A stretch of 64,000 nt of DNA, taken from Actinoplanes sp. L3-i22 (GTDB taxonomy: Bacteria > Actinomycetota > Actinomycetes > Mycobacteriales > Micromonosporaceae). The translations under genes were made by a program, and so were the position numbers. This document shows positions 1 to 64,000 of this stretch, piece by piece. The stretch's first letter is position 1, and every line of letters starts with the position of its first letter. The notes under the pieces are model-generated. The model worked only from the letters and a program-made list of their open reading frames with translations. It was not told where the DNA came from and made no database searches. The stretch lies in the NCBI RefSeq assembly GCF_019704555.1, contig NZ_AP024745.1:7014501-7078500 (forward strand), read 5' to 3'.

Positions 1-1089
1 CTCACCGCGGTCGGCTCGTTCGGCAGCAATCCCGGCGCGCTGAAGATGTACGCCTACGTCCCGGACGGCCTGCCCACCGGCCGTCCGCTGGTCGTGGCGC
101 TGCACGGCTGCACGCAGAGCGCCACCGACTACTACTCGCACTCCGGCTGGCCCAAGTACGCCGACCTGTACCGGGCCGCGGTCGTCTTCCCCGAGCAGAC
201 CACCGGCAACAACTCGCTGAGCTGCTTCAACTGGTTCACCGCCGGGGACATCGGCCGCGGCCAGGGCGAGGCATTGTCGATCAAACAGATGGTCGACAAA
301 GCCATTGCGGCGTACGGGTCGGACCCGTCCCGGGTCTACGTCACCGGCCTGTCCGCCGGCGGCGCGATGACCGCCGTGATGGTGGCCGCCTACCCGGACG
401 TGTTCGCCGGTGGCGCGGTCGTCGCCGGGCTGCCGTACAACTGCGGCACGGTCTGCCAGTACCAGGCCCAGAGCAAGACCCCGAAGCAGTGGGGTGACCT
501 GGTCCGCGCCGCGAATCCGGGCTACACCGGGCCGTGGCCGAAGGTCGGCATCTGGTACGGCACCTCGGACACCACGGTCGTCCCGGCGAACGCCACCGAG
601 CTGCGCGACCAGTGGACCAACGTCGCCGGGGTGTCGCAGACGGCGACGTCGACGGAAACCCTGCCCGGATCGACGACCGTCGAGCACTACGGCAGCGCGG
701 TCACGCTCTACCGGGTGCAGGGCATCGCGCACGGCACGCCGGTCGCGCCCGGCAGCGCGGAGAACCAGTGCGGCACGACCGGGACGTACTATCTCGCCTC
801 GATCTGCTCGTCCTACTACATCGCCCAGTCCTGGGGCCTGACCGGCGGCACCACCCCGCCGACCAGCCCGACGCCGTCGACCAGCCCGACGACGACCCCG
901 CCGACCGCGCAGCCCTGTTTCACCGCCAGCAACTACGCGCACACCACGGCCGGGCGCGCCTACCAGTCCGGTGGTTACGCCTACGCCAACGGATCGAACC
1001 AGGCGATGGGGCTGTGGAACACATTTACCACCCACACCCTGCGCCTGACCGGAACAAACTTCTACGTGCTCGCCGACGGGCAGTGCTGA
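1..1089 (+). CDS. Secreted PHB-depolymerase-type esterase, 5' partial
   Basis: The reading frame is open from base 1, so the start and any signal peptide lie outside the window. It encodes an alpha/beta-hydrolase of the extracellular short-chain polyhydroxyalkanoate depolymerase/feruloyl esterase type. Visible are an oxyanion-hole motif VVALHGCTQ, the nucleophile box VTGLSAGGAM (Ser codon at 352-354), an acid region GTSDTTVVPAN and a catalytic His in GIAHGTPV. A Thr/Pro/Ser-rich linker (about 846-910) leads to a C-terminal domain bounded by cysteines (CFTASNYAH ... LADGQC), probably a substrate-binding or stabilising module. Modular catalytic-linker-binding layout is typical of exported polymer hydrolases. 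Polyester versus feruloyl ester specificity cannot be decided from sequence alone. Confidence 0.88.
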   Translation, partial: LTAVGSFGSNPGALKMYAYVPDGLPTGRPLVVALHGCTQSATDYYSHSGWPKYADLYRAAVVFPEQTTGNNSLSCFNWFTAGDIGRGQGEALSIKQMVDKAIAAYGSDPSRVYVTGLSAGGAMTAVMVAAYPDVFAGGAVVAGLPYNCGTVCQYQAQSKTPKQWGDLVRAANPGYTGPWPKVGIWYGTSDTTVVPANATELRDQWTNVAGVSQTATSTETLPGSTTVEHYGSAVTLYRVQGIAHGTPVAPGSAENQCGTTGTYYLASICSSYYIAQSWGLTGGTTPPTSPTPSTSPTTTPPTAQPCFTASNYAHTTAGRAYQSGGYAYANGSNQAMGLWNTFTTHTLRLTGTNFYVLADGQC

Positions 1090-1093
1090 GCCA

Positions 1094-1149
1094 CGGCGGG
1101 CGGCCGCACATCGATGTTCTTCTGCTCATCGATTGATGGCCGCCCGCCG
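1094..1149 (+). terminator. Long stem-loop after esterase gene
   Basis: Arms 1094-1105 and 1138-1149 pair perfectly (12 bp, GC-only), an unpaired 4-base bulge follows on each side, then 1110-1116 pairs with 1127-1133 (7 bp) around a 10-base loop. It lies 5 bases after the esterase stop codon and before the next gene. No T-run follows, as is common for actinomycete terminators. Confidence 0.75.
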
Positions 1150-1178
1150 TTGCCGTACGCCGACGATATTGATCTCTC

Positions 1179-2966
1179 GTGGAACGAAGGAATCTTCTCC
1201 GCGCGGCCATCGCCGTGCCCGCCGTCCCCCTGGCCGTCGGCGCGTTCGACGTCGCCCCGGCCGCGGCCTCGTCAGCGAAGTTCGACACCCACGACCCGCG
1301 GTTCGCCCTCGCGGTCCTGCCCGACACGCAGTACCTGTTCGACGCGGACAGCGCCGACCCGGCACCGCTGCGGGCGACCTTCAAATACCTGCTGGAGCAG
1401 CGCGCCGAGGACAACGTCGCCTTCCTCACCCACCTGGGCGACGTCACCGAGCACGGCACCGAGCAGGAGATCAACCTGGCCGGGACGACGTTCCAGGCGA
1501 TCGACGGGCGGCTGCCGTACAGCGTGCTCGCCGGCAATCACGACGTCAACGGCGGCACCGACGACCAACGCGGCGACACGCCGTACCGGAAGGTCTTCGG
1601 TCCTGATCGGTTCCGGCACGCCGCCACGTTCCTCGGCTCGTCCGCGGACGGCTACAACAGCGCCCACCGGATCACCGCCGCCGGCCGGCAGTGGCTGATC
1701 CTGGCGCTCGACTGGCGCATCTCCGACGCGGGCCTCACCTGGGCACGAAACATTCTCACGGCGAACCCGAAGCTGCCGGCGATCGTCACCACCCACGACC
1801 TGGCCTGGGCCGACGACGCCGGGCAGGCCTACCTGTCCGGGAACGGTCAGCGGCTCTGGGACCAGTTGATCAACGAACACGACCAGATCTTCCTGACCTT
1901 GAACGGCCACTACTGGCCGCCGGGACGGACCGTGCTCAAGAACGCCGCCGGGCACGACGTGCACGTGCACATCACCAACTACCAGGACCGGTACTACGGC
2001 GGCGCCGGCATGATCCGGCTCTACCACTTCGACCTGGTGCGCAACCGGATCGACGTGGAGACGTTCGCGCCCTGGTTCCTCAAGCGCGACGCCGAGGACC
2101 GCACGCCGCTCGAGGCCGAGACCATCGAGCTGACCAGCGACGTCGACCGGTTCAGCCTGTCGGTGGACTTCGACGAGCGGTTCGCCGGCTTCGCGCCGCC
2201 GGCGCTGCCCGCCCCGCGCCCGGCCGCCCAGGTCATCGACCGGCACACCGCCGCCTACTGGCGCTTCGAGGGCGACGTCGAGAAGGTCAACGACCTGACC
2301 GGCAAGGGCAACGACCTTACGGTACGGCGTTTGACCGCAACCGATCATCTGACCGTCTCCCCCGAGCACCACCTCGGCGCGCCCACCCACTCCAGCATCC
2401 GCTTCGACGGCGGATCCGGTCGCGGCGCCCTGCTGCAGACCGCCCCGAACGCCCCGCTGAACAGCCTGAAGTTCCTCGACGGCTACACGTTTGAAACTTT
2501 CCTCAAGCTGCCCGAGCCGTTCGAGGGCAACCACAACTGGATGGGCATCTTCAGCTGGGAGGGGCGCAGCGGCGACGCCGGCAAGCACAGCGGCTGGTCC
2601 CCGCTCGAACCGACCTGCAGCCTGAACCTGTCGCCGGAAAGATTCCTCCAGTACGTGCTGTACACCGAGGACGGCGACCACAACCCGACGTCGTGGGGCC
2701 ACGCCATGCCGGTCGGCGTCTGGCACCACGTCGCGGTCGTCAACGACGGCAAGCGCAGCATCGTCTGGGTCAACGGCTCGAAGATCGCCCGCAACCCGAC
2801 CCAGCCGGCGCACGGCGTCGCCACCCTGGGCCGCCCGTTCACGCTCGGCGGCACGTCCTTCGACCTGAACTACGACCAGAGCTTCTACGGCTGGATCGGC
2901 GACACCCGGATCACCACGCGCGCCCTGCGCCCCGAGCAGTTCCTCCCGGCCGGCCGCTTCCGCTAG
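1179..2966 (+). CDS. Tat-exported metallophosphoesterase with LamG-like C-terminal domain
   Basis: 595 residues. The N-terminus MERRNLLRAAIAVPAV followed by APAAASS is a twin-arginine signal peptide. The calcineurin-like metallophosphoesterase core shows a first metal motif LPDTQY, LGDVTEHG, the GNHD motif (LAGNHDVNGG), THDLAW and NGHYW, all metal-ligand blocks. From about residue 355 a concanavalin-like/LamG segment starts (YWRFEGDVEKVND ... GVWHHVAVVNDG ... WVNGSKIA), suggesting carbohydrate or surface binding. GTG at 1179 is the first possible start after an in-frame TGA at 1170; no clear ribosome site is seen, so the message may be leaderless. Substrate is unknown (phosphodiester or phosphomonoester). 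Ends just before a strong hairpin shared with the convergent sigma gene. Confidence 0.85.
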   Translation: MERRNLLRAAIAVPAVPLAVGAFDVAPAAASSAKFDTHDPRFALAVLPDTQYLFDADSADPAPLRATFKYLLEQRAEDNVAFLTHLGDVTEHGTEQEINLAGTTFQAIDGRLPYSVLAGNHDVNGGTDDQRGDTPYRKVFGPDRFRHAATFLGSSADGYNSAHRITAAGRQWLILALDWRISDAGLTWARNILTANPKLPAIVTTHDLAWADDAGQAYLSGNGQRLWDQLINEHDQIFLTLNGHYWPPGRTVLKNAAGHDVHVHITNYQDRYYGGAGMIRLYHFDLVRNRIDVETFAPWFLKRDAEDRTPLEAETIELTSDVDRFSLSVDFDERFAGFAPPALPAPRPAAQVIDRHTAAYWRFEGDVEKVNDLTGKGNDLTVRRLTATDHLTVSPEHHLGAPTHSSIRFDGGSGRGALLQTAPNAPLNSLKFLDGYTFETFLKLPEPFEGNHNWMGIFSWEGRSGDAGKHSGWSPLEPTCSLNLSPERFLQYVLYTEDGDHNPTSWGHAMPVGVWHHVAVVNDGKRSIVWVNGSKIARNPTQPAHGVATLGRPFTLGGTSFDLNYDQSFYGWIGDTRITTRALRPEQFLPAGRFR

Positions 2967-2973
2967 GCCGGCC

Positions 2974-3011
2974 CCGGGGCGGCCCGCCAGCGCGCGGCCG
3001 GGCCGCCCCGG
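2974..3011. terminator. Bidirectional hairpin between convergent genes
   Basis: CCGGGGCGGCCC at 2974-2985 pairs perfectly with GGGCCGCCCCGG at 3000-3011 across a 14-base loop. It sits between the stop codons of the plus-strand metallophosphoesterase and the minus-strand sigma factor and can serve both. Confidence 0.75.
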
Positions 3012-3036
3012 CCCTTACCGCCTCGCCCGGTTCCGC

Positions 3037-3939
3037 TCATAGCTCGAACAGCGCGAACAGGGCCGGGTCGACGAAGGACACCGAGGACCGGATCAGGCCG
3101 CCGGTGACGGTGAAGAGCTGGATCGAGTGCGGGGCGCCGGCCGGGGTGTAGGCGGCCAGGGCCGGGCTGCCGTTGGCGGCGATCGGGACCAGGCGCCAGC
3201 CCGGGCCGCGCATCGCGAAGACCCGCTCGATGAAGGTCCGATAGTGATCGCGGCCGGCGAGCCAGAGGTTCACCGGCGGCATCTCCAGGACCACGTCCTC
3301 GGCCAGCAACCGGGTCAGGGCCGGCACGTCGGCGGCCTCGAACGCGGCCGCGTACCGCGCGACCACCGCCTGCCCGGCCGGGTCGGCGGGCTCGCGCAGC
3401 GCGTCCGGGGACGGGGACGCGGCGCGCAGCGCGGTCCGGGCCCGCTGCAGGCCGCTGTTCACCGCGGCGACGCTGCAGTCCAGGATCTGCGCCGTCTCGG
3501 CGGCCGACATCTGCAGCACCTCGCGCAGCACCAGGATCGCCCGCGGCCGGGCCGGCAGCAGCTGCAGCGCCGCGACCAGCGCGAGCCGCAGCCCGGCCCG
3601 TTGCAGGACGGCGTCCGCCGGGTCGCCGAGCCGGGCGTCCGGGAACGGCTGCAGCCACCGGATCTCACGACTCGGCGTCAGCGGCGCGTACGGGTCGTCG
3701 CCGGCCGGGCCGAGACCGCTCGGCAGCGGGCGGCGGGCCCGGCCGTCCAGCGCGGTCAGGCAGGCGTTGGTCGCGATCCGGTGCAGCCAGGTGCGCACCG
3801 AGGCACGGGCCGGGTCGTACCGATCGGCGGCCGTGAAGGCGCGCAGCATCGTCTCCTGCACCAGGTCCTCGGCCTCCTGGAACGAGCCGAGCATCCGGTA
3901 GCAGTGCGCGAGCAGATCGCCGCGGAATTCTTCGAACAT
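3037..3939 (-). CDS. ECF RNA polymerase sigma factor with SnoaL-like C-terminal extension
   Basis: 300 residues. Region 2 is seen in MFEEFRGDLLAHCYRMLGS, QEAEDLVQETMLRAF and VRTWLHRIATNACL; region 4 in LPARPRAILVLREVLQMS and AETAQILDCSVAAVNSGLQRAR. A C-terminal part (from about residue 197, VVARYAAAFEAADVPALTRL to the end) has the SnoaL/NTF2-like fold pattern known to modulate some ECF groups (SigJ/SigX5-like, TIGR02960 type). The chosen ATG has GGAGAA upstream; the frame is open further upstream but that part lacks sigma homology and overlaps the divergent reductase. No anti-sigma gene is adjacent, consistent with ECFs controlled through their own extension. It is divergent from the reductase at 4018, a possible target. 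Confidence 0.9.
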   Translation of the reverse strand: MFEEFRGDLLAHCYRMLGSFQEAEDLVQETMLRAFTAADRYDPARASVRTWLHRIATNACLTALDGRARRPLPSGLGPAGDDPYAPLTPSREIRWLQPFPDARLGDPADAVLQRAGLRLALVAALQLLPARPRAILVLREVLQMSAAETAQILDCSVAAVNSGLQRARTALRAASPSPDALREPADPAGQAVVARYAAAFEAADVPALTRLLAEDVVLEMPPVNLWLAGRDHYRTFIERVFAMRGPGWRLVPIAANGSPALAAYTPAGAPHSIQLFTVTGGLIRSSVSFVDPALFALFEL

Positions 3940-4017
3940 GGCGGATTCTCCGATGAGTTCACCGGCCCGGGCCGGTATGTGGTCGGTGAGAGAGTTTCCG
4001 ACCGAAGGGATCCGACC

Positions 4018-4575
4018 ATGGGCGACGTCATCGTCACTCAGTTTTCCACGCTCGACGGCGTGGTCTCCGACCCGGACGGGCGCGGCGGCACCGGATACGG
4101 CGGCTGGGCGTTCCGCTACGGGTCCGGGCCGGTCGCCGACGACAAGTTCCGGCTCGGCGACCGGATGGACCGGGGCGTCCAGCTGTACGGCCGGCGCACC
4201 TGGGAGGCGTTCGCCGCCCTGTGGCCGGGGCGCGACGGTGCTTTCGCCAAGCGGATGAACGACGTACCGAAGCATGTCGCGACCCGGACCGGCATCGACC
4301 CGCAGCGGTGGCAGCACTCCCGGGCGATCGGCGGCGACGCCGTCGCCTGGGTCGAGAAGACCCGGGAGAGCACCGACATCGTGGTGATCGGCAGCCTCAG
4401 CCTGATCCGGCAGCTCGCCGCGGCCGATCTGGTCGACGAGTACCGCCTGGTCACGTTCCCGCTGGTGACGGGCGAGGGCGACCGGCTGTTCAGCACGCCG
4501 GGAAGCTTCGAGATCACCATGGTCGAGCAGGTCGGCCCGACGGTCCTGACCCAGCTCCGGCGGGTCCGCGACTGA
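4018..4575 (+). CDS. RibD C-terminal/dihydrofolate-reductase-like protein
   Basis: 185 residues. The sequence begins MGDVIVTQFSTLDGVVSDPDG, carries LYGRRTWEAFAALWP and ends with DIVVIGSLSLIRQLAAADLVDEYRL and TFPLVTGEGDRLF, the diagnostic blocks of the small RibD_C/YyaP-like reductases. Members bind NADPH; true folate or riboflavin roles are rarely shown. Start ATG has GAAGGGA 8 bases upstream. Divergent from the ECF sigma factor with a 78-base spacer, an arrangement frequently seen for SigJ-like ECF genes, so it may be part of that regulon (inference). Confidence 0.85.
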   Translation: MGDVIVTQFSTLDGVVSDPDGRGGTGYGGWAFRYGSGPVADDKFRLGDRMDRGVQLYGRRTWEAFAALWPGRDGAFAKRMNDVPKHVATRTGIDPQRWQHSRAIGGDAVAWVEKTRESTDIVVIGSLSLIRQLAAADLVDEYRLVTFPLVTGEGDRLFSTPGSFEITMVEQVGPTVLTQLRRVRD

Positions 4576-4598
4576 TCATCGCATTTGCGGTGGCCGAT

Positions 4599-6557
4599 AT
4601 GGTCGGCGGCGTGACCAAGGCCTTCTCGGTGCTGCTGTTCATCCCGTTCCTGGCGGTGACCGTGCTGGCGTTCGCCGCGGTCATCCGGCGGCTGCTGGGG
4701 GTCCGCGTCGGTCCCGGGCGGACCCTGCTGGCCGGCGTCCTGGCGACGCTGGTGACCTCGCCGATCCTGGCCGCGCTCGCGCCGCCCGACCCGGGGAGCG
4801 TGACCGCGCTCGAGGGCACCCTGCTGGTCCTGGCGGCGGCCAGCATCGCCGCGCTGCTCGCGATGACCGCCCTGGTCGTGCTGGAGGTGCTGCTGCCGGC
4901 CGGGTCGCTGCCCGGGCCGGTGGAGACCTGGCGCGGGCTGCGGCGGCGGGTCGAGCGGACCCGGCGGTACTCGACGATCGTGCGGATCGCGCTGCGGCAC
5001 GGGCTCGGCCGGTTCCTGCGCGGGCCGGCCCGGCCCGGGCCGACCTCGGCCGCCGCGCGCCGCAAGCTGGCCCGGTCGCTGCGGGAGGCGCTCGACGAGG
5101 GCGGGGTCACCTTCGTCAAGGTCGGGCAGCTGCTGTCGACCCGGCGGGACCTGCTGCCGGCCGAGTTCGTCGAGGAGCTGACCGCGCTGCAGGACCGGGC
5201 CGCGCCGGTGCCGTGGGCCGAGATCGCCCCGGCGCTGGCCGGGCTCGGCGCCGGCCTCGCCGAGGTCGACGAGCAGCCGCTGGCCGCCGCGTCGGTGGCG
5301 CAGGTGCACGCCGCCCGGCTGGCCGACGGCACCCCGGTGGTGGTCAAGGTGCGCCGGCCGGGAGTCGCCGCGGTCGTCGAACGGGACCTGGACATCCTGC
5401 TGCGGCTGGCCGGGGTGCTGGAGGCGCGCACCTCGTGGGGGCGGTCGCTCGGTGTGCGGCGGCTCGCCCTGGGCTTCGCCGACGCGCTGCGCGAGGAGCT
5501 CGACTTCACCGTCGAGCGCGACAACCTGCAGACCATGGCGGCGGCGCTGGCCACCTCACCCGGGCGCGGGGTCGAGGTGCCGTTCGCGTACGCCGAGCTC
5601 AGCTCCGAACGCGTGCTGGTGATGCGCCGGCTGCCCGGCACGCCGCTGGGTGCGGCCGGGACCGTCCTGGACGGGCTCGACGACGAGCGCCGGCACCGGA
5701 TCGCCGCCGGACTGCTCGACAGCCTGCTCGACCAGGTGCTGGTGCACGGGATCTTCCACGCCGACCTGCACCCCGGGAACCTGCTGGTGGCGGCGGACGG
5801 GTCGCTGGGGATGCTCGACCTCGGCTCGGTCGGCCGCCTCGACGCGGTCACCCGGGCCGCGGTCGGCCGGCTGCTCGCCGCGGTCGGGCGCGGGGACGCG
5901 GTCGGGGCCAGCGACGCGCTGCTCGACCTCGCCGACCGGAACGAGGACGTGGACGAGCGGGACCTGCAGCGGGCGCTGGGCATGCTGCTGGTCCGCTACG
6001 CGGCCCCGGGCAGCAGCGCCGGGGTGGCGGCGGTCTCCGCGCTGCTGCGCACGTTCACGGCGTACGGCCTGGGGGTGCCCGCCCCGGTCGCCGCGGTCTT
6101 CCGGGCCTTCGCCACCCTGGAGGGCACGCTCGGGCTGCTGCGGCCCGGGTTCGACCTGATCGCCCAGGCCCGCGAGTCCGGCAGCCGGCGGATCCTCGGC
6201 ACGTTCGCGCCGCGGGCGGTCGAGGAGGAGCTGGTCGCGCTGCTGCCGATGCTGCGCGGGCTGCCCCGCCGCCTGGACCGGCTCGGCGACGCGGCCGAGA
6301 ACGGGCGGCTGCGGCTCAACGTCCGGCTGTTCTCCGACGACCAGGACCGGCGGGTGGTCACCGGGCTGGTCCACCAGGCCCTGCTCACGGTGATCGGCGC
6401 GGCCGCCGGGGTGATGGCCACGCTGCTGCTGGGCAGCGGCGACGGGCCGCGGGTGACGGCGTCGGTCGGGCTGTTCCCGGTCCTGGGCTACGGCCTGCTG
6501 GTCGTCTCGGTGGTGCTGGTCCTGCGCGTGCTGGCGATCATTCTGCGCCGGGACTGA
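4599..6557 (+). CDS. ABC1/UbiB-family atypical protein kinase-like membrane protein
   Basis: About 652 residues. Three predicted N-terminal membrane spans (VLLFIPFLAVTVLAFAAVI; LLAGVLATLVTSPILAAL; LLVLAAASIAALLAMTAL) precede an ADCK/UbiB kinase core: the KxGQ motif in TFVKVGQLLSTRRDLLP, the Ala-rich loop AAASVAQVHAARL, VVVKVRRPG (ATP lysine), HADLHPGNLLV (catalytic loop) and MLDLGSVGRL (metal motif). Two further spans close the protein (VIGAAAGVMATLLL; LLVVSVVLVLRVLAIIL). UbiB relatives act as ATPases supporting isoprenoid quinone metabolism; in actinomycetes, which use menaquinone, the role is unsettled. The start is uncertain: ATG 4599 is chosen but GTG 4590 and 4611 are in frame and none has a strong ribosome site. 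Confidence 0.85.
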   Translation: MVGGVTKAFSVLLFIPFLAVTVLAFAAVIRRLLGVRVGPGRTLLAGVLATLVTSPILAALAPPDPGSVTALEGTLLVLAAASIAALLAMTALVVLEVLLPAGSLPGPVETWRGLRRRVERTRRYSTIVRIALRHGLGRFLRGPARPGPTSAAARRKLARSLREALDEGGVTFVKVGQLLSTRRDLLPAEFVEELTALQDRAAPVPWAEIAPALAGLGAGLAEVDEQPLAAASVAQVHAARLADGTPVVVKVRRPGVAAVVERDLDILLRLAGVLEARTSWGRSLGVRRLALGFADALREELDFTVERDNLQTMAAALATSPGRGVEVPFAYAELSSERVLVMRRLPGTPLGAAGTVLDGLDDERRHRIAAGLLDSLLDQVLVHGIFHADLHPGNLLVAADGSLGMLDLGSVGRLDAVTRAAVGRLLAAVGRGDAVGASDALLDLADRNEDVDERDLQRALGMLLVRYAAPGSSAGVAAVSALLRTFTAYGLGVPAPVAAVFRAFATLEGTLGLLRPGFDLIAQARESGSRRILGTFAPRAVEEELVALLPMLRGLPRRLDRLGDAAENGRLRLNVRLFSDDQDRRVVTGLVHQALLTVIGAAAGVMATLLLGSGDGPRVTASVGLFPVLGYGLLVVSVVLVLRVLAIILRRD

Positions 6558-6578
6558 CACCCGGTATCCGCGTGGTCA

Positions 6579-7205
6579 TCACGCGGGGGCCGGCGGGCCC
6601 GCGGGCGGCGGCACCGGGCCGGCGTCGGCGAACCAGCCGGCGTCCAGGGCCGGAGCGGTGTCGCGGACCACGTAGCGCTCCTGGACCTCCAGGATCTCGT
6701 GGCCGGCGGCGGCCAGCTCGCCGCGCAGCGCCATGAACCGGGCCAGCGCGGTGGTGCGGCCCGCGCGGTGGAAGCGTTGGGTCACGAACCGGTGGCCGGT
6801 TCCGCCGGCGCTGCGGGACAGGCGCGCGCGGTGCGGGGTGACCAGCGCGCCGAGCGCCGCGACCGGGCCGGGGTCCAGGCGGACCTTCACGTGCTGCTCG
6901 AAGTAGCGCTCGCCGGTGGCCTCGGCGTCGCGGACCGGCACGCCGCCGGCCTCGGGGCCGATCGCGATCTTCGTTCGCACCACGTCGAGGCCGGTGTCGC
7001 GGAGACGGGTCTGTTCGTCGTGGACGGCCTCCACGACGTACGCCCAAGGGCCGTTGATCTTGAAGTTGATCATGGGTTGGCCCGGATGCCGGCCGCGGTC
7101 GAGGACGATGTCGCGGAATCGCAGGCCGTCGCGGCGGGCGGTCGCCTCGGCTTCGCGGCGCTGGACGGCCGGCGTGGTCAGGTGCACGTCGAATTCCCCG
7201 TTCAT
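6579..7205 (-). CDS. Conserved actinobacterial protein of unknown function
   Basis: 208 residues, not assigned to a named family. It begins MNGEFDVHLTT and contains GLRFRDIVLDRG, YFEQHVKVRL, HRARLSRSA and HRFVTQRFH blocks and ends in a Pro/Ala tail. These ordered FEVHLT, YFE-H-VK, LSR-A and RFVTQR blocks recur in actinobacterial hypothetical proteins as far as I recall, but no activity is known to me. No membrane span or signal is visible. Ribosome site AGGAT lies about 10 bases before the ATG. It converges on the kinase gene with 21 bases between stops and is divergent from the FMN reductase. Confidence 0.72.
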   Translation of the reverse strand: MNGEFDVHLTTPAVQRREAEATARRDGLRFRDIVLDRGRHPGQPMINFKINGPWAYVVEAVHDEQTRLRDTGLDVVRTKIAIGPEAGGVPVRDAEATGERYFEQHVKVRLDPGPVAALGALVTPHRARLSRSAGGTGHRFVTQRFHRAGRTTALARFMALRGELAAAGHEILEVQERYVVRDTAPALDAGWFADAGPVPPPAGPPAPA

Positions 7206-7331
7206 GCCGGCAGATCCTATGGACGACCACCGACAAAAATTTCCTACGACGTGGTGACCGGGCGCGCCCGGCCGACGCCGTACCGGGAAAGGGTCTTAGA
7301 TTGGTCTTGCGTAAAAGTTGAAGGAGCAAGC

Positions 7332-7901
7332 ATGTCGAGTCCGGTTCTGCAGATCATCGCCGCCAGCACCCGGGACGGGCGCAAGGGCTTCGCGGTCGCC
7401 CAGTGGGTGCAGCGCGTCGCCGAGGCCCACGGCGGCTTCGACGTCGAGCTCGTCGACCTCGCCGAGGTCGGCCTCCCGCTGTTCGACGAGCCGAACCACC
7501 CTCGGCTGGGACAGTACAAGCACCAGCACACCAAGGACTGGAGCGCGATCGCCCGGCGGGCCGACGCCTACGTGTTCGTCACCCCGGAGTACAACCACTC
7601 CTTCCCTGCGTCGCTGAAGAACGCGCTCGACCACCTGTACGTGGAGTGGAACGACAAGCCGGCCGGGCTGGTCTCCTACGGCGGCGTCTCGGCCGGGCTG
7701 CGCGCCGCGACCGCGATCAAGCCGGTGCTCGCCTCGCTGAAGATCGTGCCGGTCACCGAGGCGGTGTCGGTGCCGATGTTCACCCAGTTCATCGGTGACG
7801 ACGGCCGGTTCGCGCCGTCCGCGCAGGTCGAGGCGTCCGGCAAGGCGATGCTCGACGAGCTGGTGCGCCTCACCGGCGCGCTGCGCCCGCTGCGCGGCTA
7901 G
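7332..7901 (+). CDS. NADPH-dependent FMN reductase (flavodoxin-like quinone/azo reductase)
   Basis: 189 residues. The flavodoxin-like fold is recognised by LQIIAASTRDGRKG (FMN phosphate loop), the hallmark TPEYNHSFPASLKNALDH and the YGGVSAGLRAA loop. Such enzymes transfer hydride from NAD(P)H to FMN, quinones or azo compounds in the cytosol. AAGGAG at 7321-7326 sits 5 bases before the ATG and fixes the start. Transcribed alone, with 126 bases of spacer to the divergent hypothetical gene. Confidence 0.92.
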   Translation: MSSPVLQIIAASTRDGRKGFAVAQWVQRVAEAHGGFDVELVDLAEVGLPLFDEPNHPRLGQYKHQHTKDWSAIARRADAYVFVTPEYNHSFPASLKNALDHLYVEWNDKPAGLVSYGGVSAGLRAATAIKPVLASLKIVPVTEAVSVPMFTQFIGDDGRFAPSAQVEASGKAMLDELVRLTGALRPLRG

Positions 7902-7955
7902 ACCGGGCGGTGCCGCGGTGACCAGCCGGCAGGCCGGCCACCGCGGCGGAACGGA

Positions 7956-9659
7956 TCAGTGCTCCGGCCAGCTCCAGTGGGTGCCGGCCGGGGTCGTCGC
8001 CGGCTCCGCGGCCAGTGCGGTGGAGGCCGTCGCCGCCATCGCCGTCGCCGCCGTCGCCGTCGTGTCCGGCGGCGTCACCCCGGTGCAGCCGCCGGAGTCC
8101 GGGCGGCCGGTCAGGAAGTACGCCGCCAGGTGTTCGGTGCACTCCGGAACCCGCGCGACCGAGCCGTGGATGTCGTCCTGGACGGTGAACACCGTGCCGC
8201 CGATCGCCGCCTGGACCTGGGCGATCCACGGGTACGGCGTCGGGCTCTCCCACACGTGCCCGGACAACTGCAGCGACCCGTTCGAGCGGCGCAGCCGGAA
8301 CGGCTCGTCCGCCGGGATCGGCCAGCCGGCGCACCGCTGCGTGGGGATGCTCAGGCTCCCGGCCACCGGGAAGTCCCGCTGCCAGCTCTGATAGGTCTTC
8401 CAGAAGGTCGGGAAGTCGTGCGGGCTGGTGTCGTCGTTGCACAGGATCGCGGTGCCGGCCACGTCGTTGAACTGCTCGGGCAGGTCGGCCGGCGGCTCGC
8501 TCGGATCGGTCGGTTCCGCCGGATCGGGCACGATGATCGGCCGGAGCGCGTCCGGCACCGGGTCACCGGACTTCGCCGTGGCCAGCGCGGCCAGGCCGGC
8601 CGCGGCGTCCGCCCACGCCGGGCTGGGCGCGACCGCCAGGAACGCGGCGAGGCTGCCGTCGATCTGCTCGTCCAGGTCGCTGAACACGATCGGCGACGCG
8701 TCGAGTCGCTTCTTCAGCCGCTTGACCAGGGCGACCACCTCGCCGGTGGTGTCGCCGAGGTGGTAGGTCGCGTCCCGCTGCGCGACCCAGGCGGCCCAGT
8801 GCGACACCTTGCGCTCGTCGGCGGCGGTCACGTCGTGGAACCGCGAGTCGAGCCGGTTGGCGGTCGGGCCGACCACGCTGTCCAGCCACATCCGGTCCAC
8901 CGATCGCGGGTAGAGGCTGCGGAACACCTGGCCGAGCAGGGTGCCCCAGGAGACGCCGAAGTAGCTGATCCGCCGCAGCCCCAGCGCGGCGCGCACCCGG
9001 TCCAGGTCGCGGGCCACGTTGGCGGTGGTCAGCTGGGCGAGGAAGGTGGCGTTGCTCTGCCAGCAGGTCCGGTTCACGGTGGTCTGGAAGTCGTAGATCT
9101 GCTTGGCGGTCGCCTCGGTGAGCGGGCCGGGCGGGATCTCCGGCGGGACGACGTCGCCGCCGGGGTGGGCGCACTCGGCCCGGGTGCTGTAGCCGACGCC
9201 GCGCGGGTCGAAGCCGATCAGGTCGTACTTCTCGCTCAGCGTGGCGAACTGCGGGCTGGTCAGGGCCAGCTCGTGCGGCATCAGGTAGCCGCTGCCGCCC
9301 GGGCCGCCCGGGTTCACCGCGATGCTGCCCAGTTTGTGGCGCTGGTCGGTGGCCCGCAGGCGGCTGATCGCGACGGTGATCTGCCGGCCGTTCGGGTGGT
9401 GGTAGTCGAGGGGCACCTGGACGGTGCCGCAGTCGGTGCGGGCGAGCAGGGCGCGGAAGCGGGGTAGCTCCTCGGCCGGTACGCCCATCGCCTCCAGCGT
9501 CGCGTCCGGGTACGCCACGCACGTACCCCAGGTCACCTGTGGTGACGCCGTGCTGGATGACGCCGCGCCGGCTTGAGCGGCCGGTGCGGGCAGGACCATC
9601 GCACCGGCGGCGACGACGAGCACCCCGATCCCGGCGGCCAATCGCTTGTGTCGTGTCAT
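7956..9659 (-). CDS. Secreted S33-family tripeptidyl aminopeptidase-like alpha/beta hydrolase
   Basis: 567 residues with a Sec signal peptide (KRLAAGIGVLVVAAGAMVLP, cleavage near APAAQAGA). The mature part has NPGGPGGSGY (oxyanion loop), DLIGFDPRGVGYS and the nucleophile elbow YFGVSWGTLLG (Ser237), as in actinomycete Tap/SlpD/SlpE peptidases, plus the C-terminal TAP-like domain with RCAGWP and a His in DDIHGSVA. The acid position reads GHVWESPTPY, Glu where many relatives have Asp. Cysteines in the TAP domain suggest disulfides. Near the C-terminus an Ala/Thr-rich stretch encoded at about 8015-8080 (GCC/GTC repeats) looks like a small expansion. Probably trims peptides outside the cell. Confidence 0.88.
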   Translation of the reverse strand: MTRHKRLAAGIGVLVVAAGAMVLPAPAAQAGAASSSTASPQVTWGTCVAYPDATLEAMGVPAEELPRFRALLARTDCGTVQVPLDYHHPNGRQITVAISRLRATDQRHKLGSIAVNPGGPGGSGYLMPHELALTSPQFATLSEKYDLIGFDPRGVGYSTRAECAHPGGDVVPPEIPPGPLTEATAKQIYDFQTTVNRTCWQSNATFLAQLTTANVARDLDRVRAALGLRRISYFGVSWGTLLGQVFRSLYPRSVDRMWLDSVVGPTANRLDSRFHDVTAADERKVSHWAAWVAQRDATYHLGDTTGEVVALVKRLKKRLDASPIVFSDLDEQIDGSLAAFLAVAPSPAWADAAAGLAALATAKSGDPVPDALRPIIVPDPAEPTDPSEPPADLPEQFNDVAGTAILCNDDTSPHDFPTFWKTYQSWQRDFPVAGSLSIPTQRCAGWPIPADEPFRLRRSNGSLQLSGHVWESPTPYPWIAQVQAAIGGTVFTVQDDIHGSVARVPECTEHLAAYFLTGRPDSGGCTGVTPPDTTATAATAMAATASTALAAEPATTPAGTHWSWPEH

Positions 9660-9808
9660 GAGGAGATTGATACCGGTGTACGTGTCACGTCGCGGTCACC
9701 AAAATCGCCCAGGCTCCTCACAGCCGGAGCTCTGCTTTCGCACGGCCTGCGCTCGGGGCGGCCGAAAGTGAATAGACTGACATTCATCGATTCGATTGAG
9801 GTGGATGC

Positions 9809-11053
9809 GTGCCGGACCCGACCGCAGTGCGGCTGCGTGCCACCCCGTTGCGCCGGCCGGCCTTCCGCACGTTCCTGGCCGGGCACTTCGTCTCGCTGAT
9901 CGGCGACCAGCTCTACTTCCTGGCGCTGCCGTGGACCGCGCTGCGGCTGGGCGCGTCGCCCGGCACGGTCGGCGTGCTGCTGGCCGCGGCCGCGGTGCCC
10001 CGGGCGGCGCTGATGCTCGGCGGCGGCGTGCTCGCCGACCGGCTCGGCGGGCGCCGGGTGATGCTCGGCAGCGACCTGTTGCGGGCCGCCGTGATGACCG
10101 TCGCCGCGCTCGCCGCGTTCGCCGGGACCGGTGGACTGCCCGGCCTGTTCGCGGTGGTGATCGTCTTCGGCGCGGTGGACGCGATGTTCCAGCCGGCGCT
10201 GGCCACCATGCTGCCGCACCTGCTGCCGGCCGAGGCGCTGCCGACCGGCAACGGGCTGCGCACCCTGGCGACCCGGTTCGCCCAGTTCCTCGGACCGCCG
10301 ATCAGCGGCGTGCTGATCGGCTTCGGCGTGGGCTGGGTGTTCGCGGCCAACGCGGCGACCTTCCTGGTCTCGGTGCTGGCGCTGCGCGTCGTGCCGATCG
10401 CGCCGCCGGCCCGCGCTCCGGACGGCCCGGGCTTCACGGCGGAGCTTTCCGCCGGGCTGCGCTATGCGCGGGACCACCGTACGCTCGCCCGCCTGCTGCT
10501 CTTCACGATCCTGGTGGGCGCCGGGCTCACCGGGCCGCTCAACGTCGGCCTGCCGCTGCTGGCGCATGCCGTCGGGTGGGGCGCCGGCGGCCTGGGCCTG
10601 ATGCTGGGGGCGCTGGGCGCGGGCGCCACCACCGGGGCGGCGCTGCTCGGGTTCGGTCTGCTGCCGGGGGCCGGCACCGGGTCGCTGATGATCGGCGCGA
10701 CCGCCGGGCAGGCGCTGCTCACCACGGTCGCCGGGCTGGCGCTGCCGTTGCCGGCGACGGTGGCGGTGCTGGCCGGGCTGGGTTTCTTCCTCACCCTCGC
10801 GGGCGGCTCGGCGACGAGCCTGGTGCAGGCGGCCACCGCGCGGCCGATGCTGGGCCGGGTGGGCAGCCTGATGTCGTTCGCCATCTTCGGGCTTCTGCCG
10901 GTGACCTACGCGGTGTGCGGGGCGGTGGCCGGCTGGACCGGGGCGCGGCCGCTGCTGCTGGCCGGCGGTGTGATCCAGGGGGCCGCTACGGTGTGGGCGC
11001 TGTGCTCGCCGCCGCTGCGGCGCGTCTCGATCGCCTCCGGTGCGGACGCCTGA
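9809..11053 (+). CDS. MFS exporter (EntS-like, 12 spans)
   Basis: 414 residues, mostly hydrophobic, with the MFS signature between spans 2 and 3 (GGGVLADRLGGRRVMLG) and a start FRTFLAGHFVSLIGDQLYFLALPW typical of the MFS_3/EntS group of siderophore or drug exporters. GTG at 9809 is preceded by GAGGTGG with suitable spacing. Divergent from the S33 peptidase (149-base spacer) and convergent with LysR. The stop codon lies inside a 26-base imperfect duplication. Confidence 0.85.
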   Translation: MPDPTAVRLRATPLRRPAFRTFLAGHFVSLIGDQLYFLALPWTALRLGASPGTVGVLLAAAAVPRAALMLGGGVLADRLGGRRVMLGSDLLRAAVMTVAALAAFAGTGGLPGLFAVVIVFGAVDAMFQPALATMLPHLLPAEALPTGNGLRTLATRFAQFLGPPISGVLIGFGVGWVFAANAATFLVSVLALRVVPIAPPARAPDGPGFTAELSAGLRYARDHRTLARLLLFTILVGAGLTGPLNVGLPLLAHAVGWGAGGLGLMLGALGAGATTGAALLGFGLLPGAGTGSLMIGATAGQALLTTVAGLALPLPATVAVLAGLGFFLTLAGGSATSLVQAATARPMLGRVGSLMSFAIFGLLPVTYAVCGAVAGWTGARPLLLAGGVIQGAATVWALCSPPLRRVSIASGADA

Positions 11054-11087
11054 CCGCTCTCCTCCGGCGCGGACGCCTGGCCGCTCT
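11036..11087. repeat. 26-base tandem duplication across the MFS stop codon
   Basis: 11036-11061 and 11062-11087 differ at only two positions. The first copy carries the TGA of the MFS gene (TGACC), the second has TGG there. The second copy reaches the last base of the LysR stop region, so the convergent intergenic space is essentially made of this duplication. Confidence 0.85.
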
Positions 11088-11989
11088 CAGGTGTCCTGGG
11101 CCAGCTCCCGCAGGACCTGGACCAGCGCCGCCACGCTGGGCCGCTGGTCCGCCGAGGTCCGGACCACCGCGGCGATGTGCCGCTCGAACGTCTCCGCCAA
11201 CGGCAGGACGTCGAAACGCGACGGCCGCAGCCGCAGCATCAGCCCGGTCACCGTGCTCACCCCGATCCCGGCCTCGACCAGGGCGAGCGACGCGGCCGTG
11301 TCGTTCACCTCGTGCCGCAGCTCCGGCTCGATGCCGGCGCGCCGGCAGACCACCCGGATCGCCTGGCCGTAGTGGGTGTCCTCGGGCGGCAGGATCCAGC
11401 CGACCGGCGCCCCGGTCTCCGCCAGGCTCACCGCCCCGGACCGCGGCATCGACCCGGTCGGCACCGCCAGCGAGAACCGTTCCCGGTAGAGGCGCACCAC
11501 CCGCAGCGCCGGGTCGCGGCGGATCGGCACGTCCGGGTACTCCAGGCCGATCGCCAGGTCCGCGGCGCCCGACGAGACCGCGTCGTAGACGTCGTCGACC
11601 ACCATCTCCCGGCTGCGCACGACCAGGCCGGGATGCCGCTGCCGGACCCGGGCGAGCAGCACCGGCAGGATGTCCGCGGCCGCGGTGGCGAAGAGCGCGA
11701 CCTGCAGCTCACCCGCGATCGCGCCGTGGCTGCGCTCCAGGGCGGCGGTCGCCGAGGCGTCGATGTCCAGGATCCGCTGGGCGTGCTCGACCAGGGCCAG
11801 GCCCGCCCCGGTCAGCTCCACGCGACGGCCGGCCCGGCGCAGCAACGGCACACCGGCCGCCCGCTCCAGCGCGCTGAGCTGCTGCGAGATCGCGCCGGGC
11901 GTGTAGCCGAGGGCGGCCGCGACGGCGGTCACCGTCCCGCGCCGGCGCAGCTCGACCAGCGATCGCAGCTGCACGCTCGACCAGTCCAC
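11087..11989 (-). CDS. LysR-family transcriptional regulator
   Basis: 300 residues. N-terminal winged helix-turn-helix (SVQLRSLVELRRRGTV, AAALGYTPGAISQQLSALE) and a LysR effector domain (ADLAIGLEYPDVP, VEAGIGVSTVTGL). Transcribed divergently from the FAD oxidase at 12078 with an 88-base AT-richer spacer (AATTAAACATTTCC near 12011), the classic position for a LysR regulator of the neighbouring catabolic genes. A LysR gene also accompanies the amaA-amaB-hglS genes of Pseudomonas putida, as far as I recall, supporting a role in lysine/pipecolate catabolism here; the inducer is unknown. Confidence 0.92.
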   Translation of the reverse strand: MDWSSVQLRSLVELRRRGTVTAVAAALGYTPGAISQQLSALERAAGVPLLRRAGRRVELTGAGLALVEHAQRILDIDASATAALERSHGAIAGELQVALFATAAADILPVLLARVRQRHPGLVVRSREMVVDDVYDAVSSGAADLAIGLEYPDVPIRRDPALRVVRLYRERFSLAVPTGSMPRSGAVSLAETGAPVGWILPPEDTHYGQAIRVVCRRAGIEPELRHEVNDTAASLALVEAGIGVSTVTGLMLRLRPSRFDVLPLAETFERHIAAVVRTSADQRPSVAALVQVLRELAQDT

Positions 11990-12077
11990 GCCACCTCCGA
12001 CCGTTCAGAGGAATTAAACATTTCCGCGTACGAATTGAGAATGGACCTGCACGAAAATCCCGCCCCATGATGGGTTC

Positions 12078-13214
12078 ATGAACGTCCCCGGCTCCGCTGC
12101 AGTGGTCGTCATCGGTGGTGGCGCGATCGGCGTCAGCACCGCCTTTCACCTGGCCGAAGCCGGTGTCCGCGACGTCGTGCTGCTGGAGCGCGACGACCTC
12201 GGCGGCGGCTCGACGTGCAGGGCCGCGGGCGGCGTCCGCGCGCAGTTCTCCGACCGGATCAACATCGAGCTGGGCGCGCGCAGCCTGCGGGCGTTCGCCG
12301 ACTTCACCCGGCGCCCGGGGCAGGAGATCGACCTGCACCGGTCCGGCTATCTGTTCCTGCTGTCCACCGCCGAGGATGTCGCCTCCTTCGAGCGTGACGT
12401 CGCCCTGCAGAACTCGCTCGGCGTGCGCAGTCGCATGATCAGTGCCGCCGAGGCGAAGGCGCTCTCCCCGCTGATCGAGACCGACGGGCTGCTCGGCGCG
12501 GCCTGGTCGCCCGACGACGGGCACTGCACGCCGGAGTCGGTGGTGCTCGGCTATTCCCGGGGCGCCCGGCGGCACGGGGCGACCCTGCTCACCGGGGTGG
12601 CGGTGACCGGGATCGACATGGCGGGTGGCACGGTCACCACCGATCGCGGGACGATCGCGGCGGGGGCGGTGGTCTGTGCCGCCGGGGCCTGGTCGGGGGC
12701 GCTCGGGGAGCTGGCCGGGACGTCGCTGCCGGTCACTCCGTTGCGGCGGCAGATCATTTTCACCGAGCCGATGCCGGAGTTGACCGGGGCGGTGCCGTTC
12801 ACGATCGACTTCGCCAGCACGTTCTACTTCCATCGCGAGGGGCCGGGGCTGCTGATGGGGATGTCCGATCCGGATCAGGAGCCGGGCTTTCACCTGGACT
12901 ACTCGGAGGAGTGGTTGCCGCGGTTCGGGGCGGCGATCGGGGTGCGGGCTCCGCGGCTGCTCGACGTCGGGCTGCGTAACGGGTGGGCCGGGCTCTACGA
13001 GGTGACGCCGGATCACAACGCGCTGATCGGCCGGGCGGCGAATTTCTTCTACGCGACCGGGTTCTCCGGGCATGGTTTCCTGCAGGCGCCGGCGGTCGGC
13101 GAGGTGATCCGGGATCTTTATCTGGACCGGGCGCCGGTGGTGGACGTCGGGCCGCTCACCGCGGAACGATTCGTCGCGGGGGCCGGCGGGCGGCCCGAGT
13201 CGCACATCGTCTGA
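12078..13214 (+). CDS. FAD-dependent amine/imino-acid oxidase (DAO family)
   Basis: 378 residues. Dinucleotide-binding VVVIGGGAIGVSTAFHLAEAG with VVLLERDDLGGGSTCRAAGG is the FAD motif of the D-amino-acid/sarcosine oxidase family; the C-terminus has NGWAGLYEVTPDHNALIG and ATGFSGHGFLQAPAVGEV, also diagnostic. By context (next to hglS and amaB) it is a candidate for L-pipecolate or 2-aminoadipate oxidation, parallel to AmaA of Pseudomonas putida; sarcosine/proline-type substrates remain possible. First gene of an apparent operon, followed by a repeat-filled 277-base gap. Cytosolic; no signal peptide. Confidence 0.85.
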   Translation: MNVPGSAAVVVIGGGAIGVSTAFHLAEAGVRDVVLLERDDLGGGSTCRAAGGVRAQFSDRINIELGARSLRAFADFTRRPGQEIDLHRSGYLFLLSTAEDVASFERDVALQNSLGVRSRMISAAEAKALSPLIETDGLLGAAWSPDDGHCTPESVVLGYSRGARRHGATLLTGVAVTGIDMAGGTVTTDRGTIAAGAVVCAAGAWSGALGELAGTSLPVTPLRRQIIFTEPMPELTGAVPFTIDFASTFYFHREGPGLLMGMSDPDQEPGFHLDYSEEWLPRFGAAIGVRAPRLLDVGLRNGWAGLYEVTPDHNALIGRAANFFYATGFSGHGFLQAPAVGEVIRDLYLDRAPVVDVGPLTAERFVAGAGGRPESHIV

Positions 13215-13263
13215 CGGCCGCCGGCGCACACGTCGTCTCGTGGTCTCCGTATCGGACATCGTC

Positions 13264-13478
13264 CGGTGGCTTTCGTCGAGCGGGTTTCGCCCGGCAGGTT
13301 TCGTGCGGTGGTTTCTTCCGGTGGTTTCTTCGGGTGGTTTCGTGCCGCAGGTTTCTTCCGGTGGTTTCGTGCGGTGGTTTCTTCCGGTGGTTTCGTGCGG
13401 TGGTTTCTTCCGGTGGTTTCGTGCCGCAGGTTTCTTCCGGTGGTTTTCGTCAGCACTTCCGGTGGTTTTCGTCAGCAG
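13264..13478. repeat. 13-base minisatellite between oxidase and hglS
   Basis: About a dozen head-to-tail 13-base units alternating GGTTTCTTCCGGT and GGTTTCGTGCGGT, degenerating toward both ends (last units GGTTTTCGTCAGCA...). The frame stays open through it, but the unit length is not a multiple of three and the hglS ribosome site follows it, so it is treated as untranslated leader/intercistronic DNA. Confidence 0.9.
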
Positions 13479-13491
13479 AAGGGGAACGGCA

Positions 13492-15243
13492 ATGGTTCCG
13501 CAATGGCGGCTCCGGGCGAGGTTCGCCCAGGAGCTCTCCACGATGTACGGGCGGGAGGTTCCCGCCTACACCACGCTGGTCCAGGTCTCCGAACAGGTCA
13601 ACACCGATGTGGTACGCCGGGACGGCCGCGCCGCCGAACGCCTGGGCTCGATCGGCCGGATCACCGCGGAGCGGCACGGCGCGATCCGGGTCGGCACGCC
13701 GGCCGAGCTCGGGCAGGTCGCCCGGATCTTCGGGGCGCTCGGCATGCATCCGGTCGGCTTCTACGACCTGCGCGACGCCGCGAGCAGTTCGGTGCCGGTA
13801 ATTTCCACCGCGTTCCGGCCGATCGACGCCGGGGAGCTCGCGCGCAACCCGTTCCGGGTCTTCACCTCGATGCTGACCCCGGCCGACCCGCGGTTCTTCA
13901 CGCCGGAACTCCGCAAGCGGCTGGAGACGTTCCTGGCCGGCCGGCAGCTGTTCGGGCCGGAGCTGCTGGAGCTCGCCGACCGGGCCGAACGCGAGGGCGG
14001 CCTGGCCGAGGACGACGCAGAAAACTTCCTTCGCCGCGCGGTGCAGGCTTTCGAGCTGTCTCCCGAGCCGGTCGACCGGGCCTGGTACGGCGAGCTGGAG
14101 AAAATTTCCGCCGTCGCCGCAGACATCGGGGGCGTCCGCAGCACGCACGTCAACCACCTGACGCCGCGTGTGCTGGACATCGACGAGCTCTACCGCCGGA
14201 TGACCGGCCTGGGCATCTCGATGATCGACGAGATCCAGGGGCCGCCGCGCTGGCACGGCCCGGACGTGTTGCTGCGGCAGACGTCGTTCCGGGCGCTGGC
14301 CGAGGCTCGGACGATGCGCGAGGCCGACGGCACGATCGGCACCGGGGCGCTGCGGGTGCGCTTCGGCGAGGTGGAGGCGCGGGGCATCGCGCTCACGCCG
14401 GCTGGGCGGGCCCGCTACGACGCGCTGCTCACCGAGGTGGACCGGCGCCTCGCCGCTGCCGATCAGCGCCCGGCCACCTCCGATCGGCGCCCGCCTTCGT
14501 CCGACGGCGTGCGCGCCGAGGTCGCGGGCCAGCGCCCGGCTTCGTCCGACGGCATGCGCGCCGAGATTGCGGGCCGCCGCCTGGCGTCGTCCGACGGCGT
14601 GCGCGCTGAGATCGCGGCCCCGGGCTCGGCTTCGCCCGGGGGCCTGCGCGCCGAGATCGCGGCCGATGTCTGGGCGCAGGGCCTGCCGGACACCGAGGCG
14701 GGTCTGCGCGAGGCCGATCTCGCCTATTTCGCGTATACCGTGAGCCCGGTCCGGCCGAGCGCCGCCACCCCGCCGCGCAGCCTCGCCGAACTGGTCGACC
14801 AGGGCTGGGTGACCGCCACCCCGATCGTCTACGAGGACTTCCTGCCTCGCTCGGCCGCCGGGATCTTCCAGTCCAACCTCAGCGCGGAGGGCACCCGCGA
14901 CACCACCCAGGCCGCCGTCGCCTACGACCAGGACTGGCTCGCCGGGGCGGTCGGCCGGGACATCCACGACCCGTTCACGCTCTACGCCCAGGAACAGGCC
15001 GCGTCGATCGCGGCGGTCGCCACCCAGCTCGGCACAGTCATCACCCAGCCCGGCGCAGGCGCCACCCAGCTCGGCACAGCCGTCACCCAGCCCGGCGCAG
15101 GCGCCACCCAGCTCGGCACAGCCGTCACCCAGCCCGGCGCAGGCGCCACCCAGCTCGGCACAGCCGTCACCCAGCCCGGCGCAGGCGCCACCCAGCTCGG
15201 CACAGCCGTCACCCAGCCCGGCACCCCGGAGGTAACCCGATGA
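13492..15243 (+). CDS. hglS: 2-oxoadipate dioxygenase/decarboxylase (DUF1338, HglS) with repeat insertions
   Basis: 583 residues. DUF1338/YdcJ-family Fe(II) enzyme converting 2-oxoadipate to D-2-hydroxyglutarate in lysine breakdown. Candidate metal ligands are His62 (ITAERHGAIRVG), His222 (THVNHLTPR) and Glu293 (RFGEVEARG), close to the spacing of the described triad. ATG 13492 is preceded by AGAAGGGGA; the open frame upstream is minisatellite. Two repeat blocks enlarge the enzyme: four 15-residue units (SSDGVRAEIAGQRPA type, residues 336-395) interrupt the fold before GLPDTEAGLREADLAYF, and five 14-residue units (ATQLGTAVTQPGAG) form the C-terminal tail. Without them the length is near the usual ~450. 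Stop and the amaB start overlap (ATGA). Confidence 0.9.
   Translation: MVPQWRLRARFAQELSTMYGREVPAYTTLVQVSEQVNTDVVRRDGRAAERLGSIGRITAERHGAIRVGTPAELGQVARIFGALGMHPVGFYDLRDAASSSVPVISTAFRPIDAGELARNPFRVFTSMLTPADPRFFTPELRKRLETFLAGRQLFGPELLELADRAEREGGLAEDDAENFLRRAVQAFELSPEPVDRAWYGELEKISAVAADIGGVRSTHVNHLTPRVLDIDELYRRMTGLGISMIDEIQGPPRWHGPDVLLRQTSFRALAEARTMREADGTIGTGALRVRFGEVEARGIALTPAGRARYDALLTEVDRRLAAADQRPATSDRRPPSSDGVRAEVAGQRPASSDGMRAEIAGRRLASSDGVRAEIAAPGSASPGGLRAEIAADVWAQGLPDTEAGLREADLAYFAYTVSPVRPSAATPPRSLAELVDQGWVTATPIVYEDFLPRSAAGIFQSNLSAEGTRDTTQAAVAYDQDWLAGAVGRDIHDPFTLYAQEQAASIAAVATQLGTVITQPGAGATQLGTAVTQPGAGATQLGTAVTQPGAGATQLGTAVTQPGAGATQLGTAVTQPGTPEVTR
14497..14676 (+). repeat. Four 45-base in-frame repeats inside hglS
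   Basis: Units at 14497, 14542, 14587 and 14632 encode SSDGVRAEVAGQRPA, SSDGMRAEIAGRRLA, SSDGVRAEIAAPGSA and SPGGLRAEIAADVWA. Divergence rises toward the 3' unit. A shorter related stretch (ATSDRRPP) precedes them. Confidence 0.9.
15019..15225 (+). repeat. Five 42-base in-frame repeats at the hglS C-terminus
   Basis: Units start at 15019, 15061, 15103, 15145 and 15187 and are almost identical (ATQLGTAVTQPGAG each; first has VI). The near-perfect identity indicates recent expansion; the amaB ribosome site GGAGG (15228-15232) follows directly. Confidence 0.93.
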
Positions 15244-16847
15244 ACACCGACCAGCTGCGCGAACGCGCCCGGACCAGTCTTGCCCGGATCGGCGCCACCG
15301 TGCCCGACGGGACGGATCTTTTCGCCCGCTCCCCGATCACCGGTGACAATCTCTTCGGGCTCCGAGCCACCACCGCGGACGAGGCGATCCGGGCGATCGA
15401 CGAGGCCGACGAGGCGTTCCGGACCTGGCGGACCACGCCGGCCCCATTGCGCGGCGAACTCGTCCGCATCCTCGGCGAGCTGCTGCGCGAGCACAAGGCC
15501 GACCTCGCCGACCTGATCACCATCGAGGTCGGCAAGATCCGCTCGGAGGCGCTCGGCGAGGTCCAGGAGATGATCGACATCTGCGACTTCGCAGTCGGAT
15601 TGTCCCGGCAGCTCTACGGCAAGACGATCGCGTCCGAGCGGCCCGGTCACCGGCTCGCCGAGACCTGGCATCCGCTCGGCGTCGTCGGCGTGATCTCGGC
15701 GTTCAACTTCCCGGCCGCGGTCTGGTCCTGGAACACCGCGCTCGCGCTGGTCTGCGGCGACGCGGTGGTGTGGAAGCCCAGCGAACTGACCCCGCTGGTC
15801 TCGCTGGCCACCAGCCACCTGCTCGACCGGGCGATCGAGCGGGCCAGCGCGCCCGCCCACCTGCACCGGCTGCTGCTCGGCGACCGCGACCTCGGCTCCC
15901 TCCTCGTCGAGAGCCCGCGGGTCAGCCTGGTCAGCGCGACCGGCTCGACCCGGATGGGCCGGGAGGTCGGGCCGCGGGTCGCCGCCCGGTTCGGCCGGGT
16001 GCTGCTCGAACTCGGCGGCAACAACGCGGCGATCGTGGCCCCATCGGCGGACCTCGAGCTCACCCTGCGCGGTGTCGTGTTCGCGGCGGCCGGGACAGCC
16101 GGGCAGCGCTGCACCACCCTGCGCCGGCTGATAGTCCACCGGGACGTCGCCGACCAGTTCGTGGAGAAGCTGGCCGCGGTCTACGGACGGTTGCCGATCG
16201 GCGACCCGTTCGACGAGAACACCCTGGTCGGACCGGTGATCACCGAGGCCGCCGCGGCGTCGATGACGGCCGCGCTGGACCGTGCCCAGGCCGAGGGCGG
16301 CAAGATCGTAGCGGGCGGAGCACGCGTAGCCGCTGACGGCGGAGCACGCGTAACCACTGACAGCGGAGCACGCGTAGCCGCTGACAGCGGAGCGCACGTG
16401 GCCGCTGACGGCGGCACCTCCATCCAGCCCGCGAGCGGTGGCGGGGCTTATGTCCAGCCGGCGATCGTGCGGATGCCGCGGCAGACCGCGGTGGTCCGGG
16501 AGGAAACTTTCGCCCCGATCCTCTATGTGCTCACCTACGAGACATTCGAGGAGGCGGTGGCGCTGCACAACGACGTACCCCAAGGGTTGTCGTCCTCGAT
16601 CTTCACCCGGGATGTGCAGGAGGCGGAGCGCTTCCTGGCCGCCGACGGATCCGACTGCGGGATCGCGAACGTCAACATCGGCACGTCCGGGGCGGAGATC
16701 GGCGGCGCGTTCGGCGGTGAGAAAGAAACCGGCGGCGGGCGCGAGTCGGGATCGGACGCGTGGCGCGCCTACATGCGACGGGCCACCAACACGATCAACT
16801 ATTCGAGCGAGCTGTCCCTGGCCCAGAACGTAAGTTTCTTCAGCTGA
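15240..16847 (+). CDS. amaB: L-aminoadipate-semialdehyde/piperideine-6-carboxylate dehydrogenase (ALDH7-like)
   Basis: 535 residues. ALDH7-type signatures: EVGKIRSEALGEVQEMIDIC, GLSRQLYGKTIASERPGHRL, GVISAFNFPAAVWSWN, the cofactor turn SATGSTRMGREVG, the general base in LLELGGNNAAI and the nucleophile in GTAGQRCTTLRRL. It oxidises 2-aminoadipate-6-semialdehyde (open form of P6C) to 2-aminoadipate with NAD. ATG overlaps the hglS stop and has GGAGG 7 bases upstream, so the two are translationally coupled. Residues 360-391 are four 8-residue repeats (GARVAADG) followed by GTSIQPASGGGAYVQPAIV, i.e. an expansion in the surface loop before the conserved YVQPAIV strand; the catalytic residues are unaffected. 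Confidence 0.88.
   Translation: MNTDQLRERARTSLARIGATVPDGTDLFARSPITGDNLFGLRATTADEAIRAIDEADEAFRTWRTTPAPLRGELVRILGELLREHKADLADLITIEVGKIRSEALGEVQEMIDICDFAVGLSRQLYGKTIASERPGHRLAETWHPLGVVGVISAFNFPAAVWSWNTALALVCGDAVVWKPSELTPLVSLATSHLLDRAIERASAPAHLHRLLLGDRDLGSLLVESPRVSLVSATGSTRMGREVGPRVAARFGRVLLELGGNNAAIVAPSADLELTLRGVVFAAAGTAGQRCTTLRRLIVHRDVADQFVEKLAAVYGRLPIGDPFDENTLVGPVITEAAAASMTAALDRAQAEGGKIVAGGARVAADGGARVTTDSGARVAADSGAHVAADGGTSIQPASGGGAYVQPAIVRMPRQTAVVREETFAPILYVLTYETFEEAVALHNDVPQGLSSSIFTRDVQEAERFLAADGSDCGIANVNIGTSGAEIGGAFGGEKETGGGRESGSDAWRAYMRRATNTINYSSELSLAQNVSFFS
16317..16412 (+). repeat. Four 24-base in-frame repeats inside amaB
   Basis: Units at 16317, 16341, 16365 and 16389, consensus ggagcacgcgtagccgctga + cggc, encoding GARVAADG, GARVTTDS, GARVAADS, GAHVAADG. 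Confidence 0.9.
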
Positions 16848-17048
16848 CCGGCTCCCGGCGCGGGTTCGCACGGCGCGGCCATGAAGGAAACTTCCTGCCG
16901 CGGTGGCGCCGTCGCGAAATGCACCGTCCGGACCGGGCCGACCGGGGAGAACATACTGCCGGGCGCCGAGGCCTTCAGCGCGCCCGGCTCGGCACCACGC
17001 AACTTCGTCGTGCGCGTCCACCGCGGTCACAGCGAGATCTACGTGCCG

Positions 17049-17438
17049 CTAGTCCCCCAGGAGGTCCCATCGGTTGCCGGCGATGTCCAGGAAGACCGCG
17101 ACCTTGCCGTACGGCTCGGCGCGGGGCTCGCGCACGAACGTGACGTCGGCCTCGGACATCCGCCGGTAGGTTGCGTCGAAGTCGTCGACGCGAAGGAAAA
17201 AACCGACACGGCCGGCCGTCTGGTCGCCGACGGCGGCGCGCTGGTCCTCGTCGTCGGCGCGGGCGAGCAGGATCCCGGTCTGCGCGCCGGGCGGGCGGAC
17301 CACCACCCAGCGCTTGGGCAGCCCGTCGGTGGTCAGCGACGGCGAGTCCTCGACCAGGTCGAACCCGAGCACGCCGGTGAAGAACGCGATGGCCGGGTCG
17401 TACTCGTCCACGATCAGCGCCACCAGGTCGATCCGCAT
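17049..17438 (-). CDS. VOC/glyoxalase-like protein
   Basis: 129 residues. A single vicinal-oxygen-chelate domain with paired beta-alpha-beta-beta-beta halves: DLVALIVDEYDPAIAFFTGVLGFDLVED at the N-terminus and GRVGFFLRVDDFDATYRRMS plus GKVAVFLDIAGNRWDLLGD at the C-terminus. The usual metal His at the first strand is replaced (LVALIVDEY), so it may be a non-catalytic binding or resistance-type member. About 200 bases without a recognisable gene separate it from amaB; they contain a GGAAACTTCC site at 16884. Confidence 0.82.
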   Translation of the reverse strand: MRIDLVALIVDEYDPAIAFFTGVLGFDLVEDSPSLTTDGLPKRWVVVRPPGAQTGILLARADDEDQRAAVGDQTAGRVGFFLRVDDFDATYRRMSEADVTFVREPRAEPYGKVAVFLDIAGNRWDLLGD

Positions 17439-17557
17439 ACCACCAGCCTAGAGCCGTCGAGGGCCCGAACCCTGGCAATGCCCGTCCCGGCCCGGCCCCG
17501 CCTGGGCCCCTCATCGGGCCGCTCTCGGACGAGCCCATCAGCCGAGGCGGGCCAGTC

Positions 17558-17711
17558 ACCCGCATCGCCATCGCCATCGCCACCGCCACCGCCACCGTCG
17601 CCGCCGCCACCGCCGCCGCCACCGCCGCCGCCGCCACCGCCGCCGCCACCGCCGCCGCCGCCGTCGCCGTCGCCGCCACCGTCGCCGTCGTCGCCGCCGC
17701 CACCGCCGTCG
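17558..17711. repeat. GCC/ACC/GTC triplet-repeat tract
   Basis: About 150 bases of nearly pure GCC, ACC, GTC and ATC triplets. It runs in frame directly into the DUF397 remnant (Ala/Thr/Val in that frame). The 547-base gap 17439-17985 holds only this tract and the remnant. Confidence 0.9.
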
Positions 17712-17884
17712 TTCCAGGATCAGGCCGTGATGGCGACTGCGTGGAGGTGGCCGACGACCTCGCGGACACCGTCGCTGTCCGGGACACCGAGAACCGTGCT
17801 GGCGGAGTTCTGGTCTCCACGCACGATCGGTGGTCGGCGTTCCTGGCCGGGGTCAAGCGGGGCGAATTCGGCGTGACCGGCTGA
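17705..17884 (+). pseudogene. DUF397-domain remnant joined to a triplet-repeat tract
   Basis: The frame ending with TGA at 17882-17884 encodes GRDGDCVEVADDLADT, VAVRDTENRAGG and STHDRWSAFLAGVKRGEF, the body of a DUF397 protein (usually about 60-80 residues: S-x-S-G-x-x-G-x-CVEVA ... VAVRDSK ... W-x-x-F). DUF397 proteins normally lie beside an XRE/Scr1-type DNA-binding partner; none is present. The expected N-terminus (W-x-KSSYSG) is missing and replaced by the Ala/Thr/Val repeat, and no convincing start codon or ribosome site is visible in frame. Best read as a degraded gene whose 5' end was lost or overrun by triplet expansion; a repeat-bearing functional protein is less likely. Confidence 0.65.
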
Positions 17885-17985
17885 CGCCGTACGGCGAAAT
17901 GGGGAAGCCCGGCCGGAAGCGGCCCGGCGGCGGACCGCGTGATGGAGCGGCGTCCTGCCTGATGGGCTGTGATTGACTAGCACGC

Positions 17986-19149
17986 ATGACCGCTGAGCCG
18001 ACCGCGGCCACCCGCCCCCGCAACCGCAAGCAGTTGATCATCGAGGCGGCCGGACAGGTGTTCAGCGAGCGGGGCTACCACGCGGCCTCGATGGAGGAAA
18101 TTGCCGCCGGGGTCGGGATCAGTGCCGCCGCTTTGTACCGGCACTTCCCGAACAAGTACGCGCTGTTCGCCGAGTGCGCGAACGTGATGGTGGATCGGCT
18201 GGTCGCGGCGGTCGCCGAAGCGCCTCCGGAGGCGAGCCTGGCCGACGTGTTCACCGCCGTCATCCGGGTGACGGTCGCGCACCGGGCCTCGGGCGGGCTG
18301 TACCGGTGGGAGGCCCGGTACCTGGAGCCGGCCGATCGGCGGACGCTGCGCGCGAAGTTCGGGCAGGTCGTCGAGCGGATGACCGAGATGGTGCGGCGCG
18401 AGCATCCGGGGCCCGACGACCGGCTGCGGGCGGTGGCGGCGCTCGGCGCGATCGGATCGATCGCCATGCATCACACCTCGATCGCCCAGCGGCGGATCGA
18501 GGATCTGTTGCTGACCTCGGCGCTGCGGGTGGTCACGGCGGATCCGGCGGCGGCCGCGGGCAGTGCCCTGGTGGTCCAGTTGCCCGAGCGGCCGGTGCCG
18601 CGGACCCGGCGGGCGGAGATCCTGGCGGCGGCGATCCCGCTGTTCGCGCGGGACGGGTTCGCCAATGTGACGAACGTGCAGATCGCGCAGGCGGTGGGGC
18701 TCGCGCCGTCGGCGATCTACCGGCACTATCCCGGGAAGGTCGACATCCTGGCGGCGGCGTGTCTGCAGGCGGCGGGGCTGCTGGCGCAGGCGGTGGACCG
18801 GAGCCTGGACCCGGCCGCCGGGCCGCGGGCGACCGTGGTGGCGCTGGCCGCGGCCTACGTCGCCTACAGCTTCGAGCACAACGCGCTGACCAGCGTCGCC
18901 GAGGCGGAGATCGCCGGGCTGCCGGCCGGGCTGCAGCGGCCGCTGATCCTCGCGCAGCGGGAGCACATCGCGGTCTGGGAGCAGCAGTTGCGCCGGGCGC
19001 GGCCGGATCTGGACGCGCGCCAGACCCGGCTGCTGGTGCATGCCGGGTTCGGCGTGGTGGTCGAGGCCGGGCGTGCCCTGCGCTGGCAGAACACGCCCGC
19101 CCATCGTGATGCGGTGACCGCGCTGGTGATCGGCGCGCTGACCCTGTAA
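17986..19149 (+). CDS. Tandem TetR-family regulator (two DNA-binding domains)
   Basis: 387 residues, twice the normal size. Two TetR helix-turn-helix blocks are present in one chain: KQLIIEAAGQVFSERGYHAA ... YRHFPNKYALF (residues about 14-62) and RAEILAAAIPLFARDGFANV ... IYRHYPGKVDIL (about 207-255), each followed by an all-helical ligand domain. Such double-TetR proteins are known in actinomycetes, often beside MPAB/Lcp_C (DUF2236) or acyl-CoA genes. It is convergent with the lcp gene with only 7 bases between stops, so it is a candidate regulator of rubber degradation, but no direct operator evidence is seen. Confidence 0.9.
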   Translation: MTAEPTAATRPRNRKQLIIEAAGQVFSERGYHAASMEEIAAGVGISAAALYRHFPNKYALFAECANVMVDRLVAAVAEAPPEASLADVFTAVIRVTVAHRASGGLYRWEARYLEPADRRTLRAKFGQVVERMTEMVRREHPGPDDRLRAVAALGAIGSIAMHHTSIAQRRIEDLLLTSALRVVTADPAAAAGSALVVQLPERPVPRTRRAEILAAAIPLFARDGFANVTNVQIAQAVGLAPSAIYRHYPGKVDILAAACLQAAGLLAQAVDRSLDPAAGPRATVVALAAAYVAYSFEHNALTSVAEAEIAGLPAGLQRPLILAQREHIAVWEQQLRRARPDLDARQTRLLVHAGFGVVVEAGRALRWQNTPAHRDAVTALVIGALTL

Positions 19150-19156
19150 GAAAGTT

Positions 19157-20365
19157 TCAGGGGCGGTTCCCGGTCGGGATGGTGATCGGGGTGTAGCTGG
19201 TCGACGTCCCGTTGTTCAGGAACAGCATCGCCAGACCGCGCACGAACTGGTCGAACAGCGAGAACCCGGTCGGGATGATCGGTGACAGGCCTTCGCGGAA
19301 CGCGACGTACGCCGGCCACCCGACCTCGATCAACGTGCGGGAGGCGTAGTCGCGGGGCAGCTTCAGCCAGTCCCCGATCTTGTCACTGAGCACGTACCGC
19401 GCGAACTCGCGCTGGAAGCCCTGGGTGACGCCGAGGTCCACCTGCGAGACGAGTCCGAGCAGGACGTCGGCGAGATTCACCCCCTCCGGGGTGGCCGCCA
19501 TGATCGGGGTCAGCACGTACGCGGACTGCTGTTTCGCCGCCGCCCAGCTGGCCGGGATGAAGTCGTCGCGCACCCCGAGCAGGTGCAGCGCGACCTGCCA
19601 CATGTGCAGGAACGCGTCCGACTCGGCGGCCGAGATCCGGATGCCCCAGGAGCTGAGCTTGCCGTACACGTAGGTGCCGAGGCTGTGAAAGGTGACCAGG
19701 ATGTCGCCGTTGCTGATCGGGATGAAGTCCTGGTCGTTGGTGACCGCCCGCCACGCCGGGGACTGCGGCAGCAGGTGCCGCACGGCGGCGTGGGTCAGGC
19801 GGGTCTTGTTCGACGTGACGACGAAGTGGCCGGTCGGCTTGAACGCGTCGATCGCGCTCAGGTCGTACCCGTAGGTAAAGGTTTTCGCCGCCCGGGACTG
19901 CATGTCGGCGCCGCCGGCCGAGTAGTAGACGTTGCGGGCCTCGCGCGGGATGACCGTGCTCATGATGCCGCTGCCCAGGCCGTACAGCAGGAACAGGTAC
20001 ATGCTCATGCGCTTGTTGAACTGGGCCGCGCGCTCCAGCTTGACCGGGTCGGCCCACGACGGCAGCGTGTTGACCTGCCGCAGGTAGGCGGCCAGGTTCG
20101 CGGGCAGGCCGGCCGGGAGCGCGTCGCCGTTGTTCACCCACGTCTCGAACGCCGTGTTGACCGCCGGGATCTGCCCGCTGTCCAGGAGCGAGGCGACGAG
20201 CGGGTCGGTGGCGTCGTCCCAGACGCTCCACGGATCGGTGATCGTGTCGGTCGCGGCGATCGAGTCCTTCGACGACCACGCCCAGGCCGCGGACGGCTCC
20301 GCGACGCCCGCCAGGCCCAGCGCTGCACCAAGGGTCAGGACGCGCCTTCTGCTGAGATTCTGCAT
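19157..20365 (-). CDS. lcp: Latex-clearing protein (rubber oxygenase), Tat-exported
   Basis: 402 residues. N-terminus NLSRRRVLTLGAALGLAGVA is a twin-arginine signal. The body matches Lcp/DUF2236 b-type cytochrome rubber oxygenases: GSGIMSTVIPREARNVYYS, the conserved TSNKTRLTHAAVRHLLP segment, GDILVTFHSLGTYVYGKL (likely contains the axial haem His) and AFLHMWQVALHLLGV. Lcp cleaves cis-1,4-polyisoprene to oligoisoprenoid aldehydes/ketones outside the cell. The ATG has GAGG 9 bases upstream. Assignment of the exact haem ligand is by family analogy only. Its promoter is described separately. Confidence 0.9.
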   Translation of the reverse strand: MQNLSRRRVLTLGAALGLAGVAEPSAAWAWSSKDSIAATDTITDPWSVWDDATDPLVASLLDSGQIPAVNTAFETWVNNGDALPAGLPANLAAYLRQVNTLPSWADPVKLERAAQFNKRMSMYLFLLYGLGSGIMSTVIPREARNVYYSAGGADMQSRAAKTFTYGYDLSAIDAFKPTGHFVVTSNKTRLTHAAVRHLLPQSPAWRAVTNDQDFIPISNGDILVTFHSLGTYVYGKLSSWGIRISAAESDAFLHMWQVALHLLGVRDDFIPASWAAAKQQSAYVLTPIMAATPEGVNLADVLLGLVSQVDLGVTQGFQREFARYVLSDKIGDWLKLPRDYASRTLIEVGWPAYVAFREGLSPIIPTGFSLFDQFVRGLAMLFLNNGTSTSYTPITIPTGNRP

Positions 20366-20466
20366 TCGCTTACCTCTTTCCCGGTCGGCCCGTCATCGCC
20401 TTGAACACCGGCTCGTGGCTGCGATACGAGCGTGTTTCGGTGTTATCCGGTGTGTGATTTTCCATT

Positions 20467-20495
20467 AACATAGACGGGCCTGAGGGAACCGGCAA
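20467..20495 (-). promoter_or_regulatory. Promoter of lcp (TTGCCG-17-TATGTT)
   Basis: On the minus strand TTGCCG (20490-20495) and TATGTT (20467-20472) are separated by 17 bases, close to the housekeeping consensus. The predicted start would leave a leader of about 95 bases before the lcp ATG, containing an AT-rich stretch suitable for a repressor. Confidence 0.6.
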
Positions 20496-20538
20496 GGGTC
20501 GAAGTTTCTCGATCTCCGAAGCCAGGCCGCCGGCAGGG

Positions 20539-21675
20539 TCAGCGGGCGTTGAGCCGGGCCGCCTGCCGGTTCAGGTGATCACGTTCGGACGCGTTGGTGG
20601 CCTTGCGGGCGGCCTCGGCGTAGCGCCGCGCCGCCGTCGCCAGGTCGCCGTCGCGCTCGTGCAGATACGCCGCCACCGCCGTCCAGCGCGGGAGCGTCGC
20701 GTCCAGCTCGGCCAGGGCGGCCAGGCCGGCGCGCGGGCCGTCCGCCTCGCCGACCGCCACCGCGCGGTTGAGGCGGACCACCGGGCTGCCGGTCAGGCGG
20801 GCGAGCTCGTCGTACCACTCGACGATCTGCACCCAGTCGGTCTCCGCCGCGGTCTGCGCGTCCGCGTGCAGGGCCGCGATCGCGGCCTGCGCCTGGAACT
20901 CCCCCAGCCGGTCGCGGGACAGCGCCAGCTGCAGGACGTTCACGCCCTCGGCGATCAGCGCCGTGTCCCACCGGCTCCGGTCCTGTTCGGCGAGCGGCAC
21001 CAGACTGCCGTCGGGCGCGGTCCGGGACGCGCGCCGGGCGTGGTGCAGCAGCATCAGGGCGAGCAGCCCGGCCACCTCCGGATGATCGATGACGGTCACC
21101 AGCTGCCGGGTCAGCCGGATCGCCTCGGCCGCCAGGTCGACGTCGCCGGAGTAGCCCTCGTTGAACACCAGGTAGAGCACCCGCAGCACGGTCGCCACGT
21201 CACCCTGCTTGTCGAAGCGGACCCCGGCGACGGTGCGCTTGGCGCGGCTGATCCGCTGCGCCATGGTCGCCTCGGGCACCAGGTACGCGTCGGCGATCTG
21301 CCGGGTGGTCAGCCCGCCGACGGCCCGCAGGGTGAGCGCGACCGCCGACGACGGACTCAGCGACGGGTGCGCGCACAGGAAGTACAGCCGCAGCGTGTCG
21401 TCGGCCGCGGCGGCCGGGCCGGCCGGTGGCTCCTGGTCGACGAGGTCCTCGCGCCGGCGACGGGCGGTGTCCGCCCGCGCCACGTCGAGGAACCGCCGCC
21501 AGGCGACCGTCACCAGCCAGCCCTTGGCGTCCCGCGGCGGGTCGTCCGGCCAGGCCCGGACCGCCTCGACCAGCGCGTCCTGGACGGCGTCCTCGGCCGC
21601 CGCGAAGTCGGCTCCGCGGCGGACGAGGACCCCGATCACGCTGGGCGTGAGACTCCGGAGGAGCTCCGCGTTCAT
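20539..21675 (-). CDS. ECF42-type RNA polymerase sigma factor with long C-terminal extension
   Basis: 378 residues. Region 2 (FAAAEDAVQDALVEAVRAWP, GWLVTVAWRRFLDVAR) and region 4 (LTTRQIADAYLVPEATMAQR, ISRAKRTV) are followed by a ~200-residue helical extension with TPR-like pairs (LYLVFNEGYSG, RLTGSPVVRLNRAVAVGEADG, AAYLHERDGDLATAARRYAE). This architecture, plus a DGPF-protein gene immediately upstream, defines the ECF42 group, in which the extension is required for activity and no anti-sigma factor is known. Its ATG overlaps the DGPF stop (ATGA). A matching ECF42-type promoter lies ahead of the DGPF gene, so the pair is probably autoregulated. Confidence 0.93.
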   Translation of the reverse strand: MNAELLRSLTPSVIGVLVRRGADFAAAEDAVQDALVEAVRAWPDDPPRDAKGWLVTVAWRRFLDVARADTARRRREDLVDQEPPAGPAAAADDTLRLYFLCAHPSLSPSSAVALTLRAVGGLTTRQIADAYLVPEATMAQRISRAKRTVAGVRFDKQGDVATVLRVLYLVFNEGYSGDVDLAAEAIRLTRQLVTVIDHPEVAGLLALMLLHHARRASRTAPDGSLVPLAEQDRSRWDTALIAEGVNVLQLALSRDRLGEFQAQAAIAALHADAQTAAETDWVQIVEWYDELARLTGSPVVRLNRAVAVGEADGPRAGLAALAELDATLPRWTAVAAYLHERDGDLATAARRYAEAARKATNASERDHLNRQAARLNAR

Positions 21676-22079
21676 TCCGTGATGGTAGGCGGCTCGGTCA
21701 GGAACGGGCGCAGCTCGAGCCACTCGTGGATCGGCTTGCCACCGGCGCCGGGCGCGGCCGACAGCTCGCCGGCGAGCTCGACGGCCCGCTCGTAGCTGTC
21801 CACGTCGATGATCATCCAGCCGGCGATCAGGTCCTTGGTCTCGGCGAACGGACCGTCGGTGACCGGCGGGCGCCCGGGGCCGTCGTAGGACACCCAGGTT
21901 CCCTCCGGCGCCAGGGCCTGACCGTCGACGAACTCCCCGTTCGCCTCCAGCCGGGCCGCGAAGTCGTTCATGTACTGGATGTGGGCGGTGATTTCCTCCG
22001 GCGCCCACTTGTCCATCGGCACGTCGTTGACCGGAGCCGGGGCGCCACGGTAGTGCTTGAGCAGCAGGTACTTGGCCAT
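21672..22079 (-). CDS. DGPF/YCII-related protein
   Basis: 135 residues. MAKYLLLKHYRG at the start and VTDGPFAETKDLIAGWMIID in the middle show the DGPF motif of YCII-like proteins. ATG 22079 has GAGGAG 8 bases upstream; a longer frame upstream lacks homology. DGPF proteins are standard partners of ECF42 sigma factors and often among their targets; their biochemical role is unknown. Overlaps the sigma gene by 4 bases. Confidence 0.92.
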   Translation of the reverse strand: MAKYLLLKHYRGAPAPVNDVPMDKWAPEEITAHIQYMNDFAARLEANGEFVDGQALAPEGTWVSYDGPGRPPVTDGPFAETKDLIAGWMIIDVDSYERAVELAGELSAAPGAGGKPIHEWLELRPFLTEPPTITE

Positions 22080-22125
22080 CTCGTTGTCTCCTCGGTGCTC
22101 GTCCTCGGTGGTTCTCTGCCCCGGG

Positions 22126-22152
22126 GACGGAGCCGCACACGGGTTCTCGACA
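22126..22152 (-). promoter_or_regulatory. ECF42-type promoter (TGTCGA-17-CGTC)
   Basis: Reading the minus strand, TGTCGA (22147-22152) is followed after 17 bases by CGTC (22126-22129), 47 bases before the DGPF start codon. TGTCGA at -35 and CGA/TC-like -10 is the promoter motif described for ECF42 sigma factors, so the sigma-DGPF operon probably drives itself. Confidence 0.75.
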
Positions 22153-22161
22153 TCCCCCGGC

Positions 22162-22180
22162 AAAATCTTTTCAAGATTTT
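22162..22180. promoter_or_regulatory. Palindrome AAAATCTT-N3-AAGATTTT
   Basis: Perfect 8-base arms around a 3-base spacer in the divergent spacer between the DGPF gene and the PNPOx gene. It is AT-rich in a GC-rich genome and abuts a TTGACC (22183-22188) that may be the -35 of the plus-strand gene, so it looks like an operator. Confidence 0.55.
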
Positions 22181-22221
22181 CCTTGACCCCGACCTGAGGG
22201 TACGGGTTTAGCGTCGCCCTC

Positions 22222-22857
22222 ATGATCCGTGACTACCTGCGGGCGTTGCCGGTGTTCGCCGGCGAACTGCCCAGCTTCAACCCGTCCGGGGCTCCGGGCC
22301 GGCCCGACGAGCTGTTCGTGACCTGGTTGTATGCGGCGGTCTCGGCCGGGGTGCGGGAGCCGCACGCGACGACGCTGTCGACGGTCGGGGCTGATGGCAT
22401 ACCGTCGGCACGGATTTTGATCGTGAAGAATGTCGACGCGGACGGGTGGCAGTTCGCGGTGCACGGGGCCAGTCCGAAGGGTCAGGATCTGGTGCGTCAC
22501 CCGGCTGCGGCGCTGACGTTCCACTGGCCGGCGCAGGCTCGGCAGATCCGGCTGCGTGGTCCGGTCCGGGCCGCATCTCCCGCCGAGAGCGCCGCCGATT
22601 TCCTGGCCCGGCCGCCGGCTTCCCGCGCGGAGGCGTCGCTGGGGCGCCAGAGTCAGCCGCTCGACGACCGTGCCGACCTCGACAAGGCGCTTGCCGCGGT
22701 TGACCTCCCGGCCGGGCGGGCCATTCCGGAGTGGACGCTCTACACGCTCGCCCCGAGCGAGGTCGAGTTCTGGCAGGGCGACAAGCAGCGCAAGCACACG
22801 CGCTTGCGCTACATCCGCGCTGCTGCCGGCTGGAGCCGTGAGCTCCTCTGGCCGTAG
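22222..22857 (+). CDS. Pyridoxamine 5'-phosphate oxidase-like flavoprotein
   Basis: 211 residues. PdxH-like order: MIRDYLRALPVF, PHATTLSTVGADGIPSARIL, VKNVDADGWQFAVHGAS, GQDLVRHPAAALTFHWP, ARQIRLRGPVR, ASLGRQSQPL and the C-terminal WTLYTLAPSEVEFWQGDKQR. FMN-binding oxidase acting on PNP/PMP or a related substrate. The C-terminal RLRY instead of the classical RL-P end and the missing N-terminal extension mean it may be a PdxH relative rather than the main vitamin B6 enzyme. Divergent from the ECF42 operon; ATG lies close to a possible -10, so it may be leaderless. Confidence 0.82.
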   Translation: MIRDYLRALPVFAGELPSFNPSGAPGRPDELFVTWLYAAVSAGVREPHATTLSTVGADGIPSARILIVKNVDADGWQFAVHGASPKGQDLVRHPAAALTFHWPAQARQIRLRGPVRAASPAESAADFLARPPASRAEASLGRQSQPLDDRADLDKALAAVDLPAGRAIPEWTLYTLAPSEVEFWQGDKQRKHTRLRYIRAAAGWSRELLWP

Positions 22858-22863
22858 CCGTTG

Positions 22864-23019
22864 GAAATTTCCTCCGGCCTCAGCCGCCGCCAACTTCCTT
22901 CGGCCCCAGCCCCTGGTGACTTTCTTCGTTGCCAGCCGCAGGTAATTTCCTTCGTTGCCAGCCGCAGGTAATTTCCTTCGTTGCCAGTCGCAGGTGATTT
23001 TCTTCGCCGTCAGGCTCTG
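22864..23019. repeat. 26-base tandem array containing the AATTTCCTTCG motif
   Basis: Six units of about 26 bases (clearest at 22916, 22942, 22968, 22994; older copies at 22864 and 22890), consensus gtaatttccttcgttgccag + ccgcag. The array fills the space between the convergent PNPOx and ComB-like genes; its last unit overlaps the stop codon of the latter. Confidence 0.92.
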
Positions 23020-23732
23020 GTGAGGACTACGTGATCGTCGCGGACTTCGCCGACCATGGCGAACGGTGATCGGTCGACATCCCGGCAGAAGGCGAGATCC
23101 TCGGACAGGTCTACGCGTGCGCGCTCGGGCAGTAGCGCGTAGGCCCGCTCGTGCTCGGCGGCACCGGCCACGATGCCCGCGACCAAGTCGGCGCGTTCCG
23201 GCGCTCCACCGTCGAGAAGATCGTTCAGGTAGTTCGCACAGGCCCGATCCTCCGCGGTACGGCCGGTGCAGATCAGCGTCCGCGGAACTCCGGGATGGTG
23301 GCGCGCGATCCAGCCAGCGGTGGCGCTGACGTTGCGCGCCGACGCCGCGAGCAGGGCGACCGGCCTCTCGGCCCGGGCCAGGCCGACCGTGCCGTTCGAC
23401 GTAGCCTGAATGAGACGCCGGCCGCGCAGTTCCGCCGCCGACATCTCGAGCGGCGAGTTCCCGAAGTCGAAGTCGGCCGGCTTGAGCCCGTCGACCTCCC
23501 CGACGAGCAACCGGTCCGGGTACCGCCGCCGGAGATCCCGGCCGCCCCGGACCGACGGGGCGCAGGAAATTTCCGTCACGCCGCGCTCGAAGGCGACCGC
23601 GGCCGTCGTGAAGGCCCGGATGACGTCGATGACGACGACGACCGTGCCGGCCGGAACGACCTCATCCATCCCCGTGATCGACACAGCAGTGATCGTTCGC
23701 CACCGAGGCCTCTCCCGCAACGGAGATCTCAC
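23010..23732 (-). CDS. 2-phosphosulfolactate phosphatase-like protein (ComB family)
   Basis: 240 residues. ComB signatures: VVVIDVIRAFTTAAVAFERG, LLVGEVDGLKPADFDFGNSP, SNGTVGLA, LICTGR and RACANYLNDLL. The founding enzyme removes phosphate from 2-phosphosulfolactate in coenzyme M synthesis; in actinobacteria the substrate is unknown because coenzyme M is not expected. The start is uncertain: GTG 23732 is the first possible one and lacks a ribosome site, so translation could begin nearer the MDEVVPAG segment. The promoter may overlap the paired palindromes upstream. Confidence 0.8.
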   Translation of the reverse strand: MRSPLRERPRWRTITAVSITGMDEVVPAGTVVVVIDVIRAFTTAAVAFERGVTEISCAPSVRGGRDLRRRYPDRLLVGEVDGLKPADFDFGNSPLEMSAAELRGRRLIQATSNGTVGLARAERPVALLAASARNVSATAGWIARHHPGVPRTLICTGRTAEDRACANYLNDLLDGGAPERADLVAGIVAGAAEHERAYALLPERARVDLSEDLAFCRDVDRSPFAMVGEVRDDHVVLTRA

Positions 23733-23751
23733 AACGGTCGTTCATCAGCGG

Positions 23752-23817
23752 TTTCAACTTGTCGGTTGACATCGGCGAGCCCGCGACATACGTTGACTTT
23801 CAACTGCTGGGTTGAAA
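23752..23817 (+). promoter_or_regulatory. Promoter TTGACA-17-TACGTT framed by two palindromic operators
   Basis: TTTCAAC-N6-GTTGACA (23752-23771) and TTTCAAC-N6-GTTGAAA (23798-23817) are two copies of one palindrome 46 bases apart. The first contributes a perfect -35 TTGACA (23766-23771); TACGTT (23789-23794) follows after 17 bases; the second palindrome covers the predicted start site. A dimeric MarR/PadR-like regulator bound here would repress the TIGR03086 gene. The regulator gene is not identified. Confidence 0.7.
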
Positions 23818-23856
23818 GATTTTCTACCCGGCGAGACACCGAGGAGATGGTCACCG

Positions 23857-24426
23857 ATGGCACTGCCCGACGAGCCCGCTGAGCGGCACCGGCAGATCGG
23901 CCGAGGGTTCACCGAGCGGGTGCGCGGCGCCCAGTCGTGGGATGCGCCGGCCCCGGTCGCCGGGTGGACCGCCCGCGACGTCCCGCGTCACCTGATCGAG
24001 TGGTTGCCGGCGTTCCTGGCGGGCGGCTCCGACGTCCGGCTCCCGGCCGGGCCGTCGGTCGACGACGATCCGGTCGCCGCGTGGCAGGCCCACTGCGACG
24101 CGGTGCAGGCCGTGCTCGACGACCCGGCGACGGCCGGCCGCGTGCTGACCAACCCGCACCTCGGCGAGCTGCCGCTGGATCGGGCGATCGACCAGTTCTA
24201 CACGTCCGACGTGTTCATGCACACCTGGGACCTGGCCCGCGCCACCGGCCAGGACGAGCACCTCGACCCGGAGTTCTGCGCGCAGCTGCTGGCCGGCATG
24301 GAGCCGATGGAGGAGATCATCCGCTCGTCGGGGCAGTACGGCCCGGCCGTGCCGGTGAAGGAAGGTTCCGACGCCCAGACCCGGATGCTGGGCTTCATCG
24401 GCCGCGATCCGGAGTGGACTCCCTGA
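23857..24426 (+). CDS. TIGR03086-family (DinB/mycothiol-isomerase-like) protein
   Basis: 189 residues. [55 protein letters not shown] and the C-terminal GRDPEWTP match the TIGR03086 metal-binding proteins related to mycothiol-dependent maleylpyruvate isomerase; His residues of RHLIEW and FMHTWD are the probable metal ligands. Mycothiol-linked transfer or detoxification is a plausible role. ATG 23857 has GAGGAG 10 bases upstream. Its 3' end overlaps the convergent LysR gene by 32 bases. Confidence 0.85.
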
Positions 24427-25336
24427 CCCGGTGCGGATCCTCCGGGGACAGCCAGGCGTCCGGGTCGTCGAGGCAGTGCCGGTCGACGGCCCGGGTCAGC
24501 GCCGCCACCGCGGCCCGGACCACCGGCCGCGGCTCGTCCCCCCGCGACACCAGTGACCAGGTCCAATAGGGTGCCGGGTGATGGATCGGGCGGGCCACCA
24601 GATCCGGCGGGACCGGCACGGTCTGGCTCTTCGGGTTGTTGACGACCGGGCGGCCCAGCCGCCGCACGTGGTGGTGGAACGCCGGCCCGGTCGACCCGCC
24701 CTCGGCGACATTTTCCACCGTCGCGCCGGTCTCGGCGGCCAGCGCCAGGGCCCAGCGGTTCCAGGACGACCAGCTGTTCTCGTCCGCGTCGACGATGATG
24801 ACGGTGTCCCGGGCGCGGACCGGGCCGGTCTCGGAGCCGGTGCTGATCGCGTAGAGCCGGTCGGCACCGAGCAGCCGTGCTTCCAGCTTCTCCTGCGCCA
24901 GCACCGGCGCGGGAACCCAGCAGATCGCCAGGTCGAGGCCGCCCTCGACGACCCGGGCGGCCTGGGCGTGCGAGGGCAGCACCCACGCGTCCACGATCAG
25001 TTGCGCGGTCCCGGCGACCTGCTCCTCGAGGTCCGCGGGACGCCAATTGACGTAGCCCAGGCGCACCGGGCCCGAGGCGGACAGGCCCGTCGCCGTACGC
25101 CGCAGCTCGTCGGCCTGGTCGAGCAGGGCCTTGACGCGCGGCAGCAACAGCGCCCCGGCCGGGGTCAGCGCGACCGTCCGGCGGTCCCGGTCGAACAACC
25201 GCGTGCCGAGGTCCCGCTCCAGGGTCTTGATCTGCTGCGACAGCGACGGCCCGGCGATCCGCAGGCGCTCGGCCGCCCGCGCGTAGCTCAGCTCCTCGGC
25301 GACCGCGACGAAGTACCGCAGCTGACGTAGCTCCAT
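24395..25336 (-). CDS. LysR-family transcriptional regulator
   Basis: 313 residues. Textbook N-terminal domain [59 protein letters not shown], then an effector domain ([12 protein letters not shown]). Divergent from the SDR gene at 25464 with a 127-base spacer, so probably its regulator. Tail-to-tail overlap with the TIGR03086 gene. Confidence 0.93.
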
Positions 25337-25463
25337 CGGCCCAGCTTAAGACGCTGATAGGCCGGGCCTCTCAGCCGAGAGGAAGCCGGTCGTGCCGGAC
25401 GTCCGTATCCCGAGAGATGGTCTTGGCAGAAAGGTTCTTCCAGCTCATCGAGGGAGCACGAAA

Positions 25464-26165
25464 ATGTCGAAGGTTGTCGTCGTCACCGGGGCTTCGCAGG
25501 GCATCGGCGCCGCCACCGTCGCCGCCTACCGCAAGCTCGGCTGGAACGTGGTCGCGAACTCGCGGACCATTCCGGCATCGGACGACCCCGGGGTGCTCGC
25601 AGTGCCGGGTGACATCGCCGATCCGGCGGTCGGCGCCCGCGTCATCGAGGCCGGCCTGACGGAATTCGGCCGCATCGACACGGTCGTGAACAACGCCGGT
25701 GTCTTCATCGCGAAACCGTTCACCGATTACACGGCCGACGATTTCGACGCGGTGGCCGGCGTCAATCTGCGCGGATTCGTCAGCGTCACCCAGCCGGCGA
25801 TCGCCGCGATGCTGGAACAGGGCGGCGGGCACGTCATCACGATCACCACCAGCCTGATCGATCACGCGCTGAGCAGCGTGCCGGCCTCGTTCGCGGCGCT
25901 CACCAAGGGCGGGCTGAACGCGGCGACCCGATCGCTCGCGGTCGAATACGCGGGCCAGGGCATCCGGTTCAACGCGGTCGCGCCCGGCATCGTGCGCACC
26001 CCGATGCACCCGGCGGAGACGCACGAGTTCCTCGCCGGGCTGCACCCGATCAGCCGCCTCGCCGAGCCGGACGAGATCACCGACGCCATTCTCTTCCTGG
26101 AGAACGCCACCTTCGTCACCGGCGAGATCCTGCACGTCGACGGCGGCCAGAGCGCGGGTCATTAA
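25464..26165 (+). CDS. SDR-family oxidoreductase lacking the catalytic tyrosine
   Basis: 233 residues. Rossmann motif VVVTGASQGIGAATVAAYRK, DIADPAVGAR, NNAGVFIAKPF and C-terminal VTGEILHVDGGQ are classical SDR. The active-site segment reads ITTSLIDHALSSVPASFAAL then TKGGLNAATRS: the position four before the Lys is Ala, not Tyr (a Phe lies five before), so the normal YxxxK acid/base is absent while Ser and Lys remain. A subfamily with this substitution appears to exist in actinobacteria; its chemistry is unclear. ATG chosen for GGGAG 9 bases upstream. Confidence 0.88.
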   Translation: MSKVVVVTGASQGIGAATVAAYRKLGWNVVANSRTIPASDDPGVLAVPGDIADPAVGARVIEAGLTEFGRIDTVVNNAGVFIAKPFTDYTADDFDAVAGVNLRGFVSVTQPAIAAMLEQGGGHVITITTSLIDHALSSVPASFAALTKGGLNAATRSLAVEYAGQGIRFNAVAPGIVRTPMHPAETHEFLAGLHPISRLAEPDEITDAILFLENATFVTGEILHVDGGQSAGH

Positions 26166-26233
26166 TTCTTCTTCCGGTCGCGGCCACTTACCGGGCCGGG
26201 TTTTGGTTTGACCGCCACCAGCCACGGACGTCG

Positions 26234-26287
26234 CCCTTCCGGGCCTCGCGTTCTGGGCGCGCCAGCGCCCTGCGAGGCCCGGAAGGG
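26234..26287. terminator. Large two-tier hairpin
   Basis: Perfect 16-base arms (26234-26249 with 26272-26287, CCCTTCCGGGCCTCGC and complement) enclose a second hairpin GGGCGC (26255-26260) / GCGCCC (26265-26270) with a 4-base loop. It lies 70 bases after the SDR stop and is the likely terminator. Confidence 0.78.
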
Positions 26288-26368
26288 TCCCCGCGGGAGC
26301 GACGATCTGTACCCCGGCGGACATAGGAAAAAGTGAATTAAAATCTGTTCTTTGGTTTGGAGACAATG

Positions 26369-26743
26369 ATGTCCACTCGCACCTATGCCGAAAAGGCTCT
26401 GCGGGACGTACTCGACGCCTGGCAACAGGCGATCGGCGTGCACGACTTCGACCGGGTCGCCGCCCTGTTCACCGTGGACGCGGTCTTCCAGGGCCTGCGG
26501 CCCTACAGCGTCGGCCGCCCCGGGGTGGCCGCCTACTACGAGTCCCAGCCACTCGGCATGACCGTCGACTACCGCATCGTGACGGCGGAACAGCTCGCCG
26601 ACGACGTCGTCCTGGGCTGGATCGCGGCGGACTTCAGTTTCGCCGAAGAATTCCGCCCGCCGCTCCCGGTCAGCCTGACCGTGGTCGTCCGCGCGGGCGC
26701 GATCGCCCACTACCACGTCTCCCCACGCATCGATGCCCACTGA
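26369..26743 (+). CDS. SnoaL-like/SgcJ-type NTF2-fold protein
   Basis: 124 residues. VLDAWQQAIGVHDFDRVAAL FT, GRPGVAAYYES and VTAEQLADDVVLGWIAADFS fit the nuclear-transport-factor-2 fold used by SnoaL-like isomerases/hydrolases and many uncharacterised binding proteins. GGAG 7 bases before the second of two adjacent ATGs decides the start (26366 is possible). No partner gene suggests a substrate. Converges on the SIR2 gene with 6 bases between stops. Confidence 0.78.
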   Translation: MSTRTYAEKALRDVLDAWQQAIGVHDFDRVAALFTVDAVFQGLRPYSVGRPGVAAYYESQPLGMTVDYRIVTAEQLADDVVLGWIAADFSFAEEFRPPLPVSLTVVVRAGAIAHYHVSPRIDAH

Positions 26744-26749
26744 TGGCAC

Positions 26750-27811
26750 CTAGGTGCTGCGGTCGCCCTGGGTGCGGGTGAGGGCGAGGAACTCGCGGAT
26801 CGTCAGGGCCTCGCCGATGATCTTCTCGATCGGCAGGTCGACACCGAGCTCCCACTGCACCCGGACGATGAACCGGGACGCCGCGGTCACGTCGAAGTCC
26901 GGGAAGATCGTGGTCAGCGGGTCGTCGAGGATCCCCGGGCGGCCGTCGACGTGACCGCCGAGCTCGGTGGCGAGGCGCCGGATCCAGAGCGGGATCTGGA
27001 AGTGCTCCATCACGTCGTCCAGGAACTGGGCCCACGCCGCAGTCTGGTCGGTGGCGTGGTTGCCGGCGACGTCGAAGGTCCGCAGACCGTACCGTTGCTC
27101 AAGAAATCGTCTCTCCGGGAGTTCGAGGCCGTACCCGACGAAGTAGCCGTTCGGAGTGTCGTCGCCGAGCCGGAACCGCAGTTGGTGCAGGGCGTTCAGC
27201 AGGTCCCAGTCGGTCAGGGAGTAGCCGAGGAACAGCACCGGCCGGCGGGCGAGCAGTTCGCCGAGACCCCGCTCCACCTGCTCGTACGCGGTGCTGAACG
27301 ACAGCAGGTCGTCCTCGGAGAGGATCAGCCGGTCCCGGCTGTGCCCGATGCACCCGTGCACCTTGAGTACCCACGGTTCGGCCGGTGACTCCGGAATGTA
27401 GCGCCACGGTCCGGGCTCGTGCAGGGACAACACCCGCGGGTCGGCGCCCCGGGTGGTCCGCAGCGACCGTTCGAGCAGCTGGTCGAAGTTGGTGGTGGCG
27501 AAGAGGCTGACCGGCAACTGGCTGATCTTGGTGTGCAGGATGCCGGGGTCCCGGACCCGGCCGATCTCCTTGGCGATCAGCTCGGTGAAGGCGCGCGCCC
27601 CGAGCACCTGCCGGCACAGGTCGGCGGTGCGCAGGTTGCTGTACTCCCGGGTGAGTCTCGCCCGGGCCCGCATCAGCCGGACCAGGTCGGCCCAGGACGG
27701 CAGCCCGGCCGCGATGGAGATCCCGGCGCCCAGGAACACCACGCATTTCCCGGTCTCGATCTCCTGGGCCAGAACCGTGAGATTCGGGTCCTGCGTGTAG
27801 TCCTCCGCCAT
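26750..27811 (-). CDS. SIR2-like NAD-hydrolase/deacetylase-fold protein with carrier-protein-like C-terminus
   Basis: 353 residues. SIR2_2-type core: CVVFLGAGISIAAGLPSWAD (residues 23-42), FATTNFDQLLE (104-114, Asn108 and Asp110), LKVHGCIG with catalytic His152, and VLFLGYSLTDWDLLNAL (192-208). Such domains act as NADases in several bacterial defence proteins. Residues about 295-345 resemble an acyl/peptidyl carrier domain (ASRFIVRVQWELGVDLPIEK, IREFLAL), but where carriers have the phosphopantetheine serine (GGDS) this protein reads PDFDV, so it cannot be loaded. The fusion may serve as a protein-interaction module. It is the second gene of an operon, 18 bases after the Gfo/Idh/MocA gene. 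Function unknown; NADase activity is inference. Confidence 0.85.
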   Translation of the reverse strand: MAEDYTQDPNLTVLAQEIETGKCVVFLGAGISIAAGLPSWADLVRLMRARARLTREYSNLRTADLCRQVLGARAFTELIAKEIGRVRDPGILHTKISQLPVSLFATTNFDQLLERSLRTTRGADPRVLSLHEPGPWRYIPESPAEPWVLKVHGCIGHSRDRLILSEDDLLSFSTAYEQVERGLGELLARRPVLFLGYSLTDWDLLNALHQLRFRLGDDTPNGYFVGYGLELPERRFLEQRYGLRTFDVAGNHATDQTAAWAQFLDDVMEHFQIPLWIRRLATELGGHVDGRPGILDDPLTTIFPDFDVTAASRFIVRVQWELGVDLPIEKIIGEALTIREFLALTRTQGDRST

Positions 27812-27829
27812 CTGCCACCGGCCCGTCCG

Positions 27830-28846
27830 TCAGCGGTCCCGAATCTGCTCCAGGATGCCGGCGGTCCAGCTCGCCGCCAGCACACTGCGGTCGAAGGCGC
27901 GGCTCTTGCCCGCCCGGATCGCGTCCAGCCAGCGGTCCTGGGCGGCCGCCGGATCGGCCGGCAGCACCGCGCCGGGACGGAACGGGGCGGTGGCACCGGC
28001 GCCGTCCGGCTCGCTGGGATTCAGGGTGAGTTGCCCGGTCATCGAGACCGTGGCCGTGCCCCGCGAGCCCATCACCACGCACATCTCGCCGGACGGGTAC
28101 TGGGACCAGCCGAGCTCGACCGAGCACAGGGCGCCCGAGTCCGGGAGGATCAGCGAGAGCAGGAACATGTGCTCCAGGGCCGGGGCGCTCTTCCGCACGC
28201 CGACCAGCTCGGCCGGGCCGAACAGGTGGTGGACCAGGGACAGGGCGTACGGCCCCATGTCGGCGGAACAGCCCATGCCGAGCGCGTACGCCGGGTCGAA
28301 GATGGAGCCGGGGTCGTCCACCGGCTCGTGGAAGAACCGCCGGACGTCGCGGTGGTAGTCGACCGGCCCGGGGATGCTGACCCGGACCCGGACGAAGCTG
28401 ATCTCCCCGAGCGCGCTGCCGGCGAGGAGCCCGGCGAGCTCCTGGACGCCGGGGACGAACTCGACCAGCGGCAGCGTCAGCACGTTGCGGTCGCTCGCGG
28501 TCGCGGCCGCCACCAGCGTGGCGCCGTCCGCCGCGGTGAACGCCACCGGTTTCTGCACCATCACGTGCTTGCCGGCGGCGATCGCCGCCAGGGCCAGCCG
28601 CAGATGGCTCGCCGGCCAGGCCGCGATGATCACGCCGGCCACCTCGTCGTCGGCCAGAACCGTGTCGACGTCGGCGATCGCGGACGGCGGGATCCGGCAC
28701 CGCAGCCGCAGCGCCTCGGCACGGGACCGGTCCGGATCACAGAGGTACCGGATGGTCAGGTCGTCGGGATTGCGCCAGAGGGCGGGGACGTGCGAGAGGG
28801 CCGCGATGCCGCCGCACCCGATGATCGCCACGTTGGTAGCCGGCAC
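27830..28846 (-). CDS. Gfo/Idh/MocA-family NAD(P)-dependent oxidoreductase
   Basis: 338 residues. N-terminal NVAIIGCGGIAALSHVPALW nucleotide fold, GKHVMVQKPVAF (the conserved KP motif) and a C-terminal substrate domain with ALGMGCSADMGPYALSLVHH. Enzymes of this family oxidise sugars, inositol or related alcohols. GTG 28846 follows a G-run (GGGGG). Upstream gene of the SIR2 protein (18-base gap), so both are probably co-expressed. Divergent from the IMPase-like gene with an inverted repeat between. Confidence 0.9.
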   Translation of the reverse strand: MPATNVAIIGCGGIAALSHVPALWRNPDDLTIRYLCDPDRSRAEALRLRCRIPPSAIADVDTVLADDEVAGVIIAAWPASHLRLALAAIAAGKHVMVQKPVAFTAADGATLVAAATASDRNVLTLPLVEFVPGVQELAGLLAGSALGEISFVRVRVSIPGPVDYHRDVRRFFHEPVDDPGSIFDPAYALGMGCSADMGPYALSLVHHLFGPAELVGVRKSAPALEHMFLLSLILPDSGALCSVELGWSQYPSGEMCVVMGSRGTATVSMTGQLTLNPSEPDGAGATAPFRPGAVLPADPAAAQDRWLDAIRAGKSRAFDRSVLAASWTAGILEQIRDR

Positions 28847-28881
28847 GATGCCCCCGTCCCCCAGATCTCTCTAGGGCTTAC

Positions 28882-28916
28882 CACGTCCACCCCGGCGATC
28901 GAGAGAGTTGGACGTG
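28882..28916. promoter_or_regulatory. Inverted repeat CACGTCCA-N19-TGGACGTG
   Basis: Perfect 8-base arms (28882-28889 and 28909-28916) lie in the 151-base divergent spacer between the oxidoreductase/SIR2 operon and the IMPase-like gene. Position and symmetry suggest an operator controlling both directions. Confidence 0.5.
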
Positions 28917-28997
28917 CCATTACGCCGGACGGACGACATCACGTGCCACCCGCTCCGGCACACCGGCGGCCGGTTGATCCTGTCGTACGCTGCGAGG

Positions 28998-29831
28998 ATG
29001 GACGTTGCCGGGCTGTGGGCCGAGATGGCCGATCGGGTCCTCCCGGAGCTGCGGGAGTGGCGGCGGCGACTGTCCGAGGTGGGCGTGCGCCGCAAACCCG
29101 ACGACACCTTCCTGACCGATGCCGATCTCGCGGTGCAGGAAAGCATCGTCGCCCTGATCCGCGCCGCGGACCCCGGCGCCCCGATCGTCGCCGAAGAGGG
29201 GCGGGACGATCCCGAGCGGGCGTCCTGGGCCGGGCGGGTCTGGGTCGTCGACCCGATCGACGGGACCAGCCAGTTCATCCGGCCCGGGGCCACCGAGTTC
29301 TGCAGCGTGATCTGCCTGGTCGAGGACGGCATCCCGGTCGCCACGCTGGTACTGGCACCGGAGATCGGCCCGGACCGGTCGGCGGTGCGGATCCAGGTCG
29401 ACGGTGACGGCGCGCCCGTCACCGTCAACGGCGGGCCGGCCGCGCCGGTGCCGCGCGGGATCCGCGAGGCGTCGGTCACCCGGAGCGCGTCGGCCGGCGC
29501 CCAGTTCGCCGACGAGCGGCTCGCCGCCGACCGCTGGACGATCAAGGAGAAGGCCACCTCGCAGACCCTCGACCTGGTCCGGACGTGCGTGGACCTGCGC
29601 GCGGTCACCGCGCCCGCGCTCACGCCGTTCGCCCTGTTCTACCGGGAACGCCAGAAGATCTGGGACGGCGCCGCCGGGATGTGCCTGGCCCGCGCCGCCG
29701 GCCTGCGCGTCACCGACCGGGACGGCCGGGACCAGCTCCCGCTCCGGCTCGGCCTGGACGTGCCCGAACCGGTCCTGGACAGCGTGCTCGTCGCCCCGGC
29801 CGACACGACCGATTGGCTCCTCGGCCGCTGA
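28998..29831 (+). CDS. Inositol-monophosphatase-family (IMPase/CysQ-like) phosphatase
   Basis: 277 residues. Metal-binding motifs of the family: IVAEEGRDDPERA (Glu-Glu), WVVDPIDGTSQFIRPG (the DPIDGT signature) and KIWDGAAGMCLARAAG (the C-terminal WD motif). Substrates in the family include inositol phosphates, fructose bisphosphate and 3'-phosphoadenosine 5'-phosphate; this one cannot be assigned. ATG 28998 is chosen on homology; only GAGG directly abutting it is present, and in-frame TTG 28908 / GTG 28914 are alternatives. Divergent from the Gfo/Idh/MocA-SIR2 operon; together they may form one module. Confidence 0.87.
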   Translation: MDVAGLWAEMADRVLPELREWRRRLSEVGVRRKPDDTFLTDADLAVQESIVALIRAADPGAPIVAEEGRDDPERASWAGRVWVVDPIDGTSQFIRPGATEFCSVICLVEDGIPVATLVLAPEIGPDRSAVRIQVDGDGAPVTVNGGPAAPVPRGIREASVTRSASAGAQFADERLAADRWTIKEKATSQTLDLVRTCVDLRAVTAPALTPFALFYRERQKIWDGAAGMCLARAAGLRVTDRDGRDQLPLRLGLDVPEPVLDSVLVAPADTTDWLLGR

Positions 29832-29849
29832 TGATCGGCGGGGCGCGGG

Positions 29850-30854
29850 CTACGCGGGCAGGCGGACCTCGAAGCGGCAGCCCCCGGCGATGTTGCCGGC
29901 CCGGACCCGCCCGCCGTGCGCCTCCACCAGCCCGCGCACGATGGCCAGCCCGAGCCCACCCCCGCCGGCCCCGTCCGGGGTCCGCGCCCGCGTCCCCCGG
30001 AACGCCACGTCGAACAGCCGCGGCAGATCCTCCTCGGGGATCCCGCCGCAGCTGTCCGACACCGCGAACCACACCTCCCGGGTGTCCCGCCCGGCCTCGA
30101 TGTGGATGGTCCCGTTGGCCGGCGTGTACCGCACCGAGTTGGTAAGTAAGTTACTGACGATCCGGTTCAGCTCGGCCGCCCCGCCGGACACGATCGGCCA
30201 GCTCCCGCCGGCCGCGACGACCCGGATGCCGCGCCCGAGCGCGATCGGCGTGACCGCGGCGACCGCGTCGGACACCAGGTCGCCGAGCGGCAGCACGGTC
30301 GGGGTCAGCACCAGCGCCCCGGCGTGGATCCGGGACAGCTCGAACAGGTCGTCGACCAGCCCGCTCATCCGGCCGGTCTCGGCGCCGATGCGCCGGTGGT
30401 ACTCGGCGACGGTGGCCCGGTCGGTGACCACGCCGTCCTGCAGCGCCTCGGTCATCGCGCGCAGCCCGGCGAGCGGGGTGCGCAGGTCGTGCGACACCCA
30501 GGCGACCAGGTCGCGGCGGCCGGCCTCCATCCGCCGTTCCCGGTCGCGGGCCTCGGCGGCCCACATCGCGGCGGCCGCCAGCCGCCGCCCGAAAACGGTC
30601 CCGAGGCCCAGGCTGACCAACGCGGACGCGACCACGGTGAGCAGCACCACCTGCATGTCGTGGGCGGAAAGAAACATCGCCCGGGCGACCGTGACGACAC
30701 CGGCGACGACCGCGGTGACGGTAATTACCAACAGCACACTGACGTGCACGGCGATCGACCGGCCGCGCAGCAGCCGCAGCACGCCGGCGCCGGCCAGCCC
30801 GACGAGAGCGCCGGCGGCCAGCGAGTACAGGCCGATCAGCAGGATGTCACGCAT
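29850..30854 (-). CDS. Sensor histidine kinase
   Basis: 334 residues. Three or more N-terminal membrane spans (LIGLYSLAAGALVGLAGAGV; VSVLLVITVTAVVAGVVTV; VVLLTVVASALVSLGL) without a large extracellular domain, then H-box AWVSHDLRTPLAGLR (His122), N-box LLTNSVRYTPANG, G1 SDSCGGIPEEDL and G2 GGGGLGLAIVRGLVEAHGG. It phosphorylates the response regulator encoded just upstream (8-base overlap). The signal is probably sensed within or at the membrane. Confidence 0.95.
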   Translation of the reverse strand: MRDILLIGLYSLAAGALVGLAGAGVLRLLRGRSIAVHVSVLLVITVTAVVAGVVTVARAMFLSAHDMQVVLLTVVASALVSLGLGTVFGRRLAAAAMWAAEARDRERRMEAGRRDLVAWVSHDLRTPLAGLRAMTEALQDGVVTDRATVAEYHRRIGAETGRMSGLVDDLFELSRIHAGALVLTPTVLPLGDLVSDAVAAVTPIALGRGIRVVAAGGSWPIVSGGAAELNRIVSNLLTNSVRYTPANGTIHIEAGRDTREVWFAVSDSCGGIPEEDLPRLFDVAFRGTRARTPDGAGGGGLGLAIVRGLVEAHGGRVRAGNIAGGCRFEVRLPA

Positions 30855-31542
30855 GGCCGGCCGTCTCGTACCGGTAGCCGACGCCCCACACGGTGACCAG
30901 CCGGGCGGGCGCCGCCGGATCGGTCTCGATCTTCTCCCGCAGCCGGCGGACGTGCACGGTGACCGTCGACTGGTCGCCGAACCGCCAGCCCCACACCTTG
31001 TCGAGAAGTTCCGCCCGGGAGAACGCCTGGGCGGGATTCCGCAGCAGGAACTCCAGCAGGTCGAACTCGCGCACGGTCAGCGCGAGGGTCTGCCCGCCGA
31101 GTTCGGCGGTCCGCCGCCCGGTGTCGGCGACCAGGTCACCGTCGCGCAGCAGCGCCGGGCGCGGCGGGACGGCCGGCGCGGTCCGCCGCAGCACCGACCG
31201 GACGCGCAGGGTCAGCTCGCGCGGGCTGAACGGCTTGGTCACGTAGTCGTCGGCGCCGACCTCCAGACCCAGCACCCGATCACTCTCCTCGCCCAGCGCG
31301 GTCAGCATCACCACCGGGAGTCCGGGCTGGTCACGCTGGAGACGGCGGCACACCTCGATGCCGTCGATGCCGCCGAGCATCAGGTCGAGGACGACCAGAT
31401 CGGGGCGTTCGGCGTCGACGGCGGCGAGCGCGGCGAGGCCGTCGGCGGCCAGCCGCACCCGGCAGCCGTCCTGTTCGAGGTAGCGCCGCACGACGTCGCT
31501 GACGGTCGGATCGTCGTCGACGACGAGCACCTGGTGGGTCAC
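30847..31542 (-). CDS. OmpR/PhoB-family response regulator
   Basis: 231 residues. Receiver: VLVVDDDPTVSDVV, phospho-acceptor Asp53 (VVLDLMLGGIDG), Thr81 (VVMLTALGEES) and Lys103 (YVTKPFSPREL). C-terminal winged helix: ALTVREFDLLEFLLRNPAQA, SRAELLDKVWGW, VTVHVRRLREKIE, VTVWGVGYRYE. Overlaps the kinase gene and starts 9 bases after the preceding membrane-protein gene, so the two-component system is the distal part of the long operon starting at 35834. Confidence 0.96.
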   Translation of the reverse strand: MTHQVLVVDDDPTVSDVVRRYLEQDGCRVRLAADGLAALAAVDAERPDLVVLDLMLGGIDGIEVCRRLQRDQPGLPVVMLTALGEESDRVLGLEVGADDYVTKPFSPRELTLRVRSVLRRTAPAVPPRPALLRDGDLVADTGRRTAELGGQTLALTVREFDLLEFLLRNPAQAFSRAELLDKVWGWRFGDQSTVTVHVRRLREKIETDPAAPARLVTVWGVGYRYETAGHA

Positions 31543-31551
31543 CCTCGCAGG

Positions 31552-31959
31552 CTACCGACGCCGCGCCCCGCGGAACCTTTCGATTCCCTTACGGCACGTC
31601 AGAGCGACCAACGGCACCAAGATCAAAATCAAGAGCAGGCCTTTCCCGTACGGGCGGGGCAGCACCGTGGGATTGCCGGCGTCCCGCCCGAAGCCCAGCA
31701 CGAGCGGCAGCGCCACCACGATCACCGCCAGGTCGGTGATCGCCGCGAGCCGGACGGTCGCCTGCCAGCGCGCCGGGACGAACCGGCGCAGCACCCGGCC
31801 CACGCCCGCGACCAGTGGAAGGAAAAATCCGTCGTGCAGCACCAGAAGCACGGCGCCGAACACCAGGACGCCGACGAGGTTGACGTCGGCGTCGAGGATC
31901 GCCCCGAGCACGCCGTACCCCATGATCAGTAACCCCGCGCCGATCAGCGGACGTCTCAT
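31552..31959 (-). CDS. Small integral membrane protein of unknown function
   Basis: 135 residues with about four spans (LIGAGLLIMGYGVLGAIL; VGVLVFGAVLLVLHDGFFLP; LAAITDLAVIVVALPLVLGF; LLLILILVPLVALTC) and a basic C-terminus. ATG overlaps the stop of the molybdopterin oxidoreductase gene by 4 bases, so it is coupled to it; it could be a partner or anchor, but no family is recognised. Confidence 0.78.
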   Translation of the reverse strand: MRRPLIGAGLLIMGYGVLGAILDADVNLVGVLVFGAVLLVLHDGFFLPLVAGVGRVLRRFVPARWQATVRLAAITDLAVIVVALPLVLGFGRDAGNPTVLPRPYGKGLLLILILVPLVALTCRKGIERFRGARRR

Positions 31960-33518
31960 GACGCCCTCCGCACGACGATCCGGCCGACCCATTTGGTCTG
32001 CAGGACGCCCGGCCGGTTCGGCGCGATCAGCCGCGCCGGGAAGCCGTGGTCGAGCGCGAGCGGCTCACCGCCGAGCCGCAGCGCGATCAGGGCCCGCGCG
32101 TCGGCCGGATCCTCCAGGACGGATGTCCGATAACGGCCGCCCGCCTGCAGCGACTCGACCTCCGCGGTGCAGTCGCCGGGGTCGGCTCCGAGTAAACCCA
32201 AAAGATCCTTCATCCGTACGCCGGTCCAGGTCCCGACCGAGCTCCAGCCCTCGACGCAGGCGATCGGCAGGACCGTGGTGTGCTGCGGCAGCGCCTGCAG
32301 GTCGGCGAGGCTAAGTGCGACAGTCCGTCCGAAACCGGTCACGGTGAGCCGGTAGTCCGGGTGCAGCGCGGCGTCGCGGACCCCGGCCGAGGCGGCGGTG
32401 CGGTTGACGGGCAGGCCCTGCGGTCCGGTGCCGGGGCGGCGGGGCGCGAGCAGGGCGATCGGGGACAGGAACCGGACGGTCTGGCCGAGCGTGGCCAGCG
32501 TGATCACCCCGGCCGCGACACCGATCGCCACCAGAAAGTTCCGGCGCTCGTTTGCGGGGTCCCGGCGGCTTTCGGCGATGCCCCGACTGCCGTCGGTAAT
32601 GTCCTGGCTGTTTTCGACGACGCCCCGGCGGCTTTCTTCGACGGCGCCCCGGCGGTCTTCGACGCCGCGCTGACGGTTTCTTTCGACGGCGCCCCGGCGG
32701 TTCTCGGTGGCGCTTTGACGGTTCTTTTCTTCGACATGCTGGCGGTTTCTTTCGACCACGCTCGGGCGGCTTTCGGTGACGTCCTGGCGGCGCAGTGCCT
32801 CACGGACCACCGGCAGTTGCACCCCGATGTGGCTGACCAGCGCGCCGGTCACCACCCAGGCCACCCAGTAGTGGGCGTCGGTAAAGAAGAACGGCATCGG
32901 GCCGTACCAGTGGGCAATGTTCAACACGCCGCTGACCAGCTGGATCAGCGCCGCCCCGACCAGCGCCGCGACGCTGATCCGCTCGGCGGCGTGCAGAACG
33001 CCGCGGACCGGCGGCCAGGCGAACAGACGCGGATAGACCGACCAGAGTTTCGCGCCGAGCAGCGGCACGGTAGCCAGCCCGGTCGCGACGTGCAGGCCCT
33101 GCGTGAACCGGTACAGCCCAGCCGGCCGGGACGGCAGCCACAGCCAGGCGGGCGGATGCTGCAGCACGTGGCTGTACAGGCCGGTGACAAAGCAGATCCC
33201 GAACGCGATCCCCAGCGCGATCCCGAGTTGGCTGGTCAGCCGCGTGGACCGCAGCGGCGACGTAAACGACTCCGGACGCACCGGCGGTTGGTTCAGCCAA
33301 CTCCCAAGCCGCCTCAACCGTTCCACGCGTCCCACGCCCGCAAGACGTCCCACCTTCCCAAGGCGTCTCACACGCTCGAGAGGTCCCGTGCTTCCAAGGC
33401 GTGCCACATTCCCGAGCCCTCTCATGTTCCAGAGACGTCTGACGCTCCCGAGGCCTCTCAAGCTCCCGAGACGGTTCAAGCGCCCGAGATGGCTCAAGCG
33501 GTCAGGCTGGCGAACCAT
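31956..33518 (-). CDS. Membrane molybdopterin-dependent (sulfite-oxidase-like) oxidoreductase with repeat regions
   Basis: 520 residues. Order: Leu/Arg/Gly repeat (residues 8-72), four b-type-cytochrome-like spans (about 97-235, with His in YSHVLQ, GLHVAT and AHYWVAWV), a charged repeat linker (245-322), a fifth span (FLVAIGVAAGVITLATLG), then a sulfite-oxidase-type Mo domain with the Mo-ligand Cys421 in LPIACVEGWSS and RLIAPNRPGVLQTKWV. It likely passes electrons between a membrane haem domain and an external Mo centre. ATG 33518 has a strong GAGGAGGGG site, so the N-terminal repeat is translated. Overlaps the methyltransferase gene by 25 bases. Confidence 0.87.
   Translation of the reverse strand: MVRQPDRLSHLGRLNRLGSLRGLGSVRRLWNMRGLGNVARLGSTGPLERVRRLGKVGRLAGVGRVERLRRLGSWLNQPPVRPESFTSPLRSTRLTSQLGIALGIAFGICFVTGLYSHVLQHPPAWLWLPSRPAGLYRFTQGLHVATGLATVPLLGAKLWSVYPRLFAWPPVRGVLHAAERISVAALVGAALIQLVSGVLNIAHWYGPMPFFFTDAHYWVAWVVTGALVSHIGVQLPVVREALRRQDVTESRPSVVERNRQHVEEKNRQSATENRRGAVERNRQRGVEDRRGAVEESRRGVVENSQDITDGSRGIAESRRDPANERRNFLVAIGVAAGVITLATLGQTVRFLSPIALLAPRRPGTGPQGLPVNRTAASAGVRDAALHPDYRLTVTGFGRTVALSLADLQALPQHTTVLPIACVEGWSSVGTWTGVRMKDLLGLLGADPGDCTAEVESLQAGGRYRTSVLEDPADARALIALRLGGEPLALDHGFPARLIAPNRPGVLQTKWVGRIVVRRAS
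32553..32786 (-). repeat. 24-base in-frame repeats in the linker of the Mo oxidoreductase
   Basis: Residues 245-322 are degenerate 8-residue units such as RRGAVERN, RQRGVEDR, RGAVEESR, RGVVENSQ: highly charged, probably helical, lying between the cytochrome-like spans and the Mo domain. Confidence 0.85.
33303..33497 (-). repeat. Degenerate Leu/Arg/Gly repeat at the N-terminus of the Mo oxidoreductase
   Basis: Residues 8-72 repeat a 10-residue pattern such as RLGSLRGLGS, VRRLWNMRGL, VRRLGKVGRL; the DNA units are about 30 bases (cccgagacggttcaagcg-like). Strongly basic and ahead of the first membrane span. Confidence 0.82.
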
Positions 33519-34171
33519 CGCCCCTCCTCGGACCAGCTCGCGGCCAGGCGCAGGCCAGCCGCCCGCGCCGGGCGGACCACCTCATCGGCGGCGACCTGAG
33601 CCCAGCGCAACGGCGCCCCGGAAGCGGCACCCCCGGTGTGCAGAGTGGCCGGACCAGCCCAACTTCCGGCACCGGGCGGGGACAACTCGACGTGGACGCG
33701 ACCGCCCACCGCGAGCAGTTCCCGGCAGCGCCGCAACAGCGCAACCGGGTCACCCCCGATACCGATGTTGCCGTCGGCCAGCAGCAGGTGCTCCCAACGG
33801 CCATGCCCCGGCAGCGGCCCGAACACGTCCCGGCGCAGGGCCAGAGCTCCGCGGTCCCGGGTGAGCCGCACGGCGGCGGCGCTGACGTCGATACCGAGCG
33901 CCGTCCGTCCCCGCTGCAGCAGCGCCGCAGTGAGCCGGCCGGGCCCGCAGCCAACGTCCAGGGTCGCGCCGGCGCACCGGTCGAGCAGACCGTCGTCGCC
34001 TGGCCGATGCGCGCCACACCAGTCAGCCGCGTCGATCCGGTACTCGCGCCCGCCGGCGTCCCGCAGGATCAGCGGACTCGGATACCCGGCCGCCGCCCGG
34101 TGCAGCGCCCGGTCGAAGGCATCGAGAGCGGCCCGGTCGCCAGGTGGGCAGACAACGGCAGGCGCGGTCAC
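33494..34171 (-). CDS. SAM-dependent methyltransferase
   Basis: 225 residues. Class I fold with motif I ATLDVGCGPGRLTAALLQRG and acidic loop GIDVSAAAV, post motif LLLADGNIGIGGDPVALLRR. GTG 34171 overlaps the TGA of the upstream transferase gene (GTGA). Common companion of the GT2/DUF2064/Mo-oxidoreductase operon in actinomycetes; the acceptor is unknown, a lipid or glycan is plausible. Confidence 0.88.
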   Translation of the reverse strand: MTAPAVVCPPGDRAALDAFDRALHRAAAGYPSPLILRDAGGREYRIDAADWCGAHRPGDDGLLDRCAGATLDVGCGPGRLTAALLQRGRTALGIDVSAAAVRLTRDRGALALRRDVFGPLPGHGRWEHLLLADGNIGIGGDPVALLRRCRELLAVGGRVHVELSPPGAGSWAGPATLHTGGAASGAPLRWAQVAADEVVRPARAAGLRLAASWSEEGRWFASLTA

Positions 34172-35178
34172 GAGCGGCTCCCGGCAACAATTGTCGTCGC
34201 CGCGCCCGCCCCGACGGCGATCGTTTTCGCCGCACCCACTCCCGCAGCGGTTGTTTCCGCCGCACGCGTTCCCGCGGCAGTTGTCTTCGCCGCACCCACT
34301 CCGGTGGCAGTTGTTTTCGCCGCCCCCACTCCCGTGGCGGTGGCGGTGGTCTCCGCCGCATCCGCTCTCGCGGTGGTTGTTTTTGCCCCGGCCGCTTCCA
34401 CGGCGGTTGTCTTCGCCAGGTTCGCTCCCGCAGCGGTTGTTTTCGCACCGCTCGCTCTCGCGGTGGCTATTTTTGCCGCGCTCGCTGTTGTGGTGGTTGT
34501 TTTTGCGGCACTTGTTTTCGCTCCGGGGGCGGAATCACTTCTGTCCGGTATTGACCGGCCGATCGTGTCGGCGACGATTGCCGGGAAGCGGTGGCCGGGC
34601 TCGCATGCGGCTGCGACCGCGAGTGCGTCGGCGGCGGTGTCGACATCGCGCAGGCCGGGCAGCGGCGCCGGCCGTACTCCGCGTGCCCGGAGCGCCCGGA
34701 GAGTGCGCTCACCGGTGTCCGCGGCTGACATCGGCACGTCCGGCAACACCGCGGCATCAGCCGGGTCGCTCAGGCCCAGCGCCCACCATCCGCCGTCGTC
34801 GGCCGGTCCGAGCACGGACCCGGCGCGGCAAAGCGCCTCCGCCGCGTCGCGCAACAGGGCGACGGTCACCTGCGGGGTGTCCATGCCGATCAGCAGGCTC
34901 GGGACTCCGGGGAGCGCGGTGTCGGCGAACGCGTTCGCGAGCCGTTCGCCCAGTCCGTCCCCACGCTGCGGGACCAGCGCCCAGCCGCTCGGCGCCGGGT
35001 GGGCACCCTCGATGACCAGCGTATGCCGTACGAAAGAAAGTTTTTTTGCGGTTTTGAGGGTGTCCTCGAGGGCGGCCGCCGCGATCGCGGCCGCCTGCTC
35101 CGGGGTGCACGGCGGGCAGAGCCGCGTCTTGACCCGGCCCGGGACCGGCGCCTTCGCCATCACCAGCAGCTGGATCAT
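34168..35178 (-). CDS. DUF2064/TIGR04282-family nucleotidyl-/glycosyltransferase-like protein with repeat tail
   Basis: 336 residues, of which about 210 are the family domain: MIQLLVMAKAPVPGRVKTRL, RGDGLGERLANAFADT, SLLIGMDTPQV, GPADDGGWWALGL. This GT-A-like fold is found with GT2 enzymes in sugar-modification clusters. Residues 218-336 are a tail of 10-residue Ala/Thr/Lys repeats (GAAKTTAAGV type). ATG 35178 overlaps the GT2 stop (ATGA). Without the tail the length is that of the family. Confidence 0.88.
   Translation of the reverse strand: MIQLLVMAKAPVPGRVKTRLCPPCTPEQAAAIAAAALEDTLKTAKKLSFVRHTLVIEGAHPAPSGWALVPQRGDGLGERLANAFADTALPGVPSLLIGMDTPQVTVALLRDAAEALCRAGSVLGPADDGGWWALGLSDPADAAVLPDVPMSAADTGERTLRALRARGVRPAPLPGLRDVDTAADALAVAAACEPGHRFPAIVADTIGRSIPDRSDSAPGAKTSAAKTTTTTASAAKIATARASGAKTTAAGANLAKTTAVEAAGAKTTTARADAAETTATATGVGAAKTTATGVGAAKTTAAGTRAAETTAAGVGAAKTIAVGAGAATTIVAGSRS
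34171..34527 (-). repeat. 30-base in-frame repeats forming the C-terminal tail of the DUF2064 protein
   Basis: About twelve units of 30 bases encoding GAAKTTATGV, GAAKTTAAGT, RAAETTAAGV and variants; on the plus strand each unit contains gttgttttcgccgc-like sequence. The array runs to the last codon and abuts the next gene. Confidence 0.92.
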
Positions 35179-35834
35179 CGGGCCAGCACCGCCCGCATGT
35201 CGGCGACGGCCCGCAGGGTGCCGCGCACCGTGCCGGTAACTTTCGACCGGGTGCCGGACGCCCGCGGGCGATAATCGACATCGGTCTCGGTGATCCGCCA
35301 ACCGGTACGGGCCGCGGCCAGCAGCAGCTCCAACGGGTAGCCGAAGCGGCGATCGGTCAGGCCGAGCGCGAGCAGGGCGTCGCGGCGTGCGGCCCGCATC
35401 GGCGCGATGTCGTGCACCGGCACGCCGGTCTCGCGACGGATCCGGCGGGCCAGCACCGCGTTGCCGAGCCGGGCGTGCGGCGGCCAGGCGCCGGCCGTGG
35501 TCGGCCGGCGCCGCCCGCAGGCCAGGTCGACGTCGCCGGCCCGGACCGGGTCGGCGAGCAGCGGCAACTGGGCCGGGTCGAACGAGCCATCGGCATCCAT
35601 CACGCACACCACGCCGTCGGCCGGGTCGGCGGCGAGCAGCCCGGCGTGCACGGCCGCCCCGTAACCGCGCCGCGGCACGTCGACGACCCGGGCACCGAAC
35701 GAGCGGGCCACCTCGGGCGAGCCGTCGGACGAGCCGTTGTCGGCCAGGATCGGCCGGTAGCCGTCCGGCATCCGGGCCAGCAGCCACGGCAACGCCGCGG
35801 CCTCGTTCAGACAGGGCAACACCACATCGGTCAT
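35175..35834 (-). CDS. Glycosyltransferase family 2
   Basis: 219 residues. GT-A fold: DVVLPCLNEAAALPWLL, ILADNGSSDGSPEVA, RRGYGAAVHAGL, the metal DxD region CVMDADGSFDP and DIAPMRAARRDALLALGL, TDRRFGYPLELLL. No membrane spans; similar to dolichyl-phosphate-mannose-synthase-like enzymes that charge a lipid carrier. First gene of the seven-gene minus-strand operon. ATG 35834 preferred over TTG 35843. Divergent from the epimerase gene, with which it probably works. Confidence 0.9.
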   Translation of the reverse strand: MTDVVLPCLNEAAALPWLLARMPDGYRPILADNGSSDGSPEVARSFGARVVDVPRRGYGAAVHAGLLAADPADGVVCVMDADGSFDPAQLPLLADPVRAGDVDLACGRRRPTTAGAWPPHARLGNAVLARRIRRETGVPVHDIAPMRAARRDALLALGLTDRRFGYPLELLLAAARTGWRITETDVDYRPRASGTRSKVTGTVRGTLRAVADMRAVLAR

Positions 35835-35966
35835 GAACGGCAAGTTATCCCTGGTCAGGAAGGAAAAATCTTACGAAGTACGGACGTCGGCGGCAGACCT
35901 TACGAACCGCTGACGGATCGGCCCGGACGGCTGCCGGGAGCCGTCCGCGGCCCTACGGTCGCTGTC

Positions 35967-37004
35967 GTGACTCATCTCCTCGTGACCGGCGGCGCCGGCT
36001 TCATCGGCTCGCACGTGACCGCCGCGCTGCTGGCGGCCGGCTATGACGTGTCCGTGCTGGACAGTGGCCATCCGGCGGTCTGGGACGCGCCGCCTCCGGT
36101 GCCGGACGGGGTGCGACTGCATCGGGCCGACGTGCGTGATGGCGCCGCGGTGCGGGCGGCGCTGCGCGGGGTCGACGCGGTGCTGCACCAGGCGGCGCTG
36201 GTCGGGCTCGGGGCCGGGCCGGACGACCTGCCGGAGTACGTGGGCTGCAACGACCTGGGCACCGCGGTGCTGCTCGCGGCGATGGGCGCGGCCGGGGTGA
36301 AGCGGCTGGTGCTGGCCAGCTCGATGGTGGTGTACGGGGAGGGCGCGTATCGGTGCGAGGTGCACGGGCCGGTGCGCCCGGGGCCGCGTACGCCGGATTC
36401 TCTGGAGGCGGGCCGGTTCGAGCCGCCCTGCCCGGAGTGCGGGCGGCCGCTCGGGACCGACCTGGTCGGCGAGGAGGCGCCGCTCGATCCGCGCAGCGTG
36501 TACGCCGCGACGAAGGTGGCGCAGGAGCACCTGGCGGCGGTGTGGGCGCGGGAGGCCGGCGGTTCGGTGGCGGCGCTGCGGTACCACAACGTGTACGGGC
36601 CGGGGATGCCCCGGGACACGCCGTACAGCGGGGTGGCGGCAATTTTCCGGTCCTCATTGGAAGGTGGGGCGGCACCGCAGGTGTTCGAGGACGGCGGGCA
36701 GCGACGGGACTTCGTGCATGTCACGGACGTGGCGGCGGCAAACCTGGCGGCGCTCTCGGCGGTGCCCGGCTTCCGCGCCTACAACGTCGCGTCCGGGGAG
36801 CCGGTGACCATCGGCGAGGTCGCCGGGATCCTCGCCGACGCGGTGGGTGGGCAGCGGCCGGTGGTGACCGGGAAGTTCCGGCTCGGCGACGTGCGGCACG
36901 TGGTGGCGTCGCCTGATCGGGCCGCGCGGGAGCTCGGGTTCCGGGCGGCGGTCGGGCCGGGTGCCGGGTTGAAGGAGTTCGCATGCGCCCCGCTGCGCGG
37001 CTGA
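35967..37004 (+). CDS. NAD-dependent sugar epimerase/dehydratase (extended SDR)
   Basis: 345 residues. LLVTGGAGFIGSHVTAALLA (NAD site), LHQAALVGLG, ASSMVVYGEGAY and SVYAATKVAQEHL (YxxxK). A Cys pair PPCPECGRPLG inside the substrate half gives a possible zinc-ribbon-like insert. Likely makes a modified NDP-sugar for the adjacent glycosyltransferases. GTG 35967 chosen at the start of homology. The gene overlaps the next start by 22 bases within a 31-base sequence that recurs 120 bases downstream. Confidence 0.9.
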   Translation: MTHLLVTGGAGFIGSHVTAALLAAGYDVSVLDSGHPAVWDAPPPVPDGVRLHRADVRDGAAVRAALRGVDAVLHQAALVGLGAGPDDLPEYVGCNDLGTAVLLAAMGAAGVKRLVLASSMVVYGEGAYRCEVHGPVRPGPRTPDSLEAGRFEPPCPECGRPLGTDLVGEEAPLDPRSVYAATKVAQEHLAAVWAREAGGSVAALRYHNVYGPGMPRDTPYSGVAAIFRSSLEGGAAPQVFEDGGQRRDFVHVTDVAAANLAALSAVPGFRAYNVASGEPVTIGEVAGILADAVGGQRPVVTGKFRLGDVRHVVASPDRAARELGFRAAVGPGAGLKEFACAPLRG

Positions 37005-37128
37005 TCCCGGCCTTCCGGGCCGGCAGAGCTCGGCTGACAGCGGGCCGTCTTCGCCCGCGTACCGGTGGCCGTCTTCGCACGCGCCCTGCGGGGCGTATTC
37101 GCATGCGCCCCGCAGCGCGGCTGAGCCC
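36978..37128 (+). repeat. 31-base direct repeat, copies 120 bases apart, carrying a start codon
   Basis: 36978-37008 and 37098-37128 are almost identical (ttcgcatgcgccccgctgcg...). Each contains ATG CGC CCC GC(T/A) GCG CGG CTG, i.e. MRPAARL. The first copy also holds the epimerase stop codon and has AAGGAG upstream; the second has no ribosome site. Confidence 0.85.
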
Positions 37129-38788
37129 CGACCGGTGGGCTGCCATAGCGGCGTTCGTGCTGGTCGGGGTCGCGGTGCTGGTCGGGGCGGCGTTCGGCTG
37201 GGCGGGGCATCCGGTGCACGCGCCGGCCGCTCCCCTGTTCGGGCACTTTTTGCCGCATGTGGGGCCGGGCACGCCGTTCGCGCTGGCCGTCGCGGTGGCG
37301 GTGATCCACTGGGGACCGGTGCTCGCCGATCGGATGCCGTGGCGGCGGCTGCTCCTGGCCGGGTGGGTGGCGTCGGTGGCGTGGACGTTCGCGCTCGCCC
37401 TGGTCGACGGCTGGCAGCGCGGGGTGGCCGGGCGGCTGACGACACCGTTCGAGTATCTGACCGAAGTGCCCGGGGTCACCGACGTCCACGCCATGCTGCG
37501 CGGATTCACCGGTCACATCCTGCTCTTCTCGCCGGACAACTGGACCACGCACGTGTCCGGGCACCCGCCGGGCGTACTGCTGGTCTTCGTCGGCCTGGAT
37601 CGGCTCGGCCTGCACGGGGGAGGCTGGGCCGCGGTGCTCTGCGTCCTCGTCGGCTGCGTGGCGACGGTGGCGGTCGCGGTTACCCTGCGTGCCCTCGGTG
37701 ACGAGGCGGCGGGCCGGGCCGCGTTGCCGTTCCTGGTGCTGTTCCCGGGTGCGGTGTGGGTCGGGGTGTCCGCGGACGGCCTGTTCATGGGGGTGGCGGC
37801 GACGGCGTTGGCGCTGCTCGCGGTGGGTCTGACCCGGCCGTCGTGGTGGTGCGCGGGGCTCGGCGGGGCCGGGCTGGCCGCCTGCGCGTATCTTTCCTAC
37901 GGCCTGATCCTCCTGGCGCTGCCCGCGGCGGCGGTCACGGTCGCGGCATGGCAACGTCAGCGGCTCCCGGCCACCCCGGCCCCACAGCGGCTCACACCCA
38001 CCCCGGCCGCGCCGGGGCCCTCGTCCGAACCGGCGCCGCCGCAGCCGGCCTCCGCGACAGCTGATCCGATGCGGCCAGGACCGGCAGCCACCGCTACGGC
38101 CAACCCAGCCCGGCCGGCAACTGCCACAACCGGCACTGCACCGCCGGCAACCGCCACAACCGGTCCGACACCGCCACAACCGGCAACCAACCCAGCCCAG
38201 CCGGCCCCGGCGACCACCACTCTCGACCCGGTTCGGCCGCGGCGGGCCTCCGGAACAACCGATGCGGCGCGAGCGCGGCGCCTGCCACGGGCAACGTCCC
38301 CGGCGGCCGGCACGACAACGGTGCGACAACTGTCGCGGCTCGCCTGCGCCGTTGTCGGAGCAGCGCTGGTGGTAGCCCTGATGACTGGGCTCGGGTTCGA
38401 CTGGCTGGAGGGCTACCGCCTGGTCAAGGTGCGCTATTACCAGGGGCTGGCCAGCGCACGGCCGTACACATATTGGGTCTGGGGCAATCTCGCGGCACTC
38501 GCCGTCAGTGCCGGGCCGGCCGCCGCCGTGATCCTGCGCCGGGCGGTCGTGCAACTGCGGACGGCCCGGACACCCCCGGTGCTGCTGTGCCTGGGCGCGG
38601 TCGCCGCAGTCGTCGCGGCCGACCTGTCCGGGCTGAGCAAGGCCGAGGTGGAGCGCATCTGGCTACCGTTCGCGATCTGGCTACCGGCCGCGGCGGCTTT
38701 GCTGCCGGCCAGGGATCGCCGCACCTGGCTGTATTGGCAGGCAGCGACCGCGCTGGTGGTGAACCATCTGGTCCTGACGAGTTGGTAG
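36983..38788 (+). CDS. Polytopic membrane glycosyltransferase (GT39/C-type) with long low-complexity loop
   Basis: 601 residues, about ten spans. A conserved THVSGHPPG loop and LVKVRYYQGLA, then LSGLSKAEVERIWLPF, resemble lipid-linked-sugar-dependent mannosyltransferases of actinomycetes. Residues 328-448 form an Ala/Thr/Pro-rich linker (PATATTG, NPAQPAPATT) between spans, absent from the usual family. ATG 36983 has AAGGAG 6 bases upstream, which decides the start; M41 at 37103 repeats the same MRPAARL sequence, so residues 1-40 look like an N-terminal duplication. Coupled to the epimerase gene by overlap. Confidence 0.84.
   Translation: MRPAARLIPAFRAGRARLTAGRLRPRTGGRLRTRPAGRIRMRPAARLSPDRWAAIAAFVLVGVAVLVGAAFGWAGHPVHAPAAPLFGHFLPHVGPGTPFALAVAVAVIHWGPVLADRMPWRRLLLAGWVASVAWTFALALVDGWQRGVAGRLTTPFEYLTEVPGVTDVHAMLRGFTGHILLFSPDNWTTHVSGHPPGVLLVFVGLDRLGLHGGGWAAVLCVLVGCVATVAVAVTLRALGDEAAGRAALPFLVLFPGAVWVGVSADGLFMGVAATALALLAVGLTRPSWWCAGLGGAGLAACAYLSYGLILLALPAAAVTVAAWQRQRLPATPAPQRLTPTPAAPGPSSEPAPPQPASATADPMRPGPAATATANPARPATATTGTAPPATATTGPTPPQPATNPAQPAPATTTLDPVRPRRASGTTDAARARRLPRATSPAAGTTTVRQLSRLACAVVGAALVVALMTGLGFDWLEGYRLVKVRYYQGLASARPYTYWVWGNLAALAVSAGPAAAVILRRAVVQLRTARTPPVLLCLGAVAAVVAADLSGLSKAEVERIWLPFAIWLPAAAALLPARDRRTWLYWQAATALVVNHLVLTSW
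37964..38326 (+). repeat. In-frame low-complexity Ala/Thr/Pro expansion inside the membrane glycosyltransferase
   Basis: About 120 codons with roughly 10-residue periodicity (PATATTGTAP, PATATTGPTP, PQPATNPAQP). DNA units share ccggcaactgccacaaccgg-like sequence. It sits in a loop between two spans. Confidence 0.82.
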
Positions 38789-38824
38789 ATCCCCGTTCCC
38801 CCGCCAGGTCGGTCATCACCCTGA

Positions 38825-40015
38825 TCAGCGCATCTCCGCGGGTACCCGACGGAGCTTCTCCTGAAGGAAGCCGATGATATGGGCGCGGGCCGGGCGGGCC
38901 TGCCGCACCAGGCCGGGCAGGCTGAGGAACCCGTGCGGGGCGCCGGGATATTCGACGAGCTTCGCCGGGGTGCCGGCATCACGGAGCCGCTCGGCGTAGG
39001 CGCGCCCCTGATCGGCAACCGGGTCGGCGGTGGGTACCACCACGAGCGCCGGCGCGAGACGGGTGTGGTCATCGGCGTACAGCGGCGAAATCTTTCTTCC
39101 GTCGGAAACCGCCATCCGGCGGAAGAAAACGATCTGCGGCACGGTGAGCATCGGGCTGTCGGTAAATTCCTTCATGGACGGGTAGTCGAGCGCCGTCTCC
39201 GTCAGGTCGGTGCACGGGTTGACCAGGACCTGCGCGCGCAGGTCGAGCCCTTCGTCCCGTGCGCGCAGCGCGGCCATCGCGGCGACCAGCGCGCCCGCGC
39301 TCTCGCCGAAGACCGCCACCCGGGCCGGGTCCACGCCCCACCGTGCGGCGTCTTGCACCACGTGGTGCAAGACGTCCCAGCCTTCGTCGACCGCGGCGGA
39401 GAGCGGCGTCCCGGCGCTGACCAGGCGATGCTCGACCGAGACGACGACGGCCGGCAGCCGCGCGGCGACGTGGCTGCTGATCCAGTCGCATTGCACGGCG
39501 GTCCCGACGAACCCACCGCCATGAACGTGCAGCACCAGCGGCAGATCGCCTGCCTTCACCCTCGGCCGATACACCCGAAGCGACACCGTCCGGCCAGGCA
39601 CCGCTCCACCCCGCACCCTCCGGCTCGGCAGGTCGCCGCCCGGCACTACTCGGTCCGACAGGTCTCCGCCCGGCACGACTCCACCCGGCACCCTCCGGCC
39701 CGGCACCTCCTCGCGCGGCGTCACCCCATCCGCGAACTCCGCGCCCGGCAATGCCCAGTCCAGTGCCTCCCCGCTCGGCACCACCCGGTCCGGCACCTCC
39801 CCACCCGGCACCCTCCGATCCGGTAGCTCGCCATCTCCCAGGGTCAGCCGCTTCCAACCGATCGCGACTCGCCGGGCCGGGAATCCGCTGATCAAACGGG
39901 TCAGCGGGGCGGAGCGGCGCCGATTCTCCGCCTGCTGGAAGGTGATCAGTTCCGCCTCGGACATCGCCGACCAGTCCGGTTCCTTCCGTAGCGCCTTCAG
40001 CAATCGCACGCTCAT
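38825..40015 (-). CDS. HSL-type alpha/beta-hydrolase (esterase) with repeat insertion
   Basis: 396 residues. LVLHVHGGGFVGTAVQCD (oxyanion HGGG, residues 165-168), VFGESAGALVAAMAA (Ser239), Asp331 in PTADPVADQG and His361 in GAPHGFLSLPG make a complete triad of the hormone-sensitive-lipase group. Residues 61-142 are an extra Gly/Val/Pro/Asp repeat (GGEVPDRVVP type) before the first core strand. ATG 40015 has GGGGAGGG upstream. Divergent from a TetR gene with a 30-base palindrome between them, so probably controlled by it. The usual length is about 310, matching the protein minus the insertion. Confidence 0.88.
   Translation of the reverse strand: MSVRLLKALRKEPDWSAMSEAELITFQQAENRRRSAPLTRLISGFPARRVAIGWKRLTLGDGELPDRRVPGGEVPDRVVPSGEALDWALPGAEFADGVTPREEVPGRRVPGGVVPGGDLSDRVVPGGDLPSRRVRGGAVPGRTVSLRVYRPRVKAGDLPLVLHVHGGGFVGTAVQCDWISSHVAARLPAVVVSVEHRLVSAGTPLSAAVDEGWDVLHHVVQDAARWGVDPARVAVFGESAGALVAAMAALRARDEGLDLRAQVLVNPCTDLTETALDYPSMKEFTDSPMLTVPQIVFFRRMAVSDGRKISPLYADDHTRLAPALVVVPTADPVADQGRAYAERLRDAGTPAKLVEYPGAPHGFLSLPGLVRQARPARAHIIGFLQEKLRRVPAEMR
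39590..39835 (-). repeat. 30-base in-frame repeats inside the HSL esterase
   Basis: About eight 10-residue units: DRRVPGGEVP, DRVVPSGEAL, GRRVPGGVVP, DRVVPGGDLP, SRRVRGGAVP. Plus-strand units read ccggcacc + tccgcccggc-like. Confidence 0.88.
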
Positions 40016-40037
40016 GGACCCTCCCCGATCAAGTAAC

Positions 40038-40067
40038 GCTACTTTAGGTATCGATACTAGAAGTAGC
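40038..40067. promoter_or_regulatory. Palindromic TetR operator candidate
   Basis: GCTACTT ... AAGTAGC arms flank a perfect GTATCGATAC core (40048-40057); 24 of 30 positions are symmetric. It lies between the esterase start (40015, minus) and the TetR start (40089, plus), where an autoregulating repressor would bind. Confidence 0.75.
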
Positions 40068-40088
40068 ACAACTCGATAGGGTGTGACC

Positions 40089-40643
40089 ATGCCTCGACCG
40101 CCCGGCCGTCCCCGCTCCGGCATCGACGCCGCCGTTTTTGCCGCGACCCTGGAGACGGTGCACTCGCTCGGCTACGCCCGGGCCACGGTGGACCGCATCG
40201 CCGCCGCGGCCGGCATCGCCAAGACGACGGTCTATCGCCGCTGGCCTACGAAGGGCGCCCTGATCACGGCATGCCTGGTGGACGCGTTCGGCCCGGCCCC
40301 ACTGACCGGCGCCGACCGAGCGGAGATCCTGGCGTCGGCGATCCGGTGGATAGCCGGGAAGATCGGCGAGCCGGGTATCGGCGCCGCGTTCGCCGGTGTC
40401 TTCACGGACGCGGTGAACGACCCGGACCTACGCCAGATTCTTTCCACCCAGATGCAGGACCCTTACCGGCTGGCACTCCAGGAGGTCCTGAACGAGCCGG
40501 AGCAGAGGGTGCTTTTCTTCATCGACGTAGTAGTCGGCACCTTGCTCCACCGCCTGGGAATGACCGGCACCCCGATGTCCACCCCCGACGTAGACGCCCT
40601 GGTCAGCATGGTCCTCGCCACCCTCAGCCACGCACCCGGCTGA
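40089..40643 (+). CDS. TetR-family transcriptional regulator
   Basis: 184 residues. N-terminal HTH SLGYARATVDRIAAAAGIAK, TTVYRRWPTKGALI; C-terminal TetR_C-like helices (LEVL.. region LALQEVLNEPEQRVLFFID). ATG 40089 follows AGGG; GTG 40083 is possible. Faces the esterase gene across a palindromic operator, so it most likely represses both. Confidence 0.92.
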   Translation: MPRPPGRPRSGIDAAVFAATLETVHSLGYARATVDRIAAAAGIAKTTVYRRWPTKGALITACLVDAFGPAPLTGADRAEILASAIRWIAGKIGEPGIGAAFAGVFTDAVNDPDLRQILSTQMQDPYRLALQEVLNEPEQRVLFFIDVVVGTLLHRLGMTGTPMSTPDVDALVSMVLATLSHAPG

Positions 40644-40706
40644 CCCCGCCCCGCATCGCGCGAGGGTTGCCGTTCCACGCAGACTCCTTGCCGACCAGGA
40701 CGGACC

Positions 40707-41555
40707 TCAGCTCCGCCAGGTGTGCTGGGGGTCGTAGCCGAGCAGCCGGCGCGCCTTGTCGATGGAGAGCAGAGTCTCGTGGTCGCCGAGTTCCCGGGTG
40801 ACCGGGACCTCTGGGAAGTACTCGGCGGCAAGGTCGGCGGTCCGGCGGCTCATCACCGTGTCGGCGTTGGCGATGACGAAAATTTCCACCCCAGGGCGGT
40901 CATACCCGAGGGCGAGCCGGACTGCCTGGGCGCCGTCGCGAGCGTCGATGTAGCCCCACAGGTTCCAGATCCGCTGCGTCGGATCGGCGTCGAAGGCCGG
41001 GAAGGCGGCGTAGTCGGAAGGTTCCATCACGTTGGAGAAGCGCAGCCCGACCATCGTCAGCGAAGGATTCCACCGGCAGAACTGCGCGGCCATCTGCTCG
41101 TCCAGGTGCTTGGCGAGCGAGTACGACGTCTCCGGGCGCGCCGCGTACTCCTCGTCGACCGGCAGGTACGGCGGCGGCGTGTCGAACGGCAGCCCGAGCA
41201 GGGTCTCGCTGGATGCCCACACCACCCGATGGATCCCGGCGGCCCGCGCGGCGGCGAACACGTTGTAGCTCGCCGTGATGTTGTTGGCAAATGTCGCCGC
41301 GTTCGGCACGACGCCCGGCCCCGGGATCGCGGCGAGGTGCACGACGGCATCGATCCCGGTGTAGCGACTGTCGATCGCGGTCAGCGCCTCCACGACCTGG
41401 CCATAATCGGTCAGATCCACCCGGATGTACGGGCACGCCGGCTCGCGGGGCGCGACCAGGTCGAGGTTGACCACCTCGAACCCGTGGTCGACGAGTTCCT
41501 GGACCACGACGCGGCCGAGTTTGCCGCTGCCACCGGTCACCGCGATGCGCGCCAT
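40707..41555 (-). CDS. NAD(P)-dependent epimerase/dehydratase-like protein
   Basis: 282 residues. RIAVTGGSGKLGRVVVQELV (Rossmann), VVHLAAIPGPG, VWASSETLLGLPFD and TSYSLAKHLDEQ (YxxxK) make an extended SDR of the atypical group acting on sugars or small aldehydes. The ATG chosen has GGGAAG 5-6 bases upstream; a slightly longer frame is present. No functional neighbour; the downstream gene is the convergent TetR. Confidence 0.88.
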   Translation of the reverse strand: MARIAVTGGSGKLGRVVVQELVDHGFEVVNLDLVAPREPACPYIRVDLTDYGQVVEALTAIDSRYTGIDAVVHLAAIPGPGVVPNAATFANNITASYNVFAAARAAGIHRVVWASSETLLGLPFDTPPPYLPVDEEYAARPETSYSLAKHLDEQMAAQFCRWNPSLTMVGLRFSNVMEPSDYAAFPAFDADPTQRIWNLWGYIDARDGAQAVRLALGYDRPGVEIFVIANADTVMSRRTADLAAEYFPEVPVTRELGDHETLLSIDKARRLLGYDPQHTWRS

Positions 41556-41599
41556 GTCACTTCCCACCCTCAAGATCGGATCCTCAGGCTACGCCAGAT

Positions 41600-41850
41600 C
41601 CCCGCGCCCACGGGTGACGGAACCCCAGCCGCGAACAGCAAACAGCGAACCGCGCCGAAGCCCATGCCCACGGCCGCGAACAGCGCCCGGGCCCGCGCCC
41701 GCGCCCGCGTACAGCAAAAGCAAACCGCGCCCATGCCCACGGCCGCGAACAGCGCCCGGGCCCGCGCCCGCGAAAGCAAACCGCGCCCACGTCCGCGGCC
41801 GCGAACAGCACCCGCACCCACGCCCACGCCCGCACCCGCGAACAGCGACC
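41600..41850. repeat. GC-rich degenerate repeats in a 562-base gap
   Basis: The gap 41556-42117 has no credible gene. Its first half is built of cgcgaacagcgcccgggccc-type repeats; the longest copies (41662-41709 and 41731-41776) are 69 bases apart. The second half (41853-42117) is unique sequence in which I see no gene. Confidence 0.8.
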
Positions 41851-42117
41851 AGGTCTGGACGTAACGCGGCGGCCGGTGCCGCCGACAACGACACCGGTCG
41901 GTGGCTGGACGAGGAGATCCGCTCCGTCAGCAACGAGCCCAGGACCCGTCGGCGCAGCAAGACCGCAGCACCGAGGACCTACTGCTCCTGCGGTCGACGC
42001 GATCGTCGACGTCGCGGTCAGCCGCTGCCCGCCGCAGCCCGCTGCTGACCGTCGGGCCGGGCGTGCGTGCGAACCCGGATCATCGGTGAGCGCCGAACAC
42101 CGCCACAGGCCCGCTCC

Positions 42118-43683
42118 TCACACGTCGGCAATGACGGAGGCGCGCAACCGGCGGAGCGCCTCCGTGCGCACGCCGGCCCAGGCAGGAGATCCGGTCAGCG
42201 ACGCCGCACGCACCGGCACCTGCCGGGGCATCCGCGCCATCGCCGCCCGGATCTCGCTGATCAGAAACGGCCCCCACGACCCACCGACAACAATTTCCTT
42301 CGGATCGGCGAGGGCAATGACGGCGGCGATCACCCCGCTCACGGCGATGGCGATCGTCTCTCGTTCGACGGTGGAACTTTCCTTCAGGCGTGCGACGTCG
42401 ACGGCGGTCGAACCAGGTCGCCGCAGCCCCAGTTCCCCGAAGAGCTCGATGAACGGAATCGCCCGCCCGCCCGGCCCGACGGTCAGCAGATGCGAGATCT
42501 CCCCGGTCAGCCCGCTCGACCCACGCCGGATCTCGCCGTCGTCGACGATCGCCGCCCCGAGCCCCTCCCCGAGGTAAAGGTAAGCGAAGTCGCGCTGCCC
42601 CTCCGCGGCCGCCGCCCAGTTCACGTCGTTGTCGACAACAACCGGCCCGTCCACGTAGCCGGCAAGAATCGCCACCGGATCCAGCGCCCCCACCAGAAAC
42701 GGCGAGTCCGGCAACTGCACAAGCCGCCCCGTAGCCCGATCCACCGGATCCGCAGCGCTGACCACCGCCAACCGAATCGGCTGCTCCCCGGCACCCCAGG
42801 AAGAACCGGCCAGCTCCGCCGGCCGAGCCTCAGCAAACTCTTCCCGCCGGACATCGGCGCCCAACGCACCTCCCACGCCTTCCCGCCGGACATCGGCGCC
42901 CAACGCACCTCCCACGCCTTCCCGCCGGACATCGGCGCCCAACGCACCTTCCACACCATCCCGCCGGACATCGGCGCCTCCTGCGCCTCCCCGCAGGACG
43001 CGGGCCATTCCTGCCTCTTCCGGCCGCAAACCGGCAGCGCCGCCGCGCAGGACCCCAGCCACCTCCGCCAGCACCGCCCCAACCCGGCTCGCCTCGGTCT
43101 GCCTGGTCACGGAGGCCACGCTGTCGCCGTACACGTTCAGGCACTCCGCGACGACACCCTCCGGAGCGATCGTGACGGCCAGTGCCACACCGACCGCCGG
43201 CGCCAGCGCGTAATACGACCCCACTCGCCCCCGCCCGCGCCCACCTTGGGTCCGCTCCCCGGTGTCGGTGACCAGCCCCCGCTCGACCAGGCGCCGCACA
43301 CTCTCCCCCGCCGTCGGCTTGGAGATACCGATCTCCACCGCCAGTTCCGCCCGGGTCAGACGCCGATGCCGGGTCAACGCACGAAGCACGTGCTCGTCCG
43401 TGAGCGAACGAACCAGATCCTGCGAAGCCACTCGGCCAGTTTCACCCGCCCCTGAACGACCAGGGCCGTCCGGTGCCGGACGGCCGGCTTCACCCACCCC
43501 TGAACGACCACGGCCCTCCGGCGCCAAACGGCCGGCTTCACCCACCCCTGAACTACCAACGACCTCAGGCGCCGGGCGGCCCGGCTCCCCCACCTGCGAC
43601 CCGGCCAGATCCTGCGCTGGCGCGCGCACGAGTTCCCCTGACCGCGGGCGACCCAGATCCTGCGACGGCTCGGCGGTATCCAC
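42118..43683 (-). CDS. ROK-family transcriptional regulator with two repeat expansions
   Basis: 521 residues. Winged HTH LTDEHVLRALTRHRRLTRAE, LAVEIGISKPTAGESVRRLV (residues 93-133) and an ROK sugar-kinase-like domain (VVVDNDVNWAAAAEGQRDFA, LYLGEGLGAAIVDDGEIRRG, GLTGEISHLL). Two repeats enlarge it: an N-terminal Gly/Pro/Arg array (8-84) and 12-residue units GALGADVRREGV (about 210-287) between strands of the ROK domain. Normal members are about 380 residues. The true start may be the GTG at VASQDLVRSL (residue 85); GTG 43683 has no clear ribosome site. Divergent from the DUF1479 gene and likely its regulator. Confidence 0.85.
   Translation of the reverse strand: MDTAEPSQDLGRPRSGELVRAPAQDLAGSQVGEPGRPAPEVVGSSGVGEAGRLAPEGRGRSGVGEAGRPAPDGPGRSGAGETGRVASQDLVRSLTDEHVLRALTRHRRLTRAELAVEIGISKPTAGESVRRLVERGLVTDTGERTQGGRGRGRVGSYYALAPAVGVALAVTIAPEGVVAECLNVYGDSVASVTRQTEASRVGAVLAEVAGVLRGGAAGLRPEEAGMARVLRGGAGGADVRRDGVEGALGADVRREGVGGALGADVRREGVGGALGADVRREEFAEARPAELAGSSWGAGEQPIRLAVVSAADPVDRATGRLVQLPDSPFLVGALDPVAILAGYVDGPVVVDNDVNWAAAAEGQRDFAYLYLGEGLGAAIVDDGEIRRGSSGLTGEISHLLTVGPGGRAIPFIELFGELGLRRPGSTAVDVARLKESSTVERETIAIAVSGVIAAVIALADPKEIVVGGSWGPFLISEIRAAMARMPRQVPVRAASLTGSPAWAGVRTEALRRLRASVIADV
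42823..43056 (-). repeat. 36-base in-frame repeats in the ROK regulator
   Basis: Three near-identical units encode GALGADVRREGV; degenerate flanking units (RGGAGGADVRRDGVE, EEFAEARPAELAG) extend the block. Plus-strand units read ttcccgccggacatcggcgc + ccaacgcacctcccacgc. Confidence 0.92.
43432..43662 (-). repeat. Repeats at the N-terminus of the ROK regulator
   Basis: Units of about 57-60 bases encode GVGEAGRLAPEGRGRS, GVGEAGRPAPDGPGRS, GAGETGRVASQDLVRS, the last leading into the real DNA-binding domain. This suggests that the 5' end of the coding sequence itself was amplified upstream. Confidence 0.82.
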
Positions 43684-43739
43684 ACGACGATTCTAGTCAG
43701 GGCCCTTGCCTTGAAAGCTCTCGCAGCCCTATCGTCGTA

Positions 43740-43760
43740 CAAGTAAAGGCATTTGACTTG
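43740..43760. promoter_or_regulatory. ROK operator candidate CAAGTAAA-N5-TTTGACTTG
   Basis: An imperfect palindrome 12 bases ahead of the DUF1479 start; a related CCTTGAAAG occurs at 43711. It lies between the divergent ROK and DUF1479 genes. Confidence 0.55.
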
Positions 43761-43772
43761 AAAGGGATCACC

Positions 43773-45035
43773 ATGGGACTGCCGCACTGGGAAGAGCCGC
43801 CAGCCGACCTGCAGGCGGCGACACGCGAGGTCAAGACGGCCCTGCGCGAGCAGATCGCCGCCTCCGGCCGCACCGTGGAGGAAGTTTTCGCCGTAGTCGA
43901 AAACCGCGTCCAAGCCGCGATCGACGACATCACCGCGACCCGCCACCGAGGCGAGGCGATCTGGCCGGTCATCGACTACGCCGACATCGCCGCGAAGAAA
44001 GTTTCCGCCGAGCAACTCGACCTGCTGCGCCGCCGCGGCTGCCTGGTCGTTCGCGGACACTTCGAGCGCGAACAGGCGCTGCAGTGGGACGCCGGCATCG
44101 TCGACTACGTCGAGAGCAACCAGTTCTTCGAGAACTATCGCGGCCCCGGCGACGACTTCTTCGGCAGCGTCGGCTCGAAGCCCGAGATCTACCCGATCTA
44201 CTGGTCACCGGCGCAGATGCAGGCGCGGCAGAGCGAGCGGATGGCGGCCGTCCAGGCGTTCCTGAACAGTCAGTGGAAGCACGAGTCCGATGGTGTTCAG
44301 TGGTTCGACCCGACCCGCGACTCGCTCTACCCGGACCGGATCCGGCGCCGCCCGGCCGGTGCCGACTCGGCCGGCCTGGGCACGCACCTCGACCCCGGCA
44401 CTCTCGACCTGTGGCTGACCAAGGCCTACCAGCAGGCCTTCCGGCACCTGTTCGACGGCAGCGTCGAGGAGTACGACCCGTGGGACGCAGCCCACCGCAC
44501 GGCCGGCCCGCAGTACCCGGGCTCGACCATGTGCTCGGCGTTCCGGACGTTCCAGGGCTGGACCGCGCTGTCCGACATGGATCACGACCAGGGTGTGCTG
44601 CACACGGTCCCGATCCCCGAGGCGATGGCCTACCTGATGCTGCGGCCGCTGCTGTCCGACGTGCCGGATGACGACATGTGCGGCGTCACCGTCAACCAGG
44701 TCTTCCCGGCCGGCCACAAGTGGCACGCGCCGCTGATGGAGGCGCTCTCCGGCATCCCGGACGTCCGGGCCGGCGACTCCGTCTGGTGGCACTGCGACAT
44801 GATCCACAGCGTCGCGCCGGTGGCGGATCAGCGGGGCTGGGGCAACGTCATGTACATCCCGGCCGCGCCGTGGTGCCCTCGCAACGAGCGGTATGCCGAT
44901 TCCGTACGCAAGGCCTTCCTGTCGGGCGAAAGCCCGAGTGATTTTCCGGCGGAGCACTACGAGCGCGATTGGCCGAACCGCTTCCAGCCCGACGACCTGA
45001 ACGACATCGGCCGCCGAGGCCTGGGTCTCGTCTGA
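43773..45035 (+). CDS. DUF1479 protein (YbiU-like putative Fe(II)/2-oxoglutarate oxygenase)
   Basis: 420 residues. Matches the DUF1479 family: FFENYRGPGDDFFGSVGSKP, IYPIYWSPAQMQARQ, GLGTHLDPGTLDLWL (His-x-Asp of a cupin-type facial triad), DMDHDQGVLHTVPIPEA and DSVWWHCDMIHSVAP (distal His). Probably oxidises a small organic molecule, possibly a sugar or nucleoside given the ROK partner. ATG 43773 follows AAAGGGA. Homologues are structurally related to 2OG oxygenases, but substrate is unknown. Confidence 0.9.
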   Translation: MGLPHWEEPPADLQAATREVKTALREQIAASGRTVEEVFAVVENRVQAAIDDITATRHRGEAIWPVIDYADIAAKKVSAEQLDLLRRRGCLVVRGHFEREQALQWDAGIVDYVESNQFFENYRGPGDDFFGSVGSKPEIYPIYWSPAQMQARQSERMAAVQAFLNSQWKHESDGVQWFDPTRDSLYPDRIRRRPAGADSAGLGTHLDPGTLDLWLTKAYQQAFRHLFDGSVEEYDPWDAAHRTAGPQYPGSTMCSAFRTFQGWTALSDMDHDQGVLHTVPIPEAMAYLMLRPLLSDVPDDDMCGVTVNQVFPAGHKWHAPLMEALSGIPDVRAGDSVWWHCDMIHSVAPVADQRGWGNVMYIPAAPWCPRNERYADSVRKAFLSGESPSDFPAEHYERDWPNRFQPDDLNDIGRRGLGLV

Positions 45036-45059
45036 CGGGGCGCACCCCGAACACCGCCC

Positions 45060-45147
45060 TCGAAAGAAACCAGCGGCGGAGAAATCCAACGGCGGAAAGT
45101 ACCCAGCGGCAAAAGCCAACGGCGGAAGAAATCGGCGGCGGAAAGAA
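45060..45147. repeat. Degenerate ggcggaaag repeats between DUF1479 and LuxR genes
   Basis: About five units around 18-20 bases (agcggcggagaaatccaacg, gcggaaagtacccagcggca, ...) fill the convergent gap of 114 bases up to the LuxR stop. Confidence 0.75.
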
Positions 45148-45149
45148 CC

Positions 45150-47894
45150 CTACGACGACCGCCCGACCACCTCACCCACCTCGGTGCGCGAGGAGACCCC
45201 CAGCTTGCGCAGGATGTTCGACACATGCACGGCAGCCGTCTTCGGCGAGATGTACAACCGCCGCGCCAGTTCGGTATTGGTCAGGCCATCACTGATCAGC
45301 ACCGCCACCTCCCGCTCCCGCGGAGTCAGCGCCGCCACCCCGGTGACCGCCGGCCCCGCGTCCACCGGCGCCATCCCCAACCGGGCCCGCACCTGCGCAA
45401 GCTGAGCCGCCCGCCATCCACCCCAGCCCGCCAGCAACGACGCCGCCACCTCCACCTGCGCCGCCGCCTCCTCCCGCCGATCCCCGGCGAGGAGGCAGCG
45501 AGCCGCCCCGACCCGCACGGTCCCGCAGGTGGCCGGCCCGAGAATGTGGGCGTCGACGATGGACAGATATCCGGCGAGCGCCTCCGCCGGCCGCCCGTGC
45601 GCCTCCGCGAGCTGCGCACCGACAAGCGTCCGATACGCGTCCCAGACATCACTCTCGTTGATAAGTTCCGCCGCCATCGCGTCGAGCCGCGCAACCGGCA
45701 ACCCGATCTCCACGGCGGCCGAGATCAGGTCGTGCGCCTGCTCCCCGCTGCGCCACGGCTGCGCGGCCAGCGCCGCGATGAACTCGTCCAGCGCCGCCTC
45801 GGCCCGCGGCAGGTCCCCGCGACGGCAGGCCACGTGGAACACCAGGCCGGGAAGGACGGTCGGCGGATTGTCCGGCACCGTCGCCAGGTCGGCGATGACC
45901 TGCTCGGCCAGGTCGAACTCCCCGGCCTCCAGGTAGAGCCCGGCAAGGAACACCCCGTGGTAGTCGGCCCAGCGCCCCGGACGCCGATAGCCCTGATCCT
46001 GCCCGCGCCCCTCTTCGAGGGCCACGATCGCGGCACGCAGATCCCCGGCCCGCAGCGCGAGCCGGGCCCGCCCCTGGAAGTACGAGGCCACCGCCAGCGA
46101 CTCGAACCCGGCCCGCTCGGCGTCGACCCGCATCCGCTCCAGGTTCTCGGCGTGCTCGGCCGGCGAGGTGGGCGGCTCGCCGTGCACCAGCCGGTTGAGC
46201 GCCCGCGCGGCCAGCACCCACTCACCGGCCGCCTCGGCCTCACCGACCAGCCCCGAAAGAATCTTTCTGCCGTCAGCCGCGGTGTGCGGGCGTTCGCTGA
46301 GCGTCGAGCCCTTCTCCAGCAGCGCCGCCAGCCGCAGCACCGGCATGTCGAAATCTTCCGCCAACGCCAGCGCTCGGTCGGCCCAGATCAGCGCCGTGTC
46401 GAGCTCGTCCCGCAGGTACGCCGACTGGGCAATAGCGGTCATCGCCCGGGCCTGGCCGGCACCCGGCGGAAGCTGCTCGATGAGCGTCTCGATCTCCTGC
46501 GTCAGCGCCCACATCTCGGCCGGCTCCCGCGACTCCCACGCGCAGCGGACCAGCAGATACAGCGACTCGGCTCGATCCGTCGGGTCGACCGCCAGGTCAC
46601 GCCAGCGCCGCCCGTACCGCAACGCGTCGTCGAGCAGACCGGCCAGCCAGGCCGCCCGGGCCGCCGCGCCGAGCAGCTCGGTGTCGTCGGGCGCCTCCCC
46701 CAGACCCATCTCGGCCAGCTGTAATGCCTGGTAGGCGGAGCCGATCGACAGGTACAACGCGGCCCCGCTGCGCGCGGCGGCGATCAGATCCTCGTACCGC
46801 CCGGCGCCGTGCGCGTGATGCGCCACCATCGCCGGATCCGACGCACCGCTGCCGAGCAGCACGTCCAGCGCCGCCTCGTGCAGACGCCGCCGCTGCCGCC
46901 CGAGCATCTGCGCGGCGATCGCCTCCCGCACCAGCGCATGCCGGAACGCGAACTCGTCCTCCCCGGACTCCACCAGCACACCCCGCGTGACCAGGTCACG
47001 CAGCACCGCGATCAACTCGTCCTCACCCGCGCCGGTCACCTCAGCGAGCAGGTCGAACGGAATCCGATGACCGAGCACGGTGGCCGCCTCGACGATCCGA
47101 TGGCTCACCGGATCAAGATCGTCGACCTGCCGGCGCAACACGTCCGCAAGGCTCCACGGCAGCGGCTGATCCACCAGCTCATCGAGATCAAAATCGGGCA
47201 GCGCCCGCAGCAACTCCTCCAGGAAGAACGGGTTGCCGCCAGTGCGATGGTGCAGCGCCGTCGCGGCACGCAGGGAGGCGGGGGCACCGGTTGCGGCCGC
47301 GAGCAGGGCTGCGGTCTGCGCCGGACCAAGACGATTGAGACGTACGTGCGTGACCGCGTGCCGCCGTTCGAGCTGCGCCAGCAGACCGGCCACCGGACGC
47401 CGGCGGGTCACCTCGTCCGGCCGGTACGTCCCGATCAGCAGCCGTGATCCGTGCTGGTCGGCGATCCGCTCGAACAGGGCGGCGCTCTCCGAGTCGGCCC
47501 AGTGCAGGTCCTCGAAGACAATTACCGCCGGCGCCTCGCCGATCAGGTCGGAAACAATCGCCAGGCCGGTGTGCAGGCGCTCGACCGGGCTCCGCTTCGG
47601 GTCGGCGAGCGCCGCCAACTGCTCCTCGTCGACCTCGGGACGGCTGTCGATGGCGTCGAGCAACACCTCGTACGGCCGCGAGAGCGAGCCCGGCTCGGCC
47701 TGCCCGACCAGCACCACGGTGCCGGCCGGCACCGTCTCCAGCAGTTCCTGGACCAGGCGGGTCTTGCCGATGCCGGGCTCCCCCGCGATGATCGCGACCG
47801 CCGGCTCACGAGCGGCGGCGAGCCGCGCCAACCGGCGCAGCTCGCTGTCCCGCCCGATCATCACCGGGCTGGCACCGCCGCGGACGCTTCGCAC
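45150..47894 (-). CDS. Large LuxR-type ATPase regulator (LAL/STAND family)
   Basis: 914 residues. AAA/STAND ATPase near the N-terminus with [12 protein letters not shown], Walker [19 protein letters not shown] and Walker [15 protein letters not shown]; a long TPR-like helical middle; C-terminal LuxR helix-turn-helix [43 protein letters not shown] regulators activate catabolic or secondary-metabolic genes upon ligand and ATP binding. GTG 47894 (GGCGGGG upstream) is chosen; GTG 47864 is possible. Its start overlaps a short upstream gene by 34 bases. No obvious target cluster is adjacent. Confidence 0.92.
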
Positions 47895-48055
47895 CCCGCC
47901 AGGGTACCGGTGGGATGTCCCCGCACCGTGTCCCCTTTCCCACTCCTGAGGATCCGGCGCGCGGAGGCCAGCAGCCGCCCCTTCTCCGCTTCCGCGACAA
48001 GCTCCCGGTGCCGCTCGTTGGCGATGGCCAGCATCAGATCCGGATGCATCAACAT
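47861..48055 (-). CDS. Small basic protein upstream of the LuxR-type regulator
   Basis: 64 residues: [38 protein letters not shown] and a variable tail. Short helical proteins starting MHPDLM-A-A-ERHREL are frequent in actinomycetes as orphan small proteins. GAGGAG 8 bases before ATG supports translation. The 3' part overlaps the LuxR gene in another frame, so the pair may be translationally coupled. Function unknown. Confidence 0.72.
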
Positions 48056-48193
48056 GGTGTTCTCCTCGTCGATCGGTGATGTCCCAATCCTCGATCGACA
48101 AGGCCCGCGCCACATCGGACGCCTTTACCTATCTTCGCTGCTCAGAATGCTTTAGCCCGGCTCCGGGAACCGCCTAGGCATACCTAGATCCAC

Positions 48194-49033
48194 CTAGCTG
48201 AACGCCGGTGCGTGGCGCCGTGCCCAGTCGAGGAATGACCGCGGTGGCCGCCCCAGAATCTGTTCGACGTGCGGGCTGATCCGCTGTTCCGCGGCGGTGG
48301 GCCGGCCGACGATGTCGAGAGTTCCGTCGACCACCGGCTCGGGCATGAATTGCAGCATCTGCGCGCGGGCCTCCTCGCGGGTCTGTTCCACGAAACGAAC
48401 CGGCTCGCCCACCGCCTCGCCGATCATTGCGGCCCGCTGTCGCGGGGAGGTCAGCGCCGGCCCGGTCAACTCGTAGGTACCGCCGGAATGATTTCGCTCC
48501 CGCAGAATTGCCGCCGCGACTTCGGCGATGTCGCCCGGATCGACGATCGGCAAACCGATTTCGCCGTACGGCGCGAAGACCGTTCTCCGCGTCCGCACGG
48601 AATCCGCCCAGGCATAGGCGTTGGAGGCGAAGCCGCCCGGCCGCAGGATCGTCCAATCCGTACCGGACCGGCGCACCGCCTCCTCCAGGACACGCAGCGG
48701 CGCATGCGAGACCGAGTCCGGCCGGGTCGCCGCGGCCTGCGACGACAGCAGCACCACCCGGTCCACGCCACCGGCCTTGGCCACGTCGAGAACGGCGCCC
48801 GCGTTCACGTGGTCGCCGGCGCCCGAGACCATCAGGAACAACGCGCGTGCCCCGTCCAGCACCGGCCGCAGGCTCTCCGCGTCGGAGAGATCCGCCCGGC
48901 GATGCGGCACCCCGCCGGGCAGCGTGATCGGCCGCGTCCCCCGGGACACCGCGGTCACCTGCTCGCCCGCCGAGCTCAACGCCTCCACGAGCACGCGACC
49001 GACGTTTCCGGTGGCCCCCGTAACCACGATCAT
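48194..49033 (-). CDS. NmrA-like NAD(P)-binding protein
   Basis: 279 residues. MIVVTGATGNVGRVLVEALS, DLSDAESLRPVLDGARALFL, VVLLSSQAAATRP and WTILRPGGFASNAYAW are typical of NmrA/QOR2-like atypical SDRs that sense or reduce with NADPH. No YxxxK; role may be redox sensing or quinone reduction. AAGGAG 8 bases before ATG fixes the start. Divergent from an HxlR regulator across a perfect palindrome. CCTAG-rich sequence (48169-48196) lies at its 3' end. Confidence 0.92.
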   Translation of the reverse strand: MIVVTGATGNVGRVLVEALSSAGEQVTAVSRGTRPITLPGGVPHRRADLSDAESLRPVLDGARALFLMVSGAGDHVNAGAVLDVAKAGGVDRVVLLSSQAAATRPDSVSHAPLRVLEEAVRRSGTDWTILRPGGFASNAYAWADSVRTRRTVFAPYGEIGLPIVDPGDIAEVAAAILRERNHSGGTYELTGPALTSPRQRAAMIGEAVGEPVRFVEQTREEARAQMLQFMPEPVVDGTLDIVGRPTAAEQRISPHVEQILGRPPRSFLDWARRHAPAFS

Positions 49034-49102
49034 TGAATAGCTCCTTCTGCTGCGACGGCACGCTCCGCGCCGTACCGAAGGGAAGCTAACATCCTGGATA
49101 TA

Positions 49103-49114
49103 GTAGGTACCTAC
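49103..49114. promoter_or_regulatory. HxlR operator candidate GTAGGTACCTAC
   Basis: A perfect 12-base palindrome, with CCTG/CAGG outer symmetry, 70 bases before the NmrA start and 31 before the HxlR start in their shared spacer. Confidence 0.75.
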
Positions 49115-49144
49115 AGGAAAGTGACTATCCCTGAGGAAGTCGAT

Positions 49145-49573
49145 ATGGCAGATGATCGGGCGTCCTGGACGCCGTCGGCAAGCGACGATCCGGAGCTGGC
49201 CTGCCCGGTCGCTCCGGTCGTCGATCTGGTGTTCAGCCGGTGGACCACGCCGATTCTGTGGACCTTGAACTATCGGGGCCGGCAACGTTTCGTGGAATTG
49301 CAGCGGCAGATCGGCGGCATCACGCCGAAAGTGCTGACCCAGCGGCTCCGGCAACTCGAACGCGACGGCCTCGTCGTGCGGACCTACTTTCCCGAGGTCC
49401 CGCCCCGGGTCGAATACGAGATCAGCGACCTCGGCCGCAGCCTGGCGCCGCTCTTCGCGCACCTGGCCGAATGGTCCTCGGCACATCTTCCCGATGTGGC
49501 GAAGGCCCGGCGCGCCCATGACGAGAAATCGCAAACGAGCGCCGCCACGCTTGGGCCGGGACAGTCCGGGTAA
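49145..49573 (+). CDS. HxlR-family transcriptional regulator
   Basis: 142 residues. Winged helix of the HxlR type: ACPVAPVVDLVFSRWTTPIL, FVELQRQIGGITPKVLTQRL, LERDGLVVRTYFPEVPPRVE, YEISDLGRSLAPLF. HxlR proteins respond to aldehydes, quinones or redox signals and usually control a divergent oxidoreductase, here the NmrA-like gene. GAGGAAG 6 bases upstream supports ATG 49145 rather than GTG 49121. Confidence 0.94.
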   Translation: MADDRASWTPSASDDPELACPVAPVVDLVFSRWTTPILWTLNYRGRQRFVELQRQIGGITPKVLTQRLRQLERDGLVVRTYFPEVPPRVEYEISDLGRSLAPLFAHLAEWSSAHLPDVAKARRAHDEKSQTSAATLGPGQSG

Positions 49574-49613
49574 GGAGACATTGTTGCCCGATGCTGTGCT
49601 GAGGAGTACTGAG

Positions 49614-49814
49614 ATGATTCCGAATCTGATTCGCCGCTTCGTCATCATGGCGATCGCCGTGCCTCTGGCGGCGGCGGGCGCCCGCAAGCTCAGCGACGGT
49701 CTCGAATCGAGGCGCGGCTCCAATCGCGCGAGCCGGCTGCTGCGGCAGGGCGCGGACGTCCTGCAGGGATTCAAGAAGCAGCCCAAGAAGCGCCGTTTCT
49801 CCTTCAGCCGCTGA
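49614..49814 (+). CDS. Small membrane-anchored basic protein
   Basis: 66 residues: one N-terminal span (FVIMAIAVPLAAAGARKL) followed by a strongly basic tail (FKKQPKKRRFSFSR). GAGGAG lies about 8 bases before ATG. 40 bases after the HxlR stop, possibly co-transcribed. No family recognised. Confidence 0.7.
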   Translation: MIPNLIRRFVIMAIAVPLAAAGARKLSDGLESRRGSNRASRLLRQGADVLQGFKKQPKKRRFSFSR

Positions 49815-49821
49815 CGCCTAC

Positions 49822-49902
49822 GTCATTTCCGGCCGCAGACGTCACTCCCCGTTCGCGGCCGTAGTTTCCGGCCGCAGACGTCACCGGCGTCCGCGGCCGT
49901 CA
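49822..49902. repeat. 39-base imperfect repeats with TTTCCGG core
   Basis: 49822-49844 and 49861-49883 share 21 of 23 positions (gt(c/a)(a/g)tttccggccgcagacg...); a partial third copy ends near 49902. Fills the gap between the small membrane protein and the MFS gene. Confidence 0.78.
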
Positions 49903-49978
49903 TTGGGTTCGCCGGTTCCCCGGTAAAACCTTCCTTCGGCTGCCGGCACCGCTGTGCCCAGCCCTGGAGTCAGGCGTC

Positions 49979-51418
49979 CTACGTCGCCGGCTCGAGGACC
50001 GGCTCGAGGACCGGCTCGGCCGTCCGGGAGCGGACGATGGCCCAGCTGACCAGCGCCGCCGCGGCACCGGTGAGGATCACCGCGGCCAGGGTGACCGCCC
50101 CGTGGAACTGCGCGGTCTGGTGCGAGGTCCAGTTCGGCGCCGCGATGGTGCCGGTGAACATGGCGGCCAGGATGGTGCCGGTGACCGCGATCCCGGCGCC
50201 GGACGTCACCTCGGTGGCGGTGTCGACCAGTGCCGCGCCGATCGTGGTGCGGTTCTTCGGCAGGCCGCGGATCACGTTGACGGCCGCGACCACGCCGACC
50301 ACGCGGAGCCCGGCGGCCACCAGCGCGAGGGCCACCGCGACCCACACGTAGCCGAGTCGGCCCAGCGCGCCGTAGACGGCGAGACCGGCCACCACCGACA
50401 CGGCGCTGATCAGGGCGGCCCGTTCGAGGCCGACCCGCTGCACGAACGGATTGACGAACGCGCCACCGGCGACGAGCACGATGACCTGCGGCAACAGTCC
50501 GAGGGCGGCACGCACCGGCGACCAGCCCCAGTCGAGCTGCAGTTGCAGTGTGACCAGGTAACCGAGACCGGCGGTGGCCAGCCCGGCGGCCGCCTTGTAC
50601 GCCAGGCCGCTGGCGACGAGCGGGCGGGCGACAAGTTTCAGGTCGAGCAGCGGGTACCGGGCCGAGCGCTCACGGCGTACGAAGAAAATTGCCGCCAGAA
50701 TCGCCGCGACCGTCGCCGCCCAGGGCGCCCACGCGCCGGCGCCCTGATTGACGAACAGCGTCGGCGCGATCAGCGCGAAGACAATCGTCACCGTGCCCAG
50801 CAGCGCGCCGGAGACATCGACCGGATCACGGTGCAGGTCCGCCGGGTCGTCGGCGGCGATCCCGGCCCGGATACCGATCATCGCGAGTACCGCGATCGGC
50901 GCGTTCACCAGCAGCAGGACCTGCCACGGCGCGATGGCCAGCACGAAACCGCCGGTCGTCGGCCCGATCGCGAGCCCGATCAGCCCGACGGTCGAGATGA
51001 GCGTGGTCGCCCGTACCCGCAGGGTGTCGTCCTCGAACAGCCGGAAGGCCAGCGCCATCGACCCGGGGGTCGTCATCGCCGCGGCGACGCCCATCACCGC
51101 CCGGACGGCGATCAGTTGCTCGGCGGTGGTGACGAACGCGGTCGTCAGGCTGGCGAGGCCGAGCAGGAACAGGCCGATCAGCATGACCCGGCGGCGGCCG
51201 AACCGGTCGGCGACCGCGCCGAAGGCCAGCATCAGGCCGCCGAAGACGACCGCGTAGGCGCCGGTCACCCACTGCAGGGCGACGGTCGAGGCGTGCAGGT
51301 CGCGGCCGATGGTGGGCAGCGCGACGTTGAGGATCGAGTTGTCGAGCATCTCGAAGAGGAAGACGGCCGACAATCCGGCCAGGGCCACCCAGGCGGCCCT
51401 CAGTGAAGTGGCGCTCAT
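49979..51418 (-). CDS. DHA2-family (EmrB/QacA) MFS drug exporter
   Basis: 479 residues, 14 spans. Motifs: LFEMLDNSILNVALPTIG (motif D1), GAVADRFGRRRVMLIGLFL (motif A), GLIGLAIGPTTGGFV (motif C). Drug/proton antiport. AAGGAG 8 bases before ATG 51418. The C-terminus ends EPVLEPVLEPAT, a tiny tandem duplication. Controlled by the divergent TetR through the three operators overlapping its promoter. Confidence 0.93.
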   Translation of the reverse strand: MSATSLRAAWVALAGLSAVFLFEMLDNSILNVALPTIGRDLHASTVALQWVTGAYAVVFGGLMLAFGAVADRFGRRRVMLIGLFLLGLASLTTAFVTTAEQLIAVRAVMGVAAAMTTPGSMALAFRLFEDDTLRVRATTLISTVGLIGLAIGPTTGGFVLAIAPWQVLLLVNAPIAVLAMIGIRAGIAADDPADLHRDPVDVSGALLGTVTIVFALIAPTLFVNQGAGAWAPWAATVAAILAAIFFVRRERSARYPLLDLKLVARPLVASGLAYKAAAGLATAGLGYLVTLQLQLDWGWSPVRAALGLLPQVIVLVAGGAFVNPFVQRVGLERAALISAVSVVAGLAVYGALGRLGYVWVAVALALVAAGLRVVGVVAAVNVIRGLPKNRTTIGAALVDTATEVTSGAGIAVTGTILAAMFTGTIAAPNWTSHQTAQFHGAVTLAAVILTGAAAALVSWAIVRSRTAEPVLEPVLEPAT

Positions 51419-51448
51419 GCGAGCTCCTTTCGCGAGGTCAGTAGATAC

Positions 51449-51520
51449 GAACACCGTTCTACTCTGGTACGGCGTTCGTAGCAATACGAACGGTGTTCCG
51501 AGTGAACTAGAACACCGTTC
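51449..51520. promoter_or_regulatory. Triple TetR operator with overlapping divergent promoters
   Basis: GAACACCGTTC occurs at 51449-51459 and 51510-51520 and its complement form GAACGGTGTTC at 51488-51498; a further perfect palindrome CGTTCGTA-N4-TACGAACG spans 51473-51492. On the minus strand TTGCTA (51479-51484) and TAGAAC (51456-51461), 17 bases apart, form the exporter promoter, covered by two sites. TAAACT (51532-51537) just ahead of the tetR ATG is a probable -10, suggesting a leaderless, autoregulated tetR. Confidence 0.82.
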
Positions 51521-51543
51521 GCCAGATCCGCTAAACTGCGCGT

Positions 51544-52293
51544 ATGCCGCCGACTCCGCAGGACCGCCGCGCCGCACGACACCAGGCCGGGCCGGCCACA
51601 CCCGCGGGTCGGCGCGGCCCGTCCGGCGGGCGCAAACAGCCGATCACGGTCGACCTGATCATCAGCACCGCGTTCGGCATCATCGAGACCGAGGGCTACG
51701 AGGCGCTGACGATGCGGCGCCTGGCGGTCGCGCTGGAGACCGGCCCGTCGTCGCTCTACGCCCACGTGGTCAACAAGGAAGACCTCGACGAGCTGCTCAT
51801 CGGCCGGCTGTGCGCCGAGATCCCGCTGCCCGCGCCGGACCCGGCCGCCTGGCGGACCCAGATCGCCGGCGTCTGCACCCGGCTGCGCGATCAGTACCTG
51901 CGGTACCCGGGCATCTCCCAGGCCACCTTCGCCGCCGCCCCGTCCAATCTGGACACCCTGCGGGTGAGCGAGGGCATGCTCGCCATCCTGCTGGCCGGCG
52001 GCATCCCACCGCAGGTCGCGGCGTGGGCGATCGACTCACTGACGCTGTATGTCAACGCGTACAGCCTCGAAGTCTCCCTGGCTAACCGCCGCGCCGCCCG
52101 CAGCGACGACGGCTGGGTGATCAGCCGCGACGAGATGCTGCGGCGAATCGCCGCGCTGCCAGAAACTTTCCCCCAAACCAAGAGGTACGGCGCGGAGCTC
52201 ACCGCCGGCACCACTCACGACCGCTTCGACTTCACCATCGCCCTGCTGCTCGACGGCCTCCCCGCCGCAAACCCCCACAGCACCGGCACCTGA
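51544..52293 (+). CDS. TetR-family repressor (TetR_C-type)
   Basis: 249 residues. Basic N-terminal extension, HTH EGYEALTMRRLAVALETGPS, SLYAHVVNKEDLDELLIGRL and a long C-terminal drug-binding domain of the tetracycline-repressor group (ITVDLIISTAFGI; LDTLRVSEGMLAILLAGGIP). Divergent from the DHA2 exporter with operators between: a classical efflux pump/repressor pair. The hexamer array starts 7 bases after its stop codon. Confidence 0.94.
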   Translation: MPPTPQDRRAARHQAGPATPAGRRGPSGGRKQPITVDLIISTAFGIIETEGYEALTMRRLAVALETGPSSLYAHVVNKEDLDELLIGRLCAEIPLPAPDPAAWRTQIAGVCTRLRDQYLRYPGISQATFAAAPSNLDTLRVSEGMLAILLAGGIPPQVAAWAIDSLTLYVNAYSLEVSLANRRAARSDDGWVISRDEMLRRIAALPETFPQTKRYGAELTAGTTHDRFDFTIALLLDGLPAANPHSTGT

Positions 52294-52300
52294 GTCGCAG

Positions 52301-52600
52301 CTCGCCCTCGCCCTCGCCCTCGCCCTCGCCCTCGCCCTCGCCCTCGCCCTCGCCCTCGCCCTCGCCCTCGCCCTCGCCCTCGCCCTCGCCCTCGCCCTCG
52401 CCCTCGCCCTCGCCCTCGCCCTCGCCCTCGCCCTCGCCCTCGCCCTCGCCCTCGCCCTCGCCCTCGCCCTCGCCCTCGCCCTCGCCCTCGCCCTCGCCCT
52501 CGCCCTCGCCCTCGCCCTCGCCCTCGCCCTCGCCCTCGCCCTCGCCCTCGCCCTCGCCCTCGCCCTCGCCCTCGCCCTCGCCCTCGCCCTCGCCCTCGCC
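52301..52600. repeat. Perfect hexanucleotide array (CTCGCC)50
   Basis: Exactly 300 bases of uninterrupted CTCGCC, 50 copies, starting 7 bases after the TetR stop. Open frames on the minus strand (Gly-Glu or Arg-Gly dipeptides) are a by-product. Part of a 634-base gap (52294-52927) with no credible gene. Confidence 0.97.
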
Positions 52601-52638
52601 GACCGAGTAGGCCAGACCGGCGCGGCCGCTGCTTGTTG

Positions 52639-52650
52639 TGAAACGTTTCA
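52639..52650. promoter_or_regulatory. LacI-type operator TGAAACGTTTCA, distal copy
   Basis: Identical 12-base palindrome to that at the ABC importer promoter (58010-58021). It lies 278 bases beyond the 3' end of the importer operon, without an obvious gene to regulate. Confidence 0.7.
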
Positions 52651-52853
52651 TTTCCGAAGAAAGTCTTCGCCTCGGAGGCGCGCAAGAACATGACACCCGG
52701 CACCTCGTGCAAGGCATCCTAGGAGGATAGGAAGTGACTGATGCCGTCGAATGACCTGCCTGTCTCCGGCACCGTTAGGGCACGCCTTCCGAGCACCGCA
52801 CGTTGACAGGCTTCCCCTGGCCGAGACGGAGGAAGTCCGGGCAACGACGACTG

Positions 52854-52884
52854 CGGCCCGGCCACGACAAGCGTGACCGGGCCG
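52854..52884 (-). terminator. Terminator of the ABC importer operon
   Basis: CGGCCCGG (52854-52861) and CACG (52863-52866) pair with CGTG (52872-52875) and CCGGGCCG (52877-52884) around a 5-base loop with one mismatch, 43 bases after the permease stop on the minus strand. Confidence 0.72.
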
Positions 52885-52927
52885 TCAGCTACGGCAACGA
52901 AGGAAAGAAACCACCGGCGGGTCGGAC

Positions 52928-54019
52928 TCAGCGGGCGCCGTATCGCCTGTTCGTCAATCCATTCAGCAAGGCCGCGAAAACAAGCACCGCGCCCAGTGCG
53001 AGCAGCTGATACTGCGAGCCCTCGTTCCCCACGAAGGCGAGCAGGATCCCGGCGTTGAGCCAGACGATCAGCAGCGTGGCCAGCACAACTCCGGCGACCC
53101 GGCCGATGCCGCCGGTGATCGCGACGCCGCCGAGCACCGCGATGGTGATCGCCGGCAACGCCATCCCGTTCCCGGACACCCCCGCATCCGGCCGGGCCGA
53201 GGCGAACTGGCCGACCGTCACGACGGCGACAAGACCCGAGATCAAACCCGCATAGACGTACGCCTTCATGCGCGTGTCGCGCACCGGCAGCCCGGCCCAG
53301 CGTCCGGCCACGTCGTTGGTGCCGATCGCGTACAGCCGGCGCCCGTAGGTCGTCCGGTTCAACAACAACCACACCGCCACGACCGTGGGCAGCAGGAACG
53401 TGAAAATACCCAGCGGCACGTTCGGCACGTATGCGCCGAACAGCGGCAACTCCACCGAGCGGGTGATCGAGTACAGGTCCTGAATCGGTTTCGTGCTGAT
53501 CGGCTGCTGATTGTTGATCACGATGGCGATCGACTTGTACGCGTAGAACGTGGCCAGGGTCGCGATCAGCGCCGGGAACCCGACATACGACACCAGGAAC
53601 CCGTTGACCGCCCCGAGCAGGGCCCCGAACACCGCGGTCAGCACGATCGCGGCCCACAACGGCCAGCCCCACTGCCCGTACGCGAACCCGAAGACCATGC
53701 CGGCCAGGGACACGATCGCCCCTACCGACAGATCGATGCCACCACGCCCGGAGAGGATGACGAAAAGCTCCGCCAGCCCGAGCATCGCCAGCGGCACCGC
53801 GTTGATCAGCGACGCCGACATGTAGTCGAAGTCGTAGGACGCGGTCAAATACCCACCCGCGTCCTGGATGAAGAAAATAACCACCACGGCGACGATCAGC
53901 ACCGCGAGCAGCGCGATCCGCTGTGTGAGCAGGATCCGCAGGGCACGTGCGCCGAACGACTCGCGGGAGGTGGCGGAGCTTTCCTTCGACGGGGCGGGCT
54001 GTGCTTCGACGATGGTCAT
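52928..54019 (-). CDS. Sugar ABC transporter permease (RbsC/RhaQ-like), second
   Basis: 363 residues. About nine to ten spans; VILSGRGGIDLSVGAIVSLA and TYGRRLYAIGTNDVAGRWAG, AVLGGVAITGGIGRV are signatures of the ribose/rhamnose-type permease family. Forms a heterodimeric channel with the preceding permease. ATG overlaps the first permease stop (ATGA). Last gene of the importer operon. Confidence 0.93.
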   Translation of the reverse strand: MTIVEAQPAPSKESSATSRESFGARALRILLTQRIALLAVLIVAVVVIFFIQDAGGYLTASYDFDYMSASLINAVPLAMLGLAELFVILSGRGGIDLSVGAIVSLAGMVFGFAYGQWGWPLWAAIVLTAVFGALLGAVNGFLVSYVGFPALIATLATFYAYKSIAIVINNQQPISTKPIQDLYSITRSVELPLFGAYVPNVPLGIFTFLLPTVVAVWLLLNRTTYGRRLYAIGTNDVAGRWAGLPVRDTRMKAYVYAGLISGLVAVVTVGQFASARPDAGVSGNGMALPAITIAVLGGVAITGGIGRVAGVVLATLLIVWLNAGILLAFVGNEGSQYQLLALGAVLVFAALLNGLTNRRYGAR

Positions 54020-55035
54020 CGGCTTCTCCTGGCCCGGGCGCGCAGCAGGTCGGCGCCCACCGCGACGATGATGAACACGCCGACGAACAGGTCGGACAAC
54101 TGCGATTTCCAGCCCAGTTGGGTGACGCCGGAGCTCACCGACTGCACCAGCAGGGCGCCGAGCAGGGTGCCGAGAACCGAGCCACGGCCACCCATGATCG
54201 AGGTGCCGCCGATGACGACTGCGGCGATGACGGCAAGTTCCTTCCCGGAGCCGACCGACTGGTCGAGTGTCGACGTGCCCTGCGCGATCAGGAAGCACGC
54301 GGCCAGGCCGACGAGCACGCCGGTGATCGTGTAGGCGAGCAGGATGCGGCGCTGCACCCGGACCCCGGCGAGCCGGGCCGCGACCGGGTCGCCGCCGATC
54401 GCGAAGAAGTGCCGCCCACCCGCGGTGTGCCGCAGGTACCACCAGACCGCGGCGGTGATCAGCACCGTGATCAGGAAGGCGTGCGGGATCCCGAGGGTGC
54501 GGCCCTCGGTGCCGCGGCCGAAGAACGCCAGAGTGCCGGGGATGCCGTTGACCGTGGTCGATCCGAAGATGCGCAGGCCGAGGAAGGTGAAAAGATTCGC
54601 CGTGCCGAACGTGATGATGATGGCGTGCACCCGCCCGTAGGCGATCAGCACTCCGTTGACCAGCCCGAGCACCGCACCGGCGACGACCGAGATCAGTACC
54701 GCCACGCCGAGGTTCACGCCCGAGTCGACCAGGGCCTTGGCGGTGAGGACGGAGCAGACCATCATCGCGCCGCCGACCGAGACGTCGATGCCGCCGGTGA
54801 TGATGATGATCGTCATGCCGACGCCGACCAGAGCGACCGGCGCGGTCGCGACCAGCAGCGGCTGCAGCGATCCGGAGGTCAGGAACGCCGGGGTGGTCAG
54901 CGCGAGCGCGATCCACAGCAGGGCGATCACCGCGACCAGGACCAGTTCCTGGCCGGAGACCGGGGCGGGCAGTACCCGCCCGCGCGGTTTCGGTGGGTCG
55001 GTGGCGGCCGGCGGCCGCACAGCGGTGGTCGTCAT
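54016..55035 (-). CDS. Sugar ABC transporter permease (RbsC/RhaP-like), first
   Basis: 339 residues. IIIITGGIDVSVGGAMMVCS, GRHFFAIGGDPVAARLAGVR and VIGGTSIMGGRGSVLGTLLG place it in the same permease family. Overlaps both neighbours by 4 bases, so expression is coupled. Two different permeases plus a double ATPase and one binding protein is the layout of rhamnose (RhaSTPQ) and AI-2 (Lsr) systems. Confidence 0.93.
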   Translation of the reverse strand: MTTTAVRPPAATDPPKPRGRVLPAPVSGQELVLVAVIALLWIALALTTPAFLTSGSLQPLLVATAPVALVGVGMTIIIITGGIDVSVGGAMMVCSVLTAKALVDSGVNLGVAVLISVVAGAVLGLVNGVLIAYGRVHAIIITFGTANLFTFLGLRIFGSTTVNGIPGTLAFFGRGTEGRTLGIPHAFLITVLITAAVWWYLRHTAGGRHFFAIGGDPVAARLAGVRVQRRILLAYTITGVLVGLAACFLIAQGTSTLDQSVGSGKELAVIAAVVIGGTSIMGGRGSVLGTLLGALLVQSVSSGVTQLGWKSQLSDLFVGVFIIVAVGADLLRARARRSR

Positions 55036-56858
55036 CCGACCTTCTCCTTCACGGAATCATCGTCCTCACCAGCACCGATCTTCCCCCGGGCGTCCGTCAC
55101 CGAGTCCCCCGCGGAACTCCCCGGGCCGTCTCCGTCAGAAATCTCAGCCACCGCCTCGCTGCCGGAAACCTCCGCCGAAGCCTCGCTGCCGGAATCGTCC
55201 GCCGCGGGCTGTGTGTCGGAAACCTCCGCCGTGGACTCGCTGGTGGCAACCTCCACCGCGGACTTGCTGTTGGGAAGTTCCGCCGCGACCTCGGTGGGGG
55301 AACTTTCCGAGACAGACGCCTCCGGATTGGTGGGGCTTGAAGTGGTTGCCGGGTCGTCCTTGGAGCCCGCGGCGGCGGCCAGCAACTCCACCTGGGTGGC
55401 GTCCGGGCCGAATTCGGCCGTCGTGGTGCCGCCGCGGACCACCTGGATGCGGTCGGCGATGCGCAGCGCCTCCGGCAGGTCGGAGGTCACCACCAGGACC
55501 GCGGTGCCCTCGTCGGCGAGCTCGGTGATGATCCGGTGGATCTCCTCCTTGGCGCCGACGTCCACGCCCTGGGTCGGCTCGGCCAGGATCAGCACGTCCG
55601 GCCGCTCGACCAGCTGCCGGGCGAGCACCACCTTCTGCGCGTTGCCGCCGGACATCGCGCTGATCGGCTGGCGCTCGTGCGGGGTCTTCACGGCCAGCCG
55701 CTTGATCAGGCCCAGCGCGACCTCACGCTCCCTACCGCGGTCCAGGAACGCGCCGAAGCGGGACAGCAGCTTCAGGTGCCCGGCGGAGATGTTGAACGCG
55801 ATCGACTGGAAGCCGAACATGCCCTCCGCCTTGCGGTTGGCCGGCAGCAGCGCGATGCCGAGCCGCTGGGCTTCGCGGGGCGAGCGCGGGCTGACCGGCT
55901 TGCCGTGCAGTCGCAGGTCGCCGGCGGTAGCGCGGTCGATGCCGTAGACGCAGGCCGCGATCTCCGAGACACCGGAGCCGACCAGGCCGTAGAGAGCGAC
56001 GATCTCACCCTTGCGGACGGCGACATCAACCGCATGAAACTTTCCGTCGCGGGCGAGGTTGCGCAGCTCCAGGACGGCCGGGCCATCGGGGACCGCTCGG
56101 TGCGGGCGTGCGTCGGAAAGGATCCCACCGACCATCAGCTCGGCGATCCTGCGGACGGTGAGGTCGCTGATGCCGTACGTCCCAATGGTTTGCCCGTCTC
56201 TCATCACCGTGACCTCGTCGGCGATGCGGAACAGCTCGTCCAGGCGGTGCGAGATGTAGACGACCGAGACGCCGGCGCTGGTCAGGCGGCGGACGACGTC
56301 GAAGAGCACCTCGATCTCGGCGTCGGTGAGGATGGCCGAGGGCTCGTCGAGGATCAGCACGCGAGCGTCGCCGGCCAGGGCCTTGGCGATGGAGATCTGC
56401 TGCTGCTCGGCGATCGAGAGCGTGCCGACCGGGACGGTGGCGACATGTGCGGGCAGGCCGAGCAGGTCGAGCAGCTCGACGACCTTGGCGTTCTGGGCGG
56501 ACCAGTCGACGCGGCCGTGCTTCTTCAGTTCGCGGCCGAGGAAGATATTTTCCGCCACCGTGAGCTCGGCAAAAAGTTGCGGCTCCTGGTAGACCGTGGC
56601 GATACCCAGGGCGAGCGCGTCGGTGGTGGAACGGATGGCCACCTCGGCGCCGTCGAACTCGATCACGCCGGTGTCCGCGGCCTCCACCCCGGAGACGATC
56701 TTGATCATCGTCGACTTGCCGGCGCCGTTCTCCCCCACCAGGGCGTGCACCTGCCCCGGTCGTACCGTCAGATCTGCCTGGCGAATCGCGCGGACCGCGC
56801 CGAACCGCTTCGAAATGCCGGACAGCCGCAACCGCGGGGTTTCGTCTTCTTCTGCCAC
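55032..56858 (-). CDS. Double-domain sugar ABC transporter ATPase (RbsA-like) with acidic repeat tail
   Basis: 608 residues. First domain: Walker A ALVGENGAGKSTMIKI, Q-loop YQEPQLF, signature LSIAEQQQISIAKAL, Walker B VLILDEPSAILT, H-loop VYISHRLDEL. Second domain has a degenerate Walker A (LYGLVGSGVSEI) and signature AMSGGNAQKVVLARQL, Walker B VLILAEPTQGVD, as usual for RbsA. After VELLAAAAGS about 110 residues of Ser/Glu/Ala/Val-rich repeats (SESTAEVSDTQ, SGSEASAEVSGSEAVAEIS) are added (encoded at about 55044-55370), absent from normal family members. GTG 56858 has GGAAGAG upstream. Confidence 0.92.
   Translation of the reverse strand: MAEEDETPRLRLSGISKRFGAVRAIRQADLTVRPGQVHALVGENGAGKSTMIKIVSGVEAADTGVIEFDGAEVAIRSTTDALALGIATVYQEPQLFAELTVAENIFLGRELKKHGRVDWSAQNAKVVELLDLLGLPAHVATVPVGTLSIAEQQQISIAKALAGDARVLILDEPSAILTDAEIEVLFDVVRRLTSAGVSVVYISHRLDELFRIADEVTVMRDGQTIGTYGISDLTVRRIAELMVGGILSDARPHRAVPDGPAVLELRNLARDGKFHAVDVAVRKGEIVALYGLVGSGVSEIAACVYGIDRATAGDLRLHGKPVSPRSPREAQRLGIALLPANRKAEGMFGFQSIAFNISAGHLKLLSRFGAFLDRGREREVALGLIKRLAVKTPHERQPISAMSGGNAQKVVLARQLVERPDVLILAEPTQGVDVGAKEEIHRIITELADEGTAVLVVTSDLPEALRIADRIQVVRGGTTTAEFGPDATQVELLAAAAGSKDDPATTSSPTNPEASVSESSPTEVAAELPNSKSAVEVATSESTAEVSDTQPAADDSGSEASAEVSGSEAVAEISDGDGPGSSAGDSVTDARGKIGAGEDDDSVKEKVG
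55044..55370 (-). repeat. Acidic in-frame repeat tail of the ABC ATPase
   Basis: Degenerate units of about 30-36 bases, plus strand cctccgccg(a/t)ggac(t/c)cgctg-like, giving SESTAEVS, SGSEASAEVS, SGSEAVAEIS. GGAACTTTCC occurs inside at 55299-55308. Confidence 0.82.
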
Positions 56859-56928
56859 TGCTTGCTCTTCCGTTCGGCGGACCCGGGCGTGCCGGGGCTG
56901 CGATTTTACGCAGCCCCGGCGGGCGGCA

Positions 56929-57960
56929 TCAGTAGTTGAACTGGTCGACGTTCTGGTCGGTGATCGCCAGCGCCGGGCCGAGCAGCAGCATCTTGCTCGA
57001 CGCGTCGTAGGCGACGGCCGGCAGCTTGTCGCTGACGTTGTTGCTCGCCTGCAGCGGCTTGCCCTCGGCGATCTGCGCACCGGCCCACGCGGTCAGGTAG
57101 CCCAGGTTCTGCACGTCCCAGAGGATCGCGGCGGTCGACGACTTGTCGGTCAGGTACGGCTTCATCGCCTGCGGCGTGCCCAGCCCGACGGTAAAAACCT
57201 TCCCAATCTTGCCGGCGTCCTTGACCGCTTGGGCCACGCCCGGGGCGGAGGACGTGCACTCGCCGACCAGACCGGTCAGATCCGGGTGGGCGTTCATCAG
57301 GTCGGTCGCCATCTGCGTGGCCTTCGCCTGATCCTCACCGGCGTAGACGACATCCACGATGCTGGCATCCGGGTACTTGGTCTTGGTGTACGCCTGCTGC
57401 ACCTTGATCCAGGCGTTGAGGTTCTCGGCGGTCTGGCCGCAGGAGACGATCGCGTACTTCCCCTTGCCGCCCATCGCGGTGAGCAGCGAGTCGGTGAGGC
57501 CCTGACCGATACCTTCCGCCGTGGCCTGGTTGACGAAAACCTCCCTCACCGAGTTCGGGGCGTCGGTGTCGGCGGTCGCCACGTGGATGCCGGCGTCCTT
57601 GGCCTGCTGCAGCAGCGGGGCCATCGAGTCCGGATCGTTCGGGGCGACGATCAGCGTGTCGACCTTCTGCTGGATGTAGGACCGGACGATGTCCGCCTGC
57701 GCCGCGGCGTCGGCCTGCGTCGGGCCCTGGTAGAGCCACTCGACGTTGCCGAGCGCGGCCGCGGCGGCCTTACCGCCCGCGTTCATCGCCTCGAAGTACG
57801 GAACGCCCTGGAGCTTCGGGACGAAAGCAATCTTGTACGTCTTCGTGCCGCCGCTGCTGGTGCCGCTCGCGGTGTCGTTGTCGTTCTTCTTCGTACAACC
57901 GGTCAGGGCGAGGGTCGCGGCGGTCGCCATGGCGACGGCGATCTTCACATTGGCGCGCAT
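56929..57960 (-). CDS. Sugar ABC transporter substrate-binding lipoprotein
   Basis: 343 residues. Lipoprotein signal with lipobox TLALTGC (Cys22), a Thr/Ser/Gly linker, then a Peripl_BP_4 domain: YKIAFVPKLQGVPYFEAMNA, DTLIVAPNDPDSMAPLLQQA, HVATADTDAP, VSCGQTAENLNAWIKVQQ. Closest in style to RhaS/LsrB-type binding proteins; ligand may be rhamnose, another deoxysugar or a pentose. GAGGAA precedes ATG. First gene of the four-gene operon behind the LacI-type promoter/operator. Confidence 0.93.
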   Translation of the reverse strand: MRANVKIAVAMATAATLALTGCTKKNDNDTASGTSSGGTKTYKIAFVPKLQGVPYFEAMNAGGKAAAAALGNVEWLYQGPTQADAAAQADIVRSYIQQKVDTLIVAPNDPDSMAPLLQQAKDAGIHVATADTDAPNSVREVFVNQATAEGIGQGLTDSLLTAMGGKGKYAIVSCGQTAENLNAWIKVQQAYTKTKYPDASIVDVVYAGEDQAKATQMATDLMNAHPDLTGLVGECTSSAPGVAQAVKDAGKIGKVFTVGLGTPQAMKPYLTDKSSTAAILWDVQNLGYLTAWAGAQIAEGKPLQASNNVSDKLPAVAYDASSKMLLLGPALAITDQNVDQFNY

Positions 57961-58009
57961 GGATTCCTCAAGAGTGAGTGGGTGAGGTAAGGGGATCGAG
58001 CCGTCATAA

Positions 58010-58066
58010 TGAAACGTTTCACGGTGTGAATGCGCTCACGTTACGTCTTGGTAGCGGGAGTGTCAA
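58010..58066 (-). promoter_or_regulatory. Promoter TTGACA-17-TAACGT and LacI-type operator of the ABC importer
   Basis: On the minus strand TTGACA (58061-58066) and TAACGT (58038-58043) are 17 bases apart. The perfect palindrome TGAAACGTTTCA (58010-58021) falls about 10-20 bases after the predicted start site, as expected for LacI/GalR repression; the operon ATG is 50 bases further. The repressor gene is not in this window. Confidence 0.85.
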
Positions 58067-58177
58067 CAGTCACTACCGCCAGTGGATCTTGAGGTTTAAA
58101 ACCTTTCACCCGGCGCGATCACGGCAGCCCGGGCGGCACTTCCACCAACGCGTCGCGCTGATCCGGGCGCGCGATCT

Positions 58178-58200
58178 CGACTGCCGCAGTGCGGCAGTCG
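58178..58200. other. 23-base palindrome in the gap between MarR and ABC genes
   Basis: CGACTGCCGCA-G-TGCGGCAGTCG, 11-base arms. The 414-base gap 57961-58374 otherwise holds the importer promoter, a 13-base palindrome AGGTTTAAAACCT (58092-58104) and a short tandem repeat. It may act as the MarR transcript terminator. Confidence 0.55.
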
Positions 58201-58290
58201 CGCTCCACACGTCGGCGCGGCGCCCGGGCAGCCCGACACCAGGGAAGGCCATTCACGGCGCAAACCCAAACCCGGTCAAGGCGCGGCGCG

Positions 58291-58350
58291 ACGCGGCACG
58301 GCACGGCACGACGCGGCACGACGAGGCACGACGCGGCACGACGCGGTTGG
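58291..58350. repeat. 10-base tandem repeat acgcggcacg
   Basis: Six head-to-tail 10-base units with few mismatches, 25 bases from the MarR stop codon. Confidence 0.85.
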
Positions 58351-58374
58351 GATCAAGGGCAGGGCCAGGTGCTG

Positions 58375-58818
58375 TCAGGGCTCGGCGGTTAGGCGGCCCA
58401 GGAGGGCAACCAACTGTGCCAGATCGTCGGTGGACCAGTCTTCCGTGCGGGCGTAGAACTCCTTGCCACGCTCGCCCATCGTGGCGGCGACTCGGGTACG
58501 ACCGTCGGGGGTGAGTTCGACGGTGATGCTGCGGCGGTCGCCCGGGGACTGTTCCGCGGCGAGCAGGCCCAGCGTGCGCATCTTTCCGATCAGCGTGCTG
58601 GTCGAGCTGCGGTCCATGCCGACGGCTTCGGCGATCACGCTGGGCTTCGCCGGGCCGTACGCATACAGCCAGCGCGCGATGTGGAACGCGGCCGGCTGGA
58701 GCTGCGGGTGGAAGTGGGCGGCGCTGCGCTCGCTGAGCGACCTCGTAGCGCTGAGCAGGGCATTGATCCGCTCACCTAACGCCAGCTGTAGATCATGGCG
58801 GTCAGGACTGGTTTGCAT
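58375..58818 (-). CDS. MarR-family transcriptional regulator
   Basis: 147 residues. QLALGERINALLSATRSLSE, wing and HTH AKPSVIAEAVGMDRSSTSTL, IGKMRTLGLLAAEQSPGDRR, SITVELTPDGR. A TATAGT -10-like element on the minus strand (58825-58830) is only 6 bases from the ATG, so the message is probably leaderless. Divergent from the SDR gene by 61 bases and likely its regulator. Confidence 0.92.
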   Translation of the reverse strand: MQTSPDRHDLQLALGERINALLSATRSLSERSAAHFHPQLQPAAFHIARWLYAYGPAKPSVIAEAVGMDRSSTSTLIGKMRTLGLLAAEQSPGDRRSITVELTPDGRTRVAATMGERGKEFYARTEDWSTDDLAQLVALLGRLTAEP

Positions 58819-58879
58819 ATCCACACTATATCCGCCTACCGTAGTGGGCATCAGCAAACTATTTTTGGAGCGGCTCGCC

Positions 58880-59728
58880 ATGGGACCGACCATCGTCATC
58901 ACCGGCGCCACCAGCGGGATCGGGCGCCTCGCCGCCGTCGAGCTGGCCCGGCGCGGCGCTCGGGTTCTGATCACTGCCCGGGACGCGGAACGGGGCGAGC
59001 AGGCTCGTCAGCAGATCGGTGCCGACCGCGTGTTCCTCGGGGATCTCGGCAGACTCGAGGACGTGCGCCGGATCGGGAAGGAAATCTCCGACGGCTATGG
59101 ACGCATCGACGTGCTTGTCAACAACGCCGGTCTGCACGCGTTCGAGTCGCGTACTACGGTCGACGGCTTTCCGGAGATGGTGGCGGTCAACTACCTCGCG
59201 CCGTGGCTACTCACCCGGGCGCTGTTGCCCGCGCTGCGCCGGTCGCCGGCGGCACGGATCGTCAACGTCGCATCCGAGGCGTCCCGTCGGCACGGAACTT
59301 TCCACCTGCCGGACGACCTGACGACGACGGTGCCGTTCACGGCGAAAGGTTCCTCCGTGCACTACGGGCGGAGCAAGCTGCTCGACATCATGTTCACGAT
59401 GGAACTGGGCCGCCGGCTGGGCGGGAGCACGGTCACCGCCAACTGCCTCGATCCCGGCTTCAATACGACGGGGCTTGGCCGTGAGCTGCGCCTTTCCGGC
59501 GTACTGAAGAAAGCTTTTACCGCCCTCCGCATTGGCGACCCTTCGCGTGGGGCGGACCTGATCGTCGCCCTCGCCACCGATCCGGCACTCGACGGACAGA
59601 GCAGCGGGTACTACAGCCGCCGGGTGTCGCGGCAGATTCGGCCAGCAGCGCCCGGAGACGACGCGGAGCGGCAGGCCGAGCTCTGGCTGCACACCGAGCG
59701 GCTTCTCGCCCCATGGTTCGCCCGCTGA
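58880..59728 (+). CDS. SDR-family NAD(P)-dependent oxidoreductase (retinol-dehydrogenase-like)
   Basis: 282 residues. TIVITGATSGIGRLAAVELA, DLGRLEDVRRIG, LVNNAGLHAFESR, catalytic Ser in VNVASEASR and VHYGRSKLLDIMFT (YxxxK intact), LDPGFNTTGLG. Resembles retinol-dehydrogenase/WW-domain-oxidoreductase-type SDRs with unknown substrate. GGAG 11 bases before ATG 58880; upstream in-frame starts exist but would extend into the regulatory region. Ends in a perfect hairpin. Confidence 0.92.
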   Translation: MGPTIVITGATSGIGRLAAVELARRGARVLITARDAERGEQARQQIGADRVFLGDLGRLEDVRRIGKEISDGYGRIDVLVNNAGLHAFESRTTVDGFPEMVAVNYLAPWLLTRALLPALRRSPAARIVNVASEASRRHGTFHLPDDLTTTVPFTAKGSSVHYGRSKLLDIMFTMELGRRLGGSTVTANCLDPGFNTTGLGRELRLSGVLKKAFTALRIGDPSRGADLIVALATDPALDGQSSGYYSRRVSRQIRPAAPGDDAERQAELWLHTERLLAPWFAR

Positions 59729-59754
59729 TGGCGAAAGTTTTCGCCATCAGCGGG
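59721..59754 (+). terminator. Perfect 16-bp hairpin over the SDR stop codon
   Basis: CCCGCTGATGGCGAAA (59721-59736) pairs perfectly with TTTCGCCATCAGCGGG (59739-59754). The stop codon TGA (59726-59728) is inside the left arm, and the apex is the recurrent GCGAAA-GT-TTTCGC sequence. Confidence 0.8.
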
Positions 59755-60033
59755 CCGGTGGCGAACGGATACACCCAAGCGGTGTGAGCACGATGGGTTC
59801 GGCCGGAGGCGCTGGTAGTGATTGGACGGATAGCCGAGGTGCACGGGCCAGCCCGAAGGCGCGAAAGGCGGACAGGCCCCGGAACGAGGACGGCAAACGC
59901 AAAGCGACGGGCTGGGCACCAAAGCCGGCGGGCGAAGACGGGTGGGCCGACGCCGGCTGGGGCGGAGATGGCATGCCGGGCCGAGGTGGAAGCCGCGCCG
60001 AGTCCGGCGGCGAACCAAGGCGCGAACCGGGCC

Positions 60034-60470
60034 GAGGCAGGGCGCAGGCCGAGGCAGGGCGCAGGCCGAGGCAGGGCGCAGGCCGAGGCAGGGCGCAGGC
60101 CGAGGCAGGGCGCAGGCCGAGGCAGGGCGCAGGCCGAGGCAGGGCGCAGGCCGAGGCAGGGCGCAGGCCGAGGCAGGGCGCAGGCCGAGGCAGGGCGCAG
60201 GCCGAGGCAGGGCGCAGGCCGAGGCAGGGCGCAGGCCGAGGCAGGGCGCAGGCCGAGGCAGGGCGCAGGCCGAGGCAGGGCGCAGGCCGAGGCAGGGCGC
60301 AGGCCGAGGCAGGGCGCAGGCCGAGGCAGGGCGCAGGCCGAGGTGGGAGCAGGCCGAGGCAGGGCGCAGGCCGAGGTGGGAGCAGGCCGAGGTGGGAGCA
60401 GGCCGAGGTGGGAGCAGGCCGAGGTGGGAGCAGGCCGAGGTGGGAGCAGGCCGAGGTGGGAGCTGGGTGG
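60034..60470. repeat. 17/16-base tandem array
   Basis: Eighteen perfect copies of gaggcagggcgcaggcc (60034-60339), one 16-base variant gaggtgggagcaggcc, one further 17-mer, then five 16-base copies and a partial one. Because 17 is not a multiple of 3, all three plus frames stay open as Arg/Ala/Gly repeats. The surrounding 832-base gap (59755-60560) contains no credible gene. Confidence 0.96.
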
Positions 60471-60560
60471 GTTTGAGTATTTGTAACGGCTGGTTGATGT
60501 ATGTGAAACGGTGGCCTTACAGTCGGCCGACTTGACTCCGCGGGTGGAAGGGGTGTCACG

Positions 60561-62021
60561 GTGTTTCTGGACTCGTCAGACTGGCAGGGCAAGATCTATG
60601 TCGGTGGCTCTTGGGTCGCCGGCTCCGGTGGGGCTCGGGATGTCGTCGAACCGGCGACCGGGCAGGTGCTCGGCAGCGTCGGGGTAGCCGGGCCGGACGA
60701 CGTGGCGCGGGCTGCCGAGAGTGCGGCGAAGGCCCAGCGCGACTGGGCGGCCACCCCGCACACCGAACGGGCCGCGGTGCTGCGCCGGGCCGGGGCGCTG
60801 TGGGCGCGGCACGCCGACGACATCGCCTGGTGGAACATCCGCGAGGTGGGCGCGGTGCCCGGGATGGCCGGGTTCGCGGTGCACGTCGCCGAGCAGGAAT
60901 GTTACGAGGCTTCCGGGCTGCCGGGGCGGCCGTACGGGGAGCTGCTGCCCAGCGAGCAGCCGCGGCTGTCGATGGCCCGTCGCGAGCCGGTCGGCGTCGT
61001 CGGCGTCATCTCGCCGTTCAACGTGCCGATCATCCTGGGCATCCGCTCGGTCGCGCCGGCCCTGGCCCTCGGCAACGCGGTCGTCCTCAAGCCGGACCCG
61101 CGCACCGCGGTGACCGGCGGCGTGACCATGGCCCGGATCTTCGAGGAGGCCGGGTTGCCGGCGGGCCTGCTGCAAGTCCTGCCCGGCGGCGCCGACGTGG
61201 GCGAGGCCATCGTCACCCATCCGCTGATCCGGGTCATCTCGTTCACCGGGTCGACCGCGGCCGGCCGGCGCGTCGGTGAGCTGGCCGGCAAACACCTGAA
61301 ACGGGCCCACCTGGAGCTCGGCGGGAACTCGGCGCTGATCGTGCTCGACGACGCGGACGTGGACGAAGCCGTCAACCTCGCCGCCTGGGGTGGTTTCTTC
61401 CACCAGGGCCAGATCTGCATGACGACCGGCCGGCACCTGGTGCACGAGAGCATTTACGACGACTTCGTCGAGCGGCTCGCGGCCAAGGCGGCGAAACTTC
61501 CCGTCGGCGACCCGGCCCGGGATCAGGTGGCGCTCGGCCCGGTGATCGACGCCGGGCAGCGGGACAAGATCCACGCGCTGGTGGAGGCGAGCACCGCGGC
61601 CGGGGCACGGCTGGCGGCCGGTGGCACGTACGAGGAGCTTTTCTACGGCGCGACCGTGCTCGCCGACGCGACACCGGACACCCCTGCCTTTGCGCAGGAA
61701 ATTTTCGGCCCGGTCGCGCCGGTGGCACGTTTCGCCACCACGGACGACGCGGCCCGGCTCGCCGCTCACAGCGAGTACGGGCTGTCGCTGGGCATCGTGA
61801 CCCGGGACGTGATGCGCGGCCTGGCGCTGGCCGACCGGCTGCCGACCGGCATCGTGCACATCAACGACCAGACGGTGAACGACGAGGCCAACGCACCGTT
61901 CGGCGGCGTGGCAGCGTCCGGCACCGGCTCGCGCTTCGGCGGCGCGGGCGCCAACGTGGACGCGTTCACGGAGACGCGCTGGGTGACCGTTCGCGGACAG
62001 GCGCCGACCTACCCGTTCTGA
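60561..62021 (+). CDS. Aldehyde dehydrogenase (benzaldehyde/aromatic-aldehyde type)
   Basis: 486 residues. GGSWVAGSGGARDVVEPATG, GVVGVISPFNVPIILGIRSV, VLKPDPRTAVTGG, SFTGSTAAGRRVG, general base in HLELGGNSALIVL, nucleophile Cys in FHQGQICMTTGR and QEIFGPVAPVARF. The GFFHQGQICM and PFGGVAASGTGSRFGG blocks are typical of benzaldehyde/vanillin dehydrogenases (XylC-like). NAD(P)-dependent oxidation of aromatic or aliphatic aldehydes. GTG 60561 has GGAAGGGG upstream. Flanked on both sides by large repeat arrays; no operon partner. Confidence 0.9.
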   Translation: MFLDSSDWQGKIYVGGSWVAGSGGARDVVEPATGQVLGSVGVAGPDDVARAAESAAKAQRDWAATPHTERAAVLRRAGALWARHADDIAWWNIREVGAVPGMAGFAVHVAEQECYEASGLPGRPYGELLPSEQPRLSMARREPVGVVGVISPFNVPIILGIRSVAPALALGNAVVLKPDPRTAVTGGVTMARIFEEAGLPAGLLQVLPGGADVGEAIVTHPLIRVISFTGSTAAGRRVGELAGKHLKRAHLELGGNSALIVLDDADVDEAVNLAAWGGFFHQGQICMTTGRHLVHESIYDDFVERLAAKAAKLPVGDPARDQVALGPVIDAGQRDKIHALVEASTAAGARLAAGGTYEELFYGATVLADATPDTPAFAQEIFGPVAPVARFATTDDAARLAAHSEYGLSLGIVTRDVMRGLALADRLPTGIVHINDQTVNDEANAPFGGVAASGTGSRFGGAGANVDAFTETRWVTVRGQAPTYPF

Positions 62022-62238
62022 GCCGGACCACGGCGCGCCGCGACATCCGGCCGCGGCGCGCCGCACCTGGAGTTCCGCTCCCGGAACGCCACGTCACGAG
62101 GCCGGACCGCATTTCGACAGAGCGCAGCGCGCGACCGGGCAGCGACGCCCGGCCGCGCCGCAGCGCGTGGCCGCGAGGCGACGTGAGACCGCGAGACCGC
62201 AGGTGATCGCCGGATAGCGGTCGACCACGAGCGACGGT

Positions 62239-62549
62239 TGGTGGTGCGGGGATGCGGTGGTGCGGCCATGCGGCGACGGTTGGTGGTGCGGCCATGCGAT
62301 GGTGCGGCCATGCGGCGATACGCCGGCGCGGCGACGCGATGCGGTGCCGCGATGCGATGCGGCGACGCATCTCGGCGATCCGGCGGCGCGATCCGGCGGC
62401 GCGGCGCGATCCGGCGGCGCGGCGCGATCCGGCGGCGCGGCGCGATCCGGCGGCGCGGCGCGATCCGGCGGCGCGGCGCGATCCGGCGGCGCGGCGCGAT
62501 CCGGCGGCGCGGCGCGGTCCGGCGGCGCGGCGCGATCCGGCGGCGCGGC
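62239..62549. repeat. ggtgcggccatgcg repeats and nine 18-base units
   Basis: 62239-62310 has irregular ggtggtgcggccatgcg copies; 62388-62549 is nine units of gcgatccggcggcgcggc (one with a single A-to-G change). All frames are open on both strands; none has family similarity. The 603-base gap 62022-62624 holds nothing else recognisable. Confidence 0.93.
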
Positions 62550-62624
62550 GTTACCACCGACCGCGACGTGGGGCGCTTCCGCGGATGACCTAGTCTCCTC
62601 CCGGCGCATCGGGAGGGACGACTT

Positions 62625-64000
62625 ATGGCCAACGAGTCCGAGAACGCATCATCCATACCCCCGCACCGGCCCCGGGACATGACGCCGGCGCAGCTGGGCT
62701 TCACCCCGGCCAAGCCGGTGGCCTGGCTGTCGCCGGTGCAACTGGCCGGGACCGGGCTGCGCGTGGCGCTCGCCTCGATCCAGGGCAGCTATCTGGACAA
62801 GCGCGAACTCCAGGGAGCATTTCCGGACGAGGTGGACCGCGAGGTCGGGCCGGACGGCGACTGCTGGATCGACTTCGTGGCCGACCTCGGCGACGGGTTC
62901 GACGCCACCTACTCGGTCGCCTACCTGCTCGCGCAGCCGCAGATCACGGTCGGTGACCACGTGTTGCCGCGGGGACGGGCGCTGGTGCTCGGTGGCGACG
63001 AGGTCTACCCGACGCCGAGCACCGAACGCTACGAGAACCGGCTGATCGGACCGTACCGGGCGGCGCTGCCGTCGGTGCCCGAGGGCGTCGACACCCCGCG
63101 GATGTACGCGCTGCCCGGCAACCACGACTGGTACGACGGGCTCACCGCGTTCCTGCGCCTGTTCACCGGCACCCGCCGTACCGAGATCGGGGGTTGGCAT
63201 CTTCCGCAGAACCGCTCCTACTTCGCGGTGGAACTTCCCGGCGGCTGGTGGCTGCTGGCCGTCGACGACCAGGCGTCGACCTACATCGACGACCCGCAGT
63301 TGGAATATTTCAAACGGGTGGCGACCGGCTTCGGGCCGGACACCAAGGTGATCGTCGCGTCGGCGAGCCCGACCTGGGTGCAGGGCGCCGACCTGCCGGC
63401 GGTCTACGAGTCGTTGGATTATTTCCTTCGGTCGGTCATCGCCCCGACCGGCGCCAAGGTACGGCTGATGCTCTCCGGCGACTGGCACCACTACGCGCGC
63501 TACAGCGGACCGGACCGCGAGTTGATCACATGCGGCGGGGGCGGGGCGTACCTCTACCCCACCCATCAGCTGCCCGAGTCGATCGAGGTCCCGCCCGCGC
63601 CGCTGCAGACCACGTCGCCCCGGGAGACCTACACCCTCGAGTCGCGTTTTCCGAGCAAAAGACTTTCCCAGGCGTACGCCGCAAGCATTTTTGCTCGTCT
63701 CCCCAAACACAATCCGAGCTTCATCGGCATGCTGGGCGCCGTGCACACCGCCATTCTGCTGGCCGTCGGTGGAGTCATCAGCAGCGGATTCGGCAGTCCG
63801 TTGCAGAAGTTCGCGCTGGTGCCGCTCTTCATTCTGATCGCGACGGTAATGGCGGGGACCTATGCGTTCGCGCACCTGAGCGACTCGGAACTGGGCCGGA
63901 CCCGGCGGCAGGTGCTCGGTGTGCTGCACGGCGTCGCGCAATTGGGGCTCGCCGCGCTGCTCAGCTGGGCCTGGTGGGAATTGCCGCTGCACGACTGGCG
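62625..64000 (+). CDS. Membrane metallophosphoesterase, 3' partial
   Basis: At least 458 residues, running off the window. Calcineurin-like motifs: DFVADLGDGFDATYSV (first metal site), VLGGDEVYPTPS, YALPGNHDWYDGLTAFL (GNHD) and MLSGDWHHYARYS (GDWHH). After about residue 365 two or three spans follow (FIGMLGAVHTAILLAVGGVI; FALVPLFILIATVMAGTYAF; LGLAALLSWAWW), so the catalytic domain is membrane-anchored. GGGAGG at 62611-62616 is 8 bases before ATG 62625. Substrate unknown; it is of a different subgroup from the Tat-exported enzyme at the other end of the window. Confidence 0.88.
   Translation, partial: MANESENASSIPPHRPRDMTPAQLGFTPAKPVAWLSPVQLAGTGLRVALASIQGSYLDKRELQGAFPDEVDREVGPDGDCWIDFVADLGDGFDATYSVAYLLAQPQITVGDHVLPRGRALVLGGDEVYPTPSTERYENRLIGPYRAALPSVPEGVDTPRMYALPGNHDWYDGLTAFLRLFTGTRRTEIGGWHLPQNRSYFAVELPGGWWLLAVDDQASTYIDDPQLEYFKRVATGFGPDTKVIVASASPTWVQGADLPAVYESLDYFLRSVIAPTGAKVRLMLSGDWHHYARYSGPDRELITCGGGGAYLYPTHQLPESIEVPPAPLQTTSPRETYTLESRFPSKRLSQAYAASIFARLPKHNPSFIGMLGAVHTAILLAVGGVISSGFGSPLQKFALVPLFILIATVMAGTYAFAHLSDSELGRTRRQVLGVLHGVAQLGLAALLSWAWWELPLHDW

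Follow-up and report, generated by a model that had tools for sequence, protein, structure and literature searches.

Species-private, frame-keeping tandem arrays in an Actinoplanes genome and a raised array load shared with four other genomes of the genus

The window, a 64-kb stretch (G000:C1:7014501-7078500) of an Actinoplanes genome of 12,014,766 bp assembled as a single contig, combines conserved metabolic and regulatory genes with tandem arrays that lie both within these genes and between them. When overlapping rows were merged and a score cut-off of at least 100 was applied, TRF identified 19 tandem arrays (297/Mb, 5.6% of the bases), compared to none in one dinucleotide shuffle of the window, i.e. 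the head-to-tail repeats exceed chance, as in bacterial minisatellites or variable-number tandem repeat (VNTR) loci. The arrays that an earlier note on this DNA had named, in genes and between them, were all recovered by TRF. Most of the gene names given there were backed by Pfam (HglS, AmaB, PF00174, DUF2064, Abhydrolase_3, ABC_tran and ROK), but the open reading frame (ORF) that it called a membrane glycosyltransferase had no Pfam match.

Between genes, the arrays comprise a 13-bp array with higher-order periods of 53 and 79 bp upstream of hglS (13297-13446), a 6/12/27-bp array (17563-17711), a 26-bp array (22881-23006), a 6/31/56-bp array (41645-41851), a 33-bp array (45062-45139), a 39-bp array (49820-49900, with the 39-bp row at 49826-49900), a period-6 array consisting of 50 copies of CTCGCC with 100% matches (52301-52600), a 10-bp array (58282-58346), a 17-bp array of 25.5 copies with 97% matches (60030-60456) and a composite 13/18/42/54/58-bp array (62231-62584) that includes 9.3 copies of an 18-bp unit at 62383-62550. 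The CTCGCC array begins 8 bases past the stop codon of a TetR-family gene (51544-52293); it is free of interruptions and so is either very young or held uniform. The intergenic periods listed in the earlier note (6, 10, 13, 17, 18, 26 and 39 bp) were all found by TRF, except that one 39-bp array (42840-42978) turned out to lie inside a ROK-family regulator. Elsewhere in the window, a 353-aa protein encoded on the reverse strand (26750-27811) is weakly similar to the N-terminal region of Dsr2, a sirtuin (37.6 bits against a cut-off of 1400).

HglS, a 2-oxoadipate dioxygenase/decarboxylase (13492-15243, forward strand; PF07063), carries two arrays on the same strand: a 45-bp array (14487-14662) that repeats a resident GVRAEIA-type segment and a 42-bp array at the C-terminus (15018-15222) that repeats a resident TQLGT-type segment ahead of the conserved end. 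In the alignment, both inserts are missing from the orthologues of A. liguriensis, A. regularis and A. cyaneus, where the GVRAEIA-type segment is present in a single copy. The protein is 583 aa long by the start used here, compared to 443-495 aa in all 119 other listed matches (best 120 of 8,000 scored); its nearest named relatives are from Actinoplanes, and it forms a one-member cluster (P0001). Because homologues begin near residue 81 of the longest ORF, the 13-bp array was placed upstream of hglS rather than within it. In A. liguriensis and A. cyaneus, the same upstream site is also occupied by arrays, whose units differ from that of the window (13 bp and 39 bp; L009:4369-4405 and L011:5754-5978). 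The adjoining AmaB-type aldehyde dehydrogenase (15240-16847, forward strand; PF00171) contains a 24-bp array on the same strand (16314-16414), which in the alignment is a 34-residue insertion at GGARVAADGG, missing in three Actinoplanes orthologues. As read from these alignments, the units in HglS and AmaB are copies of resident local sequence; the arrays of the genome being mostly unrelated to each other, the earlier proposal of local amplification stands.

A larger part of the window could be compared gene by gene with a relative, G168, contig 88 of which is collinear with the window over 30.7-47.0 kb at 74-86% identity. Nine of the 10 window arrays with a score of at least 80 in this stretch fall in eight gaps between the aligned blocks; the lone exception is the intergenic 33-bp array at 45062-45139, which lies inside an alignable block apart from insertions of 8 and 6 nt. 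In G168, the collinear stretch contains a single array with a score of at least 80, located elsewhere than the window arrays. Seven of the gaps are within window ORFs, all on the reverse strand unless stated otherwise. Two are in a molybdopterin oxidoreductase (31956-33518; PF00174), at a 45-bp array (32561-32727; window 222 nt longer than G168) and at an N-terminal 18/36-bp array (33410-33500; 84 nt longer); most oxidoreductase orthologues align as two blocks flanking the window insert, and four align as one block. Two adjoining 30/60-bp arrays lie in the C-terminal tail of the DUF2064 ORF, past its protein-alignable part (34178-34506; 249 nt longer). ORF 36983-38788, which is conserved in G168 and has no Pfam match, contains a 30-bp array on the forward strand (38113-38182) in a gap that is 369 nt longer in the window. 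An alpha/beta-hydrolase of the esterase type (PF07859) has a 15/30-bp array N-terminal to the domain (39584-39823; 240 nt longer); the best esterase matches begin past this insert, and three also include the part before it. Finally, the ROK-family regulator with a winged helix-turn-helix (HTH) (42118-43683; 521 aa; Pfam ROK) has a 39-bp array in a loop (42840-42978; 249 nt longer) and a 48-bp array N-terminal to the HTH (43433-43594; 141 nt longer). All seven length differences are multiples of three, an outcome with a chance probability of about 5e-4. The eighth gap is intergenic, holds the 6/31/56-bp array and differs by -5144 nt (window vs. G168), which is not a multiple of three; the corresponding epimerase-ROK intergenic site (window 41641-42117) has about 5.1 kb of extra sequence in G168 (L314).

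Alignment with a second relative, the draft genome G176, which contains runs of Ns (L315, G176:C268:1-16000), produced 14 gaps relative to the window, 7 of which contain Ns. Among the N-free gaps, 4 of 7 are multiples of three and 3 are not (36632, 37009 and 40625); window arrays occupy 3 of the N-free gaps, each of which is a multiple of three, and the 3 non-multiples hold none. Four of the seven N runs are at window array sites, suggesting that these runs are unresolved repeats and that short-read assemblies hide repeats in relatives. Orthologues with the same segments at constant length, the outcome that the earlier note had named as contrary to its view, were found neither in the orthologue alignments nor in the synteny with G168.

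The ROK regulator was followed through the genus by means of the adjoining Gig2-like gene, which was detected in 45 of 67 Actinoplanes genomes; 30 loci were kept, in none of which does the Gig2-like gene have an internal array of score at least 60. In the regulator, inserts of 6-133 residues occupy seven sites, including the C-terminal end, and one of the sites is used by 14 of the 30 sequences; an additional site is filled solely with Ns. Arrays were detected in 14 of 29 sequences (window included, L235 dropped due to Ns), 17 arrays altogether, and all 17 periods are multiples of three. Only one of the 136 pairs of these arrays is similar in sequence, namely, that from the sister genomes G166 and G172, the regulators of which share 96.2% identity, with an in-frame difference of a single 24-nt unit within the array; the other gap between the two is the C-terminal end of the aligned piece. 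Thus, presence of arrays (9 of 10 sites in the comparison with G168) and copy number (one unit between G166 and G172) differ between close relatives, as is typical of minisatellites. With respect to the Gig2-like gene, two loci deviate: at G022:C1:7735611-7735879, it is present in fragments only, one with a TGA, and is likely a remnant, and contig G006:C6 carries two equally scoring copies about 136 kb apart.

The AlphaFold model of the window ROK regulator, built with an alignment of 26 rows (L235, L249, L255 and L257 left out), has a mean pLDDT of 65, with values greater than 90 in the HTH part. Two stretches with a pLDDT below 50, residues 7-77 (with one exception) and 223-295, cover most of both arrays (residues 30-93 and 236-282); a third such stretch, residues 365-394, is free of arrays. 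In the sugar ABC ATPase (55032-56750 or longer, reverse strand; ABC_tran), a 27-bp array identified by TRF (55153-55287, same strand) lies in a long C-terminal tail that follows a core of the family length; this tail is partly common only to A. cyaneus P0121 (16 aligned), including the last residues. Taken together, the ABC ATPase and ROK alignments and the AlphaFold model bear out the claim that the inserts are located in loops, linkers and termini, and show that the conserved cores are spared. A small parallel case is P0135, an environmental relative of the ABC ATPase, in which a C-terminal segment of its own, TQVDVLAAAAGAE, is repeated.

When the reading frame was considered across the sampled high-load loci and the window (periods under 7 left out), the period is divisible by three in 38 of 38 in-gene arrays, a figure that is partly circular given that the gene caller requires an open frame, compared to 4 of 15 arrays at gene edges and 49 of 101 arrays between genes. 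The intergenic fraction exceeds one third, probably because some of these arrays lie in missed gene ends. In the window, TRF yielded in-gene units of 45 and 42 bp in HglS, 24 bp in AmaB, 45 and 36 bp in the oxidoreductase, and 30 bp in the DUF2064 ORF, ORF 36983-38788 and the esterase, in agreement with the earlier observation that in-gene units are multiples of three; the list in the earlier note (24, 30, 36, 42 and 45) is correct but short of units of 27, 39 and 48 bp, which are also in genes. The frame filter proposed there is upheld by the 17 of 17 ROK periods and the 7 of 7 ORF gaps relative to G168.

Array load was estimated from random 20-kb stretches, 400 kb in total for the genome of the window and 200 kb for each of four other Actinoplanes; the 23 genomes drawn as relatives all belong to the same genus as the window. 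The genome of the window had 45 arrays in 400 kb (112/Mb; TRF, score at least 100) and none in dinucleotide shuffles, with overdispersed counts of 0 to 7 per 20 kb; extrapolation to the whole genome yields an estimate of roughly 1,300 such arrays. The array density of the window is about 2.6 times that of this random sample. The four other high-load Actinoplanes have 145, 95, 130 and 85 arrays/Mb, and three low-load congeners have 30, 14 and 71 arrays/Mb. The pooled loads are 113/Mb for the five Actinoplanes genomes (95% bootstrap interval 84-146; 60 loci), 38/Mb for the three congeners (21-56; 24 loci) and 46/Mb for nine other genera of the family (28-67; 36 loci). The high group differs from the congeners and from the other genera with p = 0.002 each (one-sided Mann-Whitney test, score at least 100), the grouping having been made after the loads were seen, except that G140 and G023 were drawn before their loads were known. 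At this cut-off the groups overlap (G023, 71/Mb; genus g18, 100/Mb); at a score of at least 150, the loads are 73/Mb in the high group vs. 23/Mb in the congeners (p = 0.001) and 14/Mb in the other genera (p = 2e-5). Streptomyces loci (24 loci) and a mixed set (L036-L088, 53 loci including further Streptomyces and one Chloroflexi MAG) showed 29/Mb and 12/Mb, respectively, although these are hglS neighbourhoods, i.e. non-random samples that may understate the load of those genera. Thus, the genome is not exceptional by itself, as had been suggested, since the load is similar in four other Actinoplanes genomes; the raised minisatellite load is a clade-level feature of five Actinoplanes genomes, broader than the earlier note held. 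The five high-load genomes also share residues in DnaE1 that are missing in the three low-load ones; as sequence characters considered outside any tree, these would fit a high-load clade.

Repeats of this kind are known. Bacterial minisatellites and VNTR loci, used in MLVA typing, similarly consist of head-to-tail units of about 6-100 bp, in or between genes, with copy numbers that differ between relatives; Actinoplanes is distinguished by an unusual density and by the many conserved metabolic enzymes and regulators affected. The satellites of a prokaryote survey (Subirana and Messeguer 2019, PMC6749651) are likewise species-specific, and its available text reports multiple-of-three repeats as amino-acid repeats in genes. 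In Table 1 of that survey, the densities obtained with its own program are 4.20/Mb for S. coelicolor, 23.0/Mb for the top bacterium and 89/Mb for the top archaeon; Actinoplanes appears neither in this table nor in the text of the survey as available. By a roughly comparable rule (TRF, at least about 4 copies, period at least 10, score at least 100), which differs in scale from that of PMC6749651, five Actinoplanes have 55-65/Mb compared to 19/Mb in Streptomyces loci. Hence Actinoplanes, at about three times the Streptomyces density, is high for bacteria, but within the known range and probably not above Methanosarcina. The Bacillus tandem repeats of constant size and variable sequence (PMC8161180) also differ in sequence between arrays and species, but, in the part of that report available, their units are constant at 20-21 or 52 nt, whereas the unit sizes in Actinoplanes are broad. 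Phase-variable contingency loci share the location of tandem repeats inside genes; in Actinoplanes, by contrast, the in-gene units keep the frame (38 of 38 in genes, 17 of 17 in the ROK regulator), so that a change in repeat number causes no frame shift. Short repeats are depleted on average in bacteria, according to the accessible portion of another survey (PMC12699852). The literature searched contained no paper on tandem-repeat load in Actinoplanes, and the word 'tandem' does not occur in the main text, as available, of the SE50/110 genome paper (PMC3364876). The kind of repeat is therefore known; the scale and recurrence are new.

The comparisons show that the arrays are private to species, with births at different sites that recur at the same protein loops with unrelated units. 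Accordingly, we consider it likely that these bacteria, in which MutS was undetected, undergo continuing local birth and turnover of minisatellites, with the reading frame and the tolerance of the fold acting as filters. That the arrays originate locally and are filtered by frame is apparent from the data, and the order of the steps is our inference. In this scheme, 6 to about 100 bp of resident sequence would be duplicated head to tail, conceivably via template switching or illegitimate recombination; the copies would then expand, shrink and diverge, presumably by slippage or unequal crossing-over; purifying selection would remove the cases that break the frame or the fold; and the array would eventually be lost or blurred. 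The permissive background may be that of actinomycetes that lack MutS and depend on NucS, which leaves indels uncorrected, with a further factor that would raise the load in the high-load clade.

The repair genes bear on this background. MutS (MutS_V) was undetected in 8 of 8 Actinoplanes, high- and low-load alike, which rules out its loss as a clade-specific cause, and NucS is present in all 8, which excludes NucS loss; Ku is present in 17 of 17 genomes. MutS was found in 1 of the 17 genomes searched: unlike the other 16, one family member has two MutS_V-type matches (G040:C1:5993272-5995289). Loss of DnaE1 PHP proofreading is unlikely as well, given that the HVH, DG, DHGNM, C and TNDSH stretches, which we take to include the metal-binding residues of the PHP domain, are kept in the five high-load and three low-load genomes (usable sequence from 10 of 11 genomes, G049 being left out by the motif filter). 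According to the part of PMC8228993 available, NucS is unable to correct indels, a task that the PHP domain of DnaE may perform. Thus, the repair-gene findings account for the permissive background, yet leave the within-genus difference unaccounted for.

One tentative answer is that the Actinoplanes clade is a natural minisatellite-mutator lineage, in which tandem duplication is sped up by a heritable change in replication or recombination that is distinct from the loss of MutS, NucS or DnaE1 proofreading, so that loops and linkers are remodelled species by species and repeatedly at a few permissive sites. It is also possible, if doubtful, that birth is no faster and that the large genomes of the clade purge neutral insertions less well, allowing ordinary high-GC minisatellites to persist. 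Most arrays are indeed intergenic or in tolerant loops and the genomes are large, MutS is missing in the low-load relatives too, and neither NucS nor Ku nor the DnaE1 PHP motifs set the high-load group apart from the low-load one. However, the low-load G157 and G140 (9.1-9.4 Mb) are much the same size as the high-load G016 and G022 (9.2 Mb), and near-uniform arrays, such as the 6-bp unit in 50 copies at 100% and the 17-bp unit in 25.5 copies at 97%, suggest recent expansion.

Selection for the arrays as tunable linkers or switches of enzyme or regulator activity appears improbable: although the same loops of the ROK regulator have been extended repeatedly in different species, units that are multiples of three do not allow on/off switching by frame, the units are unrelated and missing in most close orthologues, and the genes hit are metabolic genes of dissimilar kinds. 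We regard a mobile or enzyme-made repeat family spreading through the genome as very improbable. At E <= 1e-3, 14 of 1953 array pairs are alike, but 7 such pairs are also obtained with shifted control intervals, neighbouring arrays or very GC-rich short units are involved in two of the best pairs, and the units in HglS and AmaB match their own flanks; a single related unit at many places, as in dispersed REP/MIRU-like repeats, was thus not observed. That the arrays are assembly or sequencing artefacts is hardly credible, in spite of the coincidence of 4 of the 7 N runs in the G176 draft with array sites, because all 7 in-frame gaps and all 17 ROK arrays, from many separate assemblies, preserve codon phase, and the genome of the window is one contig.

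If continuing birth and turnover of minisatellites is the correct reading, Actinoplanes, a tractable genus with industrially used members, offers hundreds of loci at which the evolution of protein length by tandem duplication can be watched, with the low-load congeners as built-in controls. The arrays are possible strain-typing markers, and annotation of Actinoplanes calls for caution given that private repeats distort enzyme lengths, start sites and draft assemblies.

Two features of the arrays themselves were also recorded. With regard to microhomology at the junctions, perfect two-copy duplications run past two units by a median of 4 nt, compared to an expected mean of 0.84 nt; however, many of these belong to larger arrays and few are recent, and a clear signature at the junctions did not emerge. 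G-quadruplex motifs of the G3+ type occur in 17% of 63 arrays vs. 6% of shifted controls, the arrays being GC-richer (mean 0.765).
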